From Siphonodentalium dalli (Eukaryota > Mollusca > Scaphopoda > Gadilida > Siphonodentaliidae), in NCBI GenBank assembly GCA_032622095.1, contig CP136061.1, forward strand, positions 190,098,369-190,162,368: a stretch of 64,000 nt of DNA. Direction: 5' to 3'. Positions within the stretch are counted from its first letter, which is position 1. Each line of letters starts with the position of its first letter. The notes below the pieces were generated by a model. That model saw only the letters and a program-made list of their open reading frames with translations. It was not told where the DNA came from and made no database searches. Shown in pieces: positions 1 to 64,000 of this stretch. The position numbers and the translations under genes were made by a program.

Positions 1-2
1 CT

Positions 3-788
3 GATCTCGAAACGAAAGTGATGCGAAATGAGCTTATATTCACTGGCATTGCTGAGAATGAATTTGACACCACGAAGGAGGCACTGACCCACTTCATACA
101 AAATACTTTGAAACTGAGATGGGAAATGAAGTTTCATTCTGTGAGAAGGATTGGAAAAAACAACGATCTCACCAAATCTCCGAGATCAATTCTTGCAAAA
201 TTCTTTCTTCAGAGCGACAGGGACGCAGTTAAGATGGAAAGTGGTTCGCTACGAGGGACCCATTTCTATATAAATGAAAACCACCCAAAAGCTGTAAATA
301 CATACAGACAGGAAATCTTAAAATCCATTGCACAGAAAGCACGTAACGATGGACAGAAAGCAGCCATCTCGGGTGACCGTCTGTATATTGACAACAAACT
401 GTTTAACCCTGAACATCAACCCCCTTACAGATGTGCAAAACCTGAAGGAAGGATGCGAGCATTTGGAGGGACTCACAACCAACGCACTTTTCGTGGCAGA
501 CGCAGAGGATCGACAAGAGGTCGTGGTTATGGAAAGGACAATTACCAGCAGAGGAATGAATTGTACTCCACATTTCACTCACCAGACAGAGCAGGTCAAA
601 CCTTCAGTGGACATAACCAAACTTTTAAAATGCCTTCACCCACAAGACCACCCCTTCTTTCCATAGAAAATCCCCAGCCCCACCCCCTCTCAACCAGTCT
701 GACCCCCCTCGACGACCCACACCAACTCCCCCGCGGACAGCCCAAGCACCCCCGCCAGCGGCCAGTCCCACCACTCAGCCTTCACTAG
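3..788 (+). CDS. LINE-D ORF1 protein, N-terminus outside window
   Basis: The frame is open at the left edge and reads DLETKVMRNELIFTGIAE, closely matching the LINE-E ORF1 (IDLETRSMKYNLIFSGIAE). This is therefore the C-terminal two thirds of an L1-like ORF1 protein. The LIFTGI and ILAKF strands look like an RRM-type RNA-binding fold, followed by a C-terminal domain (YRQEILKSIAQKAR ... ISGDRLYIDNKLF). From about residue 165 the protein becomes rich in Arg and Gly (RGRRRGSTRGRGYG), an RGG-box-like tail, and then rich in Pro and Ser up to the stop. By family knowledge it would coat the element RNA as a nucleic-acid chaperone. No break is visible inside this part. The real start codon is not in the window. 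Confidence 0.75.
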   Translation, partial: DLETKVMRNELIFTGIAENEFDTTKEALTHFIQNTLKLRWEMKFHSVRRIGKNNDLTKSPRSILAKFFLQSDRDAVKMESGSLRGTHFYINENHPKAVNTYRQEILKSIAQKARNDGQKAAISGDRLYIDNKLFNPEHQPPYRCAKPEGRMRAFGGTHNQRTFRGRRRGSTRGRGYGKDNYQQRNELYSTFHSPDRAGQTFSGHNQTFKMPSPTRPPLLSIENPQPHPLSTSLTPLDDPHQLPRGQPKHPRQRPVPPLSLH

Positions 789-937
789 GGATACCAGCCC
801 CGGCACAGACTGCACCCAGTGGCAGCCCTCTGCTCCAAAGCCACGAAACGTCAATGCACAATGCAGTGCAACCCATGGATTTACAGCAGCAGGCAGCCAA
901 GGGCTAGGAATGCCCGGGAGGGTTCCAACTAAAGATT

Positions 938-3900
938 ATGTCACTGAATGTATGTGGGCTATCATCTAGATTAGAAGACCCCGAGTTCTCAGAATTTATT
1001 AACGAGTTTGACATTTTAATGTTTCAAGAAACAAATACTGATGATATAGACGCAACGTCGATCTGCATTGAAATTTTTCATATCCTTGGTTTCAAAAACA
1101 GGAAAAAAAATTCGAAAATCCGTTCAGGTGGACTATGTATCGCTGTTAAGCATATTCACAAAAATAATTTCAAAATTATCAATGATGATTGTAAAACAAT
1201 ATTATGGTGCCTCTTTCAGGAAGGAAAAGGAAATACTTACGCTATTGGAAGTGTTTACATCCCTTGTGAAACATCAAAATTCTTTAACGAAAATACATTT
1301 GACAATACCCAAATTTCAATATTAGATAAACTTGTATCATACGATAACGTGCTGATAGCTGGAGACTTCAACTCCAGAACGGGCTCCCTAGATGATAGTG
1401 CACTTGCTGAGCGGTTAATCCGCATACACTCAATTAAAAGCGTACAGAAAAAGCGATTCAATCCTGATATCAAGGTAAACGGCTCAGGGGCTAAACTTAT
1501 GCATATATGCCATGAAAATGACTTGCTCATTTTGAATGGTAGAAAACAAGATATCAAACACAACGGTGGTTATACAACAAGGAACAACAGTGTCATTGAC
1601 TATATATGCAATATGTAACCCAAAGCTTACCGATAACATCGAATTATTTCTCGTAGAACCGTTTAATGAATTATTATCCGATGTTCACTCACCACTAATT
1701 CTCTCACTCAAGATAATCCCTCAGAATAAAACTAGAACGACGGTCACGGTCATAAATCCTGCTCCCGTTAACCGACAGGCACATAATCCGACGAAGTGTG
1801 TCGTGACCCGGAATTGGGATAAACCTAAAATAGCTGCATTCACGCGTGCGATTGAGGCGATCAAAACTGATGAATTAATATCACTTGAAAATGATTTAAC
1901 AAATCCCGACCCAGAAACAGGCATAAATGCGGCATATGAGAAGTTAAAATCTATTCTGATGGACGCGACAAACACCACAAACAAACATACAGTGCGGAAG
2001 AATACTAATCCGACAAAATCTGGTAAAGGAGGAAACAGTCAGGTATGCCGTGGTTCTCGTGTGATTGCGTTCATACGAGGACGAACTATAGAGAGGCGCG
2101 AAAAACATTCAAACGCTACCCCTCTGAACACAATAAGGCACGTAAGCTCGAAAATAGACGCTCATATAAATGCACACAGCAAAACAGTAAGCGAACACAT
2201 AAACTTAATCTGAGGAAAAAAATACATAATTTAAAGGGAAAATCAAGCAAAGAATTTTGGAAACTAATCCGGGAACTAGATGGACAAAATTGTAAAAGGC
2301 CCCCACCCCCTGCCCCAGAGTTTCAGAAGTACTATGAATCAGTTGAACGCGACATCGCCGTCGAAATCAGCGGTCAACATACGCATGGGGTCCTAATGAA
2401 CACATACTTACCATCGAATACTATAGATAATTCGCTTCTGAATGCTGAAATATCCCTTAACGAAATCGAGTATGCAGCAAAGAGCCTTAGAAATGACAAA
2501 GCATCAGGTTTCGACTCAATACCGAATGAAATGATCAAGCATAGTATAAAGAAATTAGGATACTTCTATAAGAAACTGTTCAATACAATATTAGAAACAA
2601 GCTGTATCCCAAATGACTGGGCGATTGGTATGATCCGACCCATCTATAAGAAAGATGACCCTGATAAACCTGAAAATTACAGGAAAATCACACTTCTATG
2701 CACGATGTCAAAACTGTTCACGAGTATCATTTGCAATCGCATAAATAGCTTTCTTCAGATTAATAACCTTCAGTCCGAAGCGCAGGCGGGGTTTCGCAAA
2801 GGATACAGTACGATTGATCATATATTCTCCCTACATGCGCTCACCCAGATAATGAAGCTCAATAAGAAAACCCTATTTTGTGCATTCATCGATTTTTCAC
2901 AAGCCTTTGATAGTGTTTGGCGAGAAGGTCTTTGGAGAAAACTTCTACATTTTGGCGTAAATGGAAAAATCCTGAATACTATCAAGAGTATGTACCATAA
3001 TTTAAAGATGTGTGTGGTGACCGATGAGTCATCTGGGTTTTTCTCAAGTCTAATTGGCCTAAAACAAGGTGATTGTCTCTCACCGATACTTTTCGCCATG
3101 TACATCAACGATATCGGGGAATACCTACAAAATTGTTACTGTAGGGGTATAGACATAAGTAAAATCAATGGCCATGAAACAGGGGTATATATGAAGTTAC
3201 TCCTATTAATATACGCTGATGATACAGCCCTAATCTCAGACTCCCATTCCGGTTTACAAAATGCCTTAAATCACTTCGCATCGTACTGTGACACATGGAA
3301 GCTAAGCATCAATGCCTCCAAAACTAAAATCATGGTTCTTGGTAGAAAACCAAAACAAAGAAAATCAATGTCATTCAAAATAAACGATAACGAAATTGAG
3401 ATCGTGGATAGCTTCAAATACTTGGGCACGTGGTTTAGTAAAAACGGATCATTTAGCAGGGAACGAAACATGAGATGTAAAAATGCAAAGAAAGCTATGT
3501 ACGCACTCATAAGTAAAGCCAGACAAAATAACCTCTCCTATGACAGCGTTCTTGAAATTTACGAAAAAGCAATAACTCCCATAATGACATATGGAGCCGA
3601 AGTATGGGGTTTTGAAAACACCACCTGCCTAGAAAAGCTAGAAATCTGGTTTCTTAAATTTGCACTTAACCTGCGCAAAACCACAAATACATGTTTTATT
3701 TATGGGGAGACGGGTATATGCCCAATTAGCCAAAAGATACAACTACGATGTCTAACATATTGGAATAAACTTATGAACATGCAGTGCAATAGACTCCCAC
3801 TTATACTCTATTATGCACTGTATAGCTACCACTGCACAAACAACTGGAGACATGGTTGGATTGACTTTATACGAACAAGCCTAAATAACCTCGGCCTATC

Positions 3901-4417
3901 CATTATTTGGATAGACCAAGCAACTATCAACCCACCATCTTTCAATAGACTCATCAAAGATCGAATACAAGACGCATTTGTACAATCATGGCATGGTGAT
4001 ATAGTAAAATCCAATAAATGTGCCTTCTACAGAATCATCAAGACTGACTTTTCAAAGGAAATATATCTCTCATTAGAAAACCAAACAGTAGTAAGGCGTC
4101 TGATTAAATTTCGTACAAGAAATCATAACTTACCGATCGAATCCGGATCGTGGGCAAAAACAGACTACTCCGATCGAAAATGCACGCTGTGCGACGTTGA
4201 ACTTGGTGATGAATACCATATCATACTCAAATGTGAAAAACTATGCGATTTGAGACGAAAATATCTTAAATCATACTACTACACGCGCCCAAATGCCCAC
4301 AAACTCAATGCCCTCTTCACGTGCACAAATAAAAGAACCCTCACCAATCTTAGTATGTTCATCCGAGACGCCCTCCGCCTAATGGAGCCCCCTGTGGCAC
4401 AACCACGCGAACCTTGA
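938..4417 (+). pseudogene. LINE-D ORF2, endonuclease and reverse transcriptase, frameshifted
   Basis: The ATG at 938 opens MSLNVCGLSS, the usual start of an AP-type endonuclease, with FQET, GDFNSRTG and SVIDYIC motifs. The frame is lost near 1610. The next frame continues with LSDVHSPL, the last endonuclease motif, and is lost near 2045. The third frame starts MPWFSCDC and runs to 4417. It holds the RT domain (SKLFTSII, QAGFRKGYST, FIDFSQAFDSVW, GLKQGDCLSP, YADDTALI near codon 390 of this frame) and a C-terminal finger CTLCDVELGDEYHIILKC (C-x2-C-x8-H-x4-C). The protein would nick target DNA and copy the element RNA at the nick. Two frameshifts make this copy inactive, unless they are sequencing errors. 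Confidence 0.85.
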
Positions 4418-4621
4418 AGCACCAACACCCAACTAAATCACCTAACGTACGCCCATATCCCACCCTTCCCGAACGTGCACATGATTATTGAACTATATAT
4501 ATTGCTTTCAACCGCATTACCATCTATTTGTATATATTGACGTGTATTCATAACTACACTCTGTTATACCGGACACGTCCGGCGATTTGAGATTAAAAAT
4601 TCTGATTCTGATTCTGATTAC

Positions 4622-5260
4622 TATTTCTTTGGCTTTGGGGGTAAAAAATATTTGATTCGAGTCGAGGAACCCATCAAACAAAGCTCAGAGTTATTAGATA
4701 TTGATTTTTGAAATTTGTTATTTACTCGAGATGAGTACTAATAATTGCCTTCAACTGCCGTAATCTGGTCGGGATGTGTACACCAAAATCTATTCAAACA
4801 GACAAGGATGGATAACTCTAAAATCAAGTGGTAATAATAACGCAATTTTGACTGAGTTCTGGGCCAGAAAGAATTCCCGATAATGAAAAATAATAGATTT
4901 CTAAAATCGATATCTAACAAATCTGAGCTTTGATGGGTGACTTCCTCGACTCGAATCAAATATTTTTGACCCCCGAAGCCATTGAAATAGTAATTGAGAG
5001 GAGTTTTATCGGATTGAGTACCTTTAAGCTGGAGTTGTCATTTTATTTTGGAACCCTCAAGAATTGGAATATGGGAATTATAGAGGAGAGATTATACCAG
5101 ACTCTCGCTCTTTTACACTTCAAATCGCATTCGCATTAATATTCAACTGTACCGTACTTTGTCTCTTGCCATAGATAGTAAGTGGTGAAAATTCTAATAT
5201 TTCTTCCGAAAAAAAAATTCTTTATTATTTCATGTTTCTAACTTTCTAGGTGGTGGGTGT
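4622..5260. other. Intergenic DNA, nothing recognised
   Basis: AT-rich sequence. Short open frames exist (for example 4738-4959 minus and 4930-5139 plus) but they lack recognisable motifs and overlap on opposite strands, so I do not call them. Confidence 0.5.
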
Positions 5261-5690
5261 CGAAAAATTATTGATTGATTGATTGGGGTTTATTGTCGCT
5301 TTAGCCACTAAGGCCATATCACGACATTGCCAGTTTTAGTGGTGGAGGAAATCCGCACACTTGCGACTAATCTAACAGTGATTTCAATGGCTGATAAACT
5401 CGTCAACCATGTGCGGCAAACCACCGGCCATCGACGAGTAACTGGCAACTCCACCAGAGTCCACGATGGAAACATGTGGATTTGAACCCTTATCGCCAGC
5501 GCTGGAGGGCGAAACGGCTTGGAGTGGTACCCCTAACCGATTGAGCCCCCGAAAAATTATTGGAAAAAAAACTTGATAAAACAGACAAAAAATTTGGGTC
5601 GAGGGGTTGGTGGGTCCAAAAAACGACCAAAGGTGAAAAAGTATCATACATGTCTGAAATTGTTTTCCGACACCCCCTGCTTAACCGCAG
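5225..5690. repeat. Diverged dispersed repeat, copy 1, split by the SINE
   Basis: The sequence around 5240-5272 and 5563-5690 (GGTGGGT, a CAAAAAA block, a GAAAAA block, CATACATGTCTGAAATTGT, then a C-rich end) recurs in diverged form at 7785-7925. I cannot assign a family. The SINE at 5274-5549 sits inside it. Confidence 0.45.
5274..5549 (-). mobile_element. tRNA-derived SINE with 13-bp target duplication
   Basis: Read on the minus strand the element begins with GGGGCTCAATCGGTTAGGGG (box A-like, plus coordinates 5530-5549). It then has GGGTTCAAATCC (box B, 5478-5489), so it has an internal RNA polymerase III promoter of tRNA type. It ends with an ATTG-repeat tail (plus coordinates about 5274-5286). 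The 13-bp sequence CGAAAAATTATTG is present at 5261-5273 and again at 5550-5562 and is the target-site duplication. The tail resembles the (ATTG)n end of the LINE fragment near 37.0 kb, a possible partner LINE. SINEs encode no protein and borrow a LINE's RT. Confidence 0.85.
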
Positions 5691-5749
5691 AATTATGGAG
5701 AATTGTTTTCAAGATTTAGTCAGAAATACGGTCTGCTTCCATTCATCAT

Positions 5750-6339
5750 CATAGAAAAGCTCTCGGTGGAAGTTCTGCACTGCCAAAAGGCATTTTATTA
5801 TTTTGCAGAAAAGAAAAACTTAAAACAAGAAATATTATCTTGGGAGTATACCTAGAAAATTTTCGTACATCAAATTTTCTAATAATTATTTACAAATTTA
5901 ATTTCTTGTAAAAATATCATTTATAATTATGAGAATAGTTTTCTTAAAGCTTTCTCAGAACTGTTTAAATATTTTTCTCATATTTTCTAATAGTAAGAAT
6001 TTTCTTAAATCCTAGAAAGTCTTTTTTCTAATATCTAGAAAATTGCAAGAGATAATTTCTCAAGCATCAAGAAACAGTTTTCTAGACTAGAAAATTTGGG
6101 AGTATACTTAGAAACTTTTCTTGATCTTATATCTATAAAATAAATTGATTAAATCTAGTATTTATTTCTAATATGCTAAGAAAGGCACTTTCTTACTCTT
6201 TAGACAAACTTAAGAAAAATATTCTAGAAATATAAGAAAATGTGTTTCCAGCAATTTCTAAAATTAAGAAAAGTTTGTGGTCAACTTATAAAATAAATTT
6301 TATCAGAACAAGAAAAAAAGTTTCTTACCCTTGGAAAAA
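5750..6339. repeat. Low-complexity AT-rich stretch with TTTCTT/AAGAAA words
   Basis: The stretch is dominated by TTTCTTA, CTAGAAA and AAGAAAA words. A near-identical phrase (TTGGGAGTATAC followed by YTAGAAA) occurs at about 5839 and 6097, so part is a degraded direct repeat of about 258 bp. No gene is seen. Confidence 0.4.
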
Positions 6340-6690
6340 ACGTCGCACTACCGACGACTCGAATTGAATTCGAGTCGACAAAAGTGCGACGTTTGTTTCA
6401 AATAAATGCGAGTAGACGCACTACCGACGAAGAATGCGTGTGGTCAACACGAATTTAATTGCTGATGCGTCTGAGATCCGTGTTTGAAACAAACGTCGCA
6501 TCACCGTCGAATCGAATTTATATAAAATAAATGCAAACGAGCTGCATAATGCTATGCTAATTAGGGAATTCCAATTGAAACTGGAAAACACCAACGAGTA
6601 TGACGTAATTTGGTGGTATTTGAATTCGAGTCGACGAAAGTGCGACATTTGTTTCAAATTAAATGCGAGTAGACGCACTAAATAAATATT
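6340..6690. repeat. Palindromic (foldback) repeat cluster
   Basis: Positions 6340-6392 form an almost perfect palindrome: ACGTCGCACT at the left end, GAATTC near the centre and AGTGCGACGT at the right end. Pieces of the same sequence (GAATTCGAGTCGAC, GTGCGACRTTTGTTTCAAAT, GCGAGTAGACGCACTA) recur at 6395-6425, 6485-6520 and 6620-6680, and a weaker one at 7715-7735. This looks like nested or decayed copies of a foldback or MITE family. No transposase is seen. Confidence 0.55.
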
Positions 6691-7784
6691 TATTCCGTTT
6701 GGATATACCCGCTACTATGCATGGACGTGTGCAAATTTCACATCAACGATGGGTTGAAATTGTTCTTGTAATTTTATTTTCCATCAATGAATTATTGGGG
6801 AATTTGTTGTTTTTAGACCAACATTTGCATATTTTCCTACTTTTGGTCCAACATTTTGACTGAAATGGCCATGAGTCGGGAAGCCTGTGTCCTGGTCCCT
6901 CGTGACCCCCGTGGCCAGCCAAAAAACTGCTAATTATTTTCCTATCTTTTGTTCAAAATTATGAACTTAAATGGTCATCATTTGGAACTTTTCCAACCTT
7001 CGTGGGGGTGTCAGGTTGGAAATTTCCAACACTTGGAAAGCTTGAGGCCAGTCTAATGCTATAGGTTTTTGTGGTTTTCATGTTCAAACTTTTCAGCGTG
7101 CCCAACTATGATCGGATTTTCAGGTTCAGATCTCTAATTTGTCTTCTACTGGCAGAACCATGGTCCGCCCAGTGCATGATCACAAGTCTACTGATCCATT
7201 CAGAATAGGCTATCATCCAGGCATGTGAAGGAACAGCCAAGCGGGGTGCAAATTGAATTGTTATCCCCCCCCCCCCAACGGAGACCCTCCAGCTATACGT
7301 CCCTGTCCGCCATGTTTATTTTACCACGTGGTTTTAGATAGGCATACTGACGCAATATAGTGTTATACTGCGTTGACATCAACTTGCTATTTAATTGTTA
7401 AAAAGGTACAACATTTTCGTATAAAAATAAACTGTACCTGATTCTTTCAGACAAATTCAGAACAAAATACCACCTAAAGAATCATGTCCGACCTAAAATA
7501 TGTGTCAAATACCTACGAAATAGCGATATAAAACCAATAATGTCCACTCCTCAGAATATTAACCTTACTTTCGTCGCTTGGAAGTCAAAACCCACATTTT
7601 CTCACTAAATTTTACGTTTCAGAATTGATATATAACTTCATATTTTAGCCGTTTTGACCAAAACCCTCATGAACGCTTTATGCCATTTTAAGAAATCATT
7701 TAGATTAGTCTTGACTTAAATGCGACGTTTGTTTCAACAGACGAATTATGAATTAAACTCGAGTTTAATCTCAATCTCGAATGG
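6691..7784. other. Intergenic DNA, nothing recognised
   Basis: Apart from a poly(C) run near 7266-7278 and a short echo of the foldback sequence near 7720, I see no gene, RNA or clear repeat here. Confidence 0.5.
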
Positions 7785-7925
7785 GGGGTGGGTGTCAAAA
7801 AATGGTCGAAAAAAACTGCCGAAAACGGAAAAAAAATTGGCGGTGGGGGTGGGTGGGTACAAAAAATGATCGAAAGGGAAAAAATGCCATACGTGCCTGA
7901 ATTTTTTTTCCGACCCCCCCCCCTG
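7785..7925. repeat. Diverged dispersed repeat, copy 2
   Basis: This is a G-rich then A-rich then C-rich block that matches the repeat at 5225-5690 in order and wording (GGTGGGTAC, AAAAAATGATCGAAAG, CATACGTGCCTGAA, poly(C)). Confidence 0.4.
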
Positions 7926-8914
7926 GTGTAATCTTAATTATTCGTCAATGGCCATCCTAAAAAGTCGTGAAAATTGGAAATAAGACTATGTTGCCATTAG
8001 CTCTACCGATTCTTTTATACGGCTGTGAGGTATGGGGTATGGGTGATAACTCTGTGATTGGACGCGTACATCTTATATTCTGCAAACTGATTTTACATCT
8101 GAAACCCTCAACGCCCAGTTATATGGCGTATGGGGAATTGGGAAGACAACCACTACATGTGAAAATCAAATTTCGAATAGTGAAATTCTGGATGAAATTA
8201 GTAATAGGTAAATGTAACCGATTGAGCAGTCATTTATACGATTTAATGTATTCTCTTTCAGATGAAAAAATATATGCATTTTTAGCAATTTTAGACAATA
8301 CTGGTTTATCATATATATGGTTATGCCAAATGAGAATCCACGTAGAATCCACGTTGAAGCGAAAGTCGAGCGACCAATTTAAACGATGGAATCATCGTCA
8401 AAGGGTCGTGCTTATAAACTTATAAAAGATAAATTTATAATGGAAAATTATCTAGGTTCATTGAACCACAAAGATATTTATATATTAGCAAGGTTTAGAA
8501 CCGCGAATCATTTCCTGCCAGTGGAAATTGGTCGTTGGAACAACACATCGTGCGTTAATCGGAAATGCACTTTTTGTACAAAGAAAGTAATTGGGAATGA
8601 ATACCATGTTATGTTTGAATGCGAGTTTTTTGCCCGCGAAAGACATCTATATTTACCAAAATCTGATGTCAGAAATCACAATGAAAATAAATTCAAAATT
8701 CTGTTAGCTAATAGTTAGACGCATATTATGAGAAAGTTATGTAAGTTTATCAAACTTATTTATGAAACTGCAAATTCTCTCCTGGATAACTTACTCATTA
8801 CACGCCGCATCAGTTTCTTTTCTATTTCAAAATGATTGTTGCGTACTGACCGTTATACTTATAATTCCACATATTCTAGTACCATTACATGTATATAACA
8901 CCTATGTATGTACA

Positions 8915-9422
8915 GGCCATGCGCACGGGTGTAGATATCAAACAATATGTGACCCTCCGTAGGATAGGGTATCATATAATATGTGATCCTCGTCTCAGGA
9001 GTCACTCGTGACTCAATGAAGGCAGGATCATATATCAAAATGAGAGGATATAGTGATCCCATGAAAAGGGGATCACCATATCCTCTCATTTTGATATGTG
9101 ATCCTAAAATAAGAAAATATTTTTATTAACTAAATAACGGAGATATTTGAAGAAGTGTTTTTGACGAAATAACGGAAATATTTGAAGAAGTGTTTTAAAG
9201 ATCGTATAGAAGAATTTGACTTATATTTCACCAGAGTTGATCTATTGTGGTGTTGTAATTTCTCATACACATCGCCGTTATTTAGTAAAGGGACATTCTT
9301 TATAGAGTTATTACCCTTCATATAAAATCAATAAAAACAGATAAAGATCGCATATCAAAGCCTATGTTATCCTCCGTAGGATCAGATATCGTTTGTAGTC
9401 TACACTCGTGCGCATTAGGTGG
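8915..9422. mobile_element. Non-autonomous hAT-like MITE with 8-bp target duplication
   Basis: The ends are inverted repeats of about 50 bp. The left end starts GGCCATGCGCACGGGTGTAG and the reverse complement of the right end reads CCACCTAATGCGCACGAGTG, with further matching to CCTCCGTAGGAT. The 8-bp sequence TATGTACA flanks it at 8907-8914 and 9423-9430. The uninterrupted target TATGTATGTACAATGG can be seen in the LINE-A copies at about 13556 and 18966. The 8-bp duplication points to hAT-type mobilisation. No transposase is encoded. Short frames inside are shadows. Confidence 0.8.
9027..9105. repeat. Long hairpin inside the MITE
   Basis: Arms of about 36 bp (GGATCATATATCAAAATGAG on the left, CTCATTTTGATATGTGATCC on the right) surround a loop near ATGAAAA. 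The whole MITE can therefore fold into a nested double foldback. Confidence 0.8.
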
Positions 9423-9451
9423 TATGTACAATGGTGAATGAATAAAGACTT

Positions 9452-9980
9452 CTTCTTGCCACTTTGGGTGTGGAAAACCAGTGGGTTGGATGGTAATGTT
9501 TTTTTTATTGAATCTTCATTATTTGTCAACGGCCACCCTACAATGCAGTTTATTTTGTGAAAATCGGACAGGAAATGCGATTTGGGGCATTTCGCCACCT
9601 TGGGGCGGTATCGTATGGAAATACGCCAGGGGTCGGGTGGTAAATGTTTCCCCTACAATGTCGTTATTTCATGAAAATCGGACCAGAAATGAGATTTTGG
9701 GCATTGGGTTGTAGGGTATATATGAAAACCCAGTGGGTTGGGACGTAATTGTTTTTGGAAGGAAACTTAATTATTCATTAACAGCCACCCTGCCATGTCG
9801 TTTATTTCGTGAAAAGCAGACCAAAAAAATGCGATTTTGGGCAATTTTGCCACTTCGGGTGGTAGGGTATGGAAATCAAGTGAGTTGGTGGTAAATTCTT
9901 GGGTGGAATCTTAATTATTCGTCAACGGCTAATATGCACAATACAGATTGCATGTTTCGTGAAGTTTGGATCGGAATTTA
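9452..9980. repeat. Diverged tandem repeat, about 3.5 copies
   Basis: The phrases CCAGTGGGTTGG, GTCAACGGCCACCCTACAAT, TTTCGTGAAAATCGGACC, ATGCGATTTTGGGCA and CGCCACCTTGGG recur in the same order three to four times. The spacing is roughly 130-170 bp with substitutions and small gaps. No coding sequence is supported. Confidence 0.6.
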
Positions 9981-10237
9981 TTGTCGAATGTCCAATAAGG
10001 AGTAAGTAACTGATCACGTAACCCGTGTGGGAGATATATACTGGCGAACTTATTTACCTGATAATGAATTCGTCTATAATATGAAGGTAAGGATTCTATC
10101 ATGTACATACACTAAGATATATATTCGACAAACAGACACAGAAGCACACCCGTGTGTTACTGCTCGTTAATTTATGGCACAATTAGCGACAGCGTAAAGC
10201 CCAATATGATCGCACTCAGGACATCGCATCAGGTTTT
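9981..10237 (-). other. 3' flank of the first minus-strand homeobox locus
   Basis: From about 10130 the sequence (CAGAAGCACACCCGTGTGTT, GATCGCACTCAGGACATCGC) matches 48836-48920, the 3' flank of the intact minus homeobox gene. This shows that the left end of the tandem array is the original downstream side of the first minus gene. Left of about 10080 I recognise nothing. Confidence 0.65.
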
Positions 10238-10610
10238 GTAATTGTATCATTTACTAGCATCTATTAATATATGTTCACTTTTCTTGTCAAATGCATAATA
10301 TTCATCACTATTTGAGATAATTCTAGAAAAAATGTCACAGTGTCATATAGTTTATTTAACTTCATACAGTATATACTTTTAACAGATAACACAACGGCTA
10401 TAACAATACAAAGAAACAAACAAACGAAAACATTGTTCAACAAAGAAGCGTGCATCAGCAATGACGTCAATGTTAAGTGTGTTTTGCGAAGGGTCTTCAG
10501 ACACTTCCGCCTCAACCGACATATATACCATAAAACACATCATGGTAACACTTTTACGACAAACTTTGTTTCTATTGTTTTGAGGTAGGCAAAATAACAA
10601 AGTTCAGTTC

Positions 10611-10889
10611 TTAACAGTAAGGTGGTAGCATATAGGGATACAGCATCTGTGGTCTTGGTGTCAAGGAAACTGGCGACACAACTGGTCCATTCTGGAAGAC
10701 TTGGAGGGCACTCTGTGAGTAAGGCAAGAATGGTGTAGGAACTGTAGCAGAAATCTGATATTGAGACATGTAATCCAACGGAGACAACATCGGCTGCACA
10801 AGCGGAAACTGACAGGAGGCAGGTGACGTCGAGTTGTTTGTTGCATGCCGGGAAGACTTTGTACGTGCTCGCTTGTTCTGGAACCAGAT
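10611..10889 (-). pseudogene. Orphan homeobox terminal exon, copy A (splice acceptor lost)
   Basis: The exon encodes IWFQNKRARTKSSRHATN, the end of a homeodomain recognition helix, then a Pro/Ser/Tyr-rich tail ending YMLPPYC. It has the same 279-nt length as in the intact gene at 49290-49568. The base pair before the exon reads AT (ATTTTCAT|ATCTGG) where the intact gene and copy C have AG, so the normal acceptor is gone. No homeobox first half lies next to it. It is a by-product of the tandem duplication and probably not expressed as protein. Confidence 0.85.
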
Positions 10890-11059
10890 ATGAAAATAAA
10901 ATTATATGGATTAATTAGAGTGTGCATGACTGGGGAACGTTAATTGTTGCTTATCGATTGAAGAGATAAAATGAAATCGTGTTGATAAATTATATTGCAA
11001 ATAATAGTAATTGCGTATTTTGTTGAACATAGAAACCACTGTGATGGAGTTGGCAGAAG

Positions 11060-13588
11060 ATTCAAGATCGAAGCGAATTGATAAACCATGGTTTAATGAT
11101 ATCTGTCGAGAATACCGCAAACGATTTCGTGTGGCTAAAGGTAAACATGAGCGAACACCAAATAACGAAACAAAACAAGCCTTACGAAGTTCAGAACGCG
11201 AATACAAAACGGCCCTTAATAAAGCGAGCAATGATTATGAAATCAAAATCCGAAGCGAAATGGACTTATGTATTAAAAATGACCCCCGAAAGTTCTGGCA
11301 AGACATTAGAGGTAACAAATCGAAAAAATGGTACGACACATGTATATCAATAGACACATTAACTGAACATTTTAAAACTATGAATTGTTCAATCCCAAAC
11401 TGCCCACCCATCAATACAGCAACTGAGAATGAACAACCGGATGGTGTCAACGAATTAAACCAGTTAAATTCTCAAATATCTGAAACTGAAATATTTCGTT
11501 GCATTCACAAATTAAAGACATGTAAAGCCTCATCAGATGACGGAATAATAAATGAATATTTAAAAGCATCAGCGAGTAAACTAATGCCACTATATGTTTC
11601 ACTATTTAATGCTGTCTTTGACAGCGGCATTATCCCTGATTCGTGGAAAACAGGCTCGATTGTGCCAATATACAAAAATAAAGGGTCCACTGGTGACCCA
11701 AATAATTACAGAGGAATAACTATCCTCAGTTGTATGGGCAAGTTATTCACGTCAATTTTAAATACGAGATTAAATCAATACTCTGATAAATGTAACATAA
11801 TTCACGAAAACCAAAGTGGATTTCGACAAAACCACTCTACAGTCGACAACGTCTTCATACTACAGTCTATAATAGAATTAACACAATTTAAAAAAAAGAA
11901 ATTATATTGCGCTTTTATAGATTTCGAAAAGGCATTCGATACTGTATGTAGAGAGGCGATGTGGCACAAACTTATTTTGAATAACATTAATGGTAAAATG
12001 CATAGAATTATTCTTGACATATACACCAGTATCAAGTCAAAAGTTGTCCACAACGGTCAATCGTCAGAGTATTTCCCTTCATTTACGGGCCTAAAACAAG
12101 GAGACAATGTATCACTATTTTTATTTTGTTTATACCTTAACGACCTGCAAGATTTTCTAGGGAGTACTGACATCAAAGGTGTAGAATCAATATCTCAAGA
12201 GTGTGAAGATAGACTCGATCGATACTTGAAAATTTTCGCGCTACTATATGCTGATGACACGGTGCTATTCTCAGAATCTGAAGCAGATTTGCAATTACAA
12301 ATTAATTATTTTGAAGATTACTGTACAACCTGGATGCTTAGGGTTAATATACCAAAATCTAAAATTATTTGTTTCTCAAAACGGAAATTGAAGCACGTAT
12401 CGTTCAGATATAACAACAAAGAACTTGAAGTCGTAAACACATTTAACTATTTGGGAGTAATATTAAATCGAACAGGATCTTTCGCCGAAATGAAAAAGCA
12501 AGTATCGACCAAAGCCACCAAAGCGATGTACGAAGTAATAAAAATTGGGCGAACAAACAAACTTTCAATTTCGACACAGCTAAAATTATTCGATTCATTA
12601 GTTGTACCGATTCTTTTATACGGCTGTGAGGTATGGGGTACGGGTGATAACTCTATGATTGAACGAGTACATCTTAAATTCTGCAAACTGATTCTACATC
12701 TGAAACCCTCAACGCCCAGTTATATGGTGTATGGGGAATTGGGAAGACAACCCTTACATGTGAAAATCAAATTTCGAATAGTGAAATTCTGGATGAAATT
12801 ATTAGCAGGTAAATGTAACCGATTGAGCAGTCAATTATACAATTTAATGTATTCACCTTCAGATGAAAAAATACATGAATTTTCATGGCTTAAATCGCTC
12901 CGAGCAATTTTAGATAATACTGGTTTATCATATGTATGGTTATACCAAAGAAACGGTTTAGACGATAAACACGTAGAATCCACATTAAAGCGAAAGCTGA
13001 GCGACCAATTTAGACATGAATGGTACGCCTCGATGGAATCACCGTCAAAGGGTCGTGCCTATATATAAACTTATAAAAGATAAATTTACAATGGAAAATT
13101 ATCTAGGCTCATTGAACCAAAAAGATATTTATACATTAGCAAGGTTTAGAACCGCGAATCATTTCCTGCCAGTGGAAATTGGTCGTTGGAACAACACATC
13201 GTATGTTAATCGGAAATGCACTTTTTGTACGAAGAAAGTCACTGGGAATGAATACCATGTTATTTTTGAATGCGAGTTTTTTGCCCGTGATAGACATCTT
13301 TATTTACCAAAATCATATGTCAGAAATCACAATGAAAAGAAATTCAAAATTCTGTTAGCTAATAGTAAGACACATATTATGTGAAAGTTATGTAAGTTTA
13401 TCCGACTTATTAATGAAACTGCAAACTGCTCTCCTGGATAACTTAATCATTGCACTCCACGTCACTTTCTTTTCTATTTCAAAACTATTGTTGTGTACTG
13501 ACCGTTATACTTATGATTATATATATTCTAATACCATTACATGTATATATCACTTATGTATGTACAATGGTGAATGAATAAAGACTTA
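11060..13588 (+). pseudogene. LINE-A copy A, 5'-truncated reverse transcriptase
   Basis: Coding similarity starts abruptly at DSRSKRIDKPWFNDICREYR, the linker after the endonuclease domain, which is missing. The RT motifs are complete: GKLFTSILNTRLNQY, SGFRQNHSTVDNV, FIDFEKAFDTV, FTGLKQGDNVS, YADDTVLF at about codon 412 of the frame opening at 11011. The frame stops at 13068 (GRAYI) because of two extra bases. The C-terminal part continues in another frame at 13065-13384 with the finger CTFCTKKVTGNEYHVIFEC. The 3' UTR ends with GAATGAATAAAGAC. The frame upstream of 11060 is host intron sequence, so the ORF start at 11011 is fortuitous. Confidence 0.85.
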
Positions 13589-13590
13589 TA

Positions 13591-15645
13591 TCGACGGAGA
13601 AGACAAGCAAGAACCACCAGCCCCTGCTCCTGCATGGCCTAACACCATCAGAACTAGCATACTTCGAGTCGCTGTACAAACCCATGGCACACGATAGTTT
13701 TGACCAATTCGTAAAGCACACTGTCGATTCACTCGTCAACGACCGCGTATGTGAAAGGGGGAGTAACTCTAAATATGTCACAGAAGCCGTACACCAAGAG
13801 GAAATAGAGATTGCATTGAAAACTCTCAACTTAAATAAATCCGCGGGTTGGGATAATGTCTACAATGAAAACTTGGTCCTTGGTGGTACAGCACTGATCA
13901 AATGCCTATCTGAACTATTGACTGGTATCATGCAATTATCCTATATACCAGAACATGCTAAGATTGGGATAATAGTTCCTCTATATAAAGGAGGCAACAA
14001 GCCCCGAAAGTTGTTTGACAGTTATCGCGCGATAACCCTGCTCCCTGCCATTTACAAATTACTTGAGAAAGTTATCTTATCAAGACTCAATTCTCACGTA
14101 CCCAATATGGTAAAAGTACACAAACTGCAACACGGTTTTCAGAAGGGTGTCAACTGTCTTATGGACTCATTTATCATACACGAATCTAAAGCATTTGCAT
14201 TAGAAAACAACAGTATATTATTCACATGTTTCCTTGATGTCCATAAGGCATTTGATACCGTTTGGATTGACGGTTTGCTATATAAGCTGCATATGCTTTG
14301 CTTTGATGGAAAATCATGGCTACTGTTTCATCAGATGCTCAAAGGTACCTCTTGTTTCGTGAAATTCGGAGATTGCCAGTCCAGGCAATTTCAAATAGAG
14401 CAAGGAACAAAACAAGGAGGCGTTATTTCACCTCTTTTTTACATGCTCTTTGTTGACCAACTTTTGGTAGAACTGGCAAATTCGGGAGCAGGACTGAATA
14501 TGTATTCTGTAAACTGTTCATGTCCAACACAAGCTGATGATATGACACTTCTCTCTGTTTCGGAAAAAGGTCTTCAGCAGCTACTGACTATATGCACTAA
14601 TTACAGTCGGAAATGGAGGTATCGATATAATGAACAAACGTCAGTTGTTATTGTCTTTAATGAAAGTAAAACTGAGCACAATAAGACGAGTACTAACCGG
14701 GCATGGACTCTATGTGGGAAACAAGTATCTGGAGTTGAAAGTCTTACACACTTAGGTGTCCCTATACATAAGCATAATCAAAACGGCGAATTCATTGACG
14801 AAATAAAACAGAAACTTAGGTCAAGCTATTTTGCTATGTCCAACATCGGTATGTATGCTGGAGGTATAACACCAGTCAGCAGTAGGACAATTTATACATC
14901 TATAATATTGCCAAGAGGTCTCTTCGGGTGTGAACTGCTGTGTGGCTTGACCGATTCCGATGTATTATCCCTGGAAAGAACTCACCGATTTTGCCTTAAA
15001 AAAATCCAAGGTTTACATTCCAAAACACGCACCAACATTGTAGAAGGGTTAATGGGAATAGGTAATATTCACAGTTTTATTGAAAAAAAGAAGCTTCTCT
15101 TCTTCGGAAGTCTATGCGCCCTCACAACTGAGAAGGCAGCAAATCAGTTTTCTTATTAAGGCTGCACTCATTCTTCATATATGGGGTTTCGGGAAAATCC
15201 TTCATTTCCGATATTGCAAATATTCTGGGTAACCACCAGTTGTTGTCATATTTTACAAATTATGTTTCTGAAAGTGAATTCCCAACAAAGTCGTCATGGA
15301 AAAGTATAGTGCGCAAGGCAATATCTGAATATTCAGAACACGAATGGGAAAGCGCGGTGATCGGCGACAAATCACTCAATCACTTTCATGTTATACACCC
15401 ACAGTTATCAGTCTCCCATTTGTAGCATTGCTGTCGAAAGTTCCATAGACACAAAATAGCATATTTGACTGTGGCCGGCATCATAGCTTGTACTGAGTCC
15501 GAATTTTTAACTTGCAACAAATGTGGTGTTGCTTATGATGATCTCCCTCTACACGTCATCATAAACTGCCCCGCCATTGCGAATATCGCAACGACATATG
15601 GTATGAGTTAATGAACCAGTTCAATATTCAATGTATTCTCAAACT
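13591..15645 (+). pseudogene. LINE-B copy A, reverse transcriptase with QADD motif
   Basis: The fragment begins in coding sequence (EKTSKNHQPLLLHGLTPSEL) and lacks an endonuclease. RT motifs follow: LNKSAGWDNVYNE, RAITLLPAIYKLLEKV, HGFQKGVNCLMDS, FLDVHKAFDTVW, GTKQGGVISPLFY. At the catalytic site it reads PTQADDMTLLS, with Gln in place of the usual Tyr or Phe. A one-base deletion near 15141 shifts the frame (stop at 15159), and TAG at 15423 adds a stop. Copy B is intact at both sites. Downstream remnants reach the finger CNKCGVAYDDLPLHVIINC. The family is clearly different from LINE-A. Confidence 0.85.
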
Positions 15646-16018
15646 GTAATTGTATCATTTACTAGCATCTATTAATATATGTTCACTTTTCTTGTTAAAT
15701 GCATAATATTCATCACTATTTGAGATAATTCTAGAAAAAATGTCACAGTGTCATATAGTTTATTTAACTTCATACAGTATATACTTTTAACAGATAACAC
15801 AACGGCTATAACAATACAAAGAAACAAACAAACGAAAACATTGTTCAACAAAGAAGCGTGCATCAGCAATGACGTCAATGTTAAGTGTGTTTTGCGAAGG
15901 GTCTTCAGACACTTCCGCCTCAACCGACATATATACCATAAAACACATCATGGTAACACTTTTACGACAAACTTTGTTTCTATTGTTTTGAGGTAGGCAA
16001 AATAACAAAGTTCAGTTC

Positions 16019-16297
16019 TTAACAGTAAGGTGTCAGCATATAGGGATACAACATCTGTGGTCTTGGTGTCAAGGAAACTGGCGACACAACTGGTCCATTC
16101 TGGAAGCCTTGGAGGGCACTCTGTGAGTAAGGCAAGAATGGTCTAGGAACTGTAGCAGAAATCTGATATTGAGACATGTAATCCAACAGAGACAACATCG
16201 GCTGCACAAGCCGAAACTGACAGGAGACAGGTGACGTCGAGTTGTTTGTTGCATGCCGGGAAGACTTTGTACGTGCTCGCTTGTTCTGGAACCAGAT
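16019..16297 (-). pseudogene. Orphan homeobox terminal exon, copy B (splice acceptor lost)
   Basis: The 279-nt exon encodes IWFQNKRARTKSSRHATN and the Pro/Tyr-rich tail, ending YMLTPYC. As in copy A the acceptor AG is AT, so the loss predates the A/B duplication. No in-frame stop is present inside the exon. A functional role would need a different acceptor. Confidence 0.85.
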
Positions 16298-16467
16298 ATG
16301 AAAATAAAATTATATGGATCAATTAGAGTGTGCATGACTGGGGAACGTTAATTGTTGCTTATCGATTGAAGAGATAAAATGAAATCGTGTTGATAAATTA
16401 TATTGCAAATAATAGTAATTGCGTATTTTGTTGAACATAGAAACCAATGTGATGGAGTTGGCAGAAG

Positions 16468-18996
16468 ATTCAAGATCAAAGCGAATTGATAAACCATGGT
16501 TTAATGATATCTGTCGAGAATACCGCAAACGATTTCGTGTGGCTAAAGGTAAACATGAGCGAACACCAAATAACGAAACAAAACAAGCCTTACGAAGTTC
16601 AGAACGCGAATACAAAACGGCCCTTAATAAAGCGAGCAATGATTATGAAATCAAAATCCGAAGCGAAATGGACTTATGTATTAAAAATGACCCCCGAAAG
16701 TTCTGGCAAGACATTAGAGGTAACAAATCGAAAAAATGGTACGACACATGTATATCAATAGACACATTAACTGAACATTTTAAAACTATGAATTGTTCAA
16801 TCCCAAACTGCCCACCCATCAATACAGCAACTGACAATGAACAACCGGATGGTGTCAACGAATTAAACCAGTTAAATTCTCAAATATCTGAAACTGAAAT
16901 ATTTCGTTGCATTCACAAATTAAAGACATGTAAAGCCTCATCAGATGACGGAATAATAAATGAATATTTAAAAGCATCAGCGAGTAAACTAATGCCACTA
17001 TATGTTTCACTATTTAATGCTGTCTTTGACAGCGGCATTATCCCTGATTCGTGGAAAACAGGCTCGACTGTGCCAATATACAAAAATAAAGGGTCCACTG
17101 GTGACCCAAATAATTACAGAGGAATAACTATCCTCAGTTGTATGGGCAAGTTATTCACGTCAATTTTAAATACGAGATTAAATCAATACTCTGATAAATG
17201 TAACATAATTCACGAAAACCAAAGTGGATTTCGACAAACACCACTCTACAGTCGACAACGTCTTCATACTACAGTCTATAATAGAATTAACACAATTTAA
17301 AAAAAAGAAATTATATTGCGCTTTTATAGATTTCGAAAAGGCATTCGATACTGTATGTAGAGAGGCGATGTGGCACAAACTTATTTTGAATAACATTAAT
17401 GGTAAAATGCATAGAATTATTCTTGACATATACACCAGTATCAAGTCAAAAGTTGTCCACAACGGTCAATCGTCAGAGTATTTCCCTTCATTTACGGGCC
17501 TAAAACAAGGAGACAATGTATCACTATTTTTATTTTGTTTATACCTTAACGACCTGCAAGATTTTCTAGGGAGTACTGACATCAAATGTGTAGAATCAAT
17601 ATCTCAAGAGTGTGAAGATAGACTCGATCGATACTTGAAACTTTTCGCGCTACTATATGCTGATGACACGGTGCTATTCTCAGAATCTGAAGCAGATTTG
17701 CAATTACAAATTAATTATTTTGAAGATTACTGTACAACCTGGATGCTTAGGGTTAATAAACCAAAATCTAAAATTATTTGTTTCTCAAAACGGAAATTGA
17801 AGCATGTATCGTTCAGATATAACAACAAAGAACTTGAAGTCGTAAACACATTTAACTATTTGGGAGTAATATTAAATCGAACAGGATCTTTCGCCGAAAT
17901 GAAAAAGCAAGTATCGACCAAAGCCACCAAAGCGATGTACGAAGTAATAAAAATTGGGCGAACAAACAAACTTTCAATTTCGACACAGCTAAAATTATTC
18001 GATTCATTAGTTGTACCGATTCTTTTATACGGCTGTGAGGTATGGGGTACGGGTGATAACTCTATGATTGAACGAGTACATCTTAAATTCTGCAAACTGA
18101 TTCTACATCTGAAACCCTCAACGCCCAGTTATATGGTGTATGGGGAATTGGGAAGACAACCCTTACATGTGAAAATCAAATTTCGAATAGTGAAATTCTG
18201 GATGAAATTATTAGCAGGTAAATGTAACCGATTGAGCAGTCAATTATACAATTTAATGTATTCACTTTCAGATGAAAAAATACATGAATTTTCATGGCTT
18301 AAATCGCTCCGAGCAATTTTAGATAATACTGGTTTATCATATGTATGGTTATGCCAAAGAAACGGTTTAGTCGATAAACACGTAGAATCCACATTGAAGC
18401 GAAAGCTGAGCGACCAATTTAGACAAGAATGGTACGCCTCGATGGAATCATCGTCAAAGGGTCGTGCCTATATATAAACTTATAAAAGATAAATTTACAA
18501 TGGAAAATTATCTAGGCTCATTGAACCACAAAGATATTTATACATTAGCAAGGTTTAGAACCGCGAATCATTTCATGCCAGTGGAAATTGGTCGTTGGAA
18601 CAACACATCGTATGTTAATCGGAAATGCACTTTTTGTACGAAGAAAGTCACTGGGAATGAATACCATGTTATTTTTGAATGCGAGTTTTTTGCCCGTGAA
18701 AGACATCTTTATTTACCAAAATCATATGTCAGAAATCACAATGAAAAGAAATTCAAAATTCTGTTAGCTAATAGTAAGACACATATTATGTGAAAGTTAT
18801 GTAAGTTTATCCGACTTATTAATGAAACTGCAAACTGCTCTCCTGGATAACTTAATCATTGCACTCCACGTCACTTTCTTTTCTATTTCAAAACTATTGT
18901 TGTGTACTGACCGTTATACTTATGATTATATATATTCTAATACCATTACATGTATATATCACTTATGTATGTACAATGGTGAATGAATAAAGACTT
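16468..18996 (+). pseudogene. LINE-A copy B, 5'-truncated and frameshifted
   Basis: Same start point and domains as copy A. One extra base near 17239 breaks the RT frame (SGFRQTPLYSRQ in place of SGFRQNHSTVDN). The second frame runs from about 17236 to 18477 with FIDFEKAFDTV and YADDTVLF. The two-base shift at GRAYI is shared with copy A, so it predates the duplication. The C-terminal finger CTFCTKKVTGNEYHVIFEC is at about 18625-18681 and the 3' UTR ends at 18996. Confidence 0.85.
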
Positions 18997-19148
18997 ATAT
19001 CGACGGAGAAGACAAGCAAGAACCACCAGCCCCTGCTCCTGCATGGCCTAACACCAGCAGAACTAGCATACTTCGAGTCGCTGTACAAACCCATGGCACA
19101 CGATAGTTTTGACCAATTCGTAAAGCACACTGTCGATTCACTCTTCAA

Positions 19149-20957
19149 GGTTACAGTGAAGTAATTCGATTGGTAGCGCCCTCCAACGGATTTTGGACCA
19201 AGATGCAGGAGAGAATTAAAAAAATTCTGGGCTCTGGTTGGTTAATAGTAGTTTCGATATTTAAACATATAAAATACATGCAATCACTCCTCTTGAAATT
19301 TCAGACTCCAAACAAAACATTGGCACATTGTAAAGCACGTGGTTCCTAGATTTTATTTTTTTGGTGTGAGGTAAAAAATGTCAATATTTTTTTCATGCAA
19401 TTCTGACTCTCGATTATAAATCCCAAATTTAAAGGTACATTCCATGCTCGACGATATGATTTTTTTCATGCAGAAACTTTGCGCAGATGCCAATTCCGGT
19501 GACCGTGTACTCATTTATTACAATTTTTGGATAGTCAGGGCTGCAGGCCATTATATGTTAACACTGAGGCCTATGGGAAATAATTACTTCACTGTAACCT
19601 AAAGCACAAAAATGATCCTTTTTCTCATTTGGGCCCAGTGGTGGGTTTCCTATAAACATTGACCAACAAACAATTAGGGAACTTGTAGCACGTGGCATAT
19701 TATATTATTTGAGTCGGTGGTATCAATGAGAAGCAGAATGATTATGTGCCTACATAATTGTCAATCTGGGACAATTTTTGCTTCAAATTTTCACCTCGAA
19801 AATCACCCTTTTTTGTCCGTTATGAACCCATATGTGTACCTTTAATGAATGTCATGGTAACAAATCACGCACTGAACATCGAGGGTCAGTACACAACTGA
19901 AATAAAGGCTTTTCGACTAGCCATGAGAGCAATCTACATAGCTATATGTGGCAGGTCTCTAAAAATTGATGTAAAACACGACCAGTGCAGTGTTAAATGG
20001 CAGCCAATTAGTCTGCATGAGGTGGCTTGTCGACAAAAAATATAACACGGTGGTGTGTTTGAGTGATGTGGCTGTTTCCATGCACATACATGTAGGCACA
20101 TAATCATTCTGCTGCACTCAAAACTTCAGTTTTTGCCAAAATTTCGTTTACCAGGACTCAAAATTTGTCATGTGCGCCCAATTCAAGCTCCAGCGTGTCC
20201 ATGTTTATCAGGCGAACCATCGTCCATATTTTCTCAGAGAGAAATCGGTCAGCTTTCACACCAATGATGGGTATATATGCTACCATCGTTTACTTTATCG
20301 ACATGGACCTCACATGGTGACTTTTCGTGTTAATTTTAAGATATTTTGTGTTGCAATTGTAAACAGGGGTGGGATCAGGAAAGGGTTAATAAGACGAAAA
20401 CAAAGTCATGGATAGAGATTTTGTATTTTATTTTCAAATGTGAAGAGTCCAGTGACCGATTTGTGTCATTTTCAGATGGCATGTCATTGACGTTGTTGTC
20501 ACTTTAGGTTACAGTGAAGTAATTCGATTGGTAGCGCCCTCCAACGGATTTTGGACCAAGATGCAGGAGAGAATTAAAAAAATTCTGGGCTCTGGTTGGT
20601 TAATAGTAGTTTCGATATTTAAACATATAAAATACATGCAATCACTCCTCTTGAAATTTCAGACTCCAAACAAAACATTGGCACATTGTAAAGCACGTGG
20701 TTCCTAGATTTTATTTTTTTGGTGTGAGGTAAAAAATGTCAATATTTTTTTCATGCAATTCTGACTCTCGATTATAAATCCCAAATTTAAAGGTACATTC
20801 CATGCTCGACGATATGATTTTTTTCATGCAGAAACTTTGCGCAGATGCCAATTCCGGTGACCGTGTACTCATTTATCACAATTTTTGGATAGTCAGGGCT
20901 GCAGGCCATTATATGTTAACACTGAGGCCTATGGGAAATAATTACTTCACTGTAACC
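19149..20957. mobile_element. Composite element: two 451-bp TIR repeats around a 0.9-kb core
   Basis: Left copy 19149-19599 and right copy 20507-20957 are both 451 bp, in direct orientation and almost identical. Each begins GGTTACAGTGAAGTAATT and ends with its exact inverse AATTACTTCACTGTAACC, so each is a MITE-like unit with 18-bp inverted ends. TTCAA flanks the whole element (19144-19148 and 20958-20962). Unit A shows the empty site with one base different. If the end is taken as AGGTTAC the duplication shortens to TCA. The core (19600-20506) has no recognised transposase. An LTR nature is unlikely: ends are not TG/CA and no primer-binding site is seen. Confidence 0.75.
19732..20113. mobile_element. 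Nested element with perfect 24-bp inverted ends
   Basis: Inside the core of the composite element, 19732-19755 (AGCAGAATGATTATGTGCCT...) and 20090-20113 are perfect inverse complements and bound 382 bp. No obvious target duplication can be seen at its edges. A 95-aa frame within it (19758-20045) has no recognisable motif. Confidence 0.55.
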
Positions 20958-22869
20958 TTCAACGACCGCGTATGTGAAAGGGGGAGTAACTCTAAATATG
21001 TCACAGAAGCCGTACACCAAGAGGAAATAGAGATTGCATTGAAAACTCTCAACTTAAATAAATCCGCGGGTTGGGATAATGTCTACAATGAAAACTTGGT
21101 CCTTGGTGGTACAGCACTGATCAAATGCCTATCTGAACTATTGACTGGTATCATGCAATTATCCTATATACCAGAACATGCTAAGATTGGGATAATAGTT
21201 CCTCTATATAAAGGAGGCAACAAGCCCCGAAAGTTGTTTGACAGTTATCGCGCGATAACCCTGCTCCCTGCCATTTACAAACTACTTGAGAAAGTTATCT
21301 TATCAAGACTCAATTCTCACGTACCCAATATGGTAAAAGTACACAAACTGCAACACGGTTTTCAGAAGGGTGTCAACTGTCTTATGGACTCATTTATCAT
21401 ACACGAATCTAAAGCATTTGCATTAGAAAACAACAGTATATTATTCACATGTTTCCTTGATGTCCATAAGGCATTTGATACCGTTTGGATTGACGGTTTG
21501 CTATATAAGCTGCATATGCTTGGCTTTGATGGAAAATCATGGCTACTGTTTCATCAGATGCTTAAAGGTACCTCTTGTTTCGTGAAATTCGGAGATTGCC
21601 AGTCCAGGCAATTTCAAATAGAGCAAGGAACAAAACAAGGAGGCGTTATTTCACCTCTTTTTTACATGCTCTTTGTTGACCAACTTTTGGTAGAACTGGC
21701 AAATTCGGGAGCAGGACTGAATATGTATTCTGTAAACTGTTCATGTCCAACACAAGCTGATGATATGACACTTCTCTCTGTTTCGGAAAAAGGTCTTCAG
21801 CAGCTACTGACTATATGCACTAATTACAGTCGGAAATGGAGGTATCGATATAATGAACAAAAGTCAGTTGTTATTGTCTTTAATGAAAGTAAAAATGAGC
21901 ACAATAAGACGAGTACTAACCGGGCATGGACTCTATGTGGGAAACAAGTATCTGAAGTTGAAAGTCTTACACACTTAGGTGTCCCTATACATAAGCATAA
22001 TCAAAACGGCGAATTCATTGACGAAATAAAACAGAAACTTAGGTCAAGCTATTTTGCTATGTCCAACATCGGTATGTATGCTGGAGGTATAACACCAGTC
22101 AGCAGTAGGACAATTTATACATCTATAATATTGCCAAGAGGTCTCTTCGGGTGTGAACTGCTGTGTGGCTTGACCGATTCCGATGTATTATCCCTGGAAA
22201 GAACTCACCGATTTTGCCTTAAAAAAATCCAAGGTTTACATTCCAAAACACGCACCAACATTGTAGAAGGGTTAATGGGAATAGGTAATATTCACAGTTT
22301 TATTGAAAAAAAGAAGCTTCTCTTCTTCGGAAGTCTATGCGCCCTCACAACTGAGAAGGCAGCCAAATCAGTTTTCTTATTAAGGCTGCACTCATTCTTC
22401 ATATATGGGTTTTCGGGAAAATCCTTCATTTCCGATATTGCAAATATTCTGGGTAACCACCAGTTGTTGTCATATTTTACAAATTATGTTTCTGAAAGTG
22501 AATTCCCAACAAAGTCGTCATGGAAAAGTATAGTGCGCAAGGCAATATCTGAATATTCAGAACACGAATGGGAAAGCGCGGTGATCGGCGACAAATCACT
22601 CAATCACTTTCATGTTATACACCCACAGTTATCAGTCTCCAATTTGTGGCATTGCTGTCGAAAGTTCCATAGACACAAAATAGCATATTTGACTGTGGCC
22701 GGCATCATAGCTTGTACTGAGTCCGAATTTTTAACTTGCAACAAATGTGTTGTTGCTTATGATGATCTCCCTCTACACGTCATCATAAACTGCCCCGCCA
22801 TTGCGAATATCGCAACGACATATGGTATGAGTTAATGAACCAGTTCAATATTCAATGTATTCTCAAACT

Positions 22870-24393
22870 GTAATTGTATCATTTACTAGCATCTATTAAT
22901 ATATGTTCACTTTTCTTGTCAAATGCATAATATTCATCACTATTTGAGATAATTCTAGAAAAAATGTCACAGTGTCATATAGTTTATTTAACTTCATATA
23001 GTATATACTTTTAACAGATAACTCAACGGCTATAACAATACAAAGAAACAAACAAACGAAAACATTGTTCAACAAAGAAGCGTGCATCAGCAATGACGTC
23101 AATGTTAAGTGTGTTTTTCGAAGGGTCTTCAGACACTTCCGCCTCAATCGACATATATACCATAAAACACATCATGGTAACACTTTTACGACAAACTTTG
23201 TTTCTATTGTTTTGAGGTAGGCAAAATAACAAAGTTCAGTTCTTAACAGTAAGGTGTCAGCATATAGGGATACAACATCTGTGGTCTTGGTGTCAAGGAA
23301 ACTGGCGACACAACTGGTCCATTCTGGAAGCCTTGGAGGGCACTCTGTGAGTAAGGCAAGAATGGTCTAGGAACTGTAGCAGAAATCTGATATTGAGACA
23401 TGTAATCCAACGGAGACAACATCGGCTGCACAAGCGGAAACTGACAGGAGACAGGTGACGTCGAGTTGTTTGTTGCATGCCGGGAAGACTTTGTACGTGC
23501 TCGCTTGTTCTGGAACCAGATCTGAAAATAAAATTATATGGATCAATTAAGAGTGTGCATGACTGGGGAACGTTAATTATTGCTTATCGATTGAAGAGAT
23601 AAAATGAAATCGTGTTGATAAATTATATTGCAAATAATAGTAATTGCGTATTTTGTTGAACATAGAAACCACTGTGATGGAGTTGGCAGAAGATTCAAGA
23701 TCAAAGCGAATTGATAAACCATGGTTTAATGATATCTGTCGAGAATACCGCAAACGATTTCGTGTGGCTAAAGGTAAACATGAGCGAACACCAAATAACG
23801 AAACAAAACAAGCCTTACGAAGTTCAGAACGCGAATACAAAACGGCCCTTAATAAAGCGAGCAATGATTATGAAATCAAAATCCGAAGCGAAATGGACTT
23901 ATGTATTAAAAATGACCCCCGAAAGTTCTGGCAAGACATTAGAGGTAACAAATCGAAAAAATGGTACGACACATGTATATCAATAGACACATTAACTGAA
24001 CATTTTAAAACTATGAATTGTTCAATCCCAAACTGCCCACCCATCAATACAGCAACTGAGAATGAACAACCGGATGGTGTCAACGAATTAAACCAGTTAA
24101 ATTCTCAAATATCTGAAACTGAAATATTTCGTTGCATTCACAAATTAAAGACATGTAAAGCCTCATCAGATGACGGAATAATAAATGAATATTTAAAAGC
24201 ATCAGCGAGTAAACTAATGCCACTATATGTTTCACTATTTAATGCTGTCTTTGACAGCGGCATTATCCCTGATTCGTTGAAAACAGGCTCGATTGTGCCA
24301 ATATACAAAAATAAAGGGTCCACTGGTGACCCAAATAATTACAGAGGAATAACTATCCTCAGTTGTATGGGCAAGTTATTCACGTCAATTTTA
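22870..24393. repeat. Tandem unit C (partial): terminal exon + LINE-A fragment
   Basis: It starts with the same GTAATTGTATCATTT as units A and B and holds homeobox terminal exon C and 701 bp of LINE-A. It then stops in the RT domain at 24393, where host intron sequence resumes. It lacks LINE-B. Confidence 0.8.
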
Positions 24394-24450
24394 AATAGTA
24401 ATTGCGTATTTTGTTGAACATAGAAACCACTGTGGTGGAGTTGGCAGAAG
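23636..24450. repeat. 57-bp direct repeat flanking the LINE-A fragment in unit C
   Basis: 23636-23692 and 24394-24450 are identical except for one base (AATAGTAATTGCGTATTTTG ... GAGTTGGCAGAAG). They are host intron sequence, also present once at 49688-49743 in the intact gene. The LINE-A piece (23693-24393) lies exactly between them. It is either an unusually long target duplication or the trace of a template switch or deletion. Confidence 0.8.
23693..24393 (+). pseudogene. LINE-A copy C, truncated at both ends
   Basis: It begins at the same base as copies A and B (DSRSKRIDKPWFND) and is in frame to GKLFTSILN, then ends inside the RT fingers without a tail. It lacks the catalytic YADD region. 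TGG to TTG near 24277 changes DSWKTG to DSLKTG. Confidence 0.85.
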
Positions 24451-24507
24451 GGTTTTCGACATCAATGGAGAATATATGTTGACACAAGCTTTCGGTCATT
24501 GTGGTCA

Positions 24508-24930
24508 TTAGTCTCCGGATCGGAGGACTTAATTCCACCGACACCGAGATCTCCAGTGTCCCCCGACTGCATCGAGAAGACAAGCAAGAACCACCAGCCC
24601 CTGCTCCTGCATGGCCTAACATAAATCAGAACTAGCCAGATTGGAGGAAATCTGTGACAGAACACAAGAAATGGCAGGTGCAGCTTTGGCACAATGCAGA
24701 GCCTACGAACAAACACAGGCGCCCTTGCCATCTCCATCATCGTCATCGGAAATACATAATCCAAAGAAAAAAATAATTTAACATCTTAAAATGCTTCTTT
24801 TTTTCAGCTTGATTTCTAAATAAATGGCAAAATATGAGGTGTGAAGCAAAGGTACCTATCGGTCCTTCGACCATCCCGGGGTTAACCCCCCCCCCAAATC
24901 ACAGGACAAAAAAGGCCATTGTGATTGCAT
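24508..24930. mobile_element. Unidentified insertion with a LINE-B-like piece, in the homeobox intron
   Basis: Compared with the intron of the intact gene (49800-49815), about 420 bp are extra here. Within it, 24562-24620 matches the first bases of the LINE-B copies (GAGAAGACAAGCAAGAACCA). The rest, including an AATAAATGG stretch and a poly(C) run near 24888, is not recognised. Confidence 0.5.
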
Positions 24931-25263
24931 TATAAAATGACGTATAATGTCAGTGAGGCCACAAGCATCAATCTGGGATTATTAAGAGGTAGCAACGAAA
25001 CCATTATACTGATCCGAGTGCAACCCGCGTCAGATGTTATGCCGTGATGAGATAGTGCCAATGTTTCTAGTTTTTTATACAAAGAAAAAAAAACCTTATG
25101 TGGTCCATGTCCCCCCAACGTTGTGTTATTGTCTGAATTGTATCGAAGTAGAGACGAATGGTTCCTACCTTGATGTTCTTCTCTGGTATATCGAGCTCGT
25201 TGGCCAGTTGTTCTCGCTCGTCGTTGTCGGGGTACGGGTTCGCGTTGAACGCGTCGAGAAGCT

Positions 25264-28200
25264 ATATACAATTTAATCATCCTCGGAGGTGACATCCACC
25301 CTAATCCGGGCCCTGATACGAATCAAAACGTAAAAATTATGCATTTAAATGTTCAAAGTCTGACTCCCAAGATAGATATTATTAGTACCGAAATGCCTAA
25401 CTTTGATATCTGCTGTTTCACAGAGACATGGCTAGGTGTAAACATCCCCAACGAACGATTACTAGTTCAAGGTTTTGGCGAACCGGAGCGAAGGGACAGG
25501 GCTGATTCATATGGTGGGGTAATAGTCTACATAAGGAATAACATAGCATATAGACGGCGAATCGATCTCGAACACCCGGGAATAGAAAGCGTTTGGATAG
25601 AACTATGCCATGGAAATACCAGAAGCCTAATCGGTGCTATATATAGACCCCCAAATTGTAACTGTTGGACTGAAATTACAACTATGTTAGATTCGGCACG
25701 TGACCTATCCCCACATAACCTGATAATCATAGGAGACCTTAATGAAAACCAATATTGCCCATCAAATAATAGAATCTCAGCAGTATGTAATCAACTAACA
25801 TTAAAACAGTTAATAACGGAATCTACCAATTTTACTGAATATTCGGAAACTCTTATCGATGTTGTCCTGGTAAATAAAAACTGCTCTGTCTTTGAAAGTG
25901 GAACCCTTGAACCCTTCCATGGAAATTATATTCGCTATCATATTCCCACATTTGTAGATATCCTAATTTCGGAAAAGAAATCTCAACAGAAACCGTTTAC
26001 TAGGCGTGTATTTAACTACGATGAAGCAAATTTCACAGATCTAGATAAGTCAATCTTAGAACAAGACTGGAAACAAACCTTTTCAAATACCCCCATCAGT
26101 GAAATGACCAACGTACTAACAACTTTCTTACAAGATCAGATCAATATTTTTGTCCCAAGTAAAATTGTGCGTTGTATGAAAGATGAACCAGCATGGTTAA
26201 ATTCTGGAATAAAACAACATATCAAACAACGAAAGCGCTTGTATGAAAAAGCTAAAGTTCGTAATACCATCAACGCATGGACAAACTATAGGAAAAAACG
26301 AAACGAAGTAATCTCCCTTATAAGAAAATCAAAATCTGACCACATAGTGCACATGCAAGACATCCTGAATAATCCAGAAACACCCTCATCTGCCTGGTGG
26401 AAAACCTTTAATAAACTCTCAGAAAAAAACAGCAATAGAGCTATTCCGTACTTGTCGTGGAATAACAGCACACATACATCCAACTATGACAAAGCAGAAG
26501 CTTTTAATGACTATTTCTGTAGTGTTTCATCTATAGATGACTCAAATGCCACAATACCAGAATACACCCCATTGCAATCTATTCCAGAACTAAATGAAAT
26601 ATTAATCTCTGAATCGGATATAATAGAAACCTTGAAAAATCTTGTTCCTGATAAATCTTCCGGTTACGATGAGATAAGTCCGCGCATACTAAAAAAATGT
26701 CCTAGCCTGCATCATCCATTGAAAATAATGTTTAAAACATTCATGGAAAACTCTTTCTTCCCCGATGAATGGAAACGTGCAAACGTTGTTCCAATTTTTA
26801 AAAAAGGAGACCCAACAGACCCAGGAAACTACAGACCCATATCCCTATTAAGTTGTATTGGTAAAGTATACGAGAAATGCATAGCCAAACATCTACTCAC
26901 ATTTCTTACCAAAAATAGTTTACTGTGCAAACACCAAGCTGGATTCCTCCCCGGGCAGTCAACATCACACCAATTATGCGAAATTTATCACGAAATTAGT
27001 AAAAGTTTGGACAAAGGCCAGGATGTCAGAGTTTTATTCTTCGATATAAGCAAAGCATTCGACAAAGTTTGGCACCGTGGTTTAGTTTATAAATTAAAAA
27101 GAATGGGTATCACAGGTAATCTTCTCAGATGGATTGAATCATATCTAACAAACCGCGAGCAAAGAGTAGTTTTGGGCTCAGAATCTTCTTCCTGGGGAGG
27201 GGTTAAAGCTGGTGTGCCCCAAGGATCCGTCCTTGGGCCGATTTTATTTTTAACCTACATTAACGACATTGTTAAAGGAATTAAAAGTGACATTAGACTA
27301 TTTGCTGACGATACGTCCATATTTCTGCCTATTAAAGACCCGATACAAAGTGCCAAAATATTGCAAAAAGACATAAACACACTGGAAGCATGGTCGAAGA
27401 GATGGCTAGTAAAATTCAATGCCAGTAAATCAGAATCTATGTGCATATCACGTAAACAAAACCCCTTGAATCATCCAAACTTATATATGAACAATGTCCC
27501 ATTGAACACAGTATCAAACCACAAACACCTTGGTGTCGTTTTTGAAAACAATTGCTCATGGAAGGCCCATATTGCGTCTATATCTAAACTTGCATGGTAT
27601 CGAATATCTATGTTACAAAAACAAAAATACGTTCTAAATAGAGAAACCCTAGAAAAATGTTATTTCACTCTTGTAAGACCAATCATAGAATACGCAAACG
27701 TTATCTGGGACAATTGCACAATAGCAGAATCTGACAAGTTGGAAGATATACAACTAGAAGCTGCGCGTATTGTAACAGGATGTACCAGATCCACGAGTAA
27801 TAATAACCTTATAATTGAAGCAGGTTGGGAGACTCTAAAAAAGAGACGTGAAAATTCAAAACTTTATTTATATCACAAAATGATCTATAATTCGGCCCCG
27901 GAGTATCTACAAAACTTAGTGCCCCCACTTGTATCCGAGGTATCGAAAATTAATACCCGTAACTCAAAAAACTTTCGGCTACCCCAATTTAACGCCAATT
28001 CACACGACCGGTCATTCATATTAAATACAGCAGCCCTCTGGAATTCACTGCCGATGAGCACACGCGACATAGTGAATTACGACGAATTTAGAACAACAAT
28101 AAACACTTGTCATAAAAAGAAGAATTCACGCTTCAAATATTGTTACACAAGAAAAGCACAAGTAATCCACACACGTCTTAGAAACTATTGTAGTGACCTA

Positions 28201-28455
28201 AACGCGCATAAATACCAAAATTATATCTCTGTCACTGATCGCTGTGTTTGTGGCCAAATAGAAGATAGCTACCACTACATATTCCAATGTCGGCGTTACC
28301 GTCCACATAGGCAAATTCTTCTTGGAAAGATCCCAGACGCAATAGTTCCCTCAGTTTATACTTTCCTCAATGGCGATGATACAATGAGTCTACAAACGAA
28401 TCTAACTATTTTTGAAGAATTCCAAAAATTTATTATCCACACACAACGATTTTAG
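25264..28455 (+). CDS. LINE-C endonuclease-reverse transcriptase, uninterrupted
   Basis: The frame is open from the first base of the element. Codons 9-17 read GDIHPNPGP, a 2A-like linker motif. The AP-type endonuclease starts at KIMHLNVQSL (codon 24) with FTETWL, YGGVIVYI, AIYRPPN and IIGDLNEN (near codon 155). The RT domain includes SSGYDEISPRIL, YRPISLLSCIGKVYEKCI, QAGFLPGQST, FFDISKAFDKVWH, GVPQGSVLGPILF and LFADDTSIF (near codon 680). A finger CVCGQIEDSYHYIFQC lies near the C-terminus. The order and motifs fit the CR1/jockey superfamily. Residues needed for RT catalysis are present and no stop is seen over 1064 codons, so this is the best-preserved LINE in the window. Translation start is unclear because the 5' part is missing; the first ATG is at 25339. 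Confidence 0.9.
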   Translation: MYNLIILGGDIHPNPGPDTNQNVKIMHLNVQSLTPKIDIISTEMPNFDICCFTETWLGVNIPNERLLVQGFGEPERRDRADSYGGVIVYIRNNIAYRRRIDLEHPGIESVWIELCHGNTRSLIGAIYRPPNCNCWTEITTMLDSARDLSPHNLIIIGDLNENQYCPSNNRISAVCNQLTLKQLITESTNFTEYSETLIDVVLVNKNCSVFESGTLEPFHGNYIRYHIPTFVDILISEKKSQQKPFTRRVFNYDEANFTDLDKSILEQDWKQTFSNTPISEMTNVLTTFLQDQINIFVPSKIVRCMKDEPAWLNSGIKQHIKQRKRLYEKAKVRNTINAWTNYRKKRNEVISLIRKSKSDHIVHMQDILNNPETPSSAWWKTFNKLSEKNSNRAIPYLSWNNSTHTSNYDKAEAFNDYFCSVSSIDDSNATIPEYTPLQSIPELNEILISESDIIETLKNLVPDKSSGYDEISPRILKKCPSLHHPLKIMFKTFMENSFFPDEWKRANVVPIFKKGDPTDPGNYRPISLLSCIGKVYEKCIAKHLLTFLTKNSLLCKHQAGFLPGQSTSHQLCEIYHEISKSLDKGQDVRVLFFDISKAFDKVWHRGLVYKLKRMGITGNLLRWIESYLTNREQRVVLGSESSSWGGVKAGVPQGSVLGPILFLTYINDIVKGIKSDIRLFADDTSIFLPIKDPIQSAKILQKDINTLEAWSKRWLVKFNASKSESMCISRKQNPLNHPNLYMNNVPLNTVSNHKHLGVVFENNCSWKAHIASISKLAWYRISMLQKQKYVLNRETLEKCYFTLVRPIIEYANVIWDNCTIAESDKLEDIQLEAARIVTGCTRSTSNNNLIIEAGWETLKKRRENSKLYLYHKMIYNSAPEYLQNLVPPLVSEVSKINTRNSKNFRLPQFNANSHDRSFILNTAALWNSLPMSTRDIVNYDEFRTTINTCHKKKNSRFKYCYTRKAQVIHTRLRNYCSDLNAHKYQNYISVTDRCVCGQIEDSYHYIFQCRRYRPHRQILLGKIPDAIVPSVYTFLNGDDTMSLQTNLTIFEEFQKFIIHTQRF

Positions 28456-28885
28456 TTGCTTAATTATAAATCGGTCAGCAGCATCTTAAGCATCATACGT
28501 AACATGTAATAAAATGAATAATCCGTTCCATTCTACTCCCCTCACCACTCCCCTCCATCTTTGTCTTCTTATCTTAAATTCTCCTCTTATTCTTTATACC
28601 CAAAAATCATAGGAACAATGTGATATCCGAATTATCTATCTACTGTCCGGTCCCGACACTAACGTCAATTTCCATGATGAGTTATATAGTATATTATACA
28701 GGGGCCCTAGATGATACATGGGGAGAACGACACCTGAAAAGCCATGTGCTTACTGTCGTTCTCCCTTTCTACCAGATATATCACATATTACCATTATACA
28801 TTATATTAATTCCTTGTGTATTCCTTCGTTCAATTTATATTATGTATATTATATATTTGGTGGATAAATAAACTATGCTTAAACC
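25264..28885 (+). mobile_element. LINE-C retrotransposon inserted in a homeobox exon
   Basis: The 7-bp sequence AGAAGCT is present on both sides (25257-25263 and 28886-28892). It occurs once at the matching place in the intact homeobox exon (about 50156-50162). The element is 5'-truncated just upstream of its NPGP motif, carries one long EN-RT frame (to 28455), and has a 3' UTR of about 430 bp ending in GGATAAATAAAC sequence. Confidence 0.9.
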
Positions 28886-28892
28886 AGAAGCT

Positions 28893-29063
28893 TCCCCATC
28901 TGATCTGGAGAATAGTTGACTCGATTCTTTTTCTTGCTGGTTTTCTCTGCGGATGATGTTGGTGTGGTGCTTCTTGATGACGATGGTGAGCTGCCGGTGA
29001 TGTCAGGTGAACTGCCGGTTGCTGGTCGGACAAAATCACATCCAATAAAATCGGCGCGCGTCC
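28893..29063 (-). pseudogene. First half of the disrupted homeobox exon
   Basis: It reads GRADFIGCDFVRPATGSSPD, a Ser/Thr/Pro-rich stretch and then KNRVNYSPDQMGKLL, the homeodomain N-terminal arm and helix 1 start, before LINE-C cuts it. It matches the exon at 50068-50360. The acceptor TTTCAG|GG is normal. Confidence 0.85.
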
Positions 29064-30221
29064 CTGAAACAAAAAATACTGAGATCAGAATAATGGAATT
29101 ACATATTGTATATGTTACACATTAAATGGACATTTGTCGATTCAGAGTTCCTGGTGGAGGTGGGTGGGTGGCTTCAAATACCAGAATATCAGTGGAACCT
29201 TTAGCTTTATAGGTGATGGTGAATCGAATGATGAGAAAACGCGTGCAGCCGTGTGTGCTATTTATATTATTTGTGATACCATTCATTACACATTATACCC
29301 CCGCGCCCACATGTATAGGATATATGCGATTTTTATATTCCACTATAAGGTGAGACCTGGCATGCCATTGTGCCATGCGACCTTACTGGTCAGTTTATAA
29401 GTGTTTTGATTTCGCCGTTTTCAAAGTTGAATTATTCCATGGGCGCCAAATACATGCATGCAGGCACAAAAATTAACAGTTACGGGTTTGATGACTGCTA
29501 TAGTAATGGTGAAATACATGGACTGTTGATAGGCGTGTGCGATCTTGTTGTTTTCAGACGGAAGGCATCTTCGAATGCTTTCACTTCGTCGCCAAATTTG
29601 TCCATGGTATGTTGATCCTGAAAATAAACATATGTTCTCGTTAGAGTATCGCAATGGTTAGCTATTGCCAAGAATCTCCACTCTATGCTAACGCCCGTAT
29701 ATAGCCATAGAGAGATCCGTGGCATGATATACGCAATGGTATCTTACAGCCAAAGCAATGCACTCTAATTATGGGCTGAATTAAGAAGCTGGTAATGATG
29801 TATTTGTTCGCCGTTCAGTTGCAGACAGTAAATTCGGTTAACATCTGGTGCATATCTTGAAATATCATGAAATGAGGACGAGAAATTAAGTATTTGTATT
29901 TGTTGTCATGTGTGTGGACACACGGAACATTGTATAGTATGTTAAAGTCTTGCTAGAAAAAAGACGTATAGAACACCTGTCTGTTTGTGGCGTTTGCAAT
30001 ATAATGTTAGCATGTGTATTGATCGAGCACGCCCGCACATACACATAAATACAGATATATAACTTACAGGTTCCTTCGTTTGTTTGTCGATCATATCCGA
30101 CAATAGAGATGAAATACAGAAATTTCTGGAATTCATGTTCGAATTATTTGTGCAAGAGAACTACCACAATGATAACAAATTGACTCAGATTAAGTTTGCG
30201 AATGAAATCAGTGGTTGTCCC

Positions 30222-30312
30222 AGGGTATATATAGCAAAGTGTTTGTAAGAACATGACAGGAATGTTTTGAGTAATGACCGTCACCGGCTTCGTCTTTAAA
30301 AACAACCAATCA
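30222..30312 (-). promoter_or_regulatory. TATA and CCAAT-box promoter of the first minus homeobox gene
   Basis: TATATATA lies at 30226-30233, about 90 bp upstream of the ATG at 30136. An ATTGG box (CCAAT on the plus strand, 30306-30310) lies about 75 bp further upstream. Spacing fits a classic RNA polymerase II core promoter. The same arrangement occurs in the second copy. Function is inferred from position only. Confidence 0.4.
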
Positions 30313-30601
30313 GTGCAATAATTGGCTGACATATTTCGTGCTGTAAGCAAGATCCGAACCACAGACATGAGAAGCGGTGTGTTCTTTGAAGCCAGGGTCG
30401 GGTGTTTACTTTGTAATTAAGTGTCATCATTACACGATTGAGTTTGACAATCACCTTCGAAGCAATTGGTGGATGCGCTGTCTATACATCTGAATTATTA
30501 TGTTATATTATATTATTATATTATAATTATAGCGCATGCCATTGCTAAACAAATGGTGAAATTAATCCGGGTAGGCCTAATATCATAACACATGTATGTT
30601 C

Positions 30602-30764
30602 ATAAGGATTAACTGCCATGTGGACTGTTTAATGGAGATGTAACCGTGAGGTAAGTGGTCATAACTTGTGTAAAACCCGAAGGGATTTACATACAAGTTA
30701 TGACCACTTACCTCACGGGGGTTACATCTCCATAAAAACAGTCCACATGACAGTTAATCCTTAT
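30602..30764. repeat. 163-bp hairpin in the divergent promoter region, copy 1
   Basis: The left arm starts ATAAGGATTAACTGCCATGT and the right arm ends ACATGACAGTTAATCCTTAT. The arms pair over roughly 75 bp with a few mismatches (GGTAAGTGGTCATAACTTGT against ACAAGTTATGACCACTTACC), around a loop at AAACCCGAAGG. It could be a foldback element or a transcribed structured RNA. No target duplication is obvious. Confidence 0.75.
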
Positions 30765-32231
30765 ATTTATATACATTTAGCGAAAAAGCCACTTTTGTAA
30801 ATGTATTTTAATCGAAAAGTGTATCGTGACAAAACCAGCCCAAAATAACCCATAGCACCCTTGGCAAAAGTTAACAGGAACAATTTCTTTATATTGAAAC
30901 CTGATTATTTATTAAGTCAATCCTGCGCGAGTCCAAATGGGCCCAAAACATTCCGCGTTTTTCTTTCCGATATCTATGTCGCGTCGATCTAATTCTTGGG
31001 TTTGCAGTTATGAACTGTTGCGCGTTCACCGAGAAATAATTGCAACTAGTCACGTGGGCGCCGACCAATCGGAATGCTGGATTTAGTGATAATCACTCTT
31101 AGTATGTAAATATATATATGTAAGGTCTATAATGTTCAATTTGTGTGAACATTATTTATTTATCCCAACGAATCATTAGAGAATTTACAAAACATACATA
31201 TATCTACGAGGAAGAAATTTGGGAGATAAGACGTGGATTTGACATCAAGCGCTTAAATGGAGCCATCTCATAAGAAAATAACATAATTTACATTGTAGGA
31301 AGATATAGATGTTCATTTCTCCACATTTAAGATATATATTTTAAGATAATACCATAATAATAAAGAGCGTTTCGTAGTTACAAATGTGCTTATATACTCT
31401 ATGATAGAACGCCGGGCGCTTATATGGAGCCATCACATCAGAAGAGAAGTATTTGCATAGTGGAAAGATAGAACTATAGAGATCGGAAGGTGAAAGACAA
31501 AAGGTATGAAGTGGAAAATACCCACAGTATACATCGTTATCCACAGGTCTCTGTTAACAATTAACCATAACATAATTTATCTCATATCTACTTGTTTTCT
31601 GACGAAATAATAAAAAATAGCACCTTGTTTGTGTTCAGATCCTCTACAAGCCATGCACAAACCACTTCTTTCAACTATACTATTTCAGCTGCAACAATTA
31701 ACGTACTATTAATTTAAATTTAATTTAATTTGTTTTGTATTTGGAATAAATACTGTTCACACCAATCTCTTTTACTCCCAAATGTAAAAATTCACATTCC
31801 AAATTGCAGCCAAAATAGGAATAAATCAGAAAACATAGAATGAAAATCGTGTTCTTGAAATCTATTGTTTGGAATACTTGGTATAGTGTCTTAAAATTCT
31901 TCAAGCTATGCATGGTGAGTGGGAAAATAAACAATAATTATTATTATTATAATTTTTTTTATTAAACGCATCTTAAATAAAAACAAATGCGGGTAGGAAA
32001 TTTGTTATTTAATTCCTGACAGACAGAGCTCATATATGCCGAAAAGGTGTCGCTAACAGTTTATGGTAGTGAAAACATAGGGCTTCGGTCCCTTCACTGA
32101 GACATGTCGGTCTTCTTGGTGTAACGTTCCAGCGGAATATGAGACAGGAACACGTTAGCGAACCAATCGTGACACTTGTTTGTATAAGGCCGTCTGAAAG
32201 AACTGCTCAAATGGCTTCTGTCATATTCAGC

Positions 32232-32238
32232 TATATAA
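32232..32238 (+). promoter_or_regulatory. TATA-like box of the plus homeobox gene, copy 1
   Basis: TATATAA lies 61 bp upstream of the ATG at 32299, inside GCTATATAACCGCC, and is conserved in copy 2 at 53558-53564. Confidence 0.35.
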
Positions 32239-32298
32239 CCGCCACCAAATTGTCCAACAAGCATGAACCGTGAGTCATTCTAACAATAGCGTGCCATC

Positions 32299-35200
32299 AT
32301 GAATTCTACTAGCTTCAGTATATCCAGTTTGTTTGCTGATATGATTGGAGGTTCGGTGGGCAGAAATGTGAGTTTATTTATGAAGTTTTGCGCATGCAGA
32401 GTATGAAGTATTTCGCGAACATCCCTATTAATGTATCTCATATGTATCAATACTTACATACAAAATCATAATGAACTCGGTATAGAACAAAATTTATATA
32501 AACCGTTTATAATGAAATATAACCCGTGTCTATATGTATAGTTCTTTAAAACGTTTTTACATGACCTGACATTGGTGTCGCAATTTAAAAAGGAACACTA
32601 CGGTCGCTTGCTTAATCACAAAAATACAATAACTAGATTACGTAGACATATCTAGGCTCCTGTATATGGATATTATATTTTTCTTGTATGTTTACCCAAT
32701 TAACAACAATCATTGGTGTATATAGAGTTGACATTATACACCACTGGCCTATCGAATCAGTCTATATACTATTAATGGAGACAATGAGCGAAACAATGCC
32801 ATATATGGCCCATAAACGAAGTTCTATTGTATACCGGAGTATAGAAAGAGTTAACAACTTTAGTTGTTACAGTATTCGCTATCTATTATATTTGTTTGGA
32901 ACTTCTGTCTGTCTGTCTGTTTGTGTCTTATAGACTCGAAAACTGCTAAACCGATCCGACTCGAATTTGGTATGTAGGCCTACTCTGATCCCGGGAACAA
33001 TACGGGCGGGCCCAATTTAACATGCAACCGTTTCCTTGACATCGACATGGACCTCGCTCATATACGCATGCTTCTGGACCTCGACCGATCCGACTCAAAT
33101 TTGGTATGTAGCCTTATATCAAAGATGCGAACCATGAATCTCCCTTTAAAATGCGTTCTCGAACTCTATCAAATATCGATTGTCCCGATATTGACTTATG
33201 GAGCAGAAGTTTTGGGTTTTGGGAACAACAATATTATACAGCGATTGGAATTATGGTTCCTTAAATATATACTCAAAGCAAAACGGTCCACGCCAAATTC
33301 TATGATATACGGTGAACTTGGGATATTCCCAGTCACGATGAAAATCTAACATCAGATGTTGAATTATTGGGGTCACTTAGTGAGCGGAAGTAGAAACAAG
33401 ATCGCGTATACTCTATACTGGACACTGTGTAGTAGATACAACCAAAGGGACAGATATGTTAATAACAAATCCAAATGGATCAATTATATTTACTCGTTAT
33501 TAAATGAACTTGGGCTCAGTGGCACATGGGCTACACACGCTCCCAATTCGAAATTGCATACAAACGATTCTATTTTAATTTTTAAATTCCGTACTCGAAA
33601 TCATCGCTTACCAATAGAAACAGGAGACTGGATGAACTTACCCGATGATGAAAAAAACTGCAAATTGTGCGACGAAGACGCACCAGGTAATGAACTACAT
33701 ACACTTCTTAATTGCGATGCCTTGAACGATTTAAGGCGAAACTATATAGCAAAATATTACTACACACACCCGAGTAACTGGAAATTAGCGCAACTATTTA
33801 ACAACCCAAAAGCGAAAGTAATGCGTGGAATCTGCAAACTGATAACTCAAATAAACAAGCTGTACTATAATAAATAATATAAACACAATGAATATATATG
33901 AAATGAACCATAAATGAATACCTCTCCACCCCCCCCTCCCACCGTAAACATACCCCCCCCCCCCAATACAATATCCATTTTCAGATGTGTCAACTCCCAC
34001 CGATTCAAATCAGGTCGAATAGGAGCAACAAACAGTTAATAAAGTAGTGTGTCCATATAATTGTTTAACAATACGTTATTACACGTCTGAAATCGATGAA
34101 CTTATAGCGGCGCGTGCCCGTTTGGCGTATGCGTAAATTTATTGTATATACAATGGTAGTCCAAACCTCACCCCTGGCAGGTGGCATGAACTATATATTC
34201 GCTCTTTTTGTATCACATTCATAATCTTGCCATTTCATATCTATTGTTGTTTTTTTTTGTTATTATTGGGAAGGGCAGCCAGTGTATAAATCATTTTGTA
34301 CTTTTCTTGAAATACCATTGAAAAATGGTGATGAGAAATAAACGCATTTGTATTGGTAAACCAAGAGACACATGCGAAATGTATGGGCAGCCATTCGGTC
34401 GGAAATTACATGAAATAAAAGTTAATGGTGGTTTGTGAAAACAACTACAATCTATTTCAAAACAATAGTCTCCATTTTCAAACCAATGGTCGTTCTTTGA
34501 TTCAATAAGAGACAATTACGTGTTAACAGATATAGATTCACAATCAACGTTGACCGATGCAAAATTAATGTTCTATTTTAATTTAATAGTATTCATTGTT
34601 CAACTAATATCTAATAACAAACAATTAATACAGCTTTGCTCATATTCAGCAAACGTACATTCCGTTTCAATAGCCATATTTTCTCAATCAATAGACATAT
34701 TTCAAACCAATAGACGATTTCTCACGATCAGTGATTATCGTTATCAAACTAATAGACCTTATTGTAAAACTAATAACTCATGGTAAAACTAATAAATAAA
34801 ACCGTAATTAACTTATTGTAAAACTAATAACCTATTGTAAAATTAATAGACCTTATTGTAAAACTAATAACTTATTGTAAAACCTATATCTAAAACCGTC
34901 ATTAACTTATTGTAAAACTAATAACTTATTGTAAAATTAATAGACCTTATTGTAAAACTAATAATCAATAGACATATTTTAAACCAATATACTATTTCCC
35001 ACGATCAATGATTATCGTTATCAAACTAATATATAATAGCGGAATCAACTATTTCAGGTCAAACCAATGAGCTCATTTGAAATTAATGATTAAAACACAA
35101 ACCTATAAGCAATTCCAAAATATATAATAGACTAGAAGGTGACCCGACTTCGTCCGGGCTTTGACCTTGAATTGTCTATTTTGAAGGCCAAGGTCAAGTA

Positions 35201-36800
35201 GGGTCACGATTTGACCCGTCCAAAACACTGCCCGAACAAAAGTACCCGACAAAAGTATCCGTCGAAATCCATCCGGTTTTACCGATTTGACCTTGAATTG
35301 ATCATTTTGAAGGTCAAGGTCAGGTCGGGGTCACGATTTTACCCGTCCAAAACACCCAGTGGACAAAAGTAACCATATGTATAAAATTTCGTCGAAATAC
35401 CATCAAAATTGGCGATTTGACCTTGAATTGACCCGATTTCAAGGTCAAGGTCACGTCGCACGGGCAAATTAATATGCTTATGAGACTCCCCATACGAAAG
35501 TACCCCCACATACCAAGTTTCATCGCGTATGCGTAAATTTATTGTATATACAATGGTAGTCCAAACCTCACCCCTGGCAGGTGGCATGAACTATATATTC
35601 GCTCTTTTTGTATCACATTCATAATCTTGCCATTTCATATCTATTGTTTTTTTTGTTGTTATTATTGGGAAGGGCAGCCAGTGTATAAATCATTTTGTAC
35701 TTTTCTTGAAATACCATTGAAAAATGGTGATGAGAAATAAACGCATTTGTATTGGCTTACGTTGATCCCGGGAACAATATGCATGGGCGGGTCCAATTTC
35801 ACGTGCGACCTTGACCTCACTCTTATACGCTCATATATTTAGGCATGTTTCTGGACAAATATATATAAAAAATATTGTTAATGGCTAATTCGGACAGAAA
35901 CTGCAAACAGTTTAAGAATCTTTAACTTTTTTATTGCAGAAATGCTTGTTGCTTGACGATTACACTGACGTGAATTCGATCTCCTTGGGCAACGTTAGCT
36001 TGCCACTCGACAGCAGTCTTGGTAAGTTACAATCTGGACTTTCTTTAATAACCCACAAGTCAGTAATTGCACAGGCCGTCATTAAATGCATGCTATGAAT
36101 ATTGGCGGTTGAATTTTTAACGAAATGGAAAGCTTCCGACAGGAATACTAAGAAATGTTTGGAACATTAGATGTTTTTATGTTGAATGCTCACCACAATT
36201 AATTCTTTGGGAATGAGTAATGTCTGGACCAATCAGAGTGTGATAAGCCCTAATCGATTTACTTCGTCCATTTATCGCAAATTACGCGACGTATTTATAC
36301 AGAAGTGGTGGGAATCTATCTCGAAATATATATATATAAAATATTGTTAATGGCTAATTCGGACAGAAATCAAGCAAGTTTGCATTTTATAGAATTATTA
36401 AGACACATTTCCAAAGAGAACATTACCTATCTCTGGACAACAACAGATTTGTACACAGCATTATGATGTTCCGAACAAGAAATAACAAACTACCCGTTGA
36501 ACAGGGCTCATGGTACAATGTTGACTACTCGGAACGGCAATGTACCCTCTGTAATTTAGAACTGGGCGATGAATACCACATTATACTTAAGTGCTCGCAA
36601 ATTCACGAGTTGAGACTGAGATATATTTGCCCTTATTATTTTCGAAGACCAAACTCACATAAGTTACTGCAATTATTTAACTCCCGAAATGGAAAAACCG
36701 CAAGGAACCTGTCGATTTTTGTCGAAAAGGTCTTAGTCCTCTTGAGGCTAAGTAGCATCCATAACACAAACCCCACTAACTGGACCACATTGATCAAATC

Positions 36801-36834
<34 letters not shown>

Positions 36835-38723
36835 TAAAAGCAACAAGCATAAACATTGCCATATTTTCGTATATTGTGCTCTATATATTATAACGCATGT
36901 GCATGCATATATATATATATAGTATGTATCTGATTATGTAATTCAAAACATCTGTAATATCATTATATGATGACCAGAATAAATAAATTGATTGATTGAT
37001 TGATTGGGAAACAATACTGATGTTGAAATTTCGAACTCTGTGACTGTTTAAGATGTATTTGTTGTTGTAAGCTGTTGATCAGTTTGAGGTGCTTATTAAT
37101 TCCAATCTTATTGGGCTCTGCATGGACTGACGTATAATAGACGAAGGATTATGTTGATACAATATAACATGAATTTCGGAAGTTTGCTAAATTTACCCTT
37201 ATATATATACATATATTGTTGATGGTTAACAACTTAACATACAACCTATTGGGTGAAACATTAATAAAAATAACTTGCTGCTTTTTGTGTATGAAACGTT
37301 CGACATTCCATTGACTGCTCCTTATTTTATTATGTGATATATTATTTCTTACAGCCGCCGAACTTATCAGTGGTGACTTTGCGCGATCCGCCGAACTTGA
37401 TGCTAGCTACGTATCTGTTACTGGAAGCTCCCCTGGCACAACCAACCTACCACACATCAAACATTCACTAGACAGTCACAACAACAACTCACCGACATTC
37501 GATCCTAGCACTGACATCGTAACGTTTACCAACCAGCAAACCGGCAGCCCCAGTCAAAATGACATACCAACGCCTGTCTCCCCGTCAGCAACACACAAGA
37601 AGAAAACCAACAACAAGCAGAAGAGATTCCGAACCAACTACTCTCCCGAACAACTAGACAAACTATGTGATGCTTTTACGAGCAACTCCTACCCAGATTC
37701 CGAAATGCTAGCGAAATTAAGCGGCGAACTTGAAATTCCTGAAAAAAATATAAAGGTAAGATGCGGTTTAAAATACCGGGTGGCAAACTAAATATACATG
37801 TATACATACTAAGGCGAAACTCATGATTGTAAAATAAAGTTAGTGTATATATCTTACAAGAAATAGATACCGCGGTATGAAATAATAGATATATGAATCG
37901 AGGACACCAGTTCGGAAAAAAACTTCCATAGCTCAATTAATATTGATTAAATTTTTCTCATATAATAATACTAGATCGGTGTTACTATGTACAATAAAGG
38001 AACCAAAGCCAAAGCCCGTGTGAGAACTAGCTATATTACTAATAAGAATACGAAATATAGGGTGTACAGATCCCCACGCGTGTGATGGAAAATTATTTTT
38101 TTTTTTAATATTTCCGTATATGGTCGCTACTCTCATTAATTATATTGATGTATTTCATTTCATATATTTTGAAATTGGCTTTCTTTTTTTTCCAGATATG
38201 GTTCCAGAACAAAAGAGCGAGAAAAAGAACCAGGCAGGTCACGGACGTAGATCCGACGCCGTCGACACAAGCAATGGTACTACCACTCGCCATGCCGCAT
38301 ATGATGCCACCGTTCCACCAGTACGTACCGACTTACCAGCAGATTTCACCACCGCCTACCACTTCACCACACTGGTACTCGAGTGGAGCTTCTCCAGCAT
38401 TGAAATCAAGTTCGTCGTCAGAAACCACAGAAGAACAGCCGATAATACATCCGAAAACCAACGATCAGACCACATCACACCAGGATGAGCCATCGAAGTT
38501 CGACCGTCAGCCCGGTGTGCCAATCCAATTCCATCAAACGCAGACGTCAGAACACAATCCATACAAGGAATCCCCTCCGGCGAACCTATATCCGGTGTCC
38601 TACAACCATTACGTGCCAGCAAACATTTCACCGCCCAACAGTCGACCAGGGCTCACACACAGCTATAACCATGTTGGATACCAACAACCCTCTACCACCG
38701 CCTCGACGTCATCGCAACAGTAA
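32299..38723 (+). CDS. PRD-like homeobox protein, plus-strand gene copy 1 (359 aa, early stop)
   Basis: Four coding exons: 32299-32367, 35940-36021, 37355-37755 and 38196-38723. All introns are GT-AG and all phases agree. The N-terminus MNSTSFSISSLFADMI holds an eh1-like F-S-I-S-S-L-F motif, which in other homeobox proteins binds Groucho/TLE co-repressors. A Ser/Thr-rich linker follows. The homeodomain (about residues 123-182) has R5, L16, F20, W48, F49, Q50, N51, R53 and ends IWFQNKRARKRTRQ. Its intron falls between residues 46 and 47, the PRD-class position. The tail is rich in Pro, Ser, Gln and Tyr. TAA at 38721 replaces CAA in copy 2 and removes the last 19 residues. A signal AATAAA lies at 38913-38918. 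It is a nuclear DNA-binding regulator; the exact family (Hesx/Gsc-like or lineage-specific) is not resolved. Confidence 0.85.
33112..33877 (+). pseudogene. LINE-E 3' fragment in intron 1, internally deleted
   Basis: It matches 43900-44750 of LINE-E (LISKMRTMNLPLKCVLELYQ ...). TAA at about 33347 breaks the frame where LINE-E has AAA. About 140 bp are missing at 33547 (LINE-E 44335-44477), and the finger CKLCDEDAPGNELHTLLNC follows. The frame ends at 33877 in KLYYNK. It sits in the same orientation as the host gene, inside an RTE-like repeat (32910-33111 and 35757-35860). Confidence 0.8.
34007..35524. repeat. LINE-E 3' flank block, copy 1
   Basis: About 1.5 kb that also follows the LINE-E copies at 44815-46370 and 55310-56870. 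It includes a minisatellite of TTATTGTAAAACTAATAAC-like units at about 34735-34960. It then has TTGACCTTGAATTGACC / AAGGTCAAGGTCA repeats from about 35125. The 34126-34362 piece is repeated at 35525-35755. Small frames in it are not called. Confidence 0.7.
36373..37010 (+). pseudogene. LINE C-terminal fragment in intron 2 of the homeobox gene
   Basis: The frame SKFAFYRIIKTHFQREHYLSL ... is similar to the end of LINE-D ORF2 and includes the finger CTLCNLELGDEYHIILKC. It runs to 36837 through an ATT microsatellite read as poly-Ile. The 3' end is the ATTGATTGATTG tail at about 36988-37007. The truncated start follows a 35-bp sequence (ATTGTTAATGGCTAATTCGG...) that is also found just upstream of exon 2 at about 35869-35901. 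Confidence 0.75.
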
Positions 38724-39580
38724 TTGGTTAACCAGTTTAATCTGCCGTACATCCATATGCATGGGTGTCCGTCTTACTGAGAGTTGTTCTATTTTTGTCA
38801 AAAGTTCTTCGACACGAAATATATGTCGCTGGAATTAAGTACATTTTTTCAAGGACTGCAAAAGAGTATATGTTTTTGTTATGTACATATTTGTTAAGTT
38901 TATATGTCTGCTAATAAATATTTACCATGTTCAATTTATAAAGAATAGTGTGTTTAAAACATTCCCTATTAGTTTAAACATATTTTATTAGCAAACGTAG
39001 CTAACTGGATTGGGGCACAAGTTATTGCTAACTTATTGACGCCCCTTTCCAACAAACAATTGACAATTAACCAAAAGAGTTATGCTTCCTGCCTGCAATA
39101 CATATAATACAAAGGTATACAAACAACACTTGTATGATTAAAATACAAGAACAAGTATAAAACTGCACATGACCTCATTTGAAAGGGAGAGAGAGAGAGA
39201 GAGAGAGAGAGGGGGGAGTGAGAGAGAGAGTGAGAGAGAGAGTGAGAGAGAGAGATATATATATATACATGTATATCTAACATGTACAGTATATACCGCA
39301 TACTTTAGTAGACTACGTTATTTAATACATCAAACATTGTATCAGATTTAAAAAGTAATTCTTTGTAAAATAATTCATGGACGATCCGATTCGAAGCTGG
39401 TTTACAACGATTTCATATGATAACAAAGCAATGGTAATTTCGGGCTAACATTTACTCGTCAACGTGGCCGCCGGACATTTTTTTCGAGCTCTCGACGACT
39501 AAAATTTAAAATCTAATTACATCCTTAAAATATATGCTAATATTTCTCAAACACTGGTTTGTACGTGGACATCACTATCT
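38724..39580. other. 3' UTR and spacer, with GA microsatellite
   Basis: It contains the plus homeobox gene's poly(A) signal (38913-38918), then AT-rich spacer. A purine run of GA repeats sits at about 39184-39257, followed by an AT repeat. LINE-E begins somewhere before 39581. No other gene is seen. Confidence 0.6.
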
Positions 39581-41343
39581 ATGGAGCATAATACTGCGAA
39601 GATTGTGAATATGGATAGCGAAAATGACAGAGAAAAACGCAAAGCAAGTTTGGAGTTGACACCGCCACCATCTAAGGAGCAAATTTTGGACAATTCGCCA
39701 GCTGCAGATATTGGTGAGACCGTTAACATTTTATCTAGTTCCCGAATGATCCTGAACTCCCAGACGATGATACATGGAGAAACCCCAGTGGCTACTCGTT
39801 TCTTCCAAGACAGATTTGTTGTCAATAGCCCATCAATTAGTACTACCGCGAACACGAACAGTAACTCCATTCCAGTCACAACATCAACATATGTCCAGCC
39901 TATTTTCGAACAATACGAAACATCTAGTGTTGAAACTGTGAACAGAAGCAATAGGATATTTGAAATGTTATCTCACATGAATAAAAAACTGGACACTCTC
40001 GATAGTGTAAACTTTGAGGTCAAAAATGCAATGTCAGTTCGCGGCTGCACTCAGTAGAAAACCACGTAGGATCAATCGGCGCAGAACTCAATAATATCCG
40101 ATGTGCGGTTGATCGAAATGCACAGGGAGTACAAAGCGGTGTTATGAAACAAAATGACATTGGACAGATGGTAAATTTTATGTCAAAACGTATACATTCT
40201 CTGATCGATGAGGTTCAAACACTAAATGTGAATCAAATGAAAACAAATGAGCGCATAATAGACCTGGAAACACGTAGTATGAAATACAATTTAATCTTCA
40301 GTGGCATAGCCGAAACTGAAAACACTGATAACAAAACCACTGAGGATGTTCTGCGTGAATTTTTGGAGGATACTTTGGACATAACAAATATAGAATTTGG
40401 AAACGTTCACAGACTAGGCAGTGCACATAACTCACGCGGTAGAAGTAGGCAGCTGATCGCTCGATTTATGAAACATAAGCAAAAAGAACTTGTTAAAAAA
40501 GCGATCAGGGACTATCCAAGACCAAATGACTATCGCGTGTATGAACAATTCCCGAAGGAAATTCAGGAGTACAGAAAACAGGTCCTGCTACCCCTGGCTA
40601 AAAGCGCACGCCAAAGTGGTGATTTGGCACGTGTCTCCGGTGACAAAATTATAGTGAACAATCATCTTGTTTATCCAGATGAACCACCGTTATATCGCTG
40701 GTACCCTGAAAGGCAAATAGATGCTGTCCCCAAATTACCAGTGAATATGTTCAGAGCAGCGCCTCCATCTTCCACTGCGGCTGTGCCGTCTTCGGTACCG
40801 TTTGTCCCAATGGTGGGGGCTACTGGCGGACCACCAATGTATTCAGCTAGTGTACCCATCAGGGGGGCGGGCGGGATCGTGGATGGTGGTTTCCGGTGCC
40901 GGGGAATGGGGGGTGCACAAAGGCCACCTATGTTTACAAATGTGAATGCATCGTACTCTAACCCGGGTGCTTGGGTGGGATACGCTCCAAACAATGCCAT
41001 GGAAACCCAAATGATGGGTGGGGTGTCACCACTTGTGCCTGCCTCGATAGATGTAGGTTCGGAGGCCCCGGTGGTGCCTACCCCATCTATCGTTTCGGGT
41101 GATGGTATGCATAACTATGGAACGCGGTGTGCAACGCCACTACCTGTATCATCTTGTCCCAGTGTACCATGTGCGGGCGGTGCGTGTTCCACTGGGCCTA
41201 TGGGTTATTCTATTAGTAGTCAGATGGTTACTGTTACTGCACAGAGTGGATTAGAAACCCTAAATGGTATACCGTGTATGACAGGGGCATCTGTTTTTGC
41301 AGATGAAAATGTCGAACCAGTTAATTCAGTCACCACCTGCTAG
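39581..41343 (+). pseudogene. LINE-E ORF1 protein, one frameshift
   Basis: The first frame, 39581-40057 (MEHNTAKIVNMDSENDREKR ...), contains a low-complexity Ser/Thr/Asn N-terminus. Near 40045 it shifts to a second frame that continues as a long heptad-like stretch (LHSVENHVGSIGAELNNIR, then MVNFMSKRIHSLIDEVQTLN), a coiled coil for trimer formation. An RRM-like part (NLIFSGIAE ... VHRLGS ... LIARFM) and the C-terminal domain (YRKQVLLPLAKSARQSG) follow. The C-terminal third is rich in Gly, Pro, Val and Ser. The frameshift is identical in copy 2. Confidence 0.75.
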
Positions 41344-41373
41344 GGGTGTGGGGACGAGAGGCCTTCCTCAAAT

Positions 41374-44300
41374 ATGAAAATCTGTTCACTAAATGTCGGT
41401 GGTATTTTGAGTCGTCTTGACGACCAGGAAATTCGTAAACGTTATGTCCAATAACGATATTATTTGTCTTCAAGAAACCAAAACCGACGATCTAGACACA
41501 ATTGATATTACAGGTTTCAAAGTCCTAATATTTCAAAATAGACAAACTGTGTCAAGATATAGGTCTGGGGGTCTATGTGTGCTCGTGCGAGAAAATATGA
41601 CAAATTATGTTGAAGTATTGAAGCTCCGAAATGATTTTATTATCTGGTTTAAAATTAAAACCCCATGTGGCCTAACCTTTGTCGGAAATGTATACATACC
41701 ACCAGAGGGATCAAAATACGCGTCAAAAAACTGCTTCGGTGAAATTATGGGCTCTATTGCAATAATAAAGGGACATGGTTGTAACATCTTACTTCTCGGG
41801 GATTTCAACGCACGAACTGCCAAGCTTCGTGACTTCTCTCCGGGAGACATAAATGATGACACTGTTTTGGATGTTTCAGATATACCACCGCGTGCATCTC
41901 TAGATAGACGAACGAACAATTTTGGCTATAAATTAATTGATCTATGTAGACAAGCCGAGATTTTGATTGCTAATGGCAGATTAGGCTTCGACAAAGGGAT
42001 TGGTCGTCTGACATGCAAGAATGCTAGCATAGTTGATTATCTGCTATTTAATTACACAATGATGACACATATTGTAAATTTTCAAGTGAGATACCAAAAT
42101 ATGCTAACCAGTGATGTCCACTGTGCTCTGTATTTTGAACTCTTAATGGGAGATGGGGCAAAAAACTATCATCATATAAATCTAGAGAACAATATAAATG
42201 TTCCCAACGTATCTCATAGCATGTCTACAAATCGTGTATTTCCCATCAATAGCTGGAGCAGTGACAAGGAAATACACTTTGTACAAAACATAGATGAATC
42301 GCGCGTAACTCAGTTTGCCGAACACCTTGAGACACTGAAAGTCAAGGCTACTATAACTGAGAACGATATAACAGATGCCAATTGCAACCTGAAACAAATT
42401 TATCGAAATGCCGCAATTTCCGCGTTGGGAAACAAGGAAACAAATCAAACCGAAGAACAAATCGAATACGAAACCGTGGTTCTCGAAAGATTGTAATAAT
42501 ATCAGAAAACAATATCGCAACACACTGAAACGTTATCAGCGTAGCCGCACAGAAGCGAACAGAATAGATCTGACCAACATACGAAATGCATATAAAAATA
42601 AAATAAAAAGGTGCAGAGCAAACTATAATATGACATTGCAGGACAATATTTTAAATTTGAAACGCACGAACGCTCGCGACTACTGGAAATTAGTTGGAAA
42701 GAAGCGCACAAATACTCAACCTGTGGAATCGCCCACAATTAACCAATTTTATGATCATTTTGCAGAAACAAATTCAACAAACGTAGATCACATTTATGAT
42801 GAATATCTCCCGTGCACATGGTATATGTCTCATCTGGACCGTGACATTGAACCCCAAGAGATCGATAACGCGCTACGCAGCTTGAAATTCGGTAAGGCCA
42901 GTGGAATAGATGAAATTAAAAATGAATACATTAAAATGGCTTCTGGAAAACTAAGGACTCATCTTCAGACATATTTTAACCTGATTCTAAAAAGCGGTAT
43001 TGTACCAGACGACTGGGGAATTGGTATTATTCAGCCGATATTTAAATCAAATGATCCGAAAAAGCCAAATAACTATCGACCAATCACTCTAGTAAGTTGT
43101 ATATCAAAGGTGTTCACATCTATTTTGAGCGAACGTATCCAAAGCTTCCCAGAAACCAACAAACTATTAGAAGAAAATCAAGCTGGATTTAGAAAAAATT
43201 ATTCGACACTGGATCATATATTCTCATTAAATAGTCTTATTGACCTTGTTAAAGCCCGCAAGCGTAGCTTATATTGTGCTTTCATCGATTTATCGAAGGC
43301 TTTCGATCGGGTCTGGCGGGTAGGACTGTGGAGAAAACTCTTTCATATTGGAATAGAAGGTAGGATTCTAAACGTGATAATAAATATGTATAAGAACATA
43401 AAGTCTTGTGTTGCACATAATGGTGTTATATCAGCATTATTTCCATGCGAAACGGGCGTCCGACAGGGTGGAAATCTTTCCCCTCTCCTTTTTTCCATAT
43501 ACACAAACGACTTAGAAATGTATTTACGCAAAAACGAAAATTGCGGTATAGTTCTAACAGACGTGCCTTGTGGTTCGAGCCTTCATTACTTGAAATTGTT
43601 CTGCCTCCTGTATGCTGACGATACCGTTCTTTTATCGTATTCTGCGGAAGGGCTACAATGCATGTTAAATGATTATGCCGAATATTGCCGTATCTGGAAA
43701 TTGGAAATAAATAATGCAAAAAGTAATGTAGTTATATTTGGAAACAAAAGGAAAAAAGATGGGCATTTTATGCTGAATAGTGAGCAGATTGAAGTAACGA
43801 AAACGTATAAGTACCATGGAACGACATTTAGTAGTAACGGCTCTTTCGTCGAAGAAAAAAAAATACGATGTCAACAAGCAAAGCGCGCAATGTTCAGCCT
43901 TATATCAAAGATGCGAACCATGAATCTCCCTTTAAAATGCGTTCTCGAACTCTATCAAATATCGATTGTCCCGATATTGACTTATGGAGCAGAAGTTTGG
44001 GGTTTTGGGAACAACAATATTATACAGCGATTGGAATTATGGTTCCTTAAATATATACTCAAAGCAAAACGGTCCACGCCAAATGCTATGATATACGGTG
44101 AACTTGGGATATTCCCAGTCACGTTGAAAATCAAACATCAGATGTTGAATTATTGGGATCAATTAGTGAGAGGAAGTAGAAACAAGATCGCGTATACTCT
44201 ATACTGGACACTGTGTAGTAGATACAACCAAAGGGACAGATATGTTAATAACAAATCCAAATGGATCAATTATATTTACTCTTTATTAAATGAACTTGGG

Positions 44301-44786
44301 CTCAGTGGCACATGGGCTACACACGCTCCCAATCCCCTGAAACTATTCCGCGAGGCTACAAAACAGCAACTTCAAGATCTTTATATTCAAAGTTGGTGGC
44401 AAACATTGTATTCTTCTGACAAGTATATTACGTATCGATGTATCAAAACAATCTACCGAGAAGAGGTATATTTTTCGAAATTGCATACAAACGATTCTAT
44501 TTTAATTTTTAAATTCCGTACTCGAAATCATCGCTTACCAATAGAAACAGGAGACTGGATGAACTTACCCGATGATGAAACAAACTGCAAATTGTGCGAC
44601 AAAGACGCGCCAGGTAATGAACTACATACACTTCTTGAATGCGATGCCTTGAACGATTTAAGGCGAAACTATATAGCAAAATATTACTACACACACCCGA
44701 GTAACTGGAAATTAGCGCAACTATTTAACAACCCAAAAGCGAAGGTAATGCGTAAATGTATACCTCTCCACCCCCTCCCACCGTAA
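41374..44786 (+). pseudogene. LINE-E ORF2, endonuclease and reverse transcriptase, copy 1
   Basis: ATG at 41374 opens MKICSLNVGGILSRLDDQEI. The frame is lost near 41440 and continues from 41417 frame with ICLQETKTDD, GGLCVLV, NVYIPPEGS, LLLGDFNART, SIVDYLLF and TSDVHCAL. A 5-bp loss near 42428, relative to copy 2, moves the rest into the frame 42408-44786. That frame has KPWFSKDCNN, the RT motifs QAGFRKNYSTLDH, FIDLSKAFDRVW, GVRQGGNLSPLLF and YADDTVLL (near codon 402), and the finger CKLCDKDAPGNELHTLLEC. The end (KVMRKCIPLH) differs from the 33.8-kb copy. Inactive as it stands. Confidence 0.85.
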
Positions 44787-46370
44787 ACATACCCCCCCCC
44801 AATACAATATCCCTTTTCAGATGTGTCAACTCCCACCGATTCAAATCAGGTCGAATAGGAGCAACAAACAGTTAATAAAGTAGTGTGTCCATATAATTGT
44901 TTAACAATACGTTATTACACGTCTGAAATCGATGAACTTATAGCGGCGCGTGCCCGTTTGGCGTATGCGTAAATTTATTGTATATACAATGGTAGTCCAA
45001 ACCTCACCCCTGGCAGGTGGCATGAACTATATATTCGCTCTTTTTGTATCACATTCATAATCTTGCCATTTCATATCTATTGTTGTTTTTTTTTGTTATT
45101 ATTGGGAAGGGCAGCCAGTGTATAAATCATTTTGTACTTTTCTTGAAATACCATTGAAAAATGGTGATGAGAAATAAACGCATTTGTATTGGTAAACCAA
45201 GAGACACATGCGAAATGGGCGAAATGTATGGGCAGCCATTCGGTCGGAAATTACATGAAATAAAAGTTAATGGTGGTTTGTGAAAACAACTACAATCTAT
45301 TTCAAAACAATAGTCTCCATTTTCAAACCAATGGTCGTTCTTTGATTCAATAAGAGACAATTACGTGTTAACAGATATAGATTCACAATCAACGTTGACC
45401 GATGCAAAATTAATGTTCTATTTTAATTTAATAGTATTCATTGTTCAACTAATATCTAATAACAAACAATTAATACAGCTTTGCTCATATTCAGCAAACG
45501 TACATTCCGTTTCAATAGCCATATTTTCTCAATCAATAGACATATTTCAAACCAATAGACGATTTCTCACGATCAGTGATTATCGTTATCAAACTAATAG
45601 ACCTTATTGTAAAACTAATAACTCATGGTAAAACTAATAAATAAAACCGTAATTAACTTATTGTAAAACTAATAACCTATTGTAAAATTAATAGACCTTA
45701 TTGTAAAACTAATAACTTATTGTAAAACCTATATCTAAAACCGTCATTGACTTATTGTAAAACTAATAACTTATTGTAAAATTAATAGACCTTATTGTAA
45801 AACTAATAATCAATAGACATATTTTAAACCAATATACTATTTCCCACGATCAATGATTATCGTTATCAAACTAATATATAATAGCGGAATCAACTATTTC
45901 AGGTCAAACCAATGAGCTCATTTGAAATTAATGATTAAAACACAAACCTATAAGCAATTCCAAAATATATAATAGACTAGAAGGTGACCCGACTTCGTCC
46001 GGGCTTTGACCTTGAATTGTCTATTTTGAAGGCCAAGGTCAAGTAGGGTCACGATTTGACCCGTCCAAAACACTGCCCGAACAAAAGTACCCTACAAAAG
46101 TATCCGTCGAAATCCATCCGGTTTTACCCGATTTGACCTTGAATTGATCATTTTGAAGGTCAAGGTCAGGTCGGGGTCACGATTTTACCCGTCCAAAACA
46201 CCCAGTGGACAAAAGTAACCATATGTATAAAATTTCGTCGAAATACCATCAAAATTGGCGATTTGACCTTGAATTGACCCGATTTCAAGGTCAAGGTCAC
46301 GTCGCACGGGCAAATTAATATGCTTATGAGACTCCCCATACGAAAGTACCCCCACATACCAAGTTTCATC
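44787..46370. repeat. LINE-E 3' flank block, copy 2
   Basis: Matches 33925-35524 with few differences, including the TTATTGTAAAACTAATAAC-like minisatellite (about 45598-45815). No gene is seen. Confidence 0.7.
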
Positions 46371-48825
46371 GAAATCCCGTGATATTCGGGCGTTTGACCT
46401 TGAAATGAACCGATTTCAATGTCAATGTCACGTCGCACGGGCAAATTAATAGGTTTATGCCACTCCCCGGCCGAAAATACACCCACATACCAAGTTTTAT
46501 CGAACTACCGTGATATTCGGGCGTTTGACCTTGAAATTACCCGATTTCAAGGTCACATCGCACGGGCAAATTAATAGGCCCATGTCACTCCCCGGCCGAA
46601 AACACCCACACATACCAAGTTTCATCGAAATCGGCTTTGCCGTTTTTGAGTCCATCGATTACAGACAGACACACACACAGACACACACACAAATCTTCCA
46701 AAATATATAATAGACCAGAAGGTGACCCGACTTCGTCCGGGCTTTGACCTTGAATTGACCATTTTGAATGTCAAGGTCAGGTGGGGTCAAACACCAACAC
46801 CCCAAAAATGGTGGAAATCGGCCCAGCGGATACCGGGAAATCGGCCCAGTGGATACCGAGATACCCTATGCATCAAATTTCGTCCGTAAAAATCCGCCAG
46901 TTTAACCCGAATTGATTTCCACTCAAGTATATAAACGCGCCTCATATACACATGCTCATTAATTATCAAGTTTCAACGTAAAGATAAATTACCATCGGTG
47001 CCCGAGATATCGCCAAGACGTCTGAAACAGTCAAATGCATCGGCCGGTTAAGCGTTAACGTGATCTAACGTTATGACCTCTAACGACGTCATAGAAGTTA
47101 CGCATTGTTTTTATCCTGATGGAAGATAGTACCACTTCTTCTTGATAATTGAGGCAGATAACTAAAACGGATACATACGTATTATATATCGTTGGAAAGA
47201 GGAAACACGAAAGATTCTCACAGTGTCATTATTATGACTGGCATTTTATTATTCGCGCTGTTTCCAATCGATTTGTAAGCACCGAACTCAAATGAAAGTC
47301 CCGTAACACAGCGTAAAAACAGATTTGACCTCGGCACGTGAAAAGTTGACCTCGGATCTGAAAATCAATATGCCTATGTTACTCCCCGGCCGAATATACC
47401 CCCACATACCAAGTTTCATCGAAATCGGGTCGGCCGTTTTCGAGTTCATCGATTACAGACAGACAGATACACACACAGATCTTCCAAAATATATAATAGA
47501 CTAGAAGGTGACCCGACTTCGTCCGGGCGTTGACCTTGAATTGACCATTTTGAAGGTCAAGGTCAGGTGGGGTCAAACACCAACACCCCAAAAATGGTGG
47601 AAATCGGCCCAGCGGATACCGGGAAATCGGCCCAGTGGATACCGAGATACCATATGCATCAAATTTCGTCCGTAAAAATCCGCCAGTTTAACCCCATTTG
47701 ATTTCCACTCAAGTATATAAACGCGCCTCATATACACAACATCATTACTTATCAAGTTTCAACGTAAAGATAAATTACCATCGGTGCCCGAGATATCGCC
47801 AAGACGTCTGAAACAGTCAAATGCATCGGCCGGTTAAGCGTTAACGTGATCTAACGCTATGACCTCTAACGACGTCATAGAAGTTACGCATTGTTTTTAC
47901 CCTGATGGAAGATAGTACCACTTCTTCTTGATAATTGAGGCAGATAACTAAAACGGATACATACGCATTATATATCGTTGGAAAGAGGAAACACGAAAGA
48001 TTCTCACAGTGTCATTATTATGACTGGCATTTTATTATTCGCGCTGTTTCGAATCGATTTGTAAGCACCGAACTCAATGAAAGTCCCGTAACACAGCGTA
48101 AAAACAGATTTGACCTCGGCACGTGAAAAGTTGACCTCGGATCTGAAAATCAATAGGCCCATGTCACCCCCCGGCCGAAAATACCACCACATACCAAGTT
48201 TCATCGAAATCGGGTCGGCCGTTTTAGAGTTAATCGATTACACACAAACAAACAAACAGATCTTCCAAAATATATAATAGACTAGCCGATGAGCCCGACG
48301 TTGTCCGGGCTATTCAAAAACCAAATTTCAAGTCGATAGCTCCACCCGTTTCCGAGATCTCGTCTGCGCATGCGCGAAGCTGGCGTCGCACGGGCTCGGC
48401 GACCCGATAAAATTCGCGAAGTGGGCGTCGCACGGGCTCGCCAATACGACAACGTCGACCGCCTGGTCAAACTACACACACGTACCAAGTTTCGTCCCGA
48501 TCGCGCCACCCGTTTCCGAGATCTGGTCTGTGCATGCGCGAAGCTGGCGTCGCACGGACTCGGCGACCCGATACAATTCGTATCCGGGGCAAGATACATT
48601 CACATAGCAAATTTCAAGTCGATAGCTCCACCCGTTTCCGAGATCTCGTCTGCGCATGCGCTGCACGGGCGTCGCACGGACTCGCCAATACGACAACGAC
48701 GACCGCCTGGTCAAACTACACACACGTACCAAGTTTCGTCCCGATCGGTCGAGAATCGTAGATTTTTATAAATGACAGACAGACAGACAAACAGACAGAG
48801 GTCTTCAAAATATATATGAGATTCT
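45960..48825. repeat. Tandem array of 0.74-0.79-kb units with RTE-like tails
   Basis: Units start at CAAAATATATAATAGACTAG (about 45961, 46698, 47485 and 48267) and follow a CAGACAGACACACACA-type tail. Units two and three are nearly identical. The first unit contains 110-130-bp sub-repeats (TTTGACCTTGAATTGACCC ... CCACATACCAAGTTTCATCG). The last unit (48267-48825) is a different GC-richer family with CGTTTCCGAGATCTCGTCTG sub-repeats. The tail style and the CCAAGTTTCATCGAAATCGG phrase resemble 3' ends of RTE-type LINEs or their SINEs. That comparison is from memory. Confidence 0.65.
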
Positions 48826-49289
48826 GTAAACATACACAGAAGCACACCCGTGTGTTAATTCATGGCACAATTAAGTGCGACAGCATAAAGCCAAATATGA
48901 TCGCACTCAGGACATCGCATTGGATTTTGAAATCGTATCATTTACTACCATATGCATATACACCAAATGCATAATATTCATCACGATTTGAGATAACGAT
49001 AGAAACAATGTCACAGTGTCATACAGTTTATTTAACTTTTATAAAGTACATACTTTTAACAGATAACACAATGGCCATAACAATACAAACAAACAAACAA
49101 ACGAAAACATTGTTCAACAAAGAAGTGTGCATCAGCAATGACGTGAATGTTAACTGTGTTTTTGCAAAGTGTCTTCAGACACTTTCGCCTCAACCGACAT
49201 ATATACCATAAAACATATCATGGTAATACTTCTACGACAAAATTTGTTGCTTATTTGTATTAGGTAGGCAAAATAACAAAGTTCGGTTC
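48826..49289 (-). other. 3' UTR and flank of the second minus homeobox gene
   Basis: Homologous to the starts of array units A-C (10130-10610). A poly(A) signal for the minus strand (TTTATT on plus) lies at 49027-49032, about 260 bp after the stop codon. Nothing else is recognised. Confidence 0.5.
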
Positions 49290-51463
49290 TTAACAGTATG
49301 GTGGCAGCATATAGGGATACAACATCTGTGGTCTTGGTGCCAAGGAAACTGGCGACACAACTGGTCCATTCTGGAAGCCTTGGAAGGCACTCGGTGAATA
49401 CGGCAAGAATGGTCTAGGAACTGTAGCAGAAATCTGATATGGAGACATGTAATCAAACGGAGACAACATCGGCTGCACAAGCGGAAACTGACAGGAGACT
49501 GGTGACGTCGAGTTGTTTGTTGTATGCCGGGAAGACTTTGTACGTGCTCGCTTGTTCTGGAACCAGATCTGAAAATAAAAGTATATGGATTAATTAGAGC
49601 GTGCATGAGTAGGAAACGTTAACTGTTGCTTATAAATAAAATAAAATCGTATATAAATTATAAAAATAAAAATTATATTGCAAGTGATAGTAATTCAGTA
49701 TTTGGTTGAACATAGAAATCACTGTGATGGAGTTGACAGAAGGATTTTCGACATTTATGGCGAATATACGTTGATACAAGCTTTCGGTTATGGTGGTTGT
49801 ATGACGTAGATTTAACGTCAGTGAAGCCCCAAGTGTCAATATGGCATTATTAATACCGAAGTAGCAATGAAACCATTATTATGCTCTGAGTGCAACCCGC
49901 GTCAGATATTATGCCTTCGGGATGAGAAACTATAACTGCTAATATTTCTGGTTGCCGGTTGCATTTTATACAAAGAAAAACAAATGTGGTCCGCGTCTCC
50001 CCAACGTCGTGTTATTGTCTGAATTGTATCACGGAATTCACGTAGATTAGAGACGAATAGTTCATACCTTGATGTTCTTCTCTGGTATATCGAGCTCGCT
50101 GGCCAGTTGTTCTCGCTCGTCGTTGTCTGGGTAAGGGTTCGTGTAGAATGAATCGAGAAGCTTCGCCATCTGATCTGGAGAATAGTTGACTCGATTCTTT
50201 TTCTTGCTGGTTTTCTCTACGGATGATGTTGGTGTGGTGCTTCTTGATGGCGATGGTGAGCTGTCGGTGATGTCAGGTGAACTTCCGGTTGATGACACGT
50301 AACTGTCATCTGCATCAGCTGGTCGGACAAAATCACACCCTATAAAACCGACGCGCATCCCTGGAACAAAAAATACTGAGATCAGAATAATGGAATTACA
50401 TATTGTATATGTTCCCCGTCAAGTGGATATTTATTGATTCAGAGTTCCTGGTGGAGGTGGGTGCTTCAAATATCAGAAGATCAGTGAAACCTTTAGCTTT
50501 AGGTAATGGTGAGTCGTGCAGCCGCGTGTGCTATTTCGTATATTTGTGTTGGTGCTATATATTTACTCAGATGCAAGCTCCATATTGAGTTCATTCTATT
50601 ATTTATGATACCATTCATTACACATTACCCCCGCGCCCACATGTATGCTACAAGGTGAGAGCGCCCACATGTATGCCATAAGGTGAGACCTGGCATGGCA
50701 TTGTGCCATGCTACCTTAGTGGTCAGTTTATAACTGTTTTGGTTTCTCCGGTTTCAAAGTTGAATTATTCCATGGGCGCCAAATACATGCAGGCACAAAA
50801 ATTAACAGTTACTTGTTTTATGACTGATATAGTAATGGTGAAATACCTGGACTGTTGATAGGCGTGTGCGATCTTGTTGTTTTCAGACGGAAGGCATCTT
50901 CGAATGCTTTCACTTCGTCGCCAAATTTGTCGATGACATGTTGATCCTGAAAATAAAAATATTGTCTCGTTAGAGTATCGTAATGGTTAGCTATTGCAAG
51001 AAACTCTACTCTATGCTAACGCCCGTAGCCATAGAGAGATTCGTGACATGATCTACGCAATGGTAACTTACAGCCAAAGCAATGCACTCTAATTATGGGC
51101 TGAATTAAGAAGCTGGTAATGATGTATTTGTTCGCCGTACAATTGCGGACAGTAAATTCGGTTAACATCTGGTGCATATCTCGAAATATCATGAAATGAG
51201 GACGAGAAATTAAGTATTTGTATTTTTGTTTTCATGTGTGTGAACACACGGAACATTGTATAGTATACTAAAGTCTTGTTAGAAAAAAAGACGTATAGAA
51301 CACCTGTCTGTTTCTTGCGTTTGCAATATAGTGTTAGCATGTGTATTGATCGAGCACACCCTCACATACAAATACATACAGATATATAACTTACAGGTTC
51401 CTTCGTTTGTTTGTCGATCATATCCGACAATAGAGATGAAATACAGAAATTTCTGGAATTCAT
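49290..51463 (-). CDS. PRD-like homeobox protein, second minus-strand gene (246 aa)
   Basis: Four coding exons on the minus strand: 51463-51395, 50946-50847, 50360-50068 and 49568-49290. Every intron is GT-AG and phases are 0, 1 and 0. Exon 1 (MNSRNFCISSLLSDMIDKQ) has an eh1-like F-C-I-S-S-L-L motif. Exon 2 encodes DQHVIDKFGDEVKAFEDAF. A Ser/Thr/Pro linker precedes the homeodomain (about residues 106-165), which has R5, L16, F20, W48, F49, Q50, N51 and R53, with the intron between residues 46 and 47. The tail is Pro/Tyr/Phe-rich and ends YMLPPYC. GFIGCDFVRPADADDSYVSS aligns with ELISGDFARSAELDASYVSV of the plus gene, so they are paralogues. No disabling change is seen. Role: nuclear transcription regulator, probably a repressor. 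Confidence 0.85.
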
Positions 51464-51548
51464 GTTCGAATTATTTGTGCAAGAGAACTACCACAATGAT
51501 AACAAATTGACTCAGATTAAGTTTGCGAATGAAATCAGTGGTTGTCCC

Positions 51549-51640
51549 AGGGTATATATAGCAAAGTGTTTGTAAGAACATGACAGGAATGTTTTGAGTA
51601 ATGACCGTCACCGGCTTCGTCTTTAAAAACAACCAATCAG
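51549..51640 (-). promoter_or_regulatory. TATA and CCAAT-box promoter of the second minus homeobox gene
   Basis: TATATATA at 51553-51560 is 90 bp upstream of the ATG at 51463. CCAAT (plus strand) is at 51633-51637. Same spacing as copy 1. Confidence 0.4.
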
Positions 51641-51928
51641 TGCAATAATTGGCTGACATATTTCGTGCTGTAAGCAAGATCCGAACCACAGACATGAGAA
51701 GCGGTGTGTTCTTAGAAGCCAGGGTCGGGTGTTTACTTTGTAATTAAGTGTCATCATTACACGATTGAGTTTGACAATCACCTTCGAAGCAATTGGTGGA
51801 TGCGCTGTCTATACATCTGAATTATTATGTTATGTTATATTATTATATTATAATTATAGCGCATGCCATTGCTAAACAAATGGTGAAATTAATCCGGGTA
51901 GGCCTAATATCATAACACATGTATGTTC

Positions 51929-52091
51929 ATAAGGATTAACTGCCATGTGGACTGTTTAATGGAGATGTAACCGTGAGGTAAGTGGTCATAACTTGTGTAA
52001 AACCCGAAGGGATTTACATACAAGTTATGACCACTTACCTCACGGGGGTTACATCTCCATAAAAACAGTCCACATGACAGTTAATCCTTAT
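51929..52091. repeat. 163-bp hairpin in the divergent promoter region, copy 2
   Basis: Same sequence and fold as 30602-30764. I see no substitutions in the arms. Confidence 0.75.
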
Positions 52092-53557
52092 ATTTATATA
52101 CATTTAGCGAAAAAGCCACTTTTGTAAATGTATTTTAATCGAAAAGTGTATCGTGACAAAACCAGCCCAAAATAACCCATAGCACCCTTGGCAAAAGTTA
52201 ACAGGAACAATTTCTTTATATTGAAACCTGATTATTTATTAAGTCAATCCTGCGCGAGTCCAAATGGGCCCAAAACATTCCGCGTTTTTCTTTCCGATAT
52301 CTATGTCGCGTCGATCTAATTCTTGGGTTGCAGTTATGAACTGTTGCGCGTTCACCGAGAAATAATTGCAACTAGTCACGTGGGCGCCGACCAATCGGAA
52401 TGCTGGATTTAGTGATAATCACTCTTAGTATGTAAATATATATATGTAAGGTCTATAATGTTCAATTTGTGTGAACATTATTTATTTATCCCAAAGAATC
52501 ATTAGAGAATTTACAAAACATACATATATCTACGAGGAAGAAATTTGGGAGATAAGACGTGGATTTGACATCAAGCGCTTAAATGGAGCCATCTCATAAG
52601 AAAATAACATAATTTACATTGTAGGAAGATATAGATGTTCATTTCTCCACATTGAAGATATATATTTTAAGATAATACCATAATAATAAAGAGCGTTTTG
52701 TAGTTACAAATGTGCTTATATACTCTATGTTAGAACGCCGGGCGCTTATATGGAGCCATCACATCAGAAGAGAAGTATTTGCATAGTGGAAAGATAGAAC
52801 TATAGAGATCGGAAGGTGAAAGACAAAAGGTATGAAGAGGAAAATACCCACAGTATACATCGTTATCCACAGGTCTCTGTTAACAATTAACCATAACATA
52901 ATTTATCTCATATCTACTTGTTTTCTGACGAAATAATAAAAAATAGCACCTTGTTTGTGTTCAGATCCTCTACAAGCCATGCACAAACCACTTCTTTCAA
53001 CTATACTATTTCAGCTGCAACAATTAACGTACTATTAATTTAAATTTAATTTAATTTGTTTTGTATTTGGAATAAATACTGTTCACACCAATCTCTTTTA
53101 CTCCCAAATGTAAAAATTCACATTCCAAATTGCAGCCAAAATAGGAATAAATCAGAAAACATAGAATGAAAATCGTGTTCTTGAAATCTATTGTTTGGAA
53201 TACTTGGTATAGTGTCTTAAAATCCTTCAAGCTATGCATGGTGAGTGGGAAAATAAACAATAATTATTATTATTATAATTTTTTTTATTAAACGCATCTT
53301 AAATAAAAACAAATGCGGGTAGGAAATTTGTTATTTAATTCCTGACAGACAGAGCTCATATATGCCGAAAAGGTGTCGCTAACAGTTTATGGTAGTGAAA
53401 ACATAGGGCTTCGGTCCCTTCACTGAGACATGTCGGTCTTCTTGGTGTAACGTTCCAGCGGAATATGAGACAGGAACACGTTAGCGAACCAATGGTGACA
53501 CTTGTTTGTATAAGGCCGTCTGAAAGAACTGCTCAAATGGCTTCTGTCATATTCAGC

Positions 53558-53564
53558 TATATAA
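53558..53564 (+). promoter_or_regulatory. TATA-like box of the plus homeobox gene, copy 2
   Basis: TATATAA, 61 bp upstream of the ATG at 53625, in the same context as copy 1. Confidence 0.35.
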
Positions 53565-53624
53565 CCGCCACCAAATTGTCCAACCAGCATGAACCGTGAG
53601 TCATTATAACAATAGCGTGCCATC

Positions 53625-56600
53625 ATGAATTCTACTAGCTTCAGTATATCCAGTTTGTTTGCTGATATGATTGGAGGTTCGGTGGGCAGAAATGTGAGTT
53701 TATTTATGAAGTTTTGCGCATGCAGAATATGAAGTATTTCGCGAACATACCTTCAACTATTAATGTATCTCACATATCAATACTTACAAACAAAATCATA
53801 ATGAACTCGGTATAGAACAAAATTTATATAAACCGTTTATAATGAAATATAACCCGTGTCTATATGTATAGTTCTTTAAAACGTTTTTACATGACCTGAC
53901 ATTGGTGTCGCAATTTAAAAAGGAACACTACGGTCGCTTGCTTAATCACAAAAATACAATAACTAGATTACGTAGACATATCTAGGCTCCTGTATATGGA
54001 TATTATATTTTTCTTGTATGTTTACCCAATTAACAACAATCATTGGTGTATATAGAGTTGACATTATACACCACTGGCCTATCGAATCAGTCTATATACT
54101 ATTAAAATTAGAGACAATGAGCGAAACAATGCCATATATGGCCCATAAACGAAGTTCTATTGTATACCGGAGTATAGAAAGAGTTAACAACTTTAGTTGT
54201 TACAGTATTCGCTATCTATTATATTTGTTTGGAACTTCTGTCTGTCTGTCTGTTTGTGTCTTATAGACTCGAAAACTGCTAAACCGATCCGACTCGAATT
54301 TGGTATGTAGGCCTACTCTGATCCCGGGAACAATACGGGCGGGCCCAATTTAACATGCAACCGTTTCCTTGACATCGACATGGACCTCGCTCATATACGC
54401 ATGCTTCTGGACCTCGACCGATCCGACTCAAATTTGGTATGTAGCCTTATATCAAAGATGCGAACCATGAATCTCCCTTTAAAATGCGTTCTCGAACTCT
54501 ATCAAATATCGATTGTCCCGATATTGACTTATGGAGCAGAAGTTTTGGGTTTTGGGAACAACAATATTATACAGCGATTGGAATTATGGTTCCTTAAATA
54601 TATACTCAAAGCAAAACGGTCCACGCCAAATTCTATGATATACGGTGAACTTGGGATATTCCCAGTCACGATGAAAATCTAACATCAGATGTTGAATTAT
54701 TGGGTTCACTTAGTGAGCGGAAGTAGAAACAAGATCGCGTATACTCTATACTGGACACTGTGTAGTAGATACAACCAAAGGGACAGATATGTTAATAACA
54801 AATCCAAATGGATCAATTATATTTACTCGTTATTAAATGAACTTGGGCTCAGTGGCACATGGGCTACACACGCTCCCAATTCGAAATTGCATACAAACGA
54901 TTCTATTTTAATTTTTAAATTCCGTACTCGAAATCATCGCTTACCAATAGAAACAGGAGACTGGATGAACTTACCCGATGATGAAAAAAACTGCAAATTG
55001 TGCGACAAAGACGCACCAGGTAATGAACTACATACACTTCTTAATTGCGATGCCTTGAACGATTTAAGGCGAAACTATATAGCAAAATATTACTACACAC
55101 ACCCGAGTAACTGGAAATTAGCGCAACTATTTAACAACCCAAAAGCGAAGGTAATGCGTGGAATCTGCAAACTGATAACTCAAATAAACAAGCTGTACTA
55201 TAATAAATAATATAAACACAATGAATATATATGAAATGAACCATAAATGAATACCTCTCCACCCCCTCCCACCGTAAACATACCCCGCCAATACAATATC
55301 CATTTTCAGATGTGTCAACTCCCACCGATTCAAATCAGGTCGAATAGGAGCAACAAACAGTTAATAAAGTAGTGTGTCCATATAATTGTTTAACAATACG
55401 TTATTACACGTCTGAAATCGATGAACTTATAGCGGCGCGTGCCCGTTTGGCGTATGCGTAAATTTATTGTATATACAATGGTAGTCCAAACCTCACCCCT
55501 GGCAGGTGGCATGAACTATATATTCGCTCTTTTTGTATCACATTCATAATCTTGCCATTTCATATCTATTGTTGTTTTTTTTTGTTATTATTGGGAAGGG
55601 CAGCCAGTGTATAAATCATTTTGTACTTTTCTTGAAATACCATTGAAAAATGGTGATGAGAAATAAACGCATTTGTATTGGTAAACCAAGAGACACATGC
55701 GAAATGGGCGAAATGTATGGGCAGCCATTCGGTCGGAAATTACATGAAATAAAAGTTAATGGTGGTTTGTGAAAACAACTACAATCTATTTCAAAACAAT
55801 AGTCTCCATTTTCAAACCAATGGTCGTTCTTTGATTCAATAAGAGACAATTACGTGTTAACAGATATAGATTCACAATCAACGTTGACCGATGCAAAATT
55901 AATGTTCTATTTTAATTTAATAGTATTCATTGTTCAACTAATATCTAATAACAAACAATTAATACAGCTTTGCTCATATTCAGCAAACGTACATTCCGTT
56001 TCAATAGCCATATTTTCTCAATCAATAGACATATTTCAAACCAATAGACGATTTCTCACGATCAGTGATTATCGTTATCAAACTAATAGACCTTATTGTA
56101 AAACTAATAACTCATGGTAAAACTAATAAATAAAACCGTAATTAACTTATTGTAAAACTAATAACCTATTGTAAAATTAATAGACCTTATTGTAAAACTA
56201 ATAACTTATTGTAAAACCTATATCTAAAACCGTCATTAACTTATTGTAAAACTAATAACTTATTGTAAAATTAATAGACCTTATTGTAAAACTAATAATC
56301 AATAGACATATTTTAAACCAATATACTATTTCCCACGATCAATGATTATCGTTATCAAACTAATATATAATAGCGGAATCAACTATTTCAGGTCAAACCA
56401 ATGAGCTCATTTGAAATTAATGATTAAAACACAAACCTATAAGCAATTCCAAAATATATAATAGACTAGAAGGTGACCCGACTTCGTCCGGGCTTTGACC
56501 TTGAATTGTCTATTTTGAAGGCCAAGGTCAAGTAGGGTCACGATTTGACCCGTCCAAAACACTGCCCGAACAAAAGTACCCGACAAAAGTATCCGTCGAA

Positions 56601-58136
56601 ATCCATTCGGTTTTACCCGATTTGACCTTGAATTGATCATTTTGAAGGTCAAGGTCAGGTCGAGGTCACGATTTTACCCGTCCAAAACACCCAGTGGACA
56701 AAAGTAACCATATGTATAAAATTTCGTCGAAATACCATCAAAATTGGCGATTTGACCTTGAATTGACCCGATTTCAAGGTCAAGGTCACGTCGCACGGTC
56801 AAATTAATATGCTTATGAGACTCCCCATACGAAAGTACCCCCACATACCAAGTTTCATCGCGTATGCGTAAATTTATTGTATATACAATGGTAGTCCAAA
56901 CCTCACCACTGGCAGGTGGCATGAACTATATATTCGCTCTTTTTGTATCACATTCATAATCTTGCCATTTCATATCTATTGTTGTTTTGTTTTGTTATTA
57001 TTGGGAAGGGCAGCCAGTGTATAAATCATTTTGTACTTTTCTTGAAATACCATTGAAAAATGGTGATGAGAAATAAACGCATTTGTATTGGCTTACGTTG
57101 ATCCCGGGAACAATATGCATGGGCGGGTCCAATTTCACGTGCGACCTTGACCTCACTCTTATACGCTCATATATTTAGGCATGTTTCTGGACAAATATAT
57201 ATAAAAAATATTGTTAATGGCTAATTCGGACAGAAACTGCAAACAGTTTAAGAATCTTTAACTTTTTTATTGCAGAAATGCTTGTTGCTTGACGATTCCA
57301 TTGACGTGAATTCGATCTCCTTGGGCAACGTTAGCTTGACACTCGACAGCAGTCTTGGTAAGTTACAATCTGGATTTTCTTTAATAACCCACAAGTCAGT
57401 AATTGCACAGGCCGTCATTAAATGCATGCTATGAATATTGGCGGTTGAATTTTTAACGAAATGGAAAGCTTCCGACAGGAATACTAAGAAATGTTTGGAA
57501 CATTAGACGTTTTTATGTTGAATGCTCACCACAATTAATTCTTTGGGCATGAGTAATGTCTGGACCAATCAGAGTGTGATAAGCCCTAATCGATTTACTT
57601 CGTCCATTGATCGCAAATTACGCGACGTATTTATACAGAAGTGGTGGGAATCTATCTCGAAATATATATATATAAAATATTGTTAATGGCTAATTCGGAC
57701 AGAAATCAAGCAAGTTTGCATTTTATAGAATTATTAAGACACATTTCCAAAGAGAACATTACCTATCTCTGGACAACAACAGATTTGTACACAGCATTAT
57801 GATGTTCCGAACAAGAAATAACAAACTACCCGTTGAACAGGGCTCATGGTACAATGTTGACTACTCGGAACGGCAATGTACCCTCTGTAATTTAGAACTG
57901 GGCGATGAATACCACATTATACTTAAGTGCTCGCAAATTCACGAGTTGAGACTGAGATATATTCGCCCTTATTATTTTCGAAGACCAAACTCACATAAGT
58001 TACTGCAATTATTTAACTCCCGAAATGGAAAAACCGCAAGGAACCTGTCGATTTTTGTCGAAAAGGTCTTAGTCCTCTTGAGGCTAAGTAGCATCCATAA
58101 CACAAACCCCACTAACTGGACTACATTGATCAAATC

Positions 58137-58173
<37 letters not shown>

Positions 58174-60119
58174 TAAAAGCAACAAGCATAAACATTGCCA
58201 TATTTTCGTATATATGTGCTCTATATATTATAACGCATGTGCATGCATATATATATATAGTATGTATCTGATTATGTAATTCAAAACATCTGTAATATCA
58301 TTATATGATGACCAGAATAAATAAATTGATTGATTGATTGATTGGGAAACAATACTGATGTTGAAATTTCGAACTCTGTGACTGTTTAAGATGTATTTGT
58401 TGTTGTAAACTGTTGATCAGTTTGGGGTGCTTATTAATTCCAATCTTATTGGGCTCTGCATGGACTGACGTATAATAGACGAAGGATTATGTTGATACAA
58501 TATAACATGAATTTCGGAAGTTTGCTAAATTTACCCTTATATATATACATATATTGTTGATGGTTAACAACTTAACATACAACCTATTGGGTGAAACATT
58601 AATAAAAATAACTTGCTGCTTTTTGTGTATGAAACGTTCGACATTCCATTGACTGCTCCTTATTTTATTATGTGATATATTATTTCTTACAGCCGCCGAA
58701 CTTATCAGTGGTGACTTTGCGCGATCCGCCGAACTTGATGCTAGCTACGTATCTGTTACTGGAAGCTCCCCTGGCACAACCAACCTACCACACATCAAAC
58801 ATTCACTAGACAGTCACAACAACAACTCACCGACATTCGATCCTAGCACTGACATCGTAACGTTTACCAACCAGCAAACCGGCAGCCCCAGTCAAAATGA
58901 CATACCAACGCCTGTCTCCCCGTCAGCAACACACAAGAAGAAAACCAACAACAAGCAGAAGAGATTCCGAACCAACTACTCTCCCGAACAACTAGACAAA
59001 CTATGTGATGCTTTTACGAGCAACTCCTACCCAGATTCCGAAATGCTAGCGAAATTAAGCGGCGAACTTGAAATTCCTGAAAAAAATATAAAGGTAAGAT
59101 GCGGTTTAAAATACCGGGTGGCAAACTAAATATACATGTATACATACTAAGGCGAAACTCATGATTGTAAAATAAAGTTAGTGTATATATCTTACAAGAA
59201 ATAGATACCGCGGTATGAAATAATAGATATATGAATCGAGGACACCAGTTCGGAAAAAAACTTCCATAGCTCAATTAATATTGATTAAATTTTTCTCATA
59301 TAATAATACTAGATCGGTGTTACTATGTACAATGAAGGAACCAAAGCCAAAGCCCGTGTGAGAACTAGCTATATTACTAATAAGAATACGAAATATAGGG
59401 TGTACAGATCCCCACGCGTGTGATGGAAAATTATTAATTTTTTTAAATATTTCCGTATATGGTCGCTACTCTCATTAATTATATTGATGTATTTCATTTC
59501 ATATATTTTGAAATTGGCTTTCTTTTTTTTCCAGATATGGTTCCAGAACAAAAGAGCGAGAAAAAGAACCAGGCAGGTCACGGACGTAGATCCGACGCCG
59601 TCGACACAAGCAATGGTACTACCACTCGCCATGCCGCATATGATGCCACCGTTCCACCAGTACGTACCGACTTACCAGCAGATTTCACCACCGCCTACCA
59701 CTTCACCACACTGGTACTCGAGTGGAGCTTCTCCAGCATTGAAATCAAGTTCGTCGTCAGAAACCACAGAAGAACAGCCGATAATACATCCGAAAACCAA
59801 CGATCAGACCACATCACACCAGGATGAGCCATCGAAGTTCGACCGTCAGCCCGGTGTGCCGATCCAATTCCATCAAACTCAGACGTCAGAACACAATCCA
59901 TACAAGGAATCCCCTCCGGCGAACCTATATCCGGTGTCCTACAACCATTACGTGCCAGCAAACATTTCACCGCCCAACAGTCGACCAGGGCTCACACACA
60001 GCTATAACCATGTTGGATACCAACAACCCTCTACCACCGCCTCGACGTCATCGCAACAGCAATTGGTTAACCAGTTTAATCTGCCGTACATCCATATGCA
60101 TGGGTGTCCGTCTTACTGA
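53625..60119 (+). CDS. PRD-like homeobox protein, plus-strand gene copy 2 (378 aa)
   Basis: Four coding exons: 53625-53693, 57276-57357, 58693-59093 and 59535-60119. Exon 1, with the eh1-like FSISSLF, and the homeobox exon look identical to copy 1. Exon 2 differs at three bases, all changing amino acids: DDSIDVNSISLGNVSLT here, DDYTDVNSISLGNVSLP in copy 1. The last exon has CAA (Gln) where copy 1 has a stop, so the protein continues QLVNQFNLPYIHMHGCPSY and ends at 60119. This is probably the ancestral C-terminus. A poly(A) signal AATAAA lies at 60252-60257. Same predicted role as copy 1. It is the intact member of the plus pair and the better reference model. Confidence 0.85.
54445..55210 (+). 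pseudogene. LINE-E 3' fragment in intron 1, copy 2
   Basis: Counterpart of 33112-33877, with the same internal stop (near 54680) and the same 140-bp deletion, so both predate the segmental duplication. The finger reads CKLCDKDAPGNELHTLLNC. Confidence 0.8.
55310..56870. repeat. LINE-E 3' flank block, copy 3
   Basis: Counterpart of 34007-35524, including the minisatellite at about 56085-56305 and the GACCTTGA repeats. Confidence 0.7.
57709..58346 (+). pseudogene. LINE C-terminal fragment in intron 2, copy 2
   Basis: Counterpart of 36373-37010. The frame ends at 58176 after one extra ATT repeat. The tail ATTGATTGATTG is at about 58327-58343. Confidence 0.75.
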
Positions 60120-60903
60120 GAGTTGTTCTATTTTTGTCAAAAGTTCTTCGACACGAAATATATGTCGCTGGAATTAAGTACATTTTTTCAAGGACTGCAA
60201 AAGAGTATATGTTTTTGTTATGTACATATTTGTTAAGTTTATATGTCTGCTAATAAATATTTACCATGTTCAATTTATAAAGAATAGTGTGTTTAAAACA
60301 TTCCCTATTAGTTTAAACATATTTTATTAGCAAACGTAGCTAACTGGATTGGGGCACAAGTTATTGCTAACTTATTGACGCCCCTTTCCAACAAACAATT
60401 GACAATTAACCAAAAGAGTTATGCTTCCTGCCTGCAATACATATAATACAAAGGTATACAAACAACACTTGTATGATTAAAATACAAGAACAAGTATAAA
60501 ACTGCACATGACCTCATTTGAAAGAGAGAGAGAGAGAGAGGGGGGAGTGAGAGAGAGAGTGAGAGAGAGTGAGAGAGATATATATATATACATGTATATC
60601 TAACATGTACAGTATATACCGCATACTTTAGTAGACTACGTTATTTAATACATCAAACATTGTATCAGATTTAAAAAGTAATTCTTTGTAAAATAATTCA
60701 TGGACGATCCGATTCGAAGCTGGTTTACAACGATTTCATATGATAACAAAGCAATGGTAATTTCGGGCTAACATTTACTCGTCAACGTGGCCGCCGGACA
60801 TTTTTTTCGAGCTCTCGACGACTAAAATTTAAAATCTAATTACATCCTTAAAATATATGCTAATATTTCTCAAACACTGGTTTGTACGTGGACATCACTA
60901 TCT
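60120..60903. other. 3' UTR and spacer, copy 2, with shorter GA repeat
   Basis: Poly(A) signal at 60252-60257. The GA microsatellite (about 60523-60580) is about 15 bp shorter than in copy 1. Nothing else is recognised. Confidence 0.6.
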
Positions 60904-62666
60904 ATGGAGCATAATACTGCGAAGATTGTGAATATGGATAGCGAAAATGACAGAGAAAAACGCAAAGCAAGTTTGGAGTTGACACCGCCACCATCTAAGG
61001 AGCAAATTTTGGACAATTCGCCAGCTGCAGATATTGGTGAGACCGTTAACATTTTATCTAGTTCCCGAATGATCCTGAACTCCCAGACGATGATACATGG
61101 AGAAACCCCAGTGGCTACTCGTTTCTTCCAAGACAGATTTGTTGTCAATAGCCCATCAATTAGTACTACCGCGAACACGAACAGTAACTCCATTCCAGTC
61201 ACAACATCAACATATGTCCAGCCTATTTTCGAACAATACGAAACATCTAGTGTTGAAACTGTGAACAGAAGCAATAGGATATTTGAAATGTTATCTCACA
61301 TGAATAACAAACTGGACACTCTCGATAGTGTAAACTTTGAGGTCAAAAATGCAATGTCAGTTCGCGGCTGCACTCAGTAGAAAACCACGTAGGATCAATC
61401 GGCGCAGAACTCAATAATATCCGATGTGCGGTTGATCGAAATGCACAGGGAGTACAAAGCGGTGTTATGAAACAAAATGACATTGGACAGATGGTAAATT
61501 TTATGTCAAAACGTATACATTCTCTGATCGATGAGGTTCAAACACTAAATGTGAATCAAATGAAAACAAATGAGCGCATAATAGACCTGGAAACACGTAG
61601 TATGAAATACAATTTAATCTTCAGTGGCATAGCCGAAACTGAAAACACTGATAACAAAACCACTGAGGATGTTCTGCGTGAATTTTTGGAGGATACTTTG
61701 GACATAACAAATATAGAATTTGGAAACGTTCACAGACTAGGCAGTGCACATAACTCACGCGGTAGAAGTAGGCAGCTGATCGCTCGATTTATGAAACATA
61801 AGCAAAAAGAACTTGTTAAAAAAGCGATCAGGGACTATCCAAGACCAAATGACTATCGCGTGTATGAACAATTCCCGAAGGAAATTCAGGAGTACAGAAA
61901 ACAGGTCCTGCTACCCCTGACTAAAAGCGCACGCCAAAGTGGTGATTTGGCACGTGTCTCCGGTGACAAAATTATAGTGAACAATCATCTTGTTTATCCA
62001 GATGAACCACCGTTATATCGCTGGTACCCTGAAAGGCAAATAGATGCTGTCCCCAAATTACCAGTGAATATGTTCAGAGCAGCGCCTCCATCTTCCACTG
62101 CGGCTGTGCCGTCTTCGGTACCGTTTGTCCCAATGGTGGGGGCTACTGGTGGACCACCAATGTATTCAGCTAGTGTACCCATCAGGGGGGCGGGCGGGAT
62201 CGTGGATGGTGGTTTCCGGTGCCGGGGAATGGGGGGTGCACAAAGGCCACCTATGTTTACAAATGTGAATGCATCGTACTCTAACCCGGGTGCTTGGGTG
62301 GGATACGCTCCAAACAATGCCATGGAAACACAAATGATGGGTGGGGTGTCACCACTTGTGCCTGCCGCGATAGATGTAGGTTCGGAGGCCCCGGTGGTGC
62401 CTACCCCATCTATCGTTTCGGGTGATGGTATGCATAACTATGGAACGCGGTGTGCAACGCCACTACCTGTATCATCTTGTCCCAGTGTAACATGTGCGGG
62501 CGGTGCGTGTTCCACTGGGCCTATGGGTTATTCTATTAGTAGTCAGATGGTTACTGTTACTGCACAGAGTGGATTAGAAACCCTAAATGGTATACCGTGT
62601 ATGACAGGGGCATCTGTTTTTGCAGATGAAAATGTCGAACCAGTTAATTCAGTCACCACCTGCTAG
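60904..62666 (+). pseudogene. LINE-E ORF1, copy 2, same frameshift
   Basis: Same two frames as copy 1 (60904-61380 and 61467-62666, the latter open from about 61370). A handful of residues differ (NKK to NNK, PLAKS to PLTKS, PASID to PAAID, SVPCAG to SVTCAG). Confidence 0.75.
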
Positions 62667-62696
62667 GGGTGTGGGGACGAGAGGCCTTCCTCAAAT

Positions 62697-64000
62697 ATGA
62701 AAATCTGTTCACTAAATGTCGGTGGTATTTTGAGTCGTCTTGACGACCAGGAAATTCGTAAACGTTATGTCCAATAACGATATTATTTGTCTTCAAGAAA
62801 CCAAAACCGACGATCTAGACACAATTGATATTACAGGTTTCAAAGTCCTAATATTTCAAAATAGACAAACTGTGTCAAGATATAGGTCTGGGGGTCTATG
62901 TGTGCTCGTGCGAGAAAATATGACAAATTATGTTGAAGTATTGAAGCTCCGAAATGATTTTATTATCTGGTTTAAAATTAAAACCCCATGTGGCCTAACC
63001 TTTGTCGGAAATGTATACATACCACCAGAGGGATCAAAATACGCGTCAAAAAACTGCTTCGGTGAAATTATGGGCTCTATTGCAATAATAAAGGGACATG
63101 GTTGTAACATCTTACTTCTCGGGGATTTCAACGCACGAACTGCCAAGCTTCGTGACTTCTCTCCGGGAGACATAAATGATGACACTGTTTTGGATGTTTC
63201 AGATATACCACCGCGTGCATCTCTAGATAGACGAACGAACAATTTTGGCTATAAATTAATTGATCTATGTAGACAAGCCGAGATTTTGATTGCTAATGGC
63301 AGATTAGGCTTCGACAAAGGGATTGGTCGTCTGACATGCAAGAATGCTAGCATAGTTGATTATCTGCTATTTAATTACACAATGATGACACATATTGTAA
63401 ATTTTCAAGTGAGATACCAAAATATGCTAACCAGTGATGTCCACTGTGCTCTGTATTTTGAACTCTTAATGGGAGATGGGCCAAAAAACTATCATCATAT
63501 AAATCTAGAGAACAATATAAATGTTCCCAACGTATCTCATAGCATGTCTACAAATCGTGTATTTCCCATCAATAGCTGGAGCAGTGACAAGGAAATACAC
63601 TTTGTACAAAACATAGATGAATCGCGCGTAACTCAGTTTGCCGAACACCTTGAGACACTGAAAGTCAAGGCTACTATAACTGAGAACGATATAACAGATG
63701 CCAATTGCAACCTGAAACAAATTTATCGAAATGCCGCAATTTCCGCGTTGGGTACCCGGCCAAGGAAACAAATCAAACCGAAGAACAAATCGAATACGAA
63801 ACCGTGGTTCTCGAAAGATTGTAATAATATCAGAAAACAATATCGCAACACACTGAAACGTTATCAGCGTAGCCGCACAGAAGCGAACAGAATAGATCTG
63901 ACCAACATACGAAATGCATATAAAAATAAAATGAAAAGGTGCAGAGCAAACTATAATATGACATTGCAAGACAATATTTTAAATTTGAAACGCACGAACG
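62697..64000 (+). pseudogene. LINE-E ORF2, copy 2, cut by window end
   Basis: The endonuclease has the same early frameshift near 62763 as copy 1. At 63750 the extra bases keep the frame open from the endonuclease into the linker (SALGTRPRKQIKPKNKSNTK), where copy 1 is broken. The RT domain lies beyond the window. Confidence 0.8.

Follow-up and report, generated by a model that had tools for sequence, protein, structure and literature searches.

What kind of locus is built of two related homeobox genes that stand head to head and are copied together? The window –the whole stretch of 64,000 nt analysed here– holds two such pairs, A and B, each with a gene on the minus strand (M) and a gene on the plus strand (P).

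Two gene pairs in the window

Pair B consists of two complete genes and the region between them:

49290-51463, minus strand: M_B, whole gene, complete, 246 aa
51395-51463, minus strand: M_B exon 1, 69 nt, with start codon, eh1-like FCISSLL and donor CCT/gtaagt
50847-50946, minus strand: M_B exon 2, 100 nt, ending in phase 1
50068-50360, minus strand: M_B exon 3, 293 nt, homeodomain through residue 46
49290-49568, minus strand: M_B exon 4, 279 nt, from homeodomain residue 47 (IWFQNKRAR) to the stop
53625-60119, plus strand: P_B, whole gene, complete, 378 aa
53625-53693, plus strand: P_B exon 1, 69 nt, eh1-like FSISSLF
57276-57357, plus strand: P_B exon 2, 82 nt, ending in phase 1
58693-59093, plus strand: P_B exon 3, 401 nt, homeodomain through residue 46
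59535-60119, plus strand: P_B exon 4, 585 nt, from homeodomain residue 47 to the stop
51464-53624, no strand: intergenic region of pair B, two outward-facing predicted promoters
51929-52440, no strand: 512-bp dispersed repeat inside that region, second copy in pair A from 30602

Pair A is damaged:

32299-32367, plus strand: P_A exon 1
35940-36021, plus strand: P_A exon 2
37355-37755, plus strand: P_A exon 3
38196-38723, plus strand: P_A exon 4, cut short by an early stop, 19 residues fewer than in P_B
30068-30136, minus strand: M_A exon 1, start identified, end placed by assuming 69 nt
29518-29617, minus strand: M_A exon 2, mutated donor site
28886-29063, minus strand: M_A exon 3, 5' part, with a 27-bp deletion
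25264-28885, plus strand: LINE-like insertion in the M_A homeobox exon, 1063-aa open frame, AGAAGCT on both sides
25169-25263, minus strand: M_A exon 3, 3' part
23243-23521, minus strand: M_A exon 4

The window also holds two M copies reduced to exon 4, absent from an earlier note on this DNA:

16019-16297, minus strand: M copy with exon 4 only, acceptor AG mutated to AT
10611-10889, minus strand: M copy with exon 4 only, acceptor AG mutated to AT

The spacing of about 2.2 kb given in the earlier note was confirmed from ATG to ATG in both pairs (2161 bp in pair B, 2162 bp in pair A), and so was the tandem copy of the pair, with 98.6% identity between 29262-42672 and 50594-64000. The four-exon plan ascribed there to all four genes was found in P_B, P_A and M_B, with a 69-nt exon 1, phases 0/1/0, GT-AG junctions and a phase 0 homeobox intron between residues 46 and 47; M_A departs from it by its insertion, its mutated exon-2 donor and its deletion.

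M_A is a pseudogene. A LINE-like element of 3622 bp splits its homeobox exon, with an open frame that we take by eye to be a reverse transcriptase, one splice donor is lost, and the 27-bp deletion covers the SYVSS stretch. The two pairs are not equivalent: M_A is dead and P_A is truncated by 19 residues.

The array, its decay and its selection

The window sits within a 404-kb array, the left and right parts of which have opposite orientations. The array comprises, as a minimum, 15 M-type homeobox loci, 11 of P-type and one related to P (X). The pair has thus been copied far more often than could be seen in the window. At all 12 P and X loci of the array the head-to-head neighbour is an M locus, at a distance in two cases (homeobox exons separated by about 70 kb and 19 kb). 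Three other M loci have neither a P partner nor an adjoining match to the promoter pattern described below. Another head-to-head M/P pair lies at C1:214.75 Mb, and with it nine intergenic units retain both exon-1 ends (eight in the array), plus two partial ones; start codons in the complete units are roughly 1.6 to 2.6 kb apart.

The head-to-head pair X/M' at C1:189.90 Mb, which is older and diverged, shows that the arrangement predates the recent copies; about 2.2 kb of sequence following exon 3 of X contained no recognised exon 4. Pairing is not obligatory, since the homeobox search gave no M-type match beside seven P-like loci at C1:220.7 Mb.

The four-exon model with its splice junctions holds in M_L005, M_214 and M_L074, and in P_L005, P_L075 and the distant paralogue P220. 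These counts leave out M_L006 and P_L006, the latter with a run of N and exons 1 and 2 beyond recognition. Full open frames from end to end were found in four M copies (M_B, M_L005, M_214, M_L074) and three P copies (P_B, P_L005, P_L075). P_214 keeps its junctions and has a stop after 232 residues; with M_A, M' and P_L006 it counts among the broken copies, beside the truncated P_A.

The genome contains other young homeobox arrays, at C6:156.3-156.5 Mb (at least 41 copies), C6:84.9, C5:91.6, C6:174.6 and C1:220.7 Mb. It also has an ordered homeodomain set at C7:76.98-78.82 Mb, presumably of Post1, Post2, Lox2, Lox4, Lox5 –the last by its KLTGP stretch– and Hox1-5 types, which points to a lophotrochozoan. 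The arthropod cuticle family PF00379 gave no match, and neither did the controls of that search, which leaves this result without weight.

Over longer time P is under purifying selection. P_B and P220 share 201 of 326 aligned residues, with a dN/dS of 0.38 overall and 0.18 in the homeodomain at a dS of 0.67. Purifying selection is not clear among recent M copies, where four pairs gave dN/dS values from 0.58 to 1.46 at a dS of only 0.012 to 0.049.

These data bear on a neutral explanation, in which the array is a hot spot of segmental duplication that multiplies the pair, with one or two copies that matter and decay in most of the others. Small dS between copies, the unpartnered M loci and the damage in M_A, M', P_214, P_A and the exon-4-only copies are what it would lead one to expect; the persistence of nine intergenic units with both first-exon ends, the seven full open frames and the constraint on P against P220 are harder to reconcile with it. 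We regard it as a serious possibility, at somewhat less than even odds.

Class, kinship and promoters

Both proteins carry a homeodomain of the Q50 type: exons 3 and 4 of P scored 66.9 bits against PF00046 (cut-off 22.9), and M exon 3 alone reached 44 bits in the genome search. Assigning a class by a homeodomain tree was dropped for too little signal. A tree of 53 sequences placed M, P and X in a low-support region with PRD, LIM and divergent homeodomains; it used 37 of the 60 short loci from the same genome (L011-L070, 23 left out to limit its size), had tentative class labels on its reference tips, and was the only analysis to include L001 (C4:85.38 Mb), an apparent fragment. An intron between homeodomain residues 46 and 47 is common in the PRD class, and not exclusive to it; M and P have it, and an exon end close to residue 46 is shared by many of the genome's other homeodomain exons. 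When P was scanned against Pfam, starting at exon 3, homeobox families alone were listed and no paired domain, for which exons 1 and 2 are too short. In the alignment, M and P lack the TALE insertion of three residues between helices 1 and 2.

The eh1 motif is FxIxxIL; M' matches it exactly (FSISSIL), and near matches occur in P (FSISSLF), M (FCISSLL), X (FGVSSLI) and F91 (FRIDALL). First exons with an eh1-like stretch were found in M, P, P220, X, M' and F91. In the stretches examined, no convincing first exon of this type was seen for the C6:156, C6:84 and C6:174 families.

The statement that M and P align outside the homeodomain survived for the N-termini and not for the C-termini. The N-terminal similarity was reached by none of 5000 shuffles, nor was that of exon 1 alone or of the N-terminus minus exon 1 (0/5000 each); the C-termini were matched by 2384 of 5000, not beyond chance. 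The M/P similarity observed lies in the coding exons and in one short element of the promoters. A common origin of the two genes is supported by their exon plan, by the sequence of exon 1 and by the homeodomain flank. The "old inverted duplication" of the earlier note is upheld as to common origin, and its inversion step is still an inference.

An unrooted tree of six sequences separated M, M' and F91 from P, P220 and X with a bootstrap of 95, so M could be more recently related to F91; M and P would then be older family members that were joined and afterwards copied as a pair. This we think rather unlikely, because rooting on the long F91 branch makes M sister to P+X, and exon 1 and the flank are highly similar between M and P.

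Each gene has its own promoter elements. In M_B a composite element starts at 51598 (minus strand) and a TATA box lies 97 bp before the start codon; in P_B the element starts at 53532 (plus strand) and the TATA box lies 67 bp before it. The element, CTC(A/C)AA-N6-CTG(T/A)CA, was present as a separate copy at each gene in the copies examined, and all 13 occurrences in 199,092 nt –mostly these loci, and with a pattern picked after inspection of the sequences– were at first exons of these genes. F91 has none. Genome-wide, element plus TATA gave 79 matches (35 for a reversed control), 30 of which, at 22 distinct sites, fall on the array and the 214.75-Mb pair.

Whole-promoter comparisons said less about M and P. 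The X promoter resembles that of P, and the M' promoter that of M (0/1000 shuffles each). The M_B and P_B promoters aligned at 12 of 1000 shuffles, five other M-type and P-type pairs gave 164, 229, 457, 471 and 860, and the F91 promoter against M or P types gave 14 to 115. With one of six M/P alignments standing out, the claim of a shared promoter rests on the spaced composite element.

Bidirectional promoter pairs have start sites less than about 1 kb apart and one common core promoter. Measured between start codons, pair B exceeds this distance (2.16 kb), and it has two separate TATA boxes, so the locus is better described as two promoters back to back, each of TATA type with its own composite element, and a bidirectional core promoter was rejected. 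That one common core element fires both genes is very improbable: the head-to-head order at all 12 P and X loci and at C1:214.75 Mb and the copying of the intergenic unit as a whole would suit it, against the spacing, the separate TATA boxes and elements, and the P220 gene examined, which has the same promoter element and no M partner.

Our preferred reading, to which we give a probability of about two in three, is that M and P are sister genes of a lineage-specific, PRD-like, eh1-bearing lophotrochozoan repressor family, amplified as a divergent pair with twin promoters and co-activated. Each gene encodes a Q50 homeodomain, split at 46/47, and an eh1-like motif at the N-terminus, for which a separate first exon codes; both proteins may be Groucho-dependent repressors. 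Repeated block duplication has multiplied the divergent pair within the array. One activator, perhaps a TALE-type factor acting through CTGTCA, could serve both promoters and switch M and P on together. Copying the pair would then increase the dosage of both genes, much as in other homeobox arrays that evolve fast and serve early embryos for a short time.

Parallels and biological meaning

Several systems share parts of this arrangement. Sea urchin pmar1/micro1 has a paired-like homeobox, eh1 repressor motifs and several near-identical tandem copies in one DNA stretch, features with probable counterparts in M and P; it belongs to a different phylum, and the excerpted text describes no head-to-head pairs of two gene types (PMC4709884). 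Divergent pairs are found in the HD1-HD2 mating-type genes of basidiomycetes, with paralogous pairs in one locus in Agaricus and Coprinopsis (PMC8305134). These also are two homeodomain genes transcribed divergently; they are fungal, function in mating type and, in the text excerpted, come with no eh1 exon or large array (PMC8305134). HD1 is TALE-type, with three extra residues, and HD2 classical, so they are not close sisters, as M and P would be in our reading (PMC8305134).

Other animal arrays match in copying or class. The Pacific oyster has novel PRD clades restricted to lophotrochozoans, two of them expressed from egg to blastula; compared by description only, they resemble M and P as lophotrochozoan genes of the PRD class, to which M and P may belong, and the excerpt describes no tandem PRD array (PMC5322547). 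Molluscan SPILE (TALE) genes are a spiralian-specific family with similarly lineage-specific, partly tandem duplication, and their homeodomains have the three-residue insertion that M and P lack (PMC8524836). Mammalian ETCHbox genes and the rabbit LEUTX array show comparable fast evolution of PRD-class genes in large tandem arrays with many pseudogenes; they are eutherian CRX duplicates, and no copied divergent pair is described in the excerpt (PMC8208926). Actinernus likewise has large tandem homeobox expansions in one genome, of the ANTP class, in a cnidarian with 1.39 Gb and 15 chromosomes (PMC10598428).

A search of the open-licence literature by title and start of abstract found no animal array of head-to-head homeobox pairs. 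The earlier remark that a locus of this kind was not recognised needs qualifying for mushroom mating-type loci, where divergent homeodomain pairs, of other classes, are classical (PMC8305134). Animals are known to have tandem PRD-like arrays, and fungi divergent homeodomain pairs; what varies here is their combination.

Young, fast-copied homeobox genes recur in early animal development, as in pmar1, ETCHbox and SPILE. What has been copied in this case is a divergent pair: two related genes, both repressor-like, whose promoters are twins, present about a dozen times in a single array. More tentatively, and with considerable doubt, the pair may be the amplified unit of a two-part repressor system, in which a single early-embryo activator works on twin promoters and the two related eh1-homeodomain proteins come out in a fixed ratio. 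With this genome's other young homeobox arrays it might make up an extensive, lineage-specific group of early control genes that parallels pmar1 of sea urchins and SPILE of molluscs and is independent of them. If M and P are co-expressed, the array would serve as a natural experiment for studying how dose, redundancy and co-regulation act among new lophotrochozoan transcription factors.

Pairs in the window and their gene models

In the window's self-comparison, we found a 13.4-kb direct repeat (29262-42672 against 50594-64000, 98.6%) together with several smaller repeats. The homeodomain exons, and the models of the minus-strand (M) and plus-strand (P) genes of the head-to-head pair B, are the following:

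Homeodomain exons and pair B gene models in the window
Near 10.9, 16.3, 23.5 and 49.6 kb, minus strand: homeodomain exons
Near 38.2 and 59.5 kb, plus strand: homeodomain exons
51463-51395, 50946-50847, 50360-50068, 49568-49290, minus strand: M_B, four exons, product of 246 residues
53625-53693, 57276-57357, 58693-59093, 59535-60119, plus strand: P_B, four exons, product of 378 residues

Pair B introns are GT-AG with phases 0, 1 and 0, and the last one splits both homeodomains between residues 46 and 47. The earlier note described two tandem pairs whose four genes share one four-exon plan. This holds for three genes, P_A included, where the exons are as in P_B and a C-to-T change brings the stop 19 residues early (359 aa). 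It fails for M_A, whose exon 2 donor is mutated, whose exon 3 has lost 27 bp and whose homeobox is interrupted by a 3622-bp LINE-like insertion (25264-28885, open frame of 1063 aa) flanked on both sides by AGAAGCT. M_A cannot make a normal homeodomain. Near its start, the open frame of the element reads GDIHPNPGP, which we take to resemble a 2A-type sequence.

Two further repeats were observed. The segment 33911-35525 / 55244-56860 has a third copy at 44753-46371 (98.8-99.4% identity), away from any pair. In both window pairs, a dispersed repeat of 512 bp, inverted in an internal part and matched on many contigs, is inserted between M and P (51929-52440 and from 30602).

Complete M models of 245 or 246 aa were obtained at four of the five loci examined (M_B, M_214 from a pair at C1:214.75 Mb, and the further copies M_L005 and M_L074), but not at M_L006. 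Seven P loci were tried, and four of them retain every junction in a complete model: P_B (378 aa), P_L005 (379), P_L075 (360) and P220, a distant paralogue at C1:220.74 Mb (332). P_214 also retains the junctions, but its frame is closed by a stop after 232 residues. For P_L006, exons 1 and 2 were not recognisable in the stretch searched, which contains N.

The array and the age of the pairing

The genome comprises 2.23 Gb in nine contigs, and the window occupies C1:190098369-190162368. The array at C1:189901689-190305634 contains at least 15 M-type exon-3 loci (including the interrupted M_A and a frameshifted M'), at least 11 P-type loci and one P-related gene, X; these are lower bounds from two genome searches with at most 150 scored candidates each. 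Among the matches listed, all 12 P or X loci have a head-to-head M-type neighbour (at about 70 kb in one case and about 19 kb in another), and three M loci lack a P partner. Strand order flips: P is minus and M plus left of the window, and P is plus and M minus from the window rightwards.

A DNA search with a 2.3-kb intergenic query retrieved both first-exon ends at nine places (two in the window, six elsewhere in the array, one at the additional 214.75-Mb pair) and two partial units. The intergenic unit spans 1767 to 2755 bp, about 1.6 to 2.6 kb from start codon to start codon.

X and M' at C1:189.90 Mb also form a head-to-head pair, in which 1.7 kb separates the start codons (4991 minus and 6723 plus in stretch L010). 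The promoter of X resembles that of P and the promoter of M' that of M (each 0 of 1000 shuffles), and X and P homeodomains have 26 of 46 residues in common. The head-to-head pair thus predates the recent copies.

At least seven P-like loci (one partial) lie on the same strand at C1:220.68-220.76 Mb, with no adjoining M-type match among those listed. This is one of several groups of derived homeobox genes that share a strand and the 46/47 break, the others being at C6:84.93-85.00, C5:91.60-91.78 (a family with a common MNS-x-x-F-x-I first exon) and C6:174.63-174.67 Mb. Another divergent homeobox gene has at least 41 copies on one strand at C6:156321861-156496033, mostly ~4.18 kb apart, with no stop in any matched stretch; two units were read (L007). 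On C7, four successive homeodomain matches occupy one strand at 140445578-140492230 (the one read, L063, looks engrailed-like), and an ordered Hox cluster of lophotrochozoan type covers about 1.8 Mb (76985207-78820399). One of its members appears twice with equal score (77673392 and 77720570), and the homeodomain at 78691344 matched at residues 1-45 only, as if intron-split.

Kinship of M and P, and selection

Outside the homeodomain, the N-terminal parts of M and P align with a score of 93 (at most 62 in 5000 shuffles), and exon 1 alone with 52 (at most 39). The C-terminal parts show no similarity above the chance level (2384 of 5000 shuffles). Within homeodomain residues 1-46, M and P agree at 25 of the 46 positions. 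M and P are kin. A 53-homeodomain tree placed M, P and X close together with low support and did not fix their class. In an unrooted six-sequence tree, a split with bootstrap 95 sets M, M' and the C5:91.6-Mb family (F91) apart from P, P220 and X; when this tree is rooted on F91, M and P+X come out as sisters.

For P_B against P220, dN was 0.257 and dS 0.673 (ratio 0.38; 0.18 in the homeodomain). Ratios of P_B against P_A, P_L005 and P_L075 were 0.32 to 0.43 (dS 0.008 to 0.128), and those of four pairs of recent M copies, which differ too little to show selection clearly, 0.58 to 1.46 (dS 0.012 to 0.049).

Promoters, predicted activity and known systems

M, P, P220, X, M' and F91 all carry an eh1-like motif in their first exon. 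Since eh1 recruits Groucho, repression is the likely activity. Homeodomain residue 50 is Q.

A TATA box precedes the start codon by 97 bp in M and 67 bp in P, and the composite element CTC(A/C)AA-N6-CTG(T/A)CA starts 26 to 41 bp upstream of the TATA-like box at both promoters. A slightly wider form occurs 13 times on both strands of 199,092 letters mostly from such loci, always at these first exons; F91 lacks the element. Genome-wide, element plus TATA box gave 79 rows against 35 for the reversed control. Thirty rows fall at the array and the 214.75-Mb pair and represent 22 distinct sites, of which 11 precede first exons of M type and 11 those of P type, or what remains of such exons. The other 49 include 19 from one repeat dispersed over many genome places, in which a sequence like CTCAAAAGATAACTGACATTGG lies upstream of TTATAAA, and 10 from one C7 sequence. 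Aligned directly, M-type and P-type promoters show weak similarity: the M_B/P_B score was reached in 12 of 1000 shuffles, and the scores of five other pairs in 164 to 860. CTGTCA is the kind of site that TALE homeodomain proteins bind. This class includes spiralian-specific members (PMC8524836). As a guess, a TALE homeodomain protein might activate the M and P promoters.

Fast-evolving PRD-like genes amplified in tandem are described for sea urchin pmar1 (PMC4709884) and for LEUTX and other ETCHbox genes (PMC8208926), and the oyster has lophotrochozoan-specific PRD genes, some with early expression (PMC5322547). In mushroom mating-type loci, homeodomain genes transcribed divergently in pairs are classical and include paralogous pairs, but one partner is of TALE type and the other has a classical homeodomain (PMC8305134). 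In titles and abstract openings of open-licence literature, we found no animal array described in which the copied unit is a divergent homeobox pair. Tandem PRD-like arrays and divergent homeodomain pairs are thus both known, and the divergent pair as copied unit in an animal is a variation on them.
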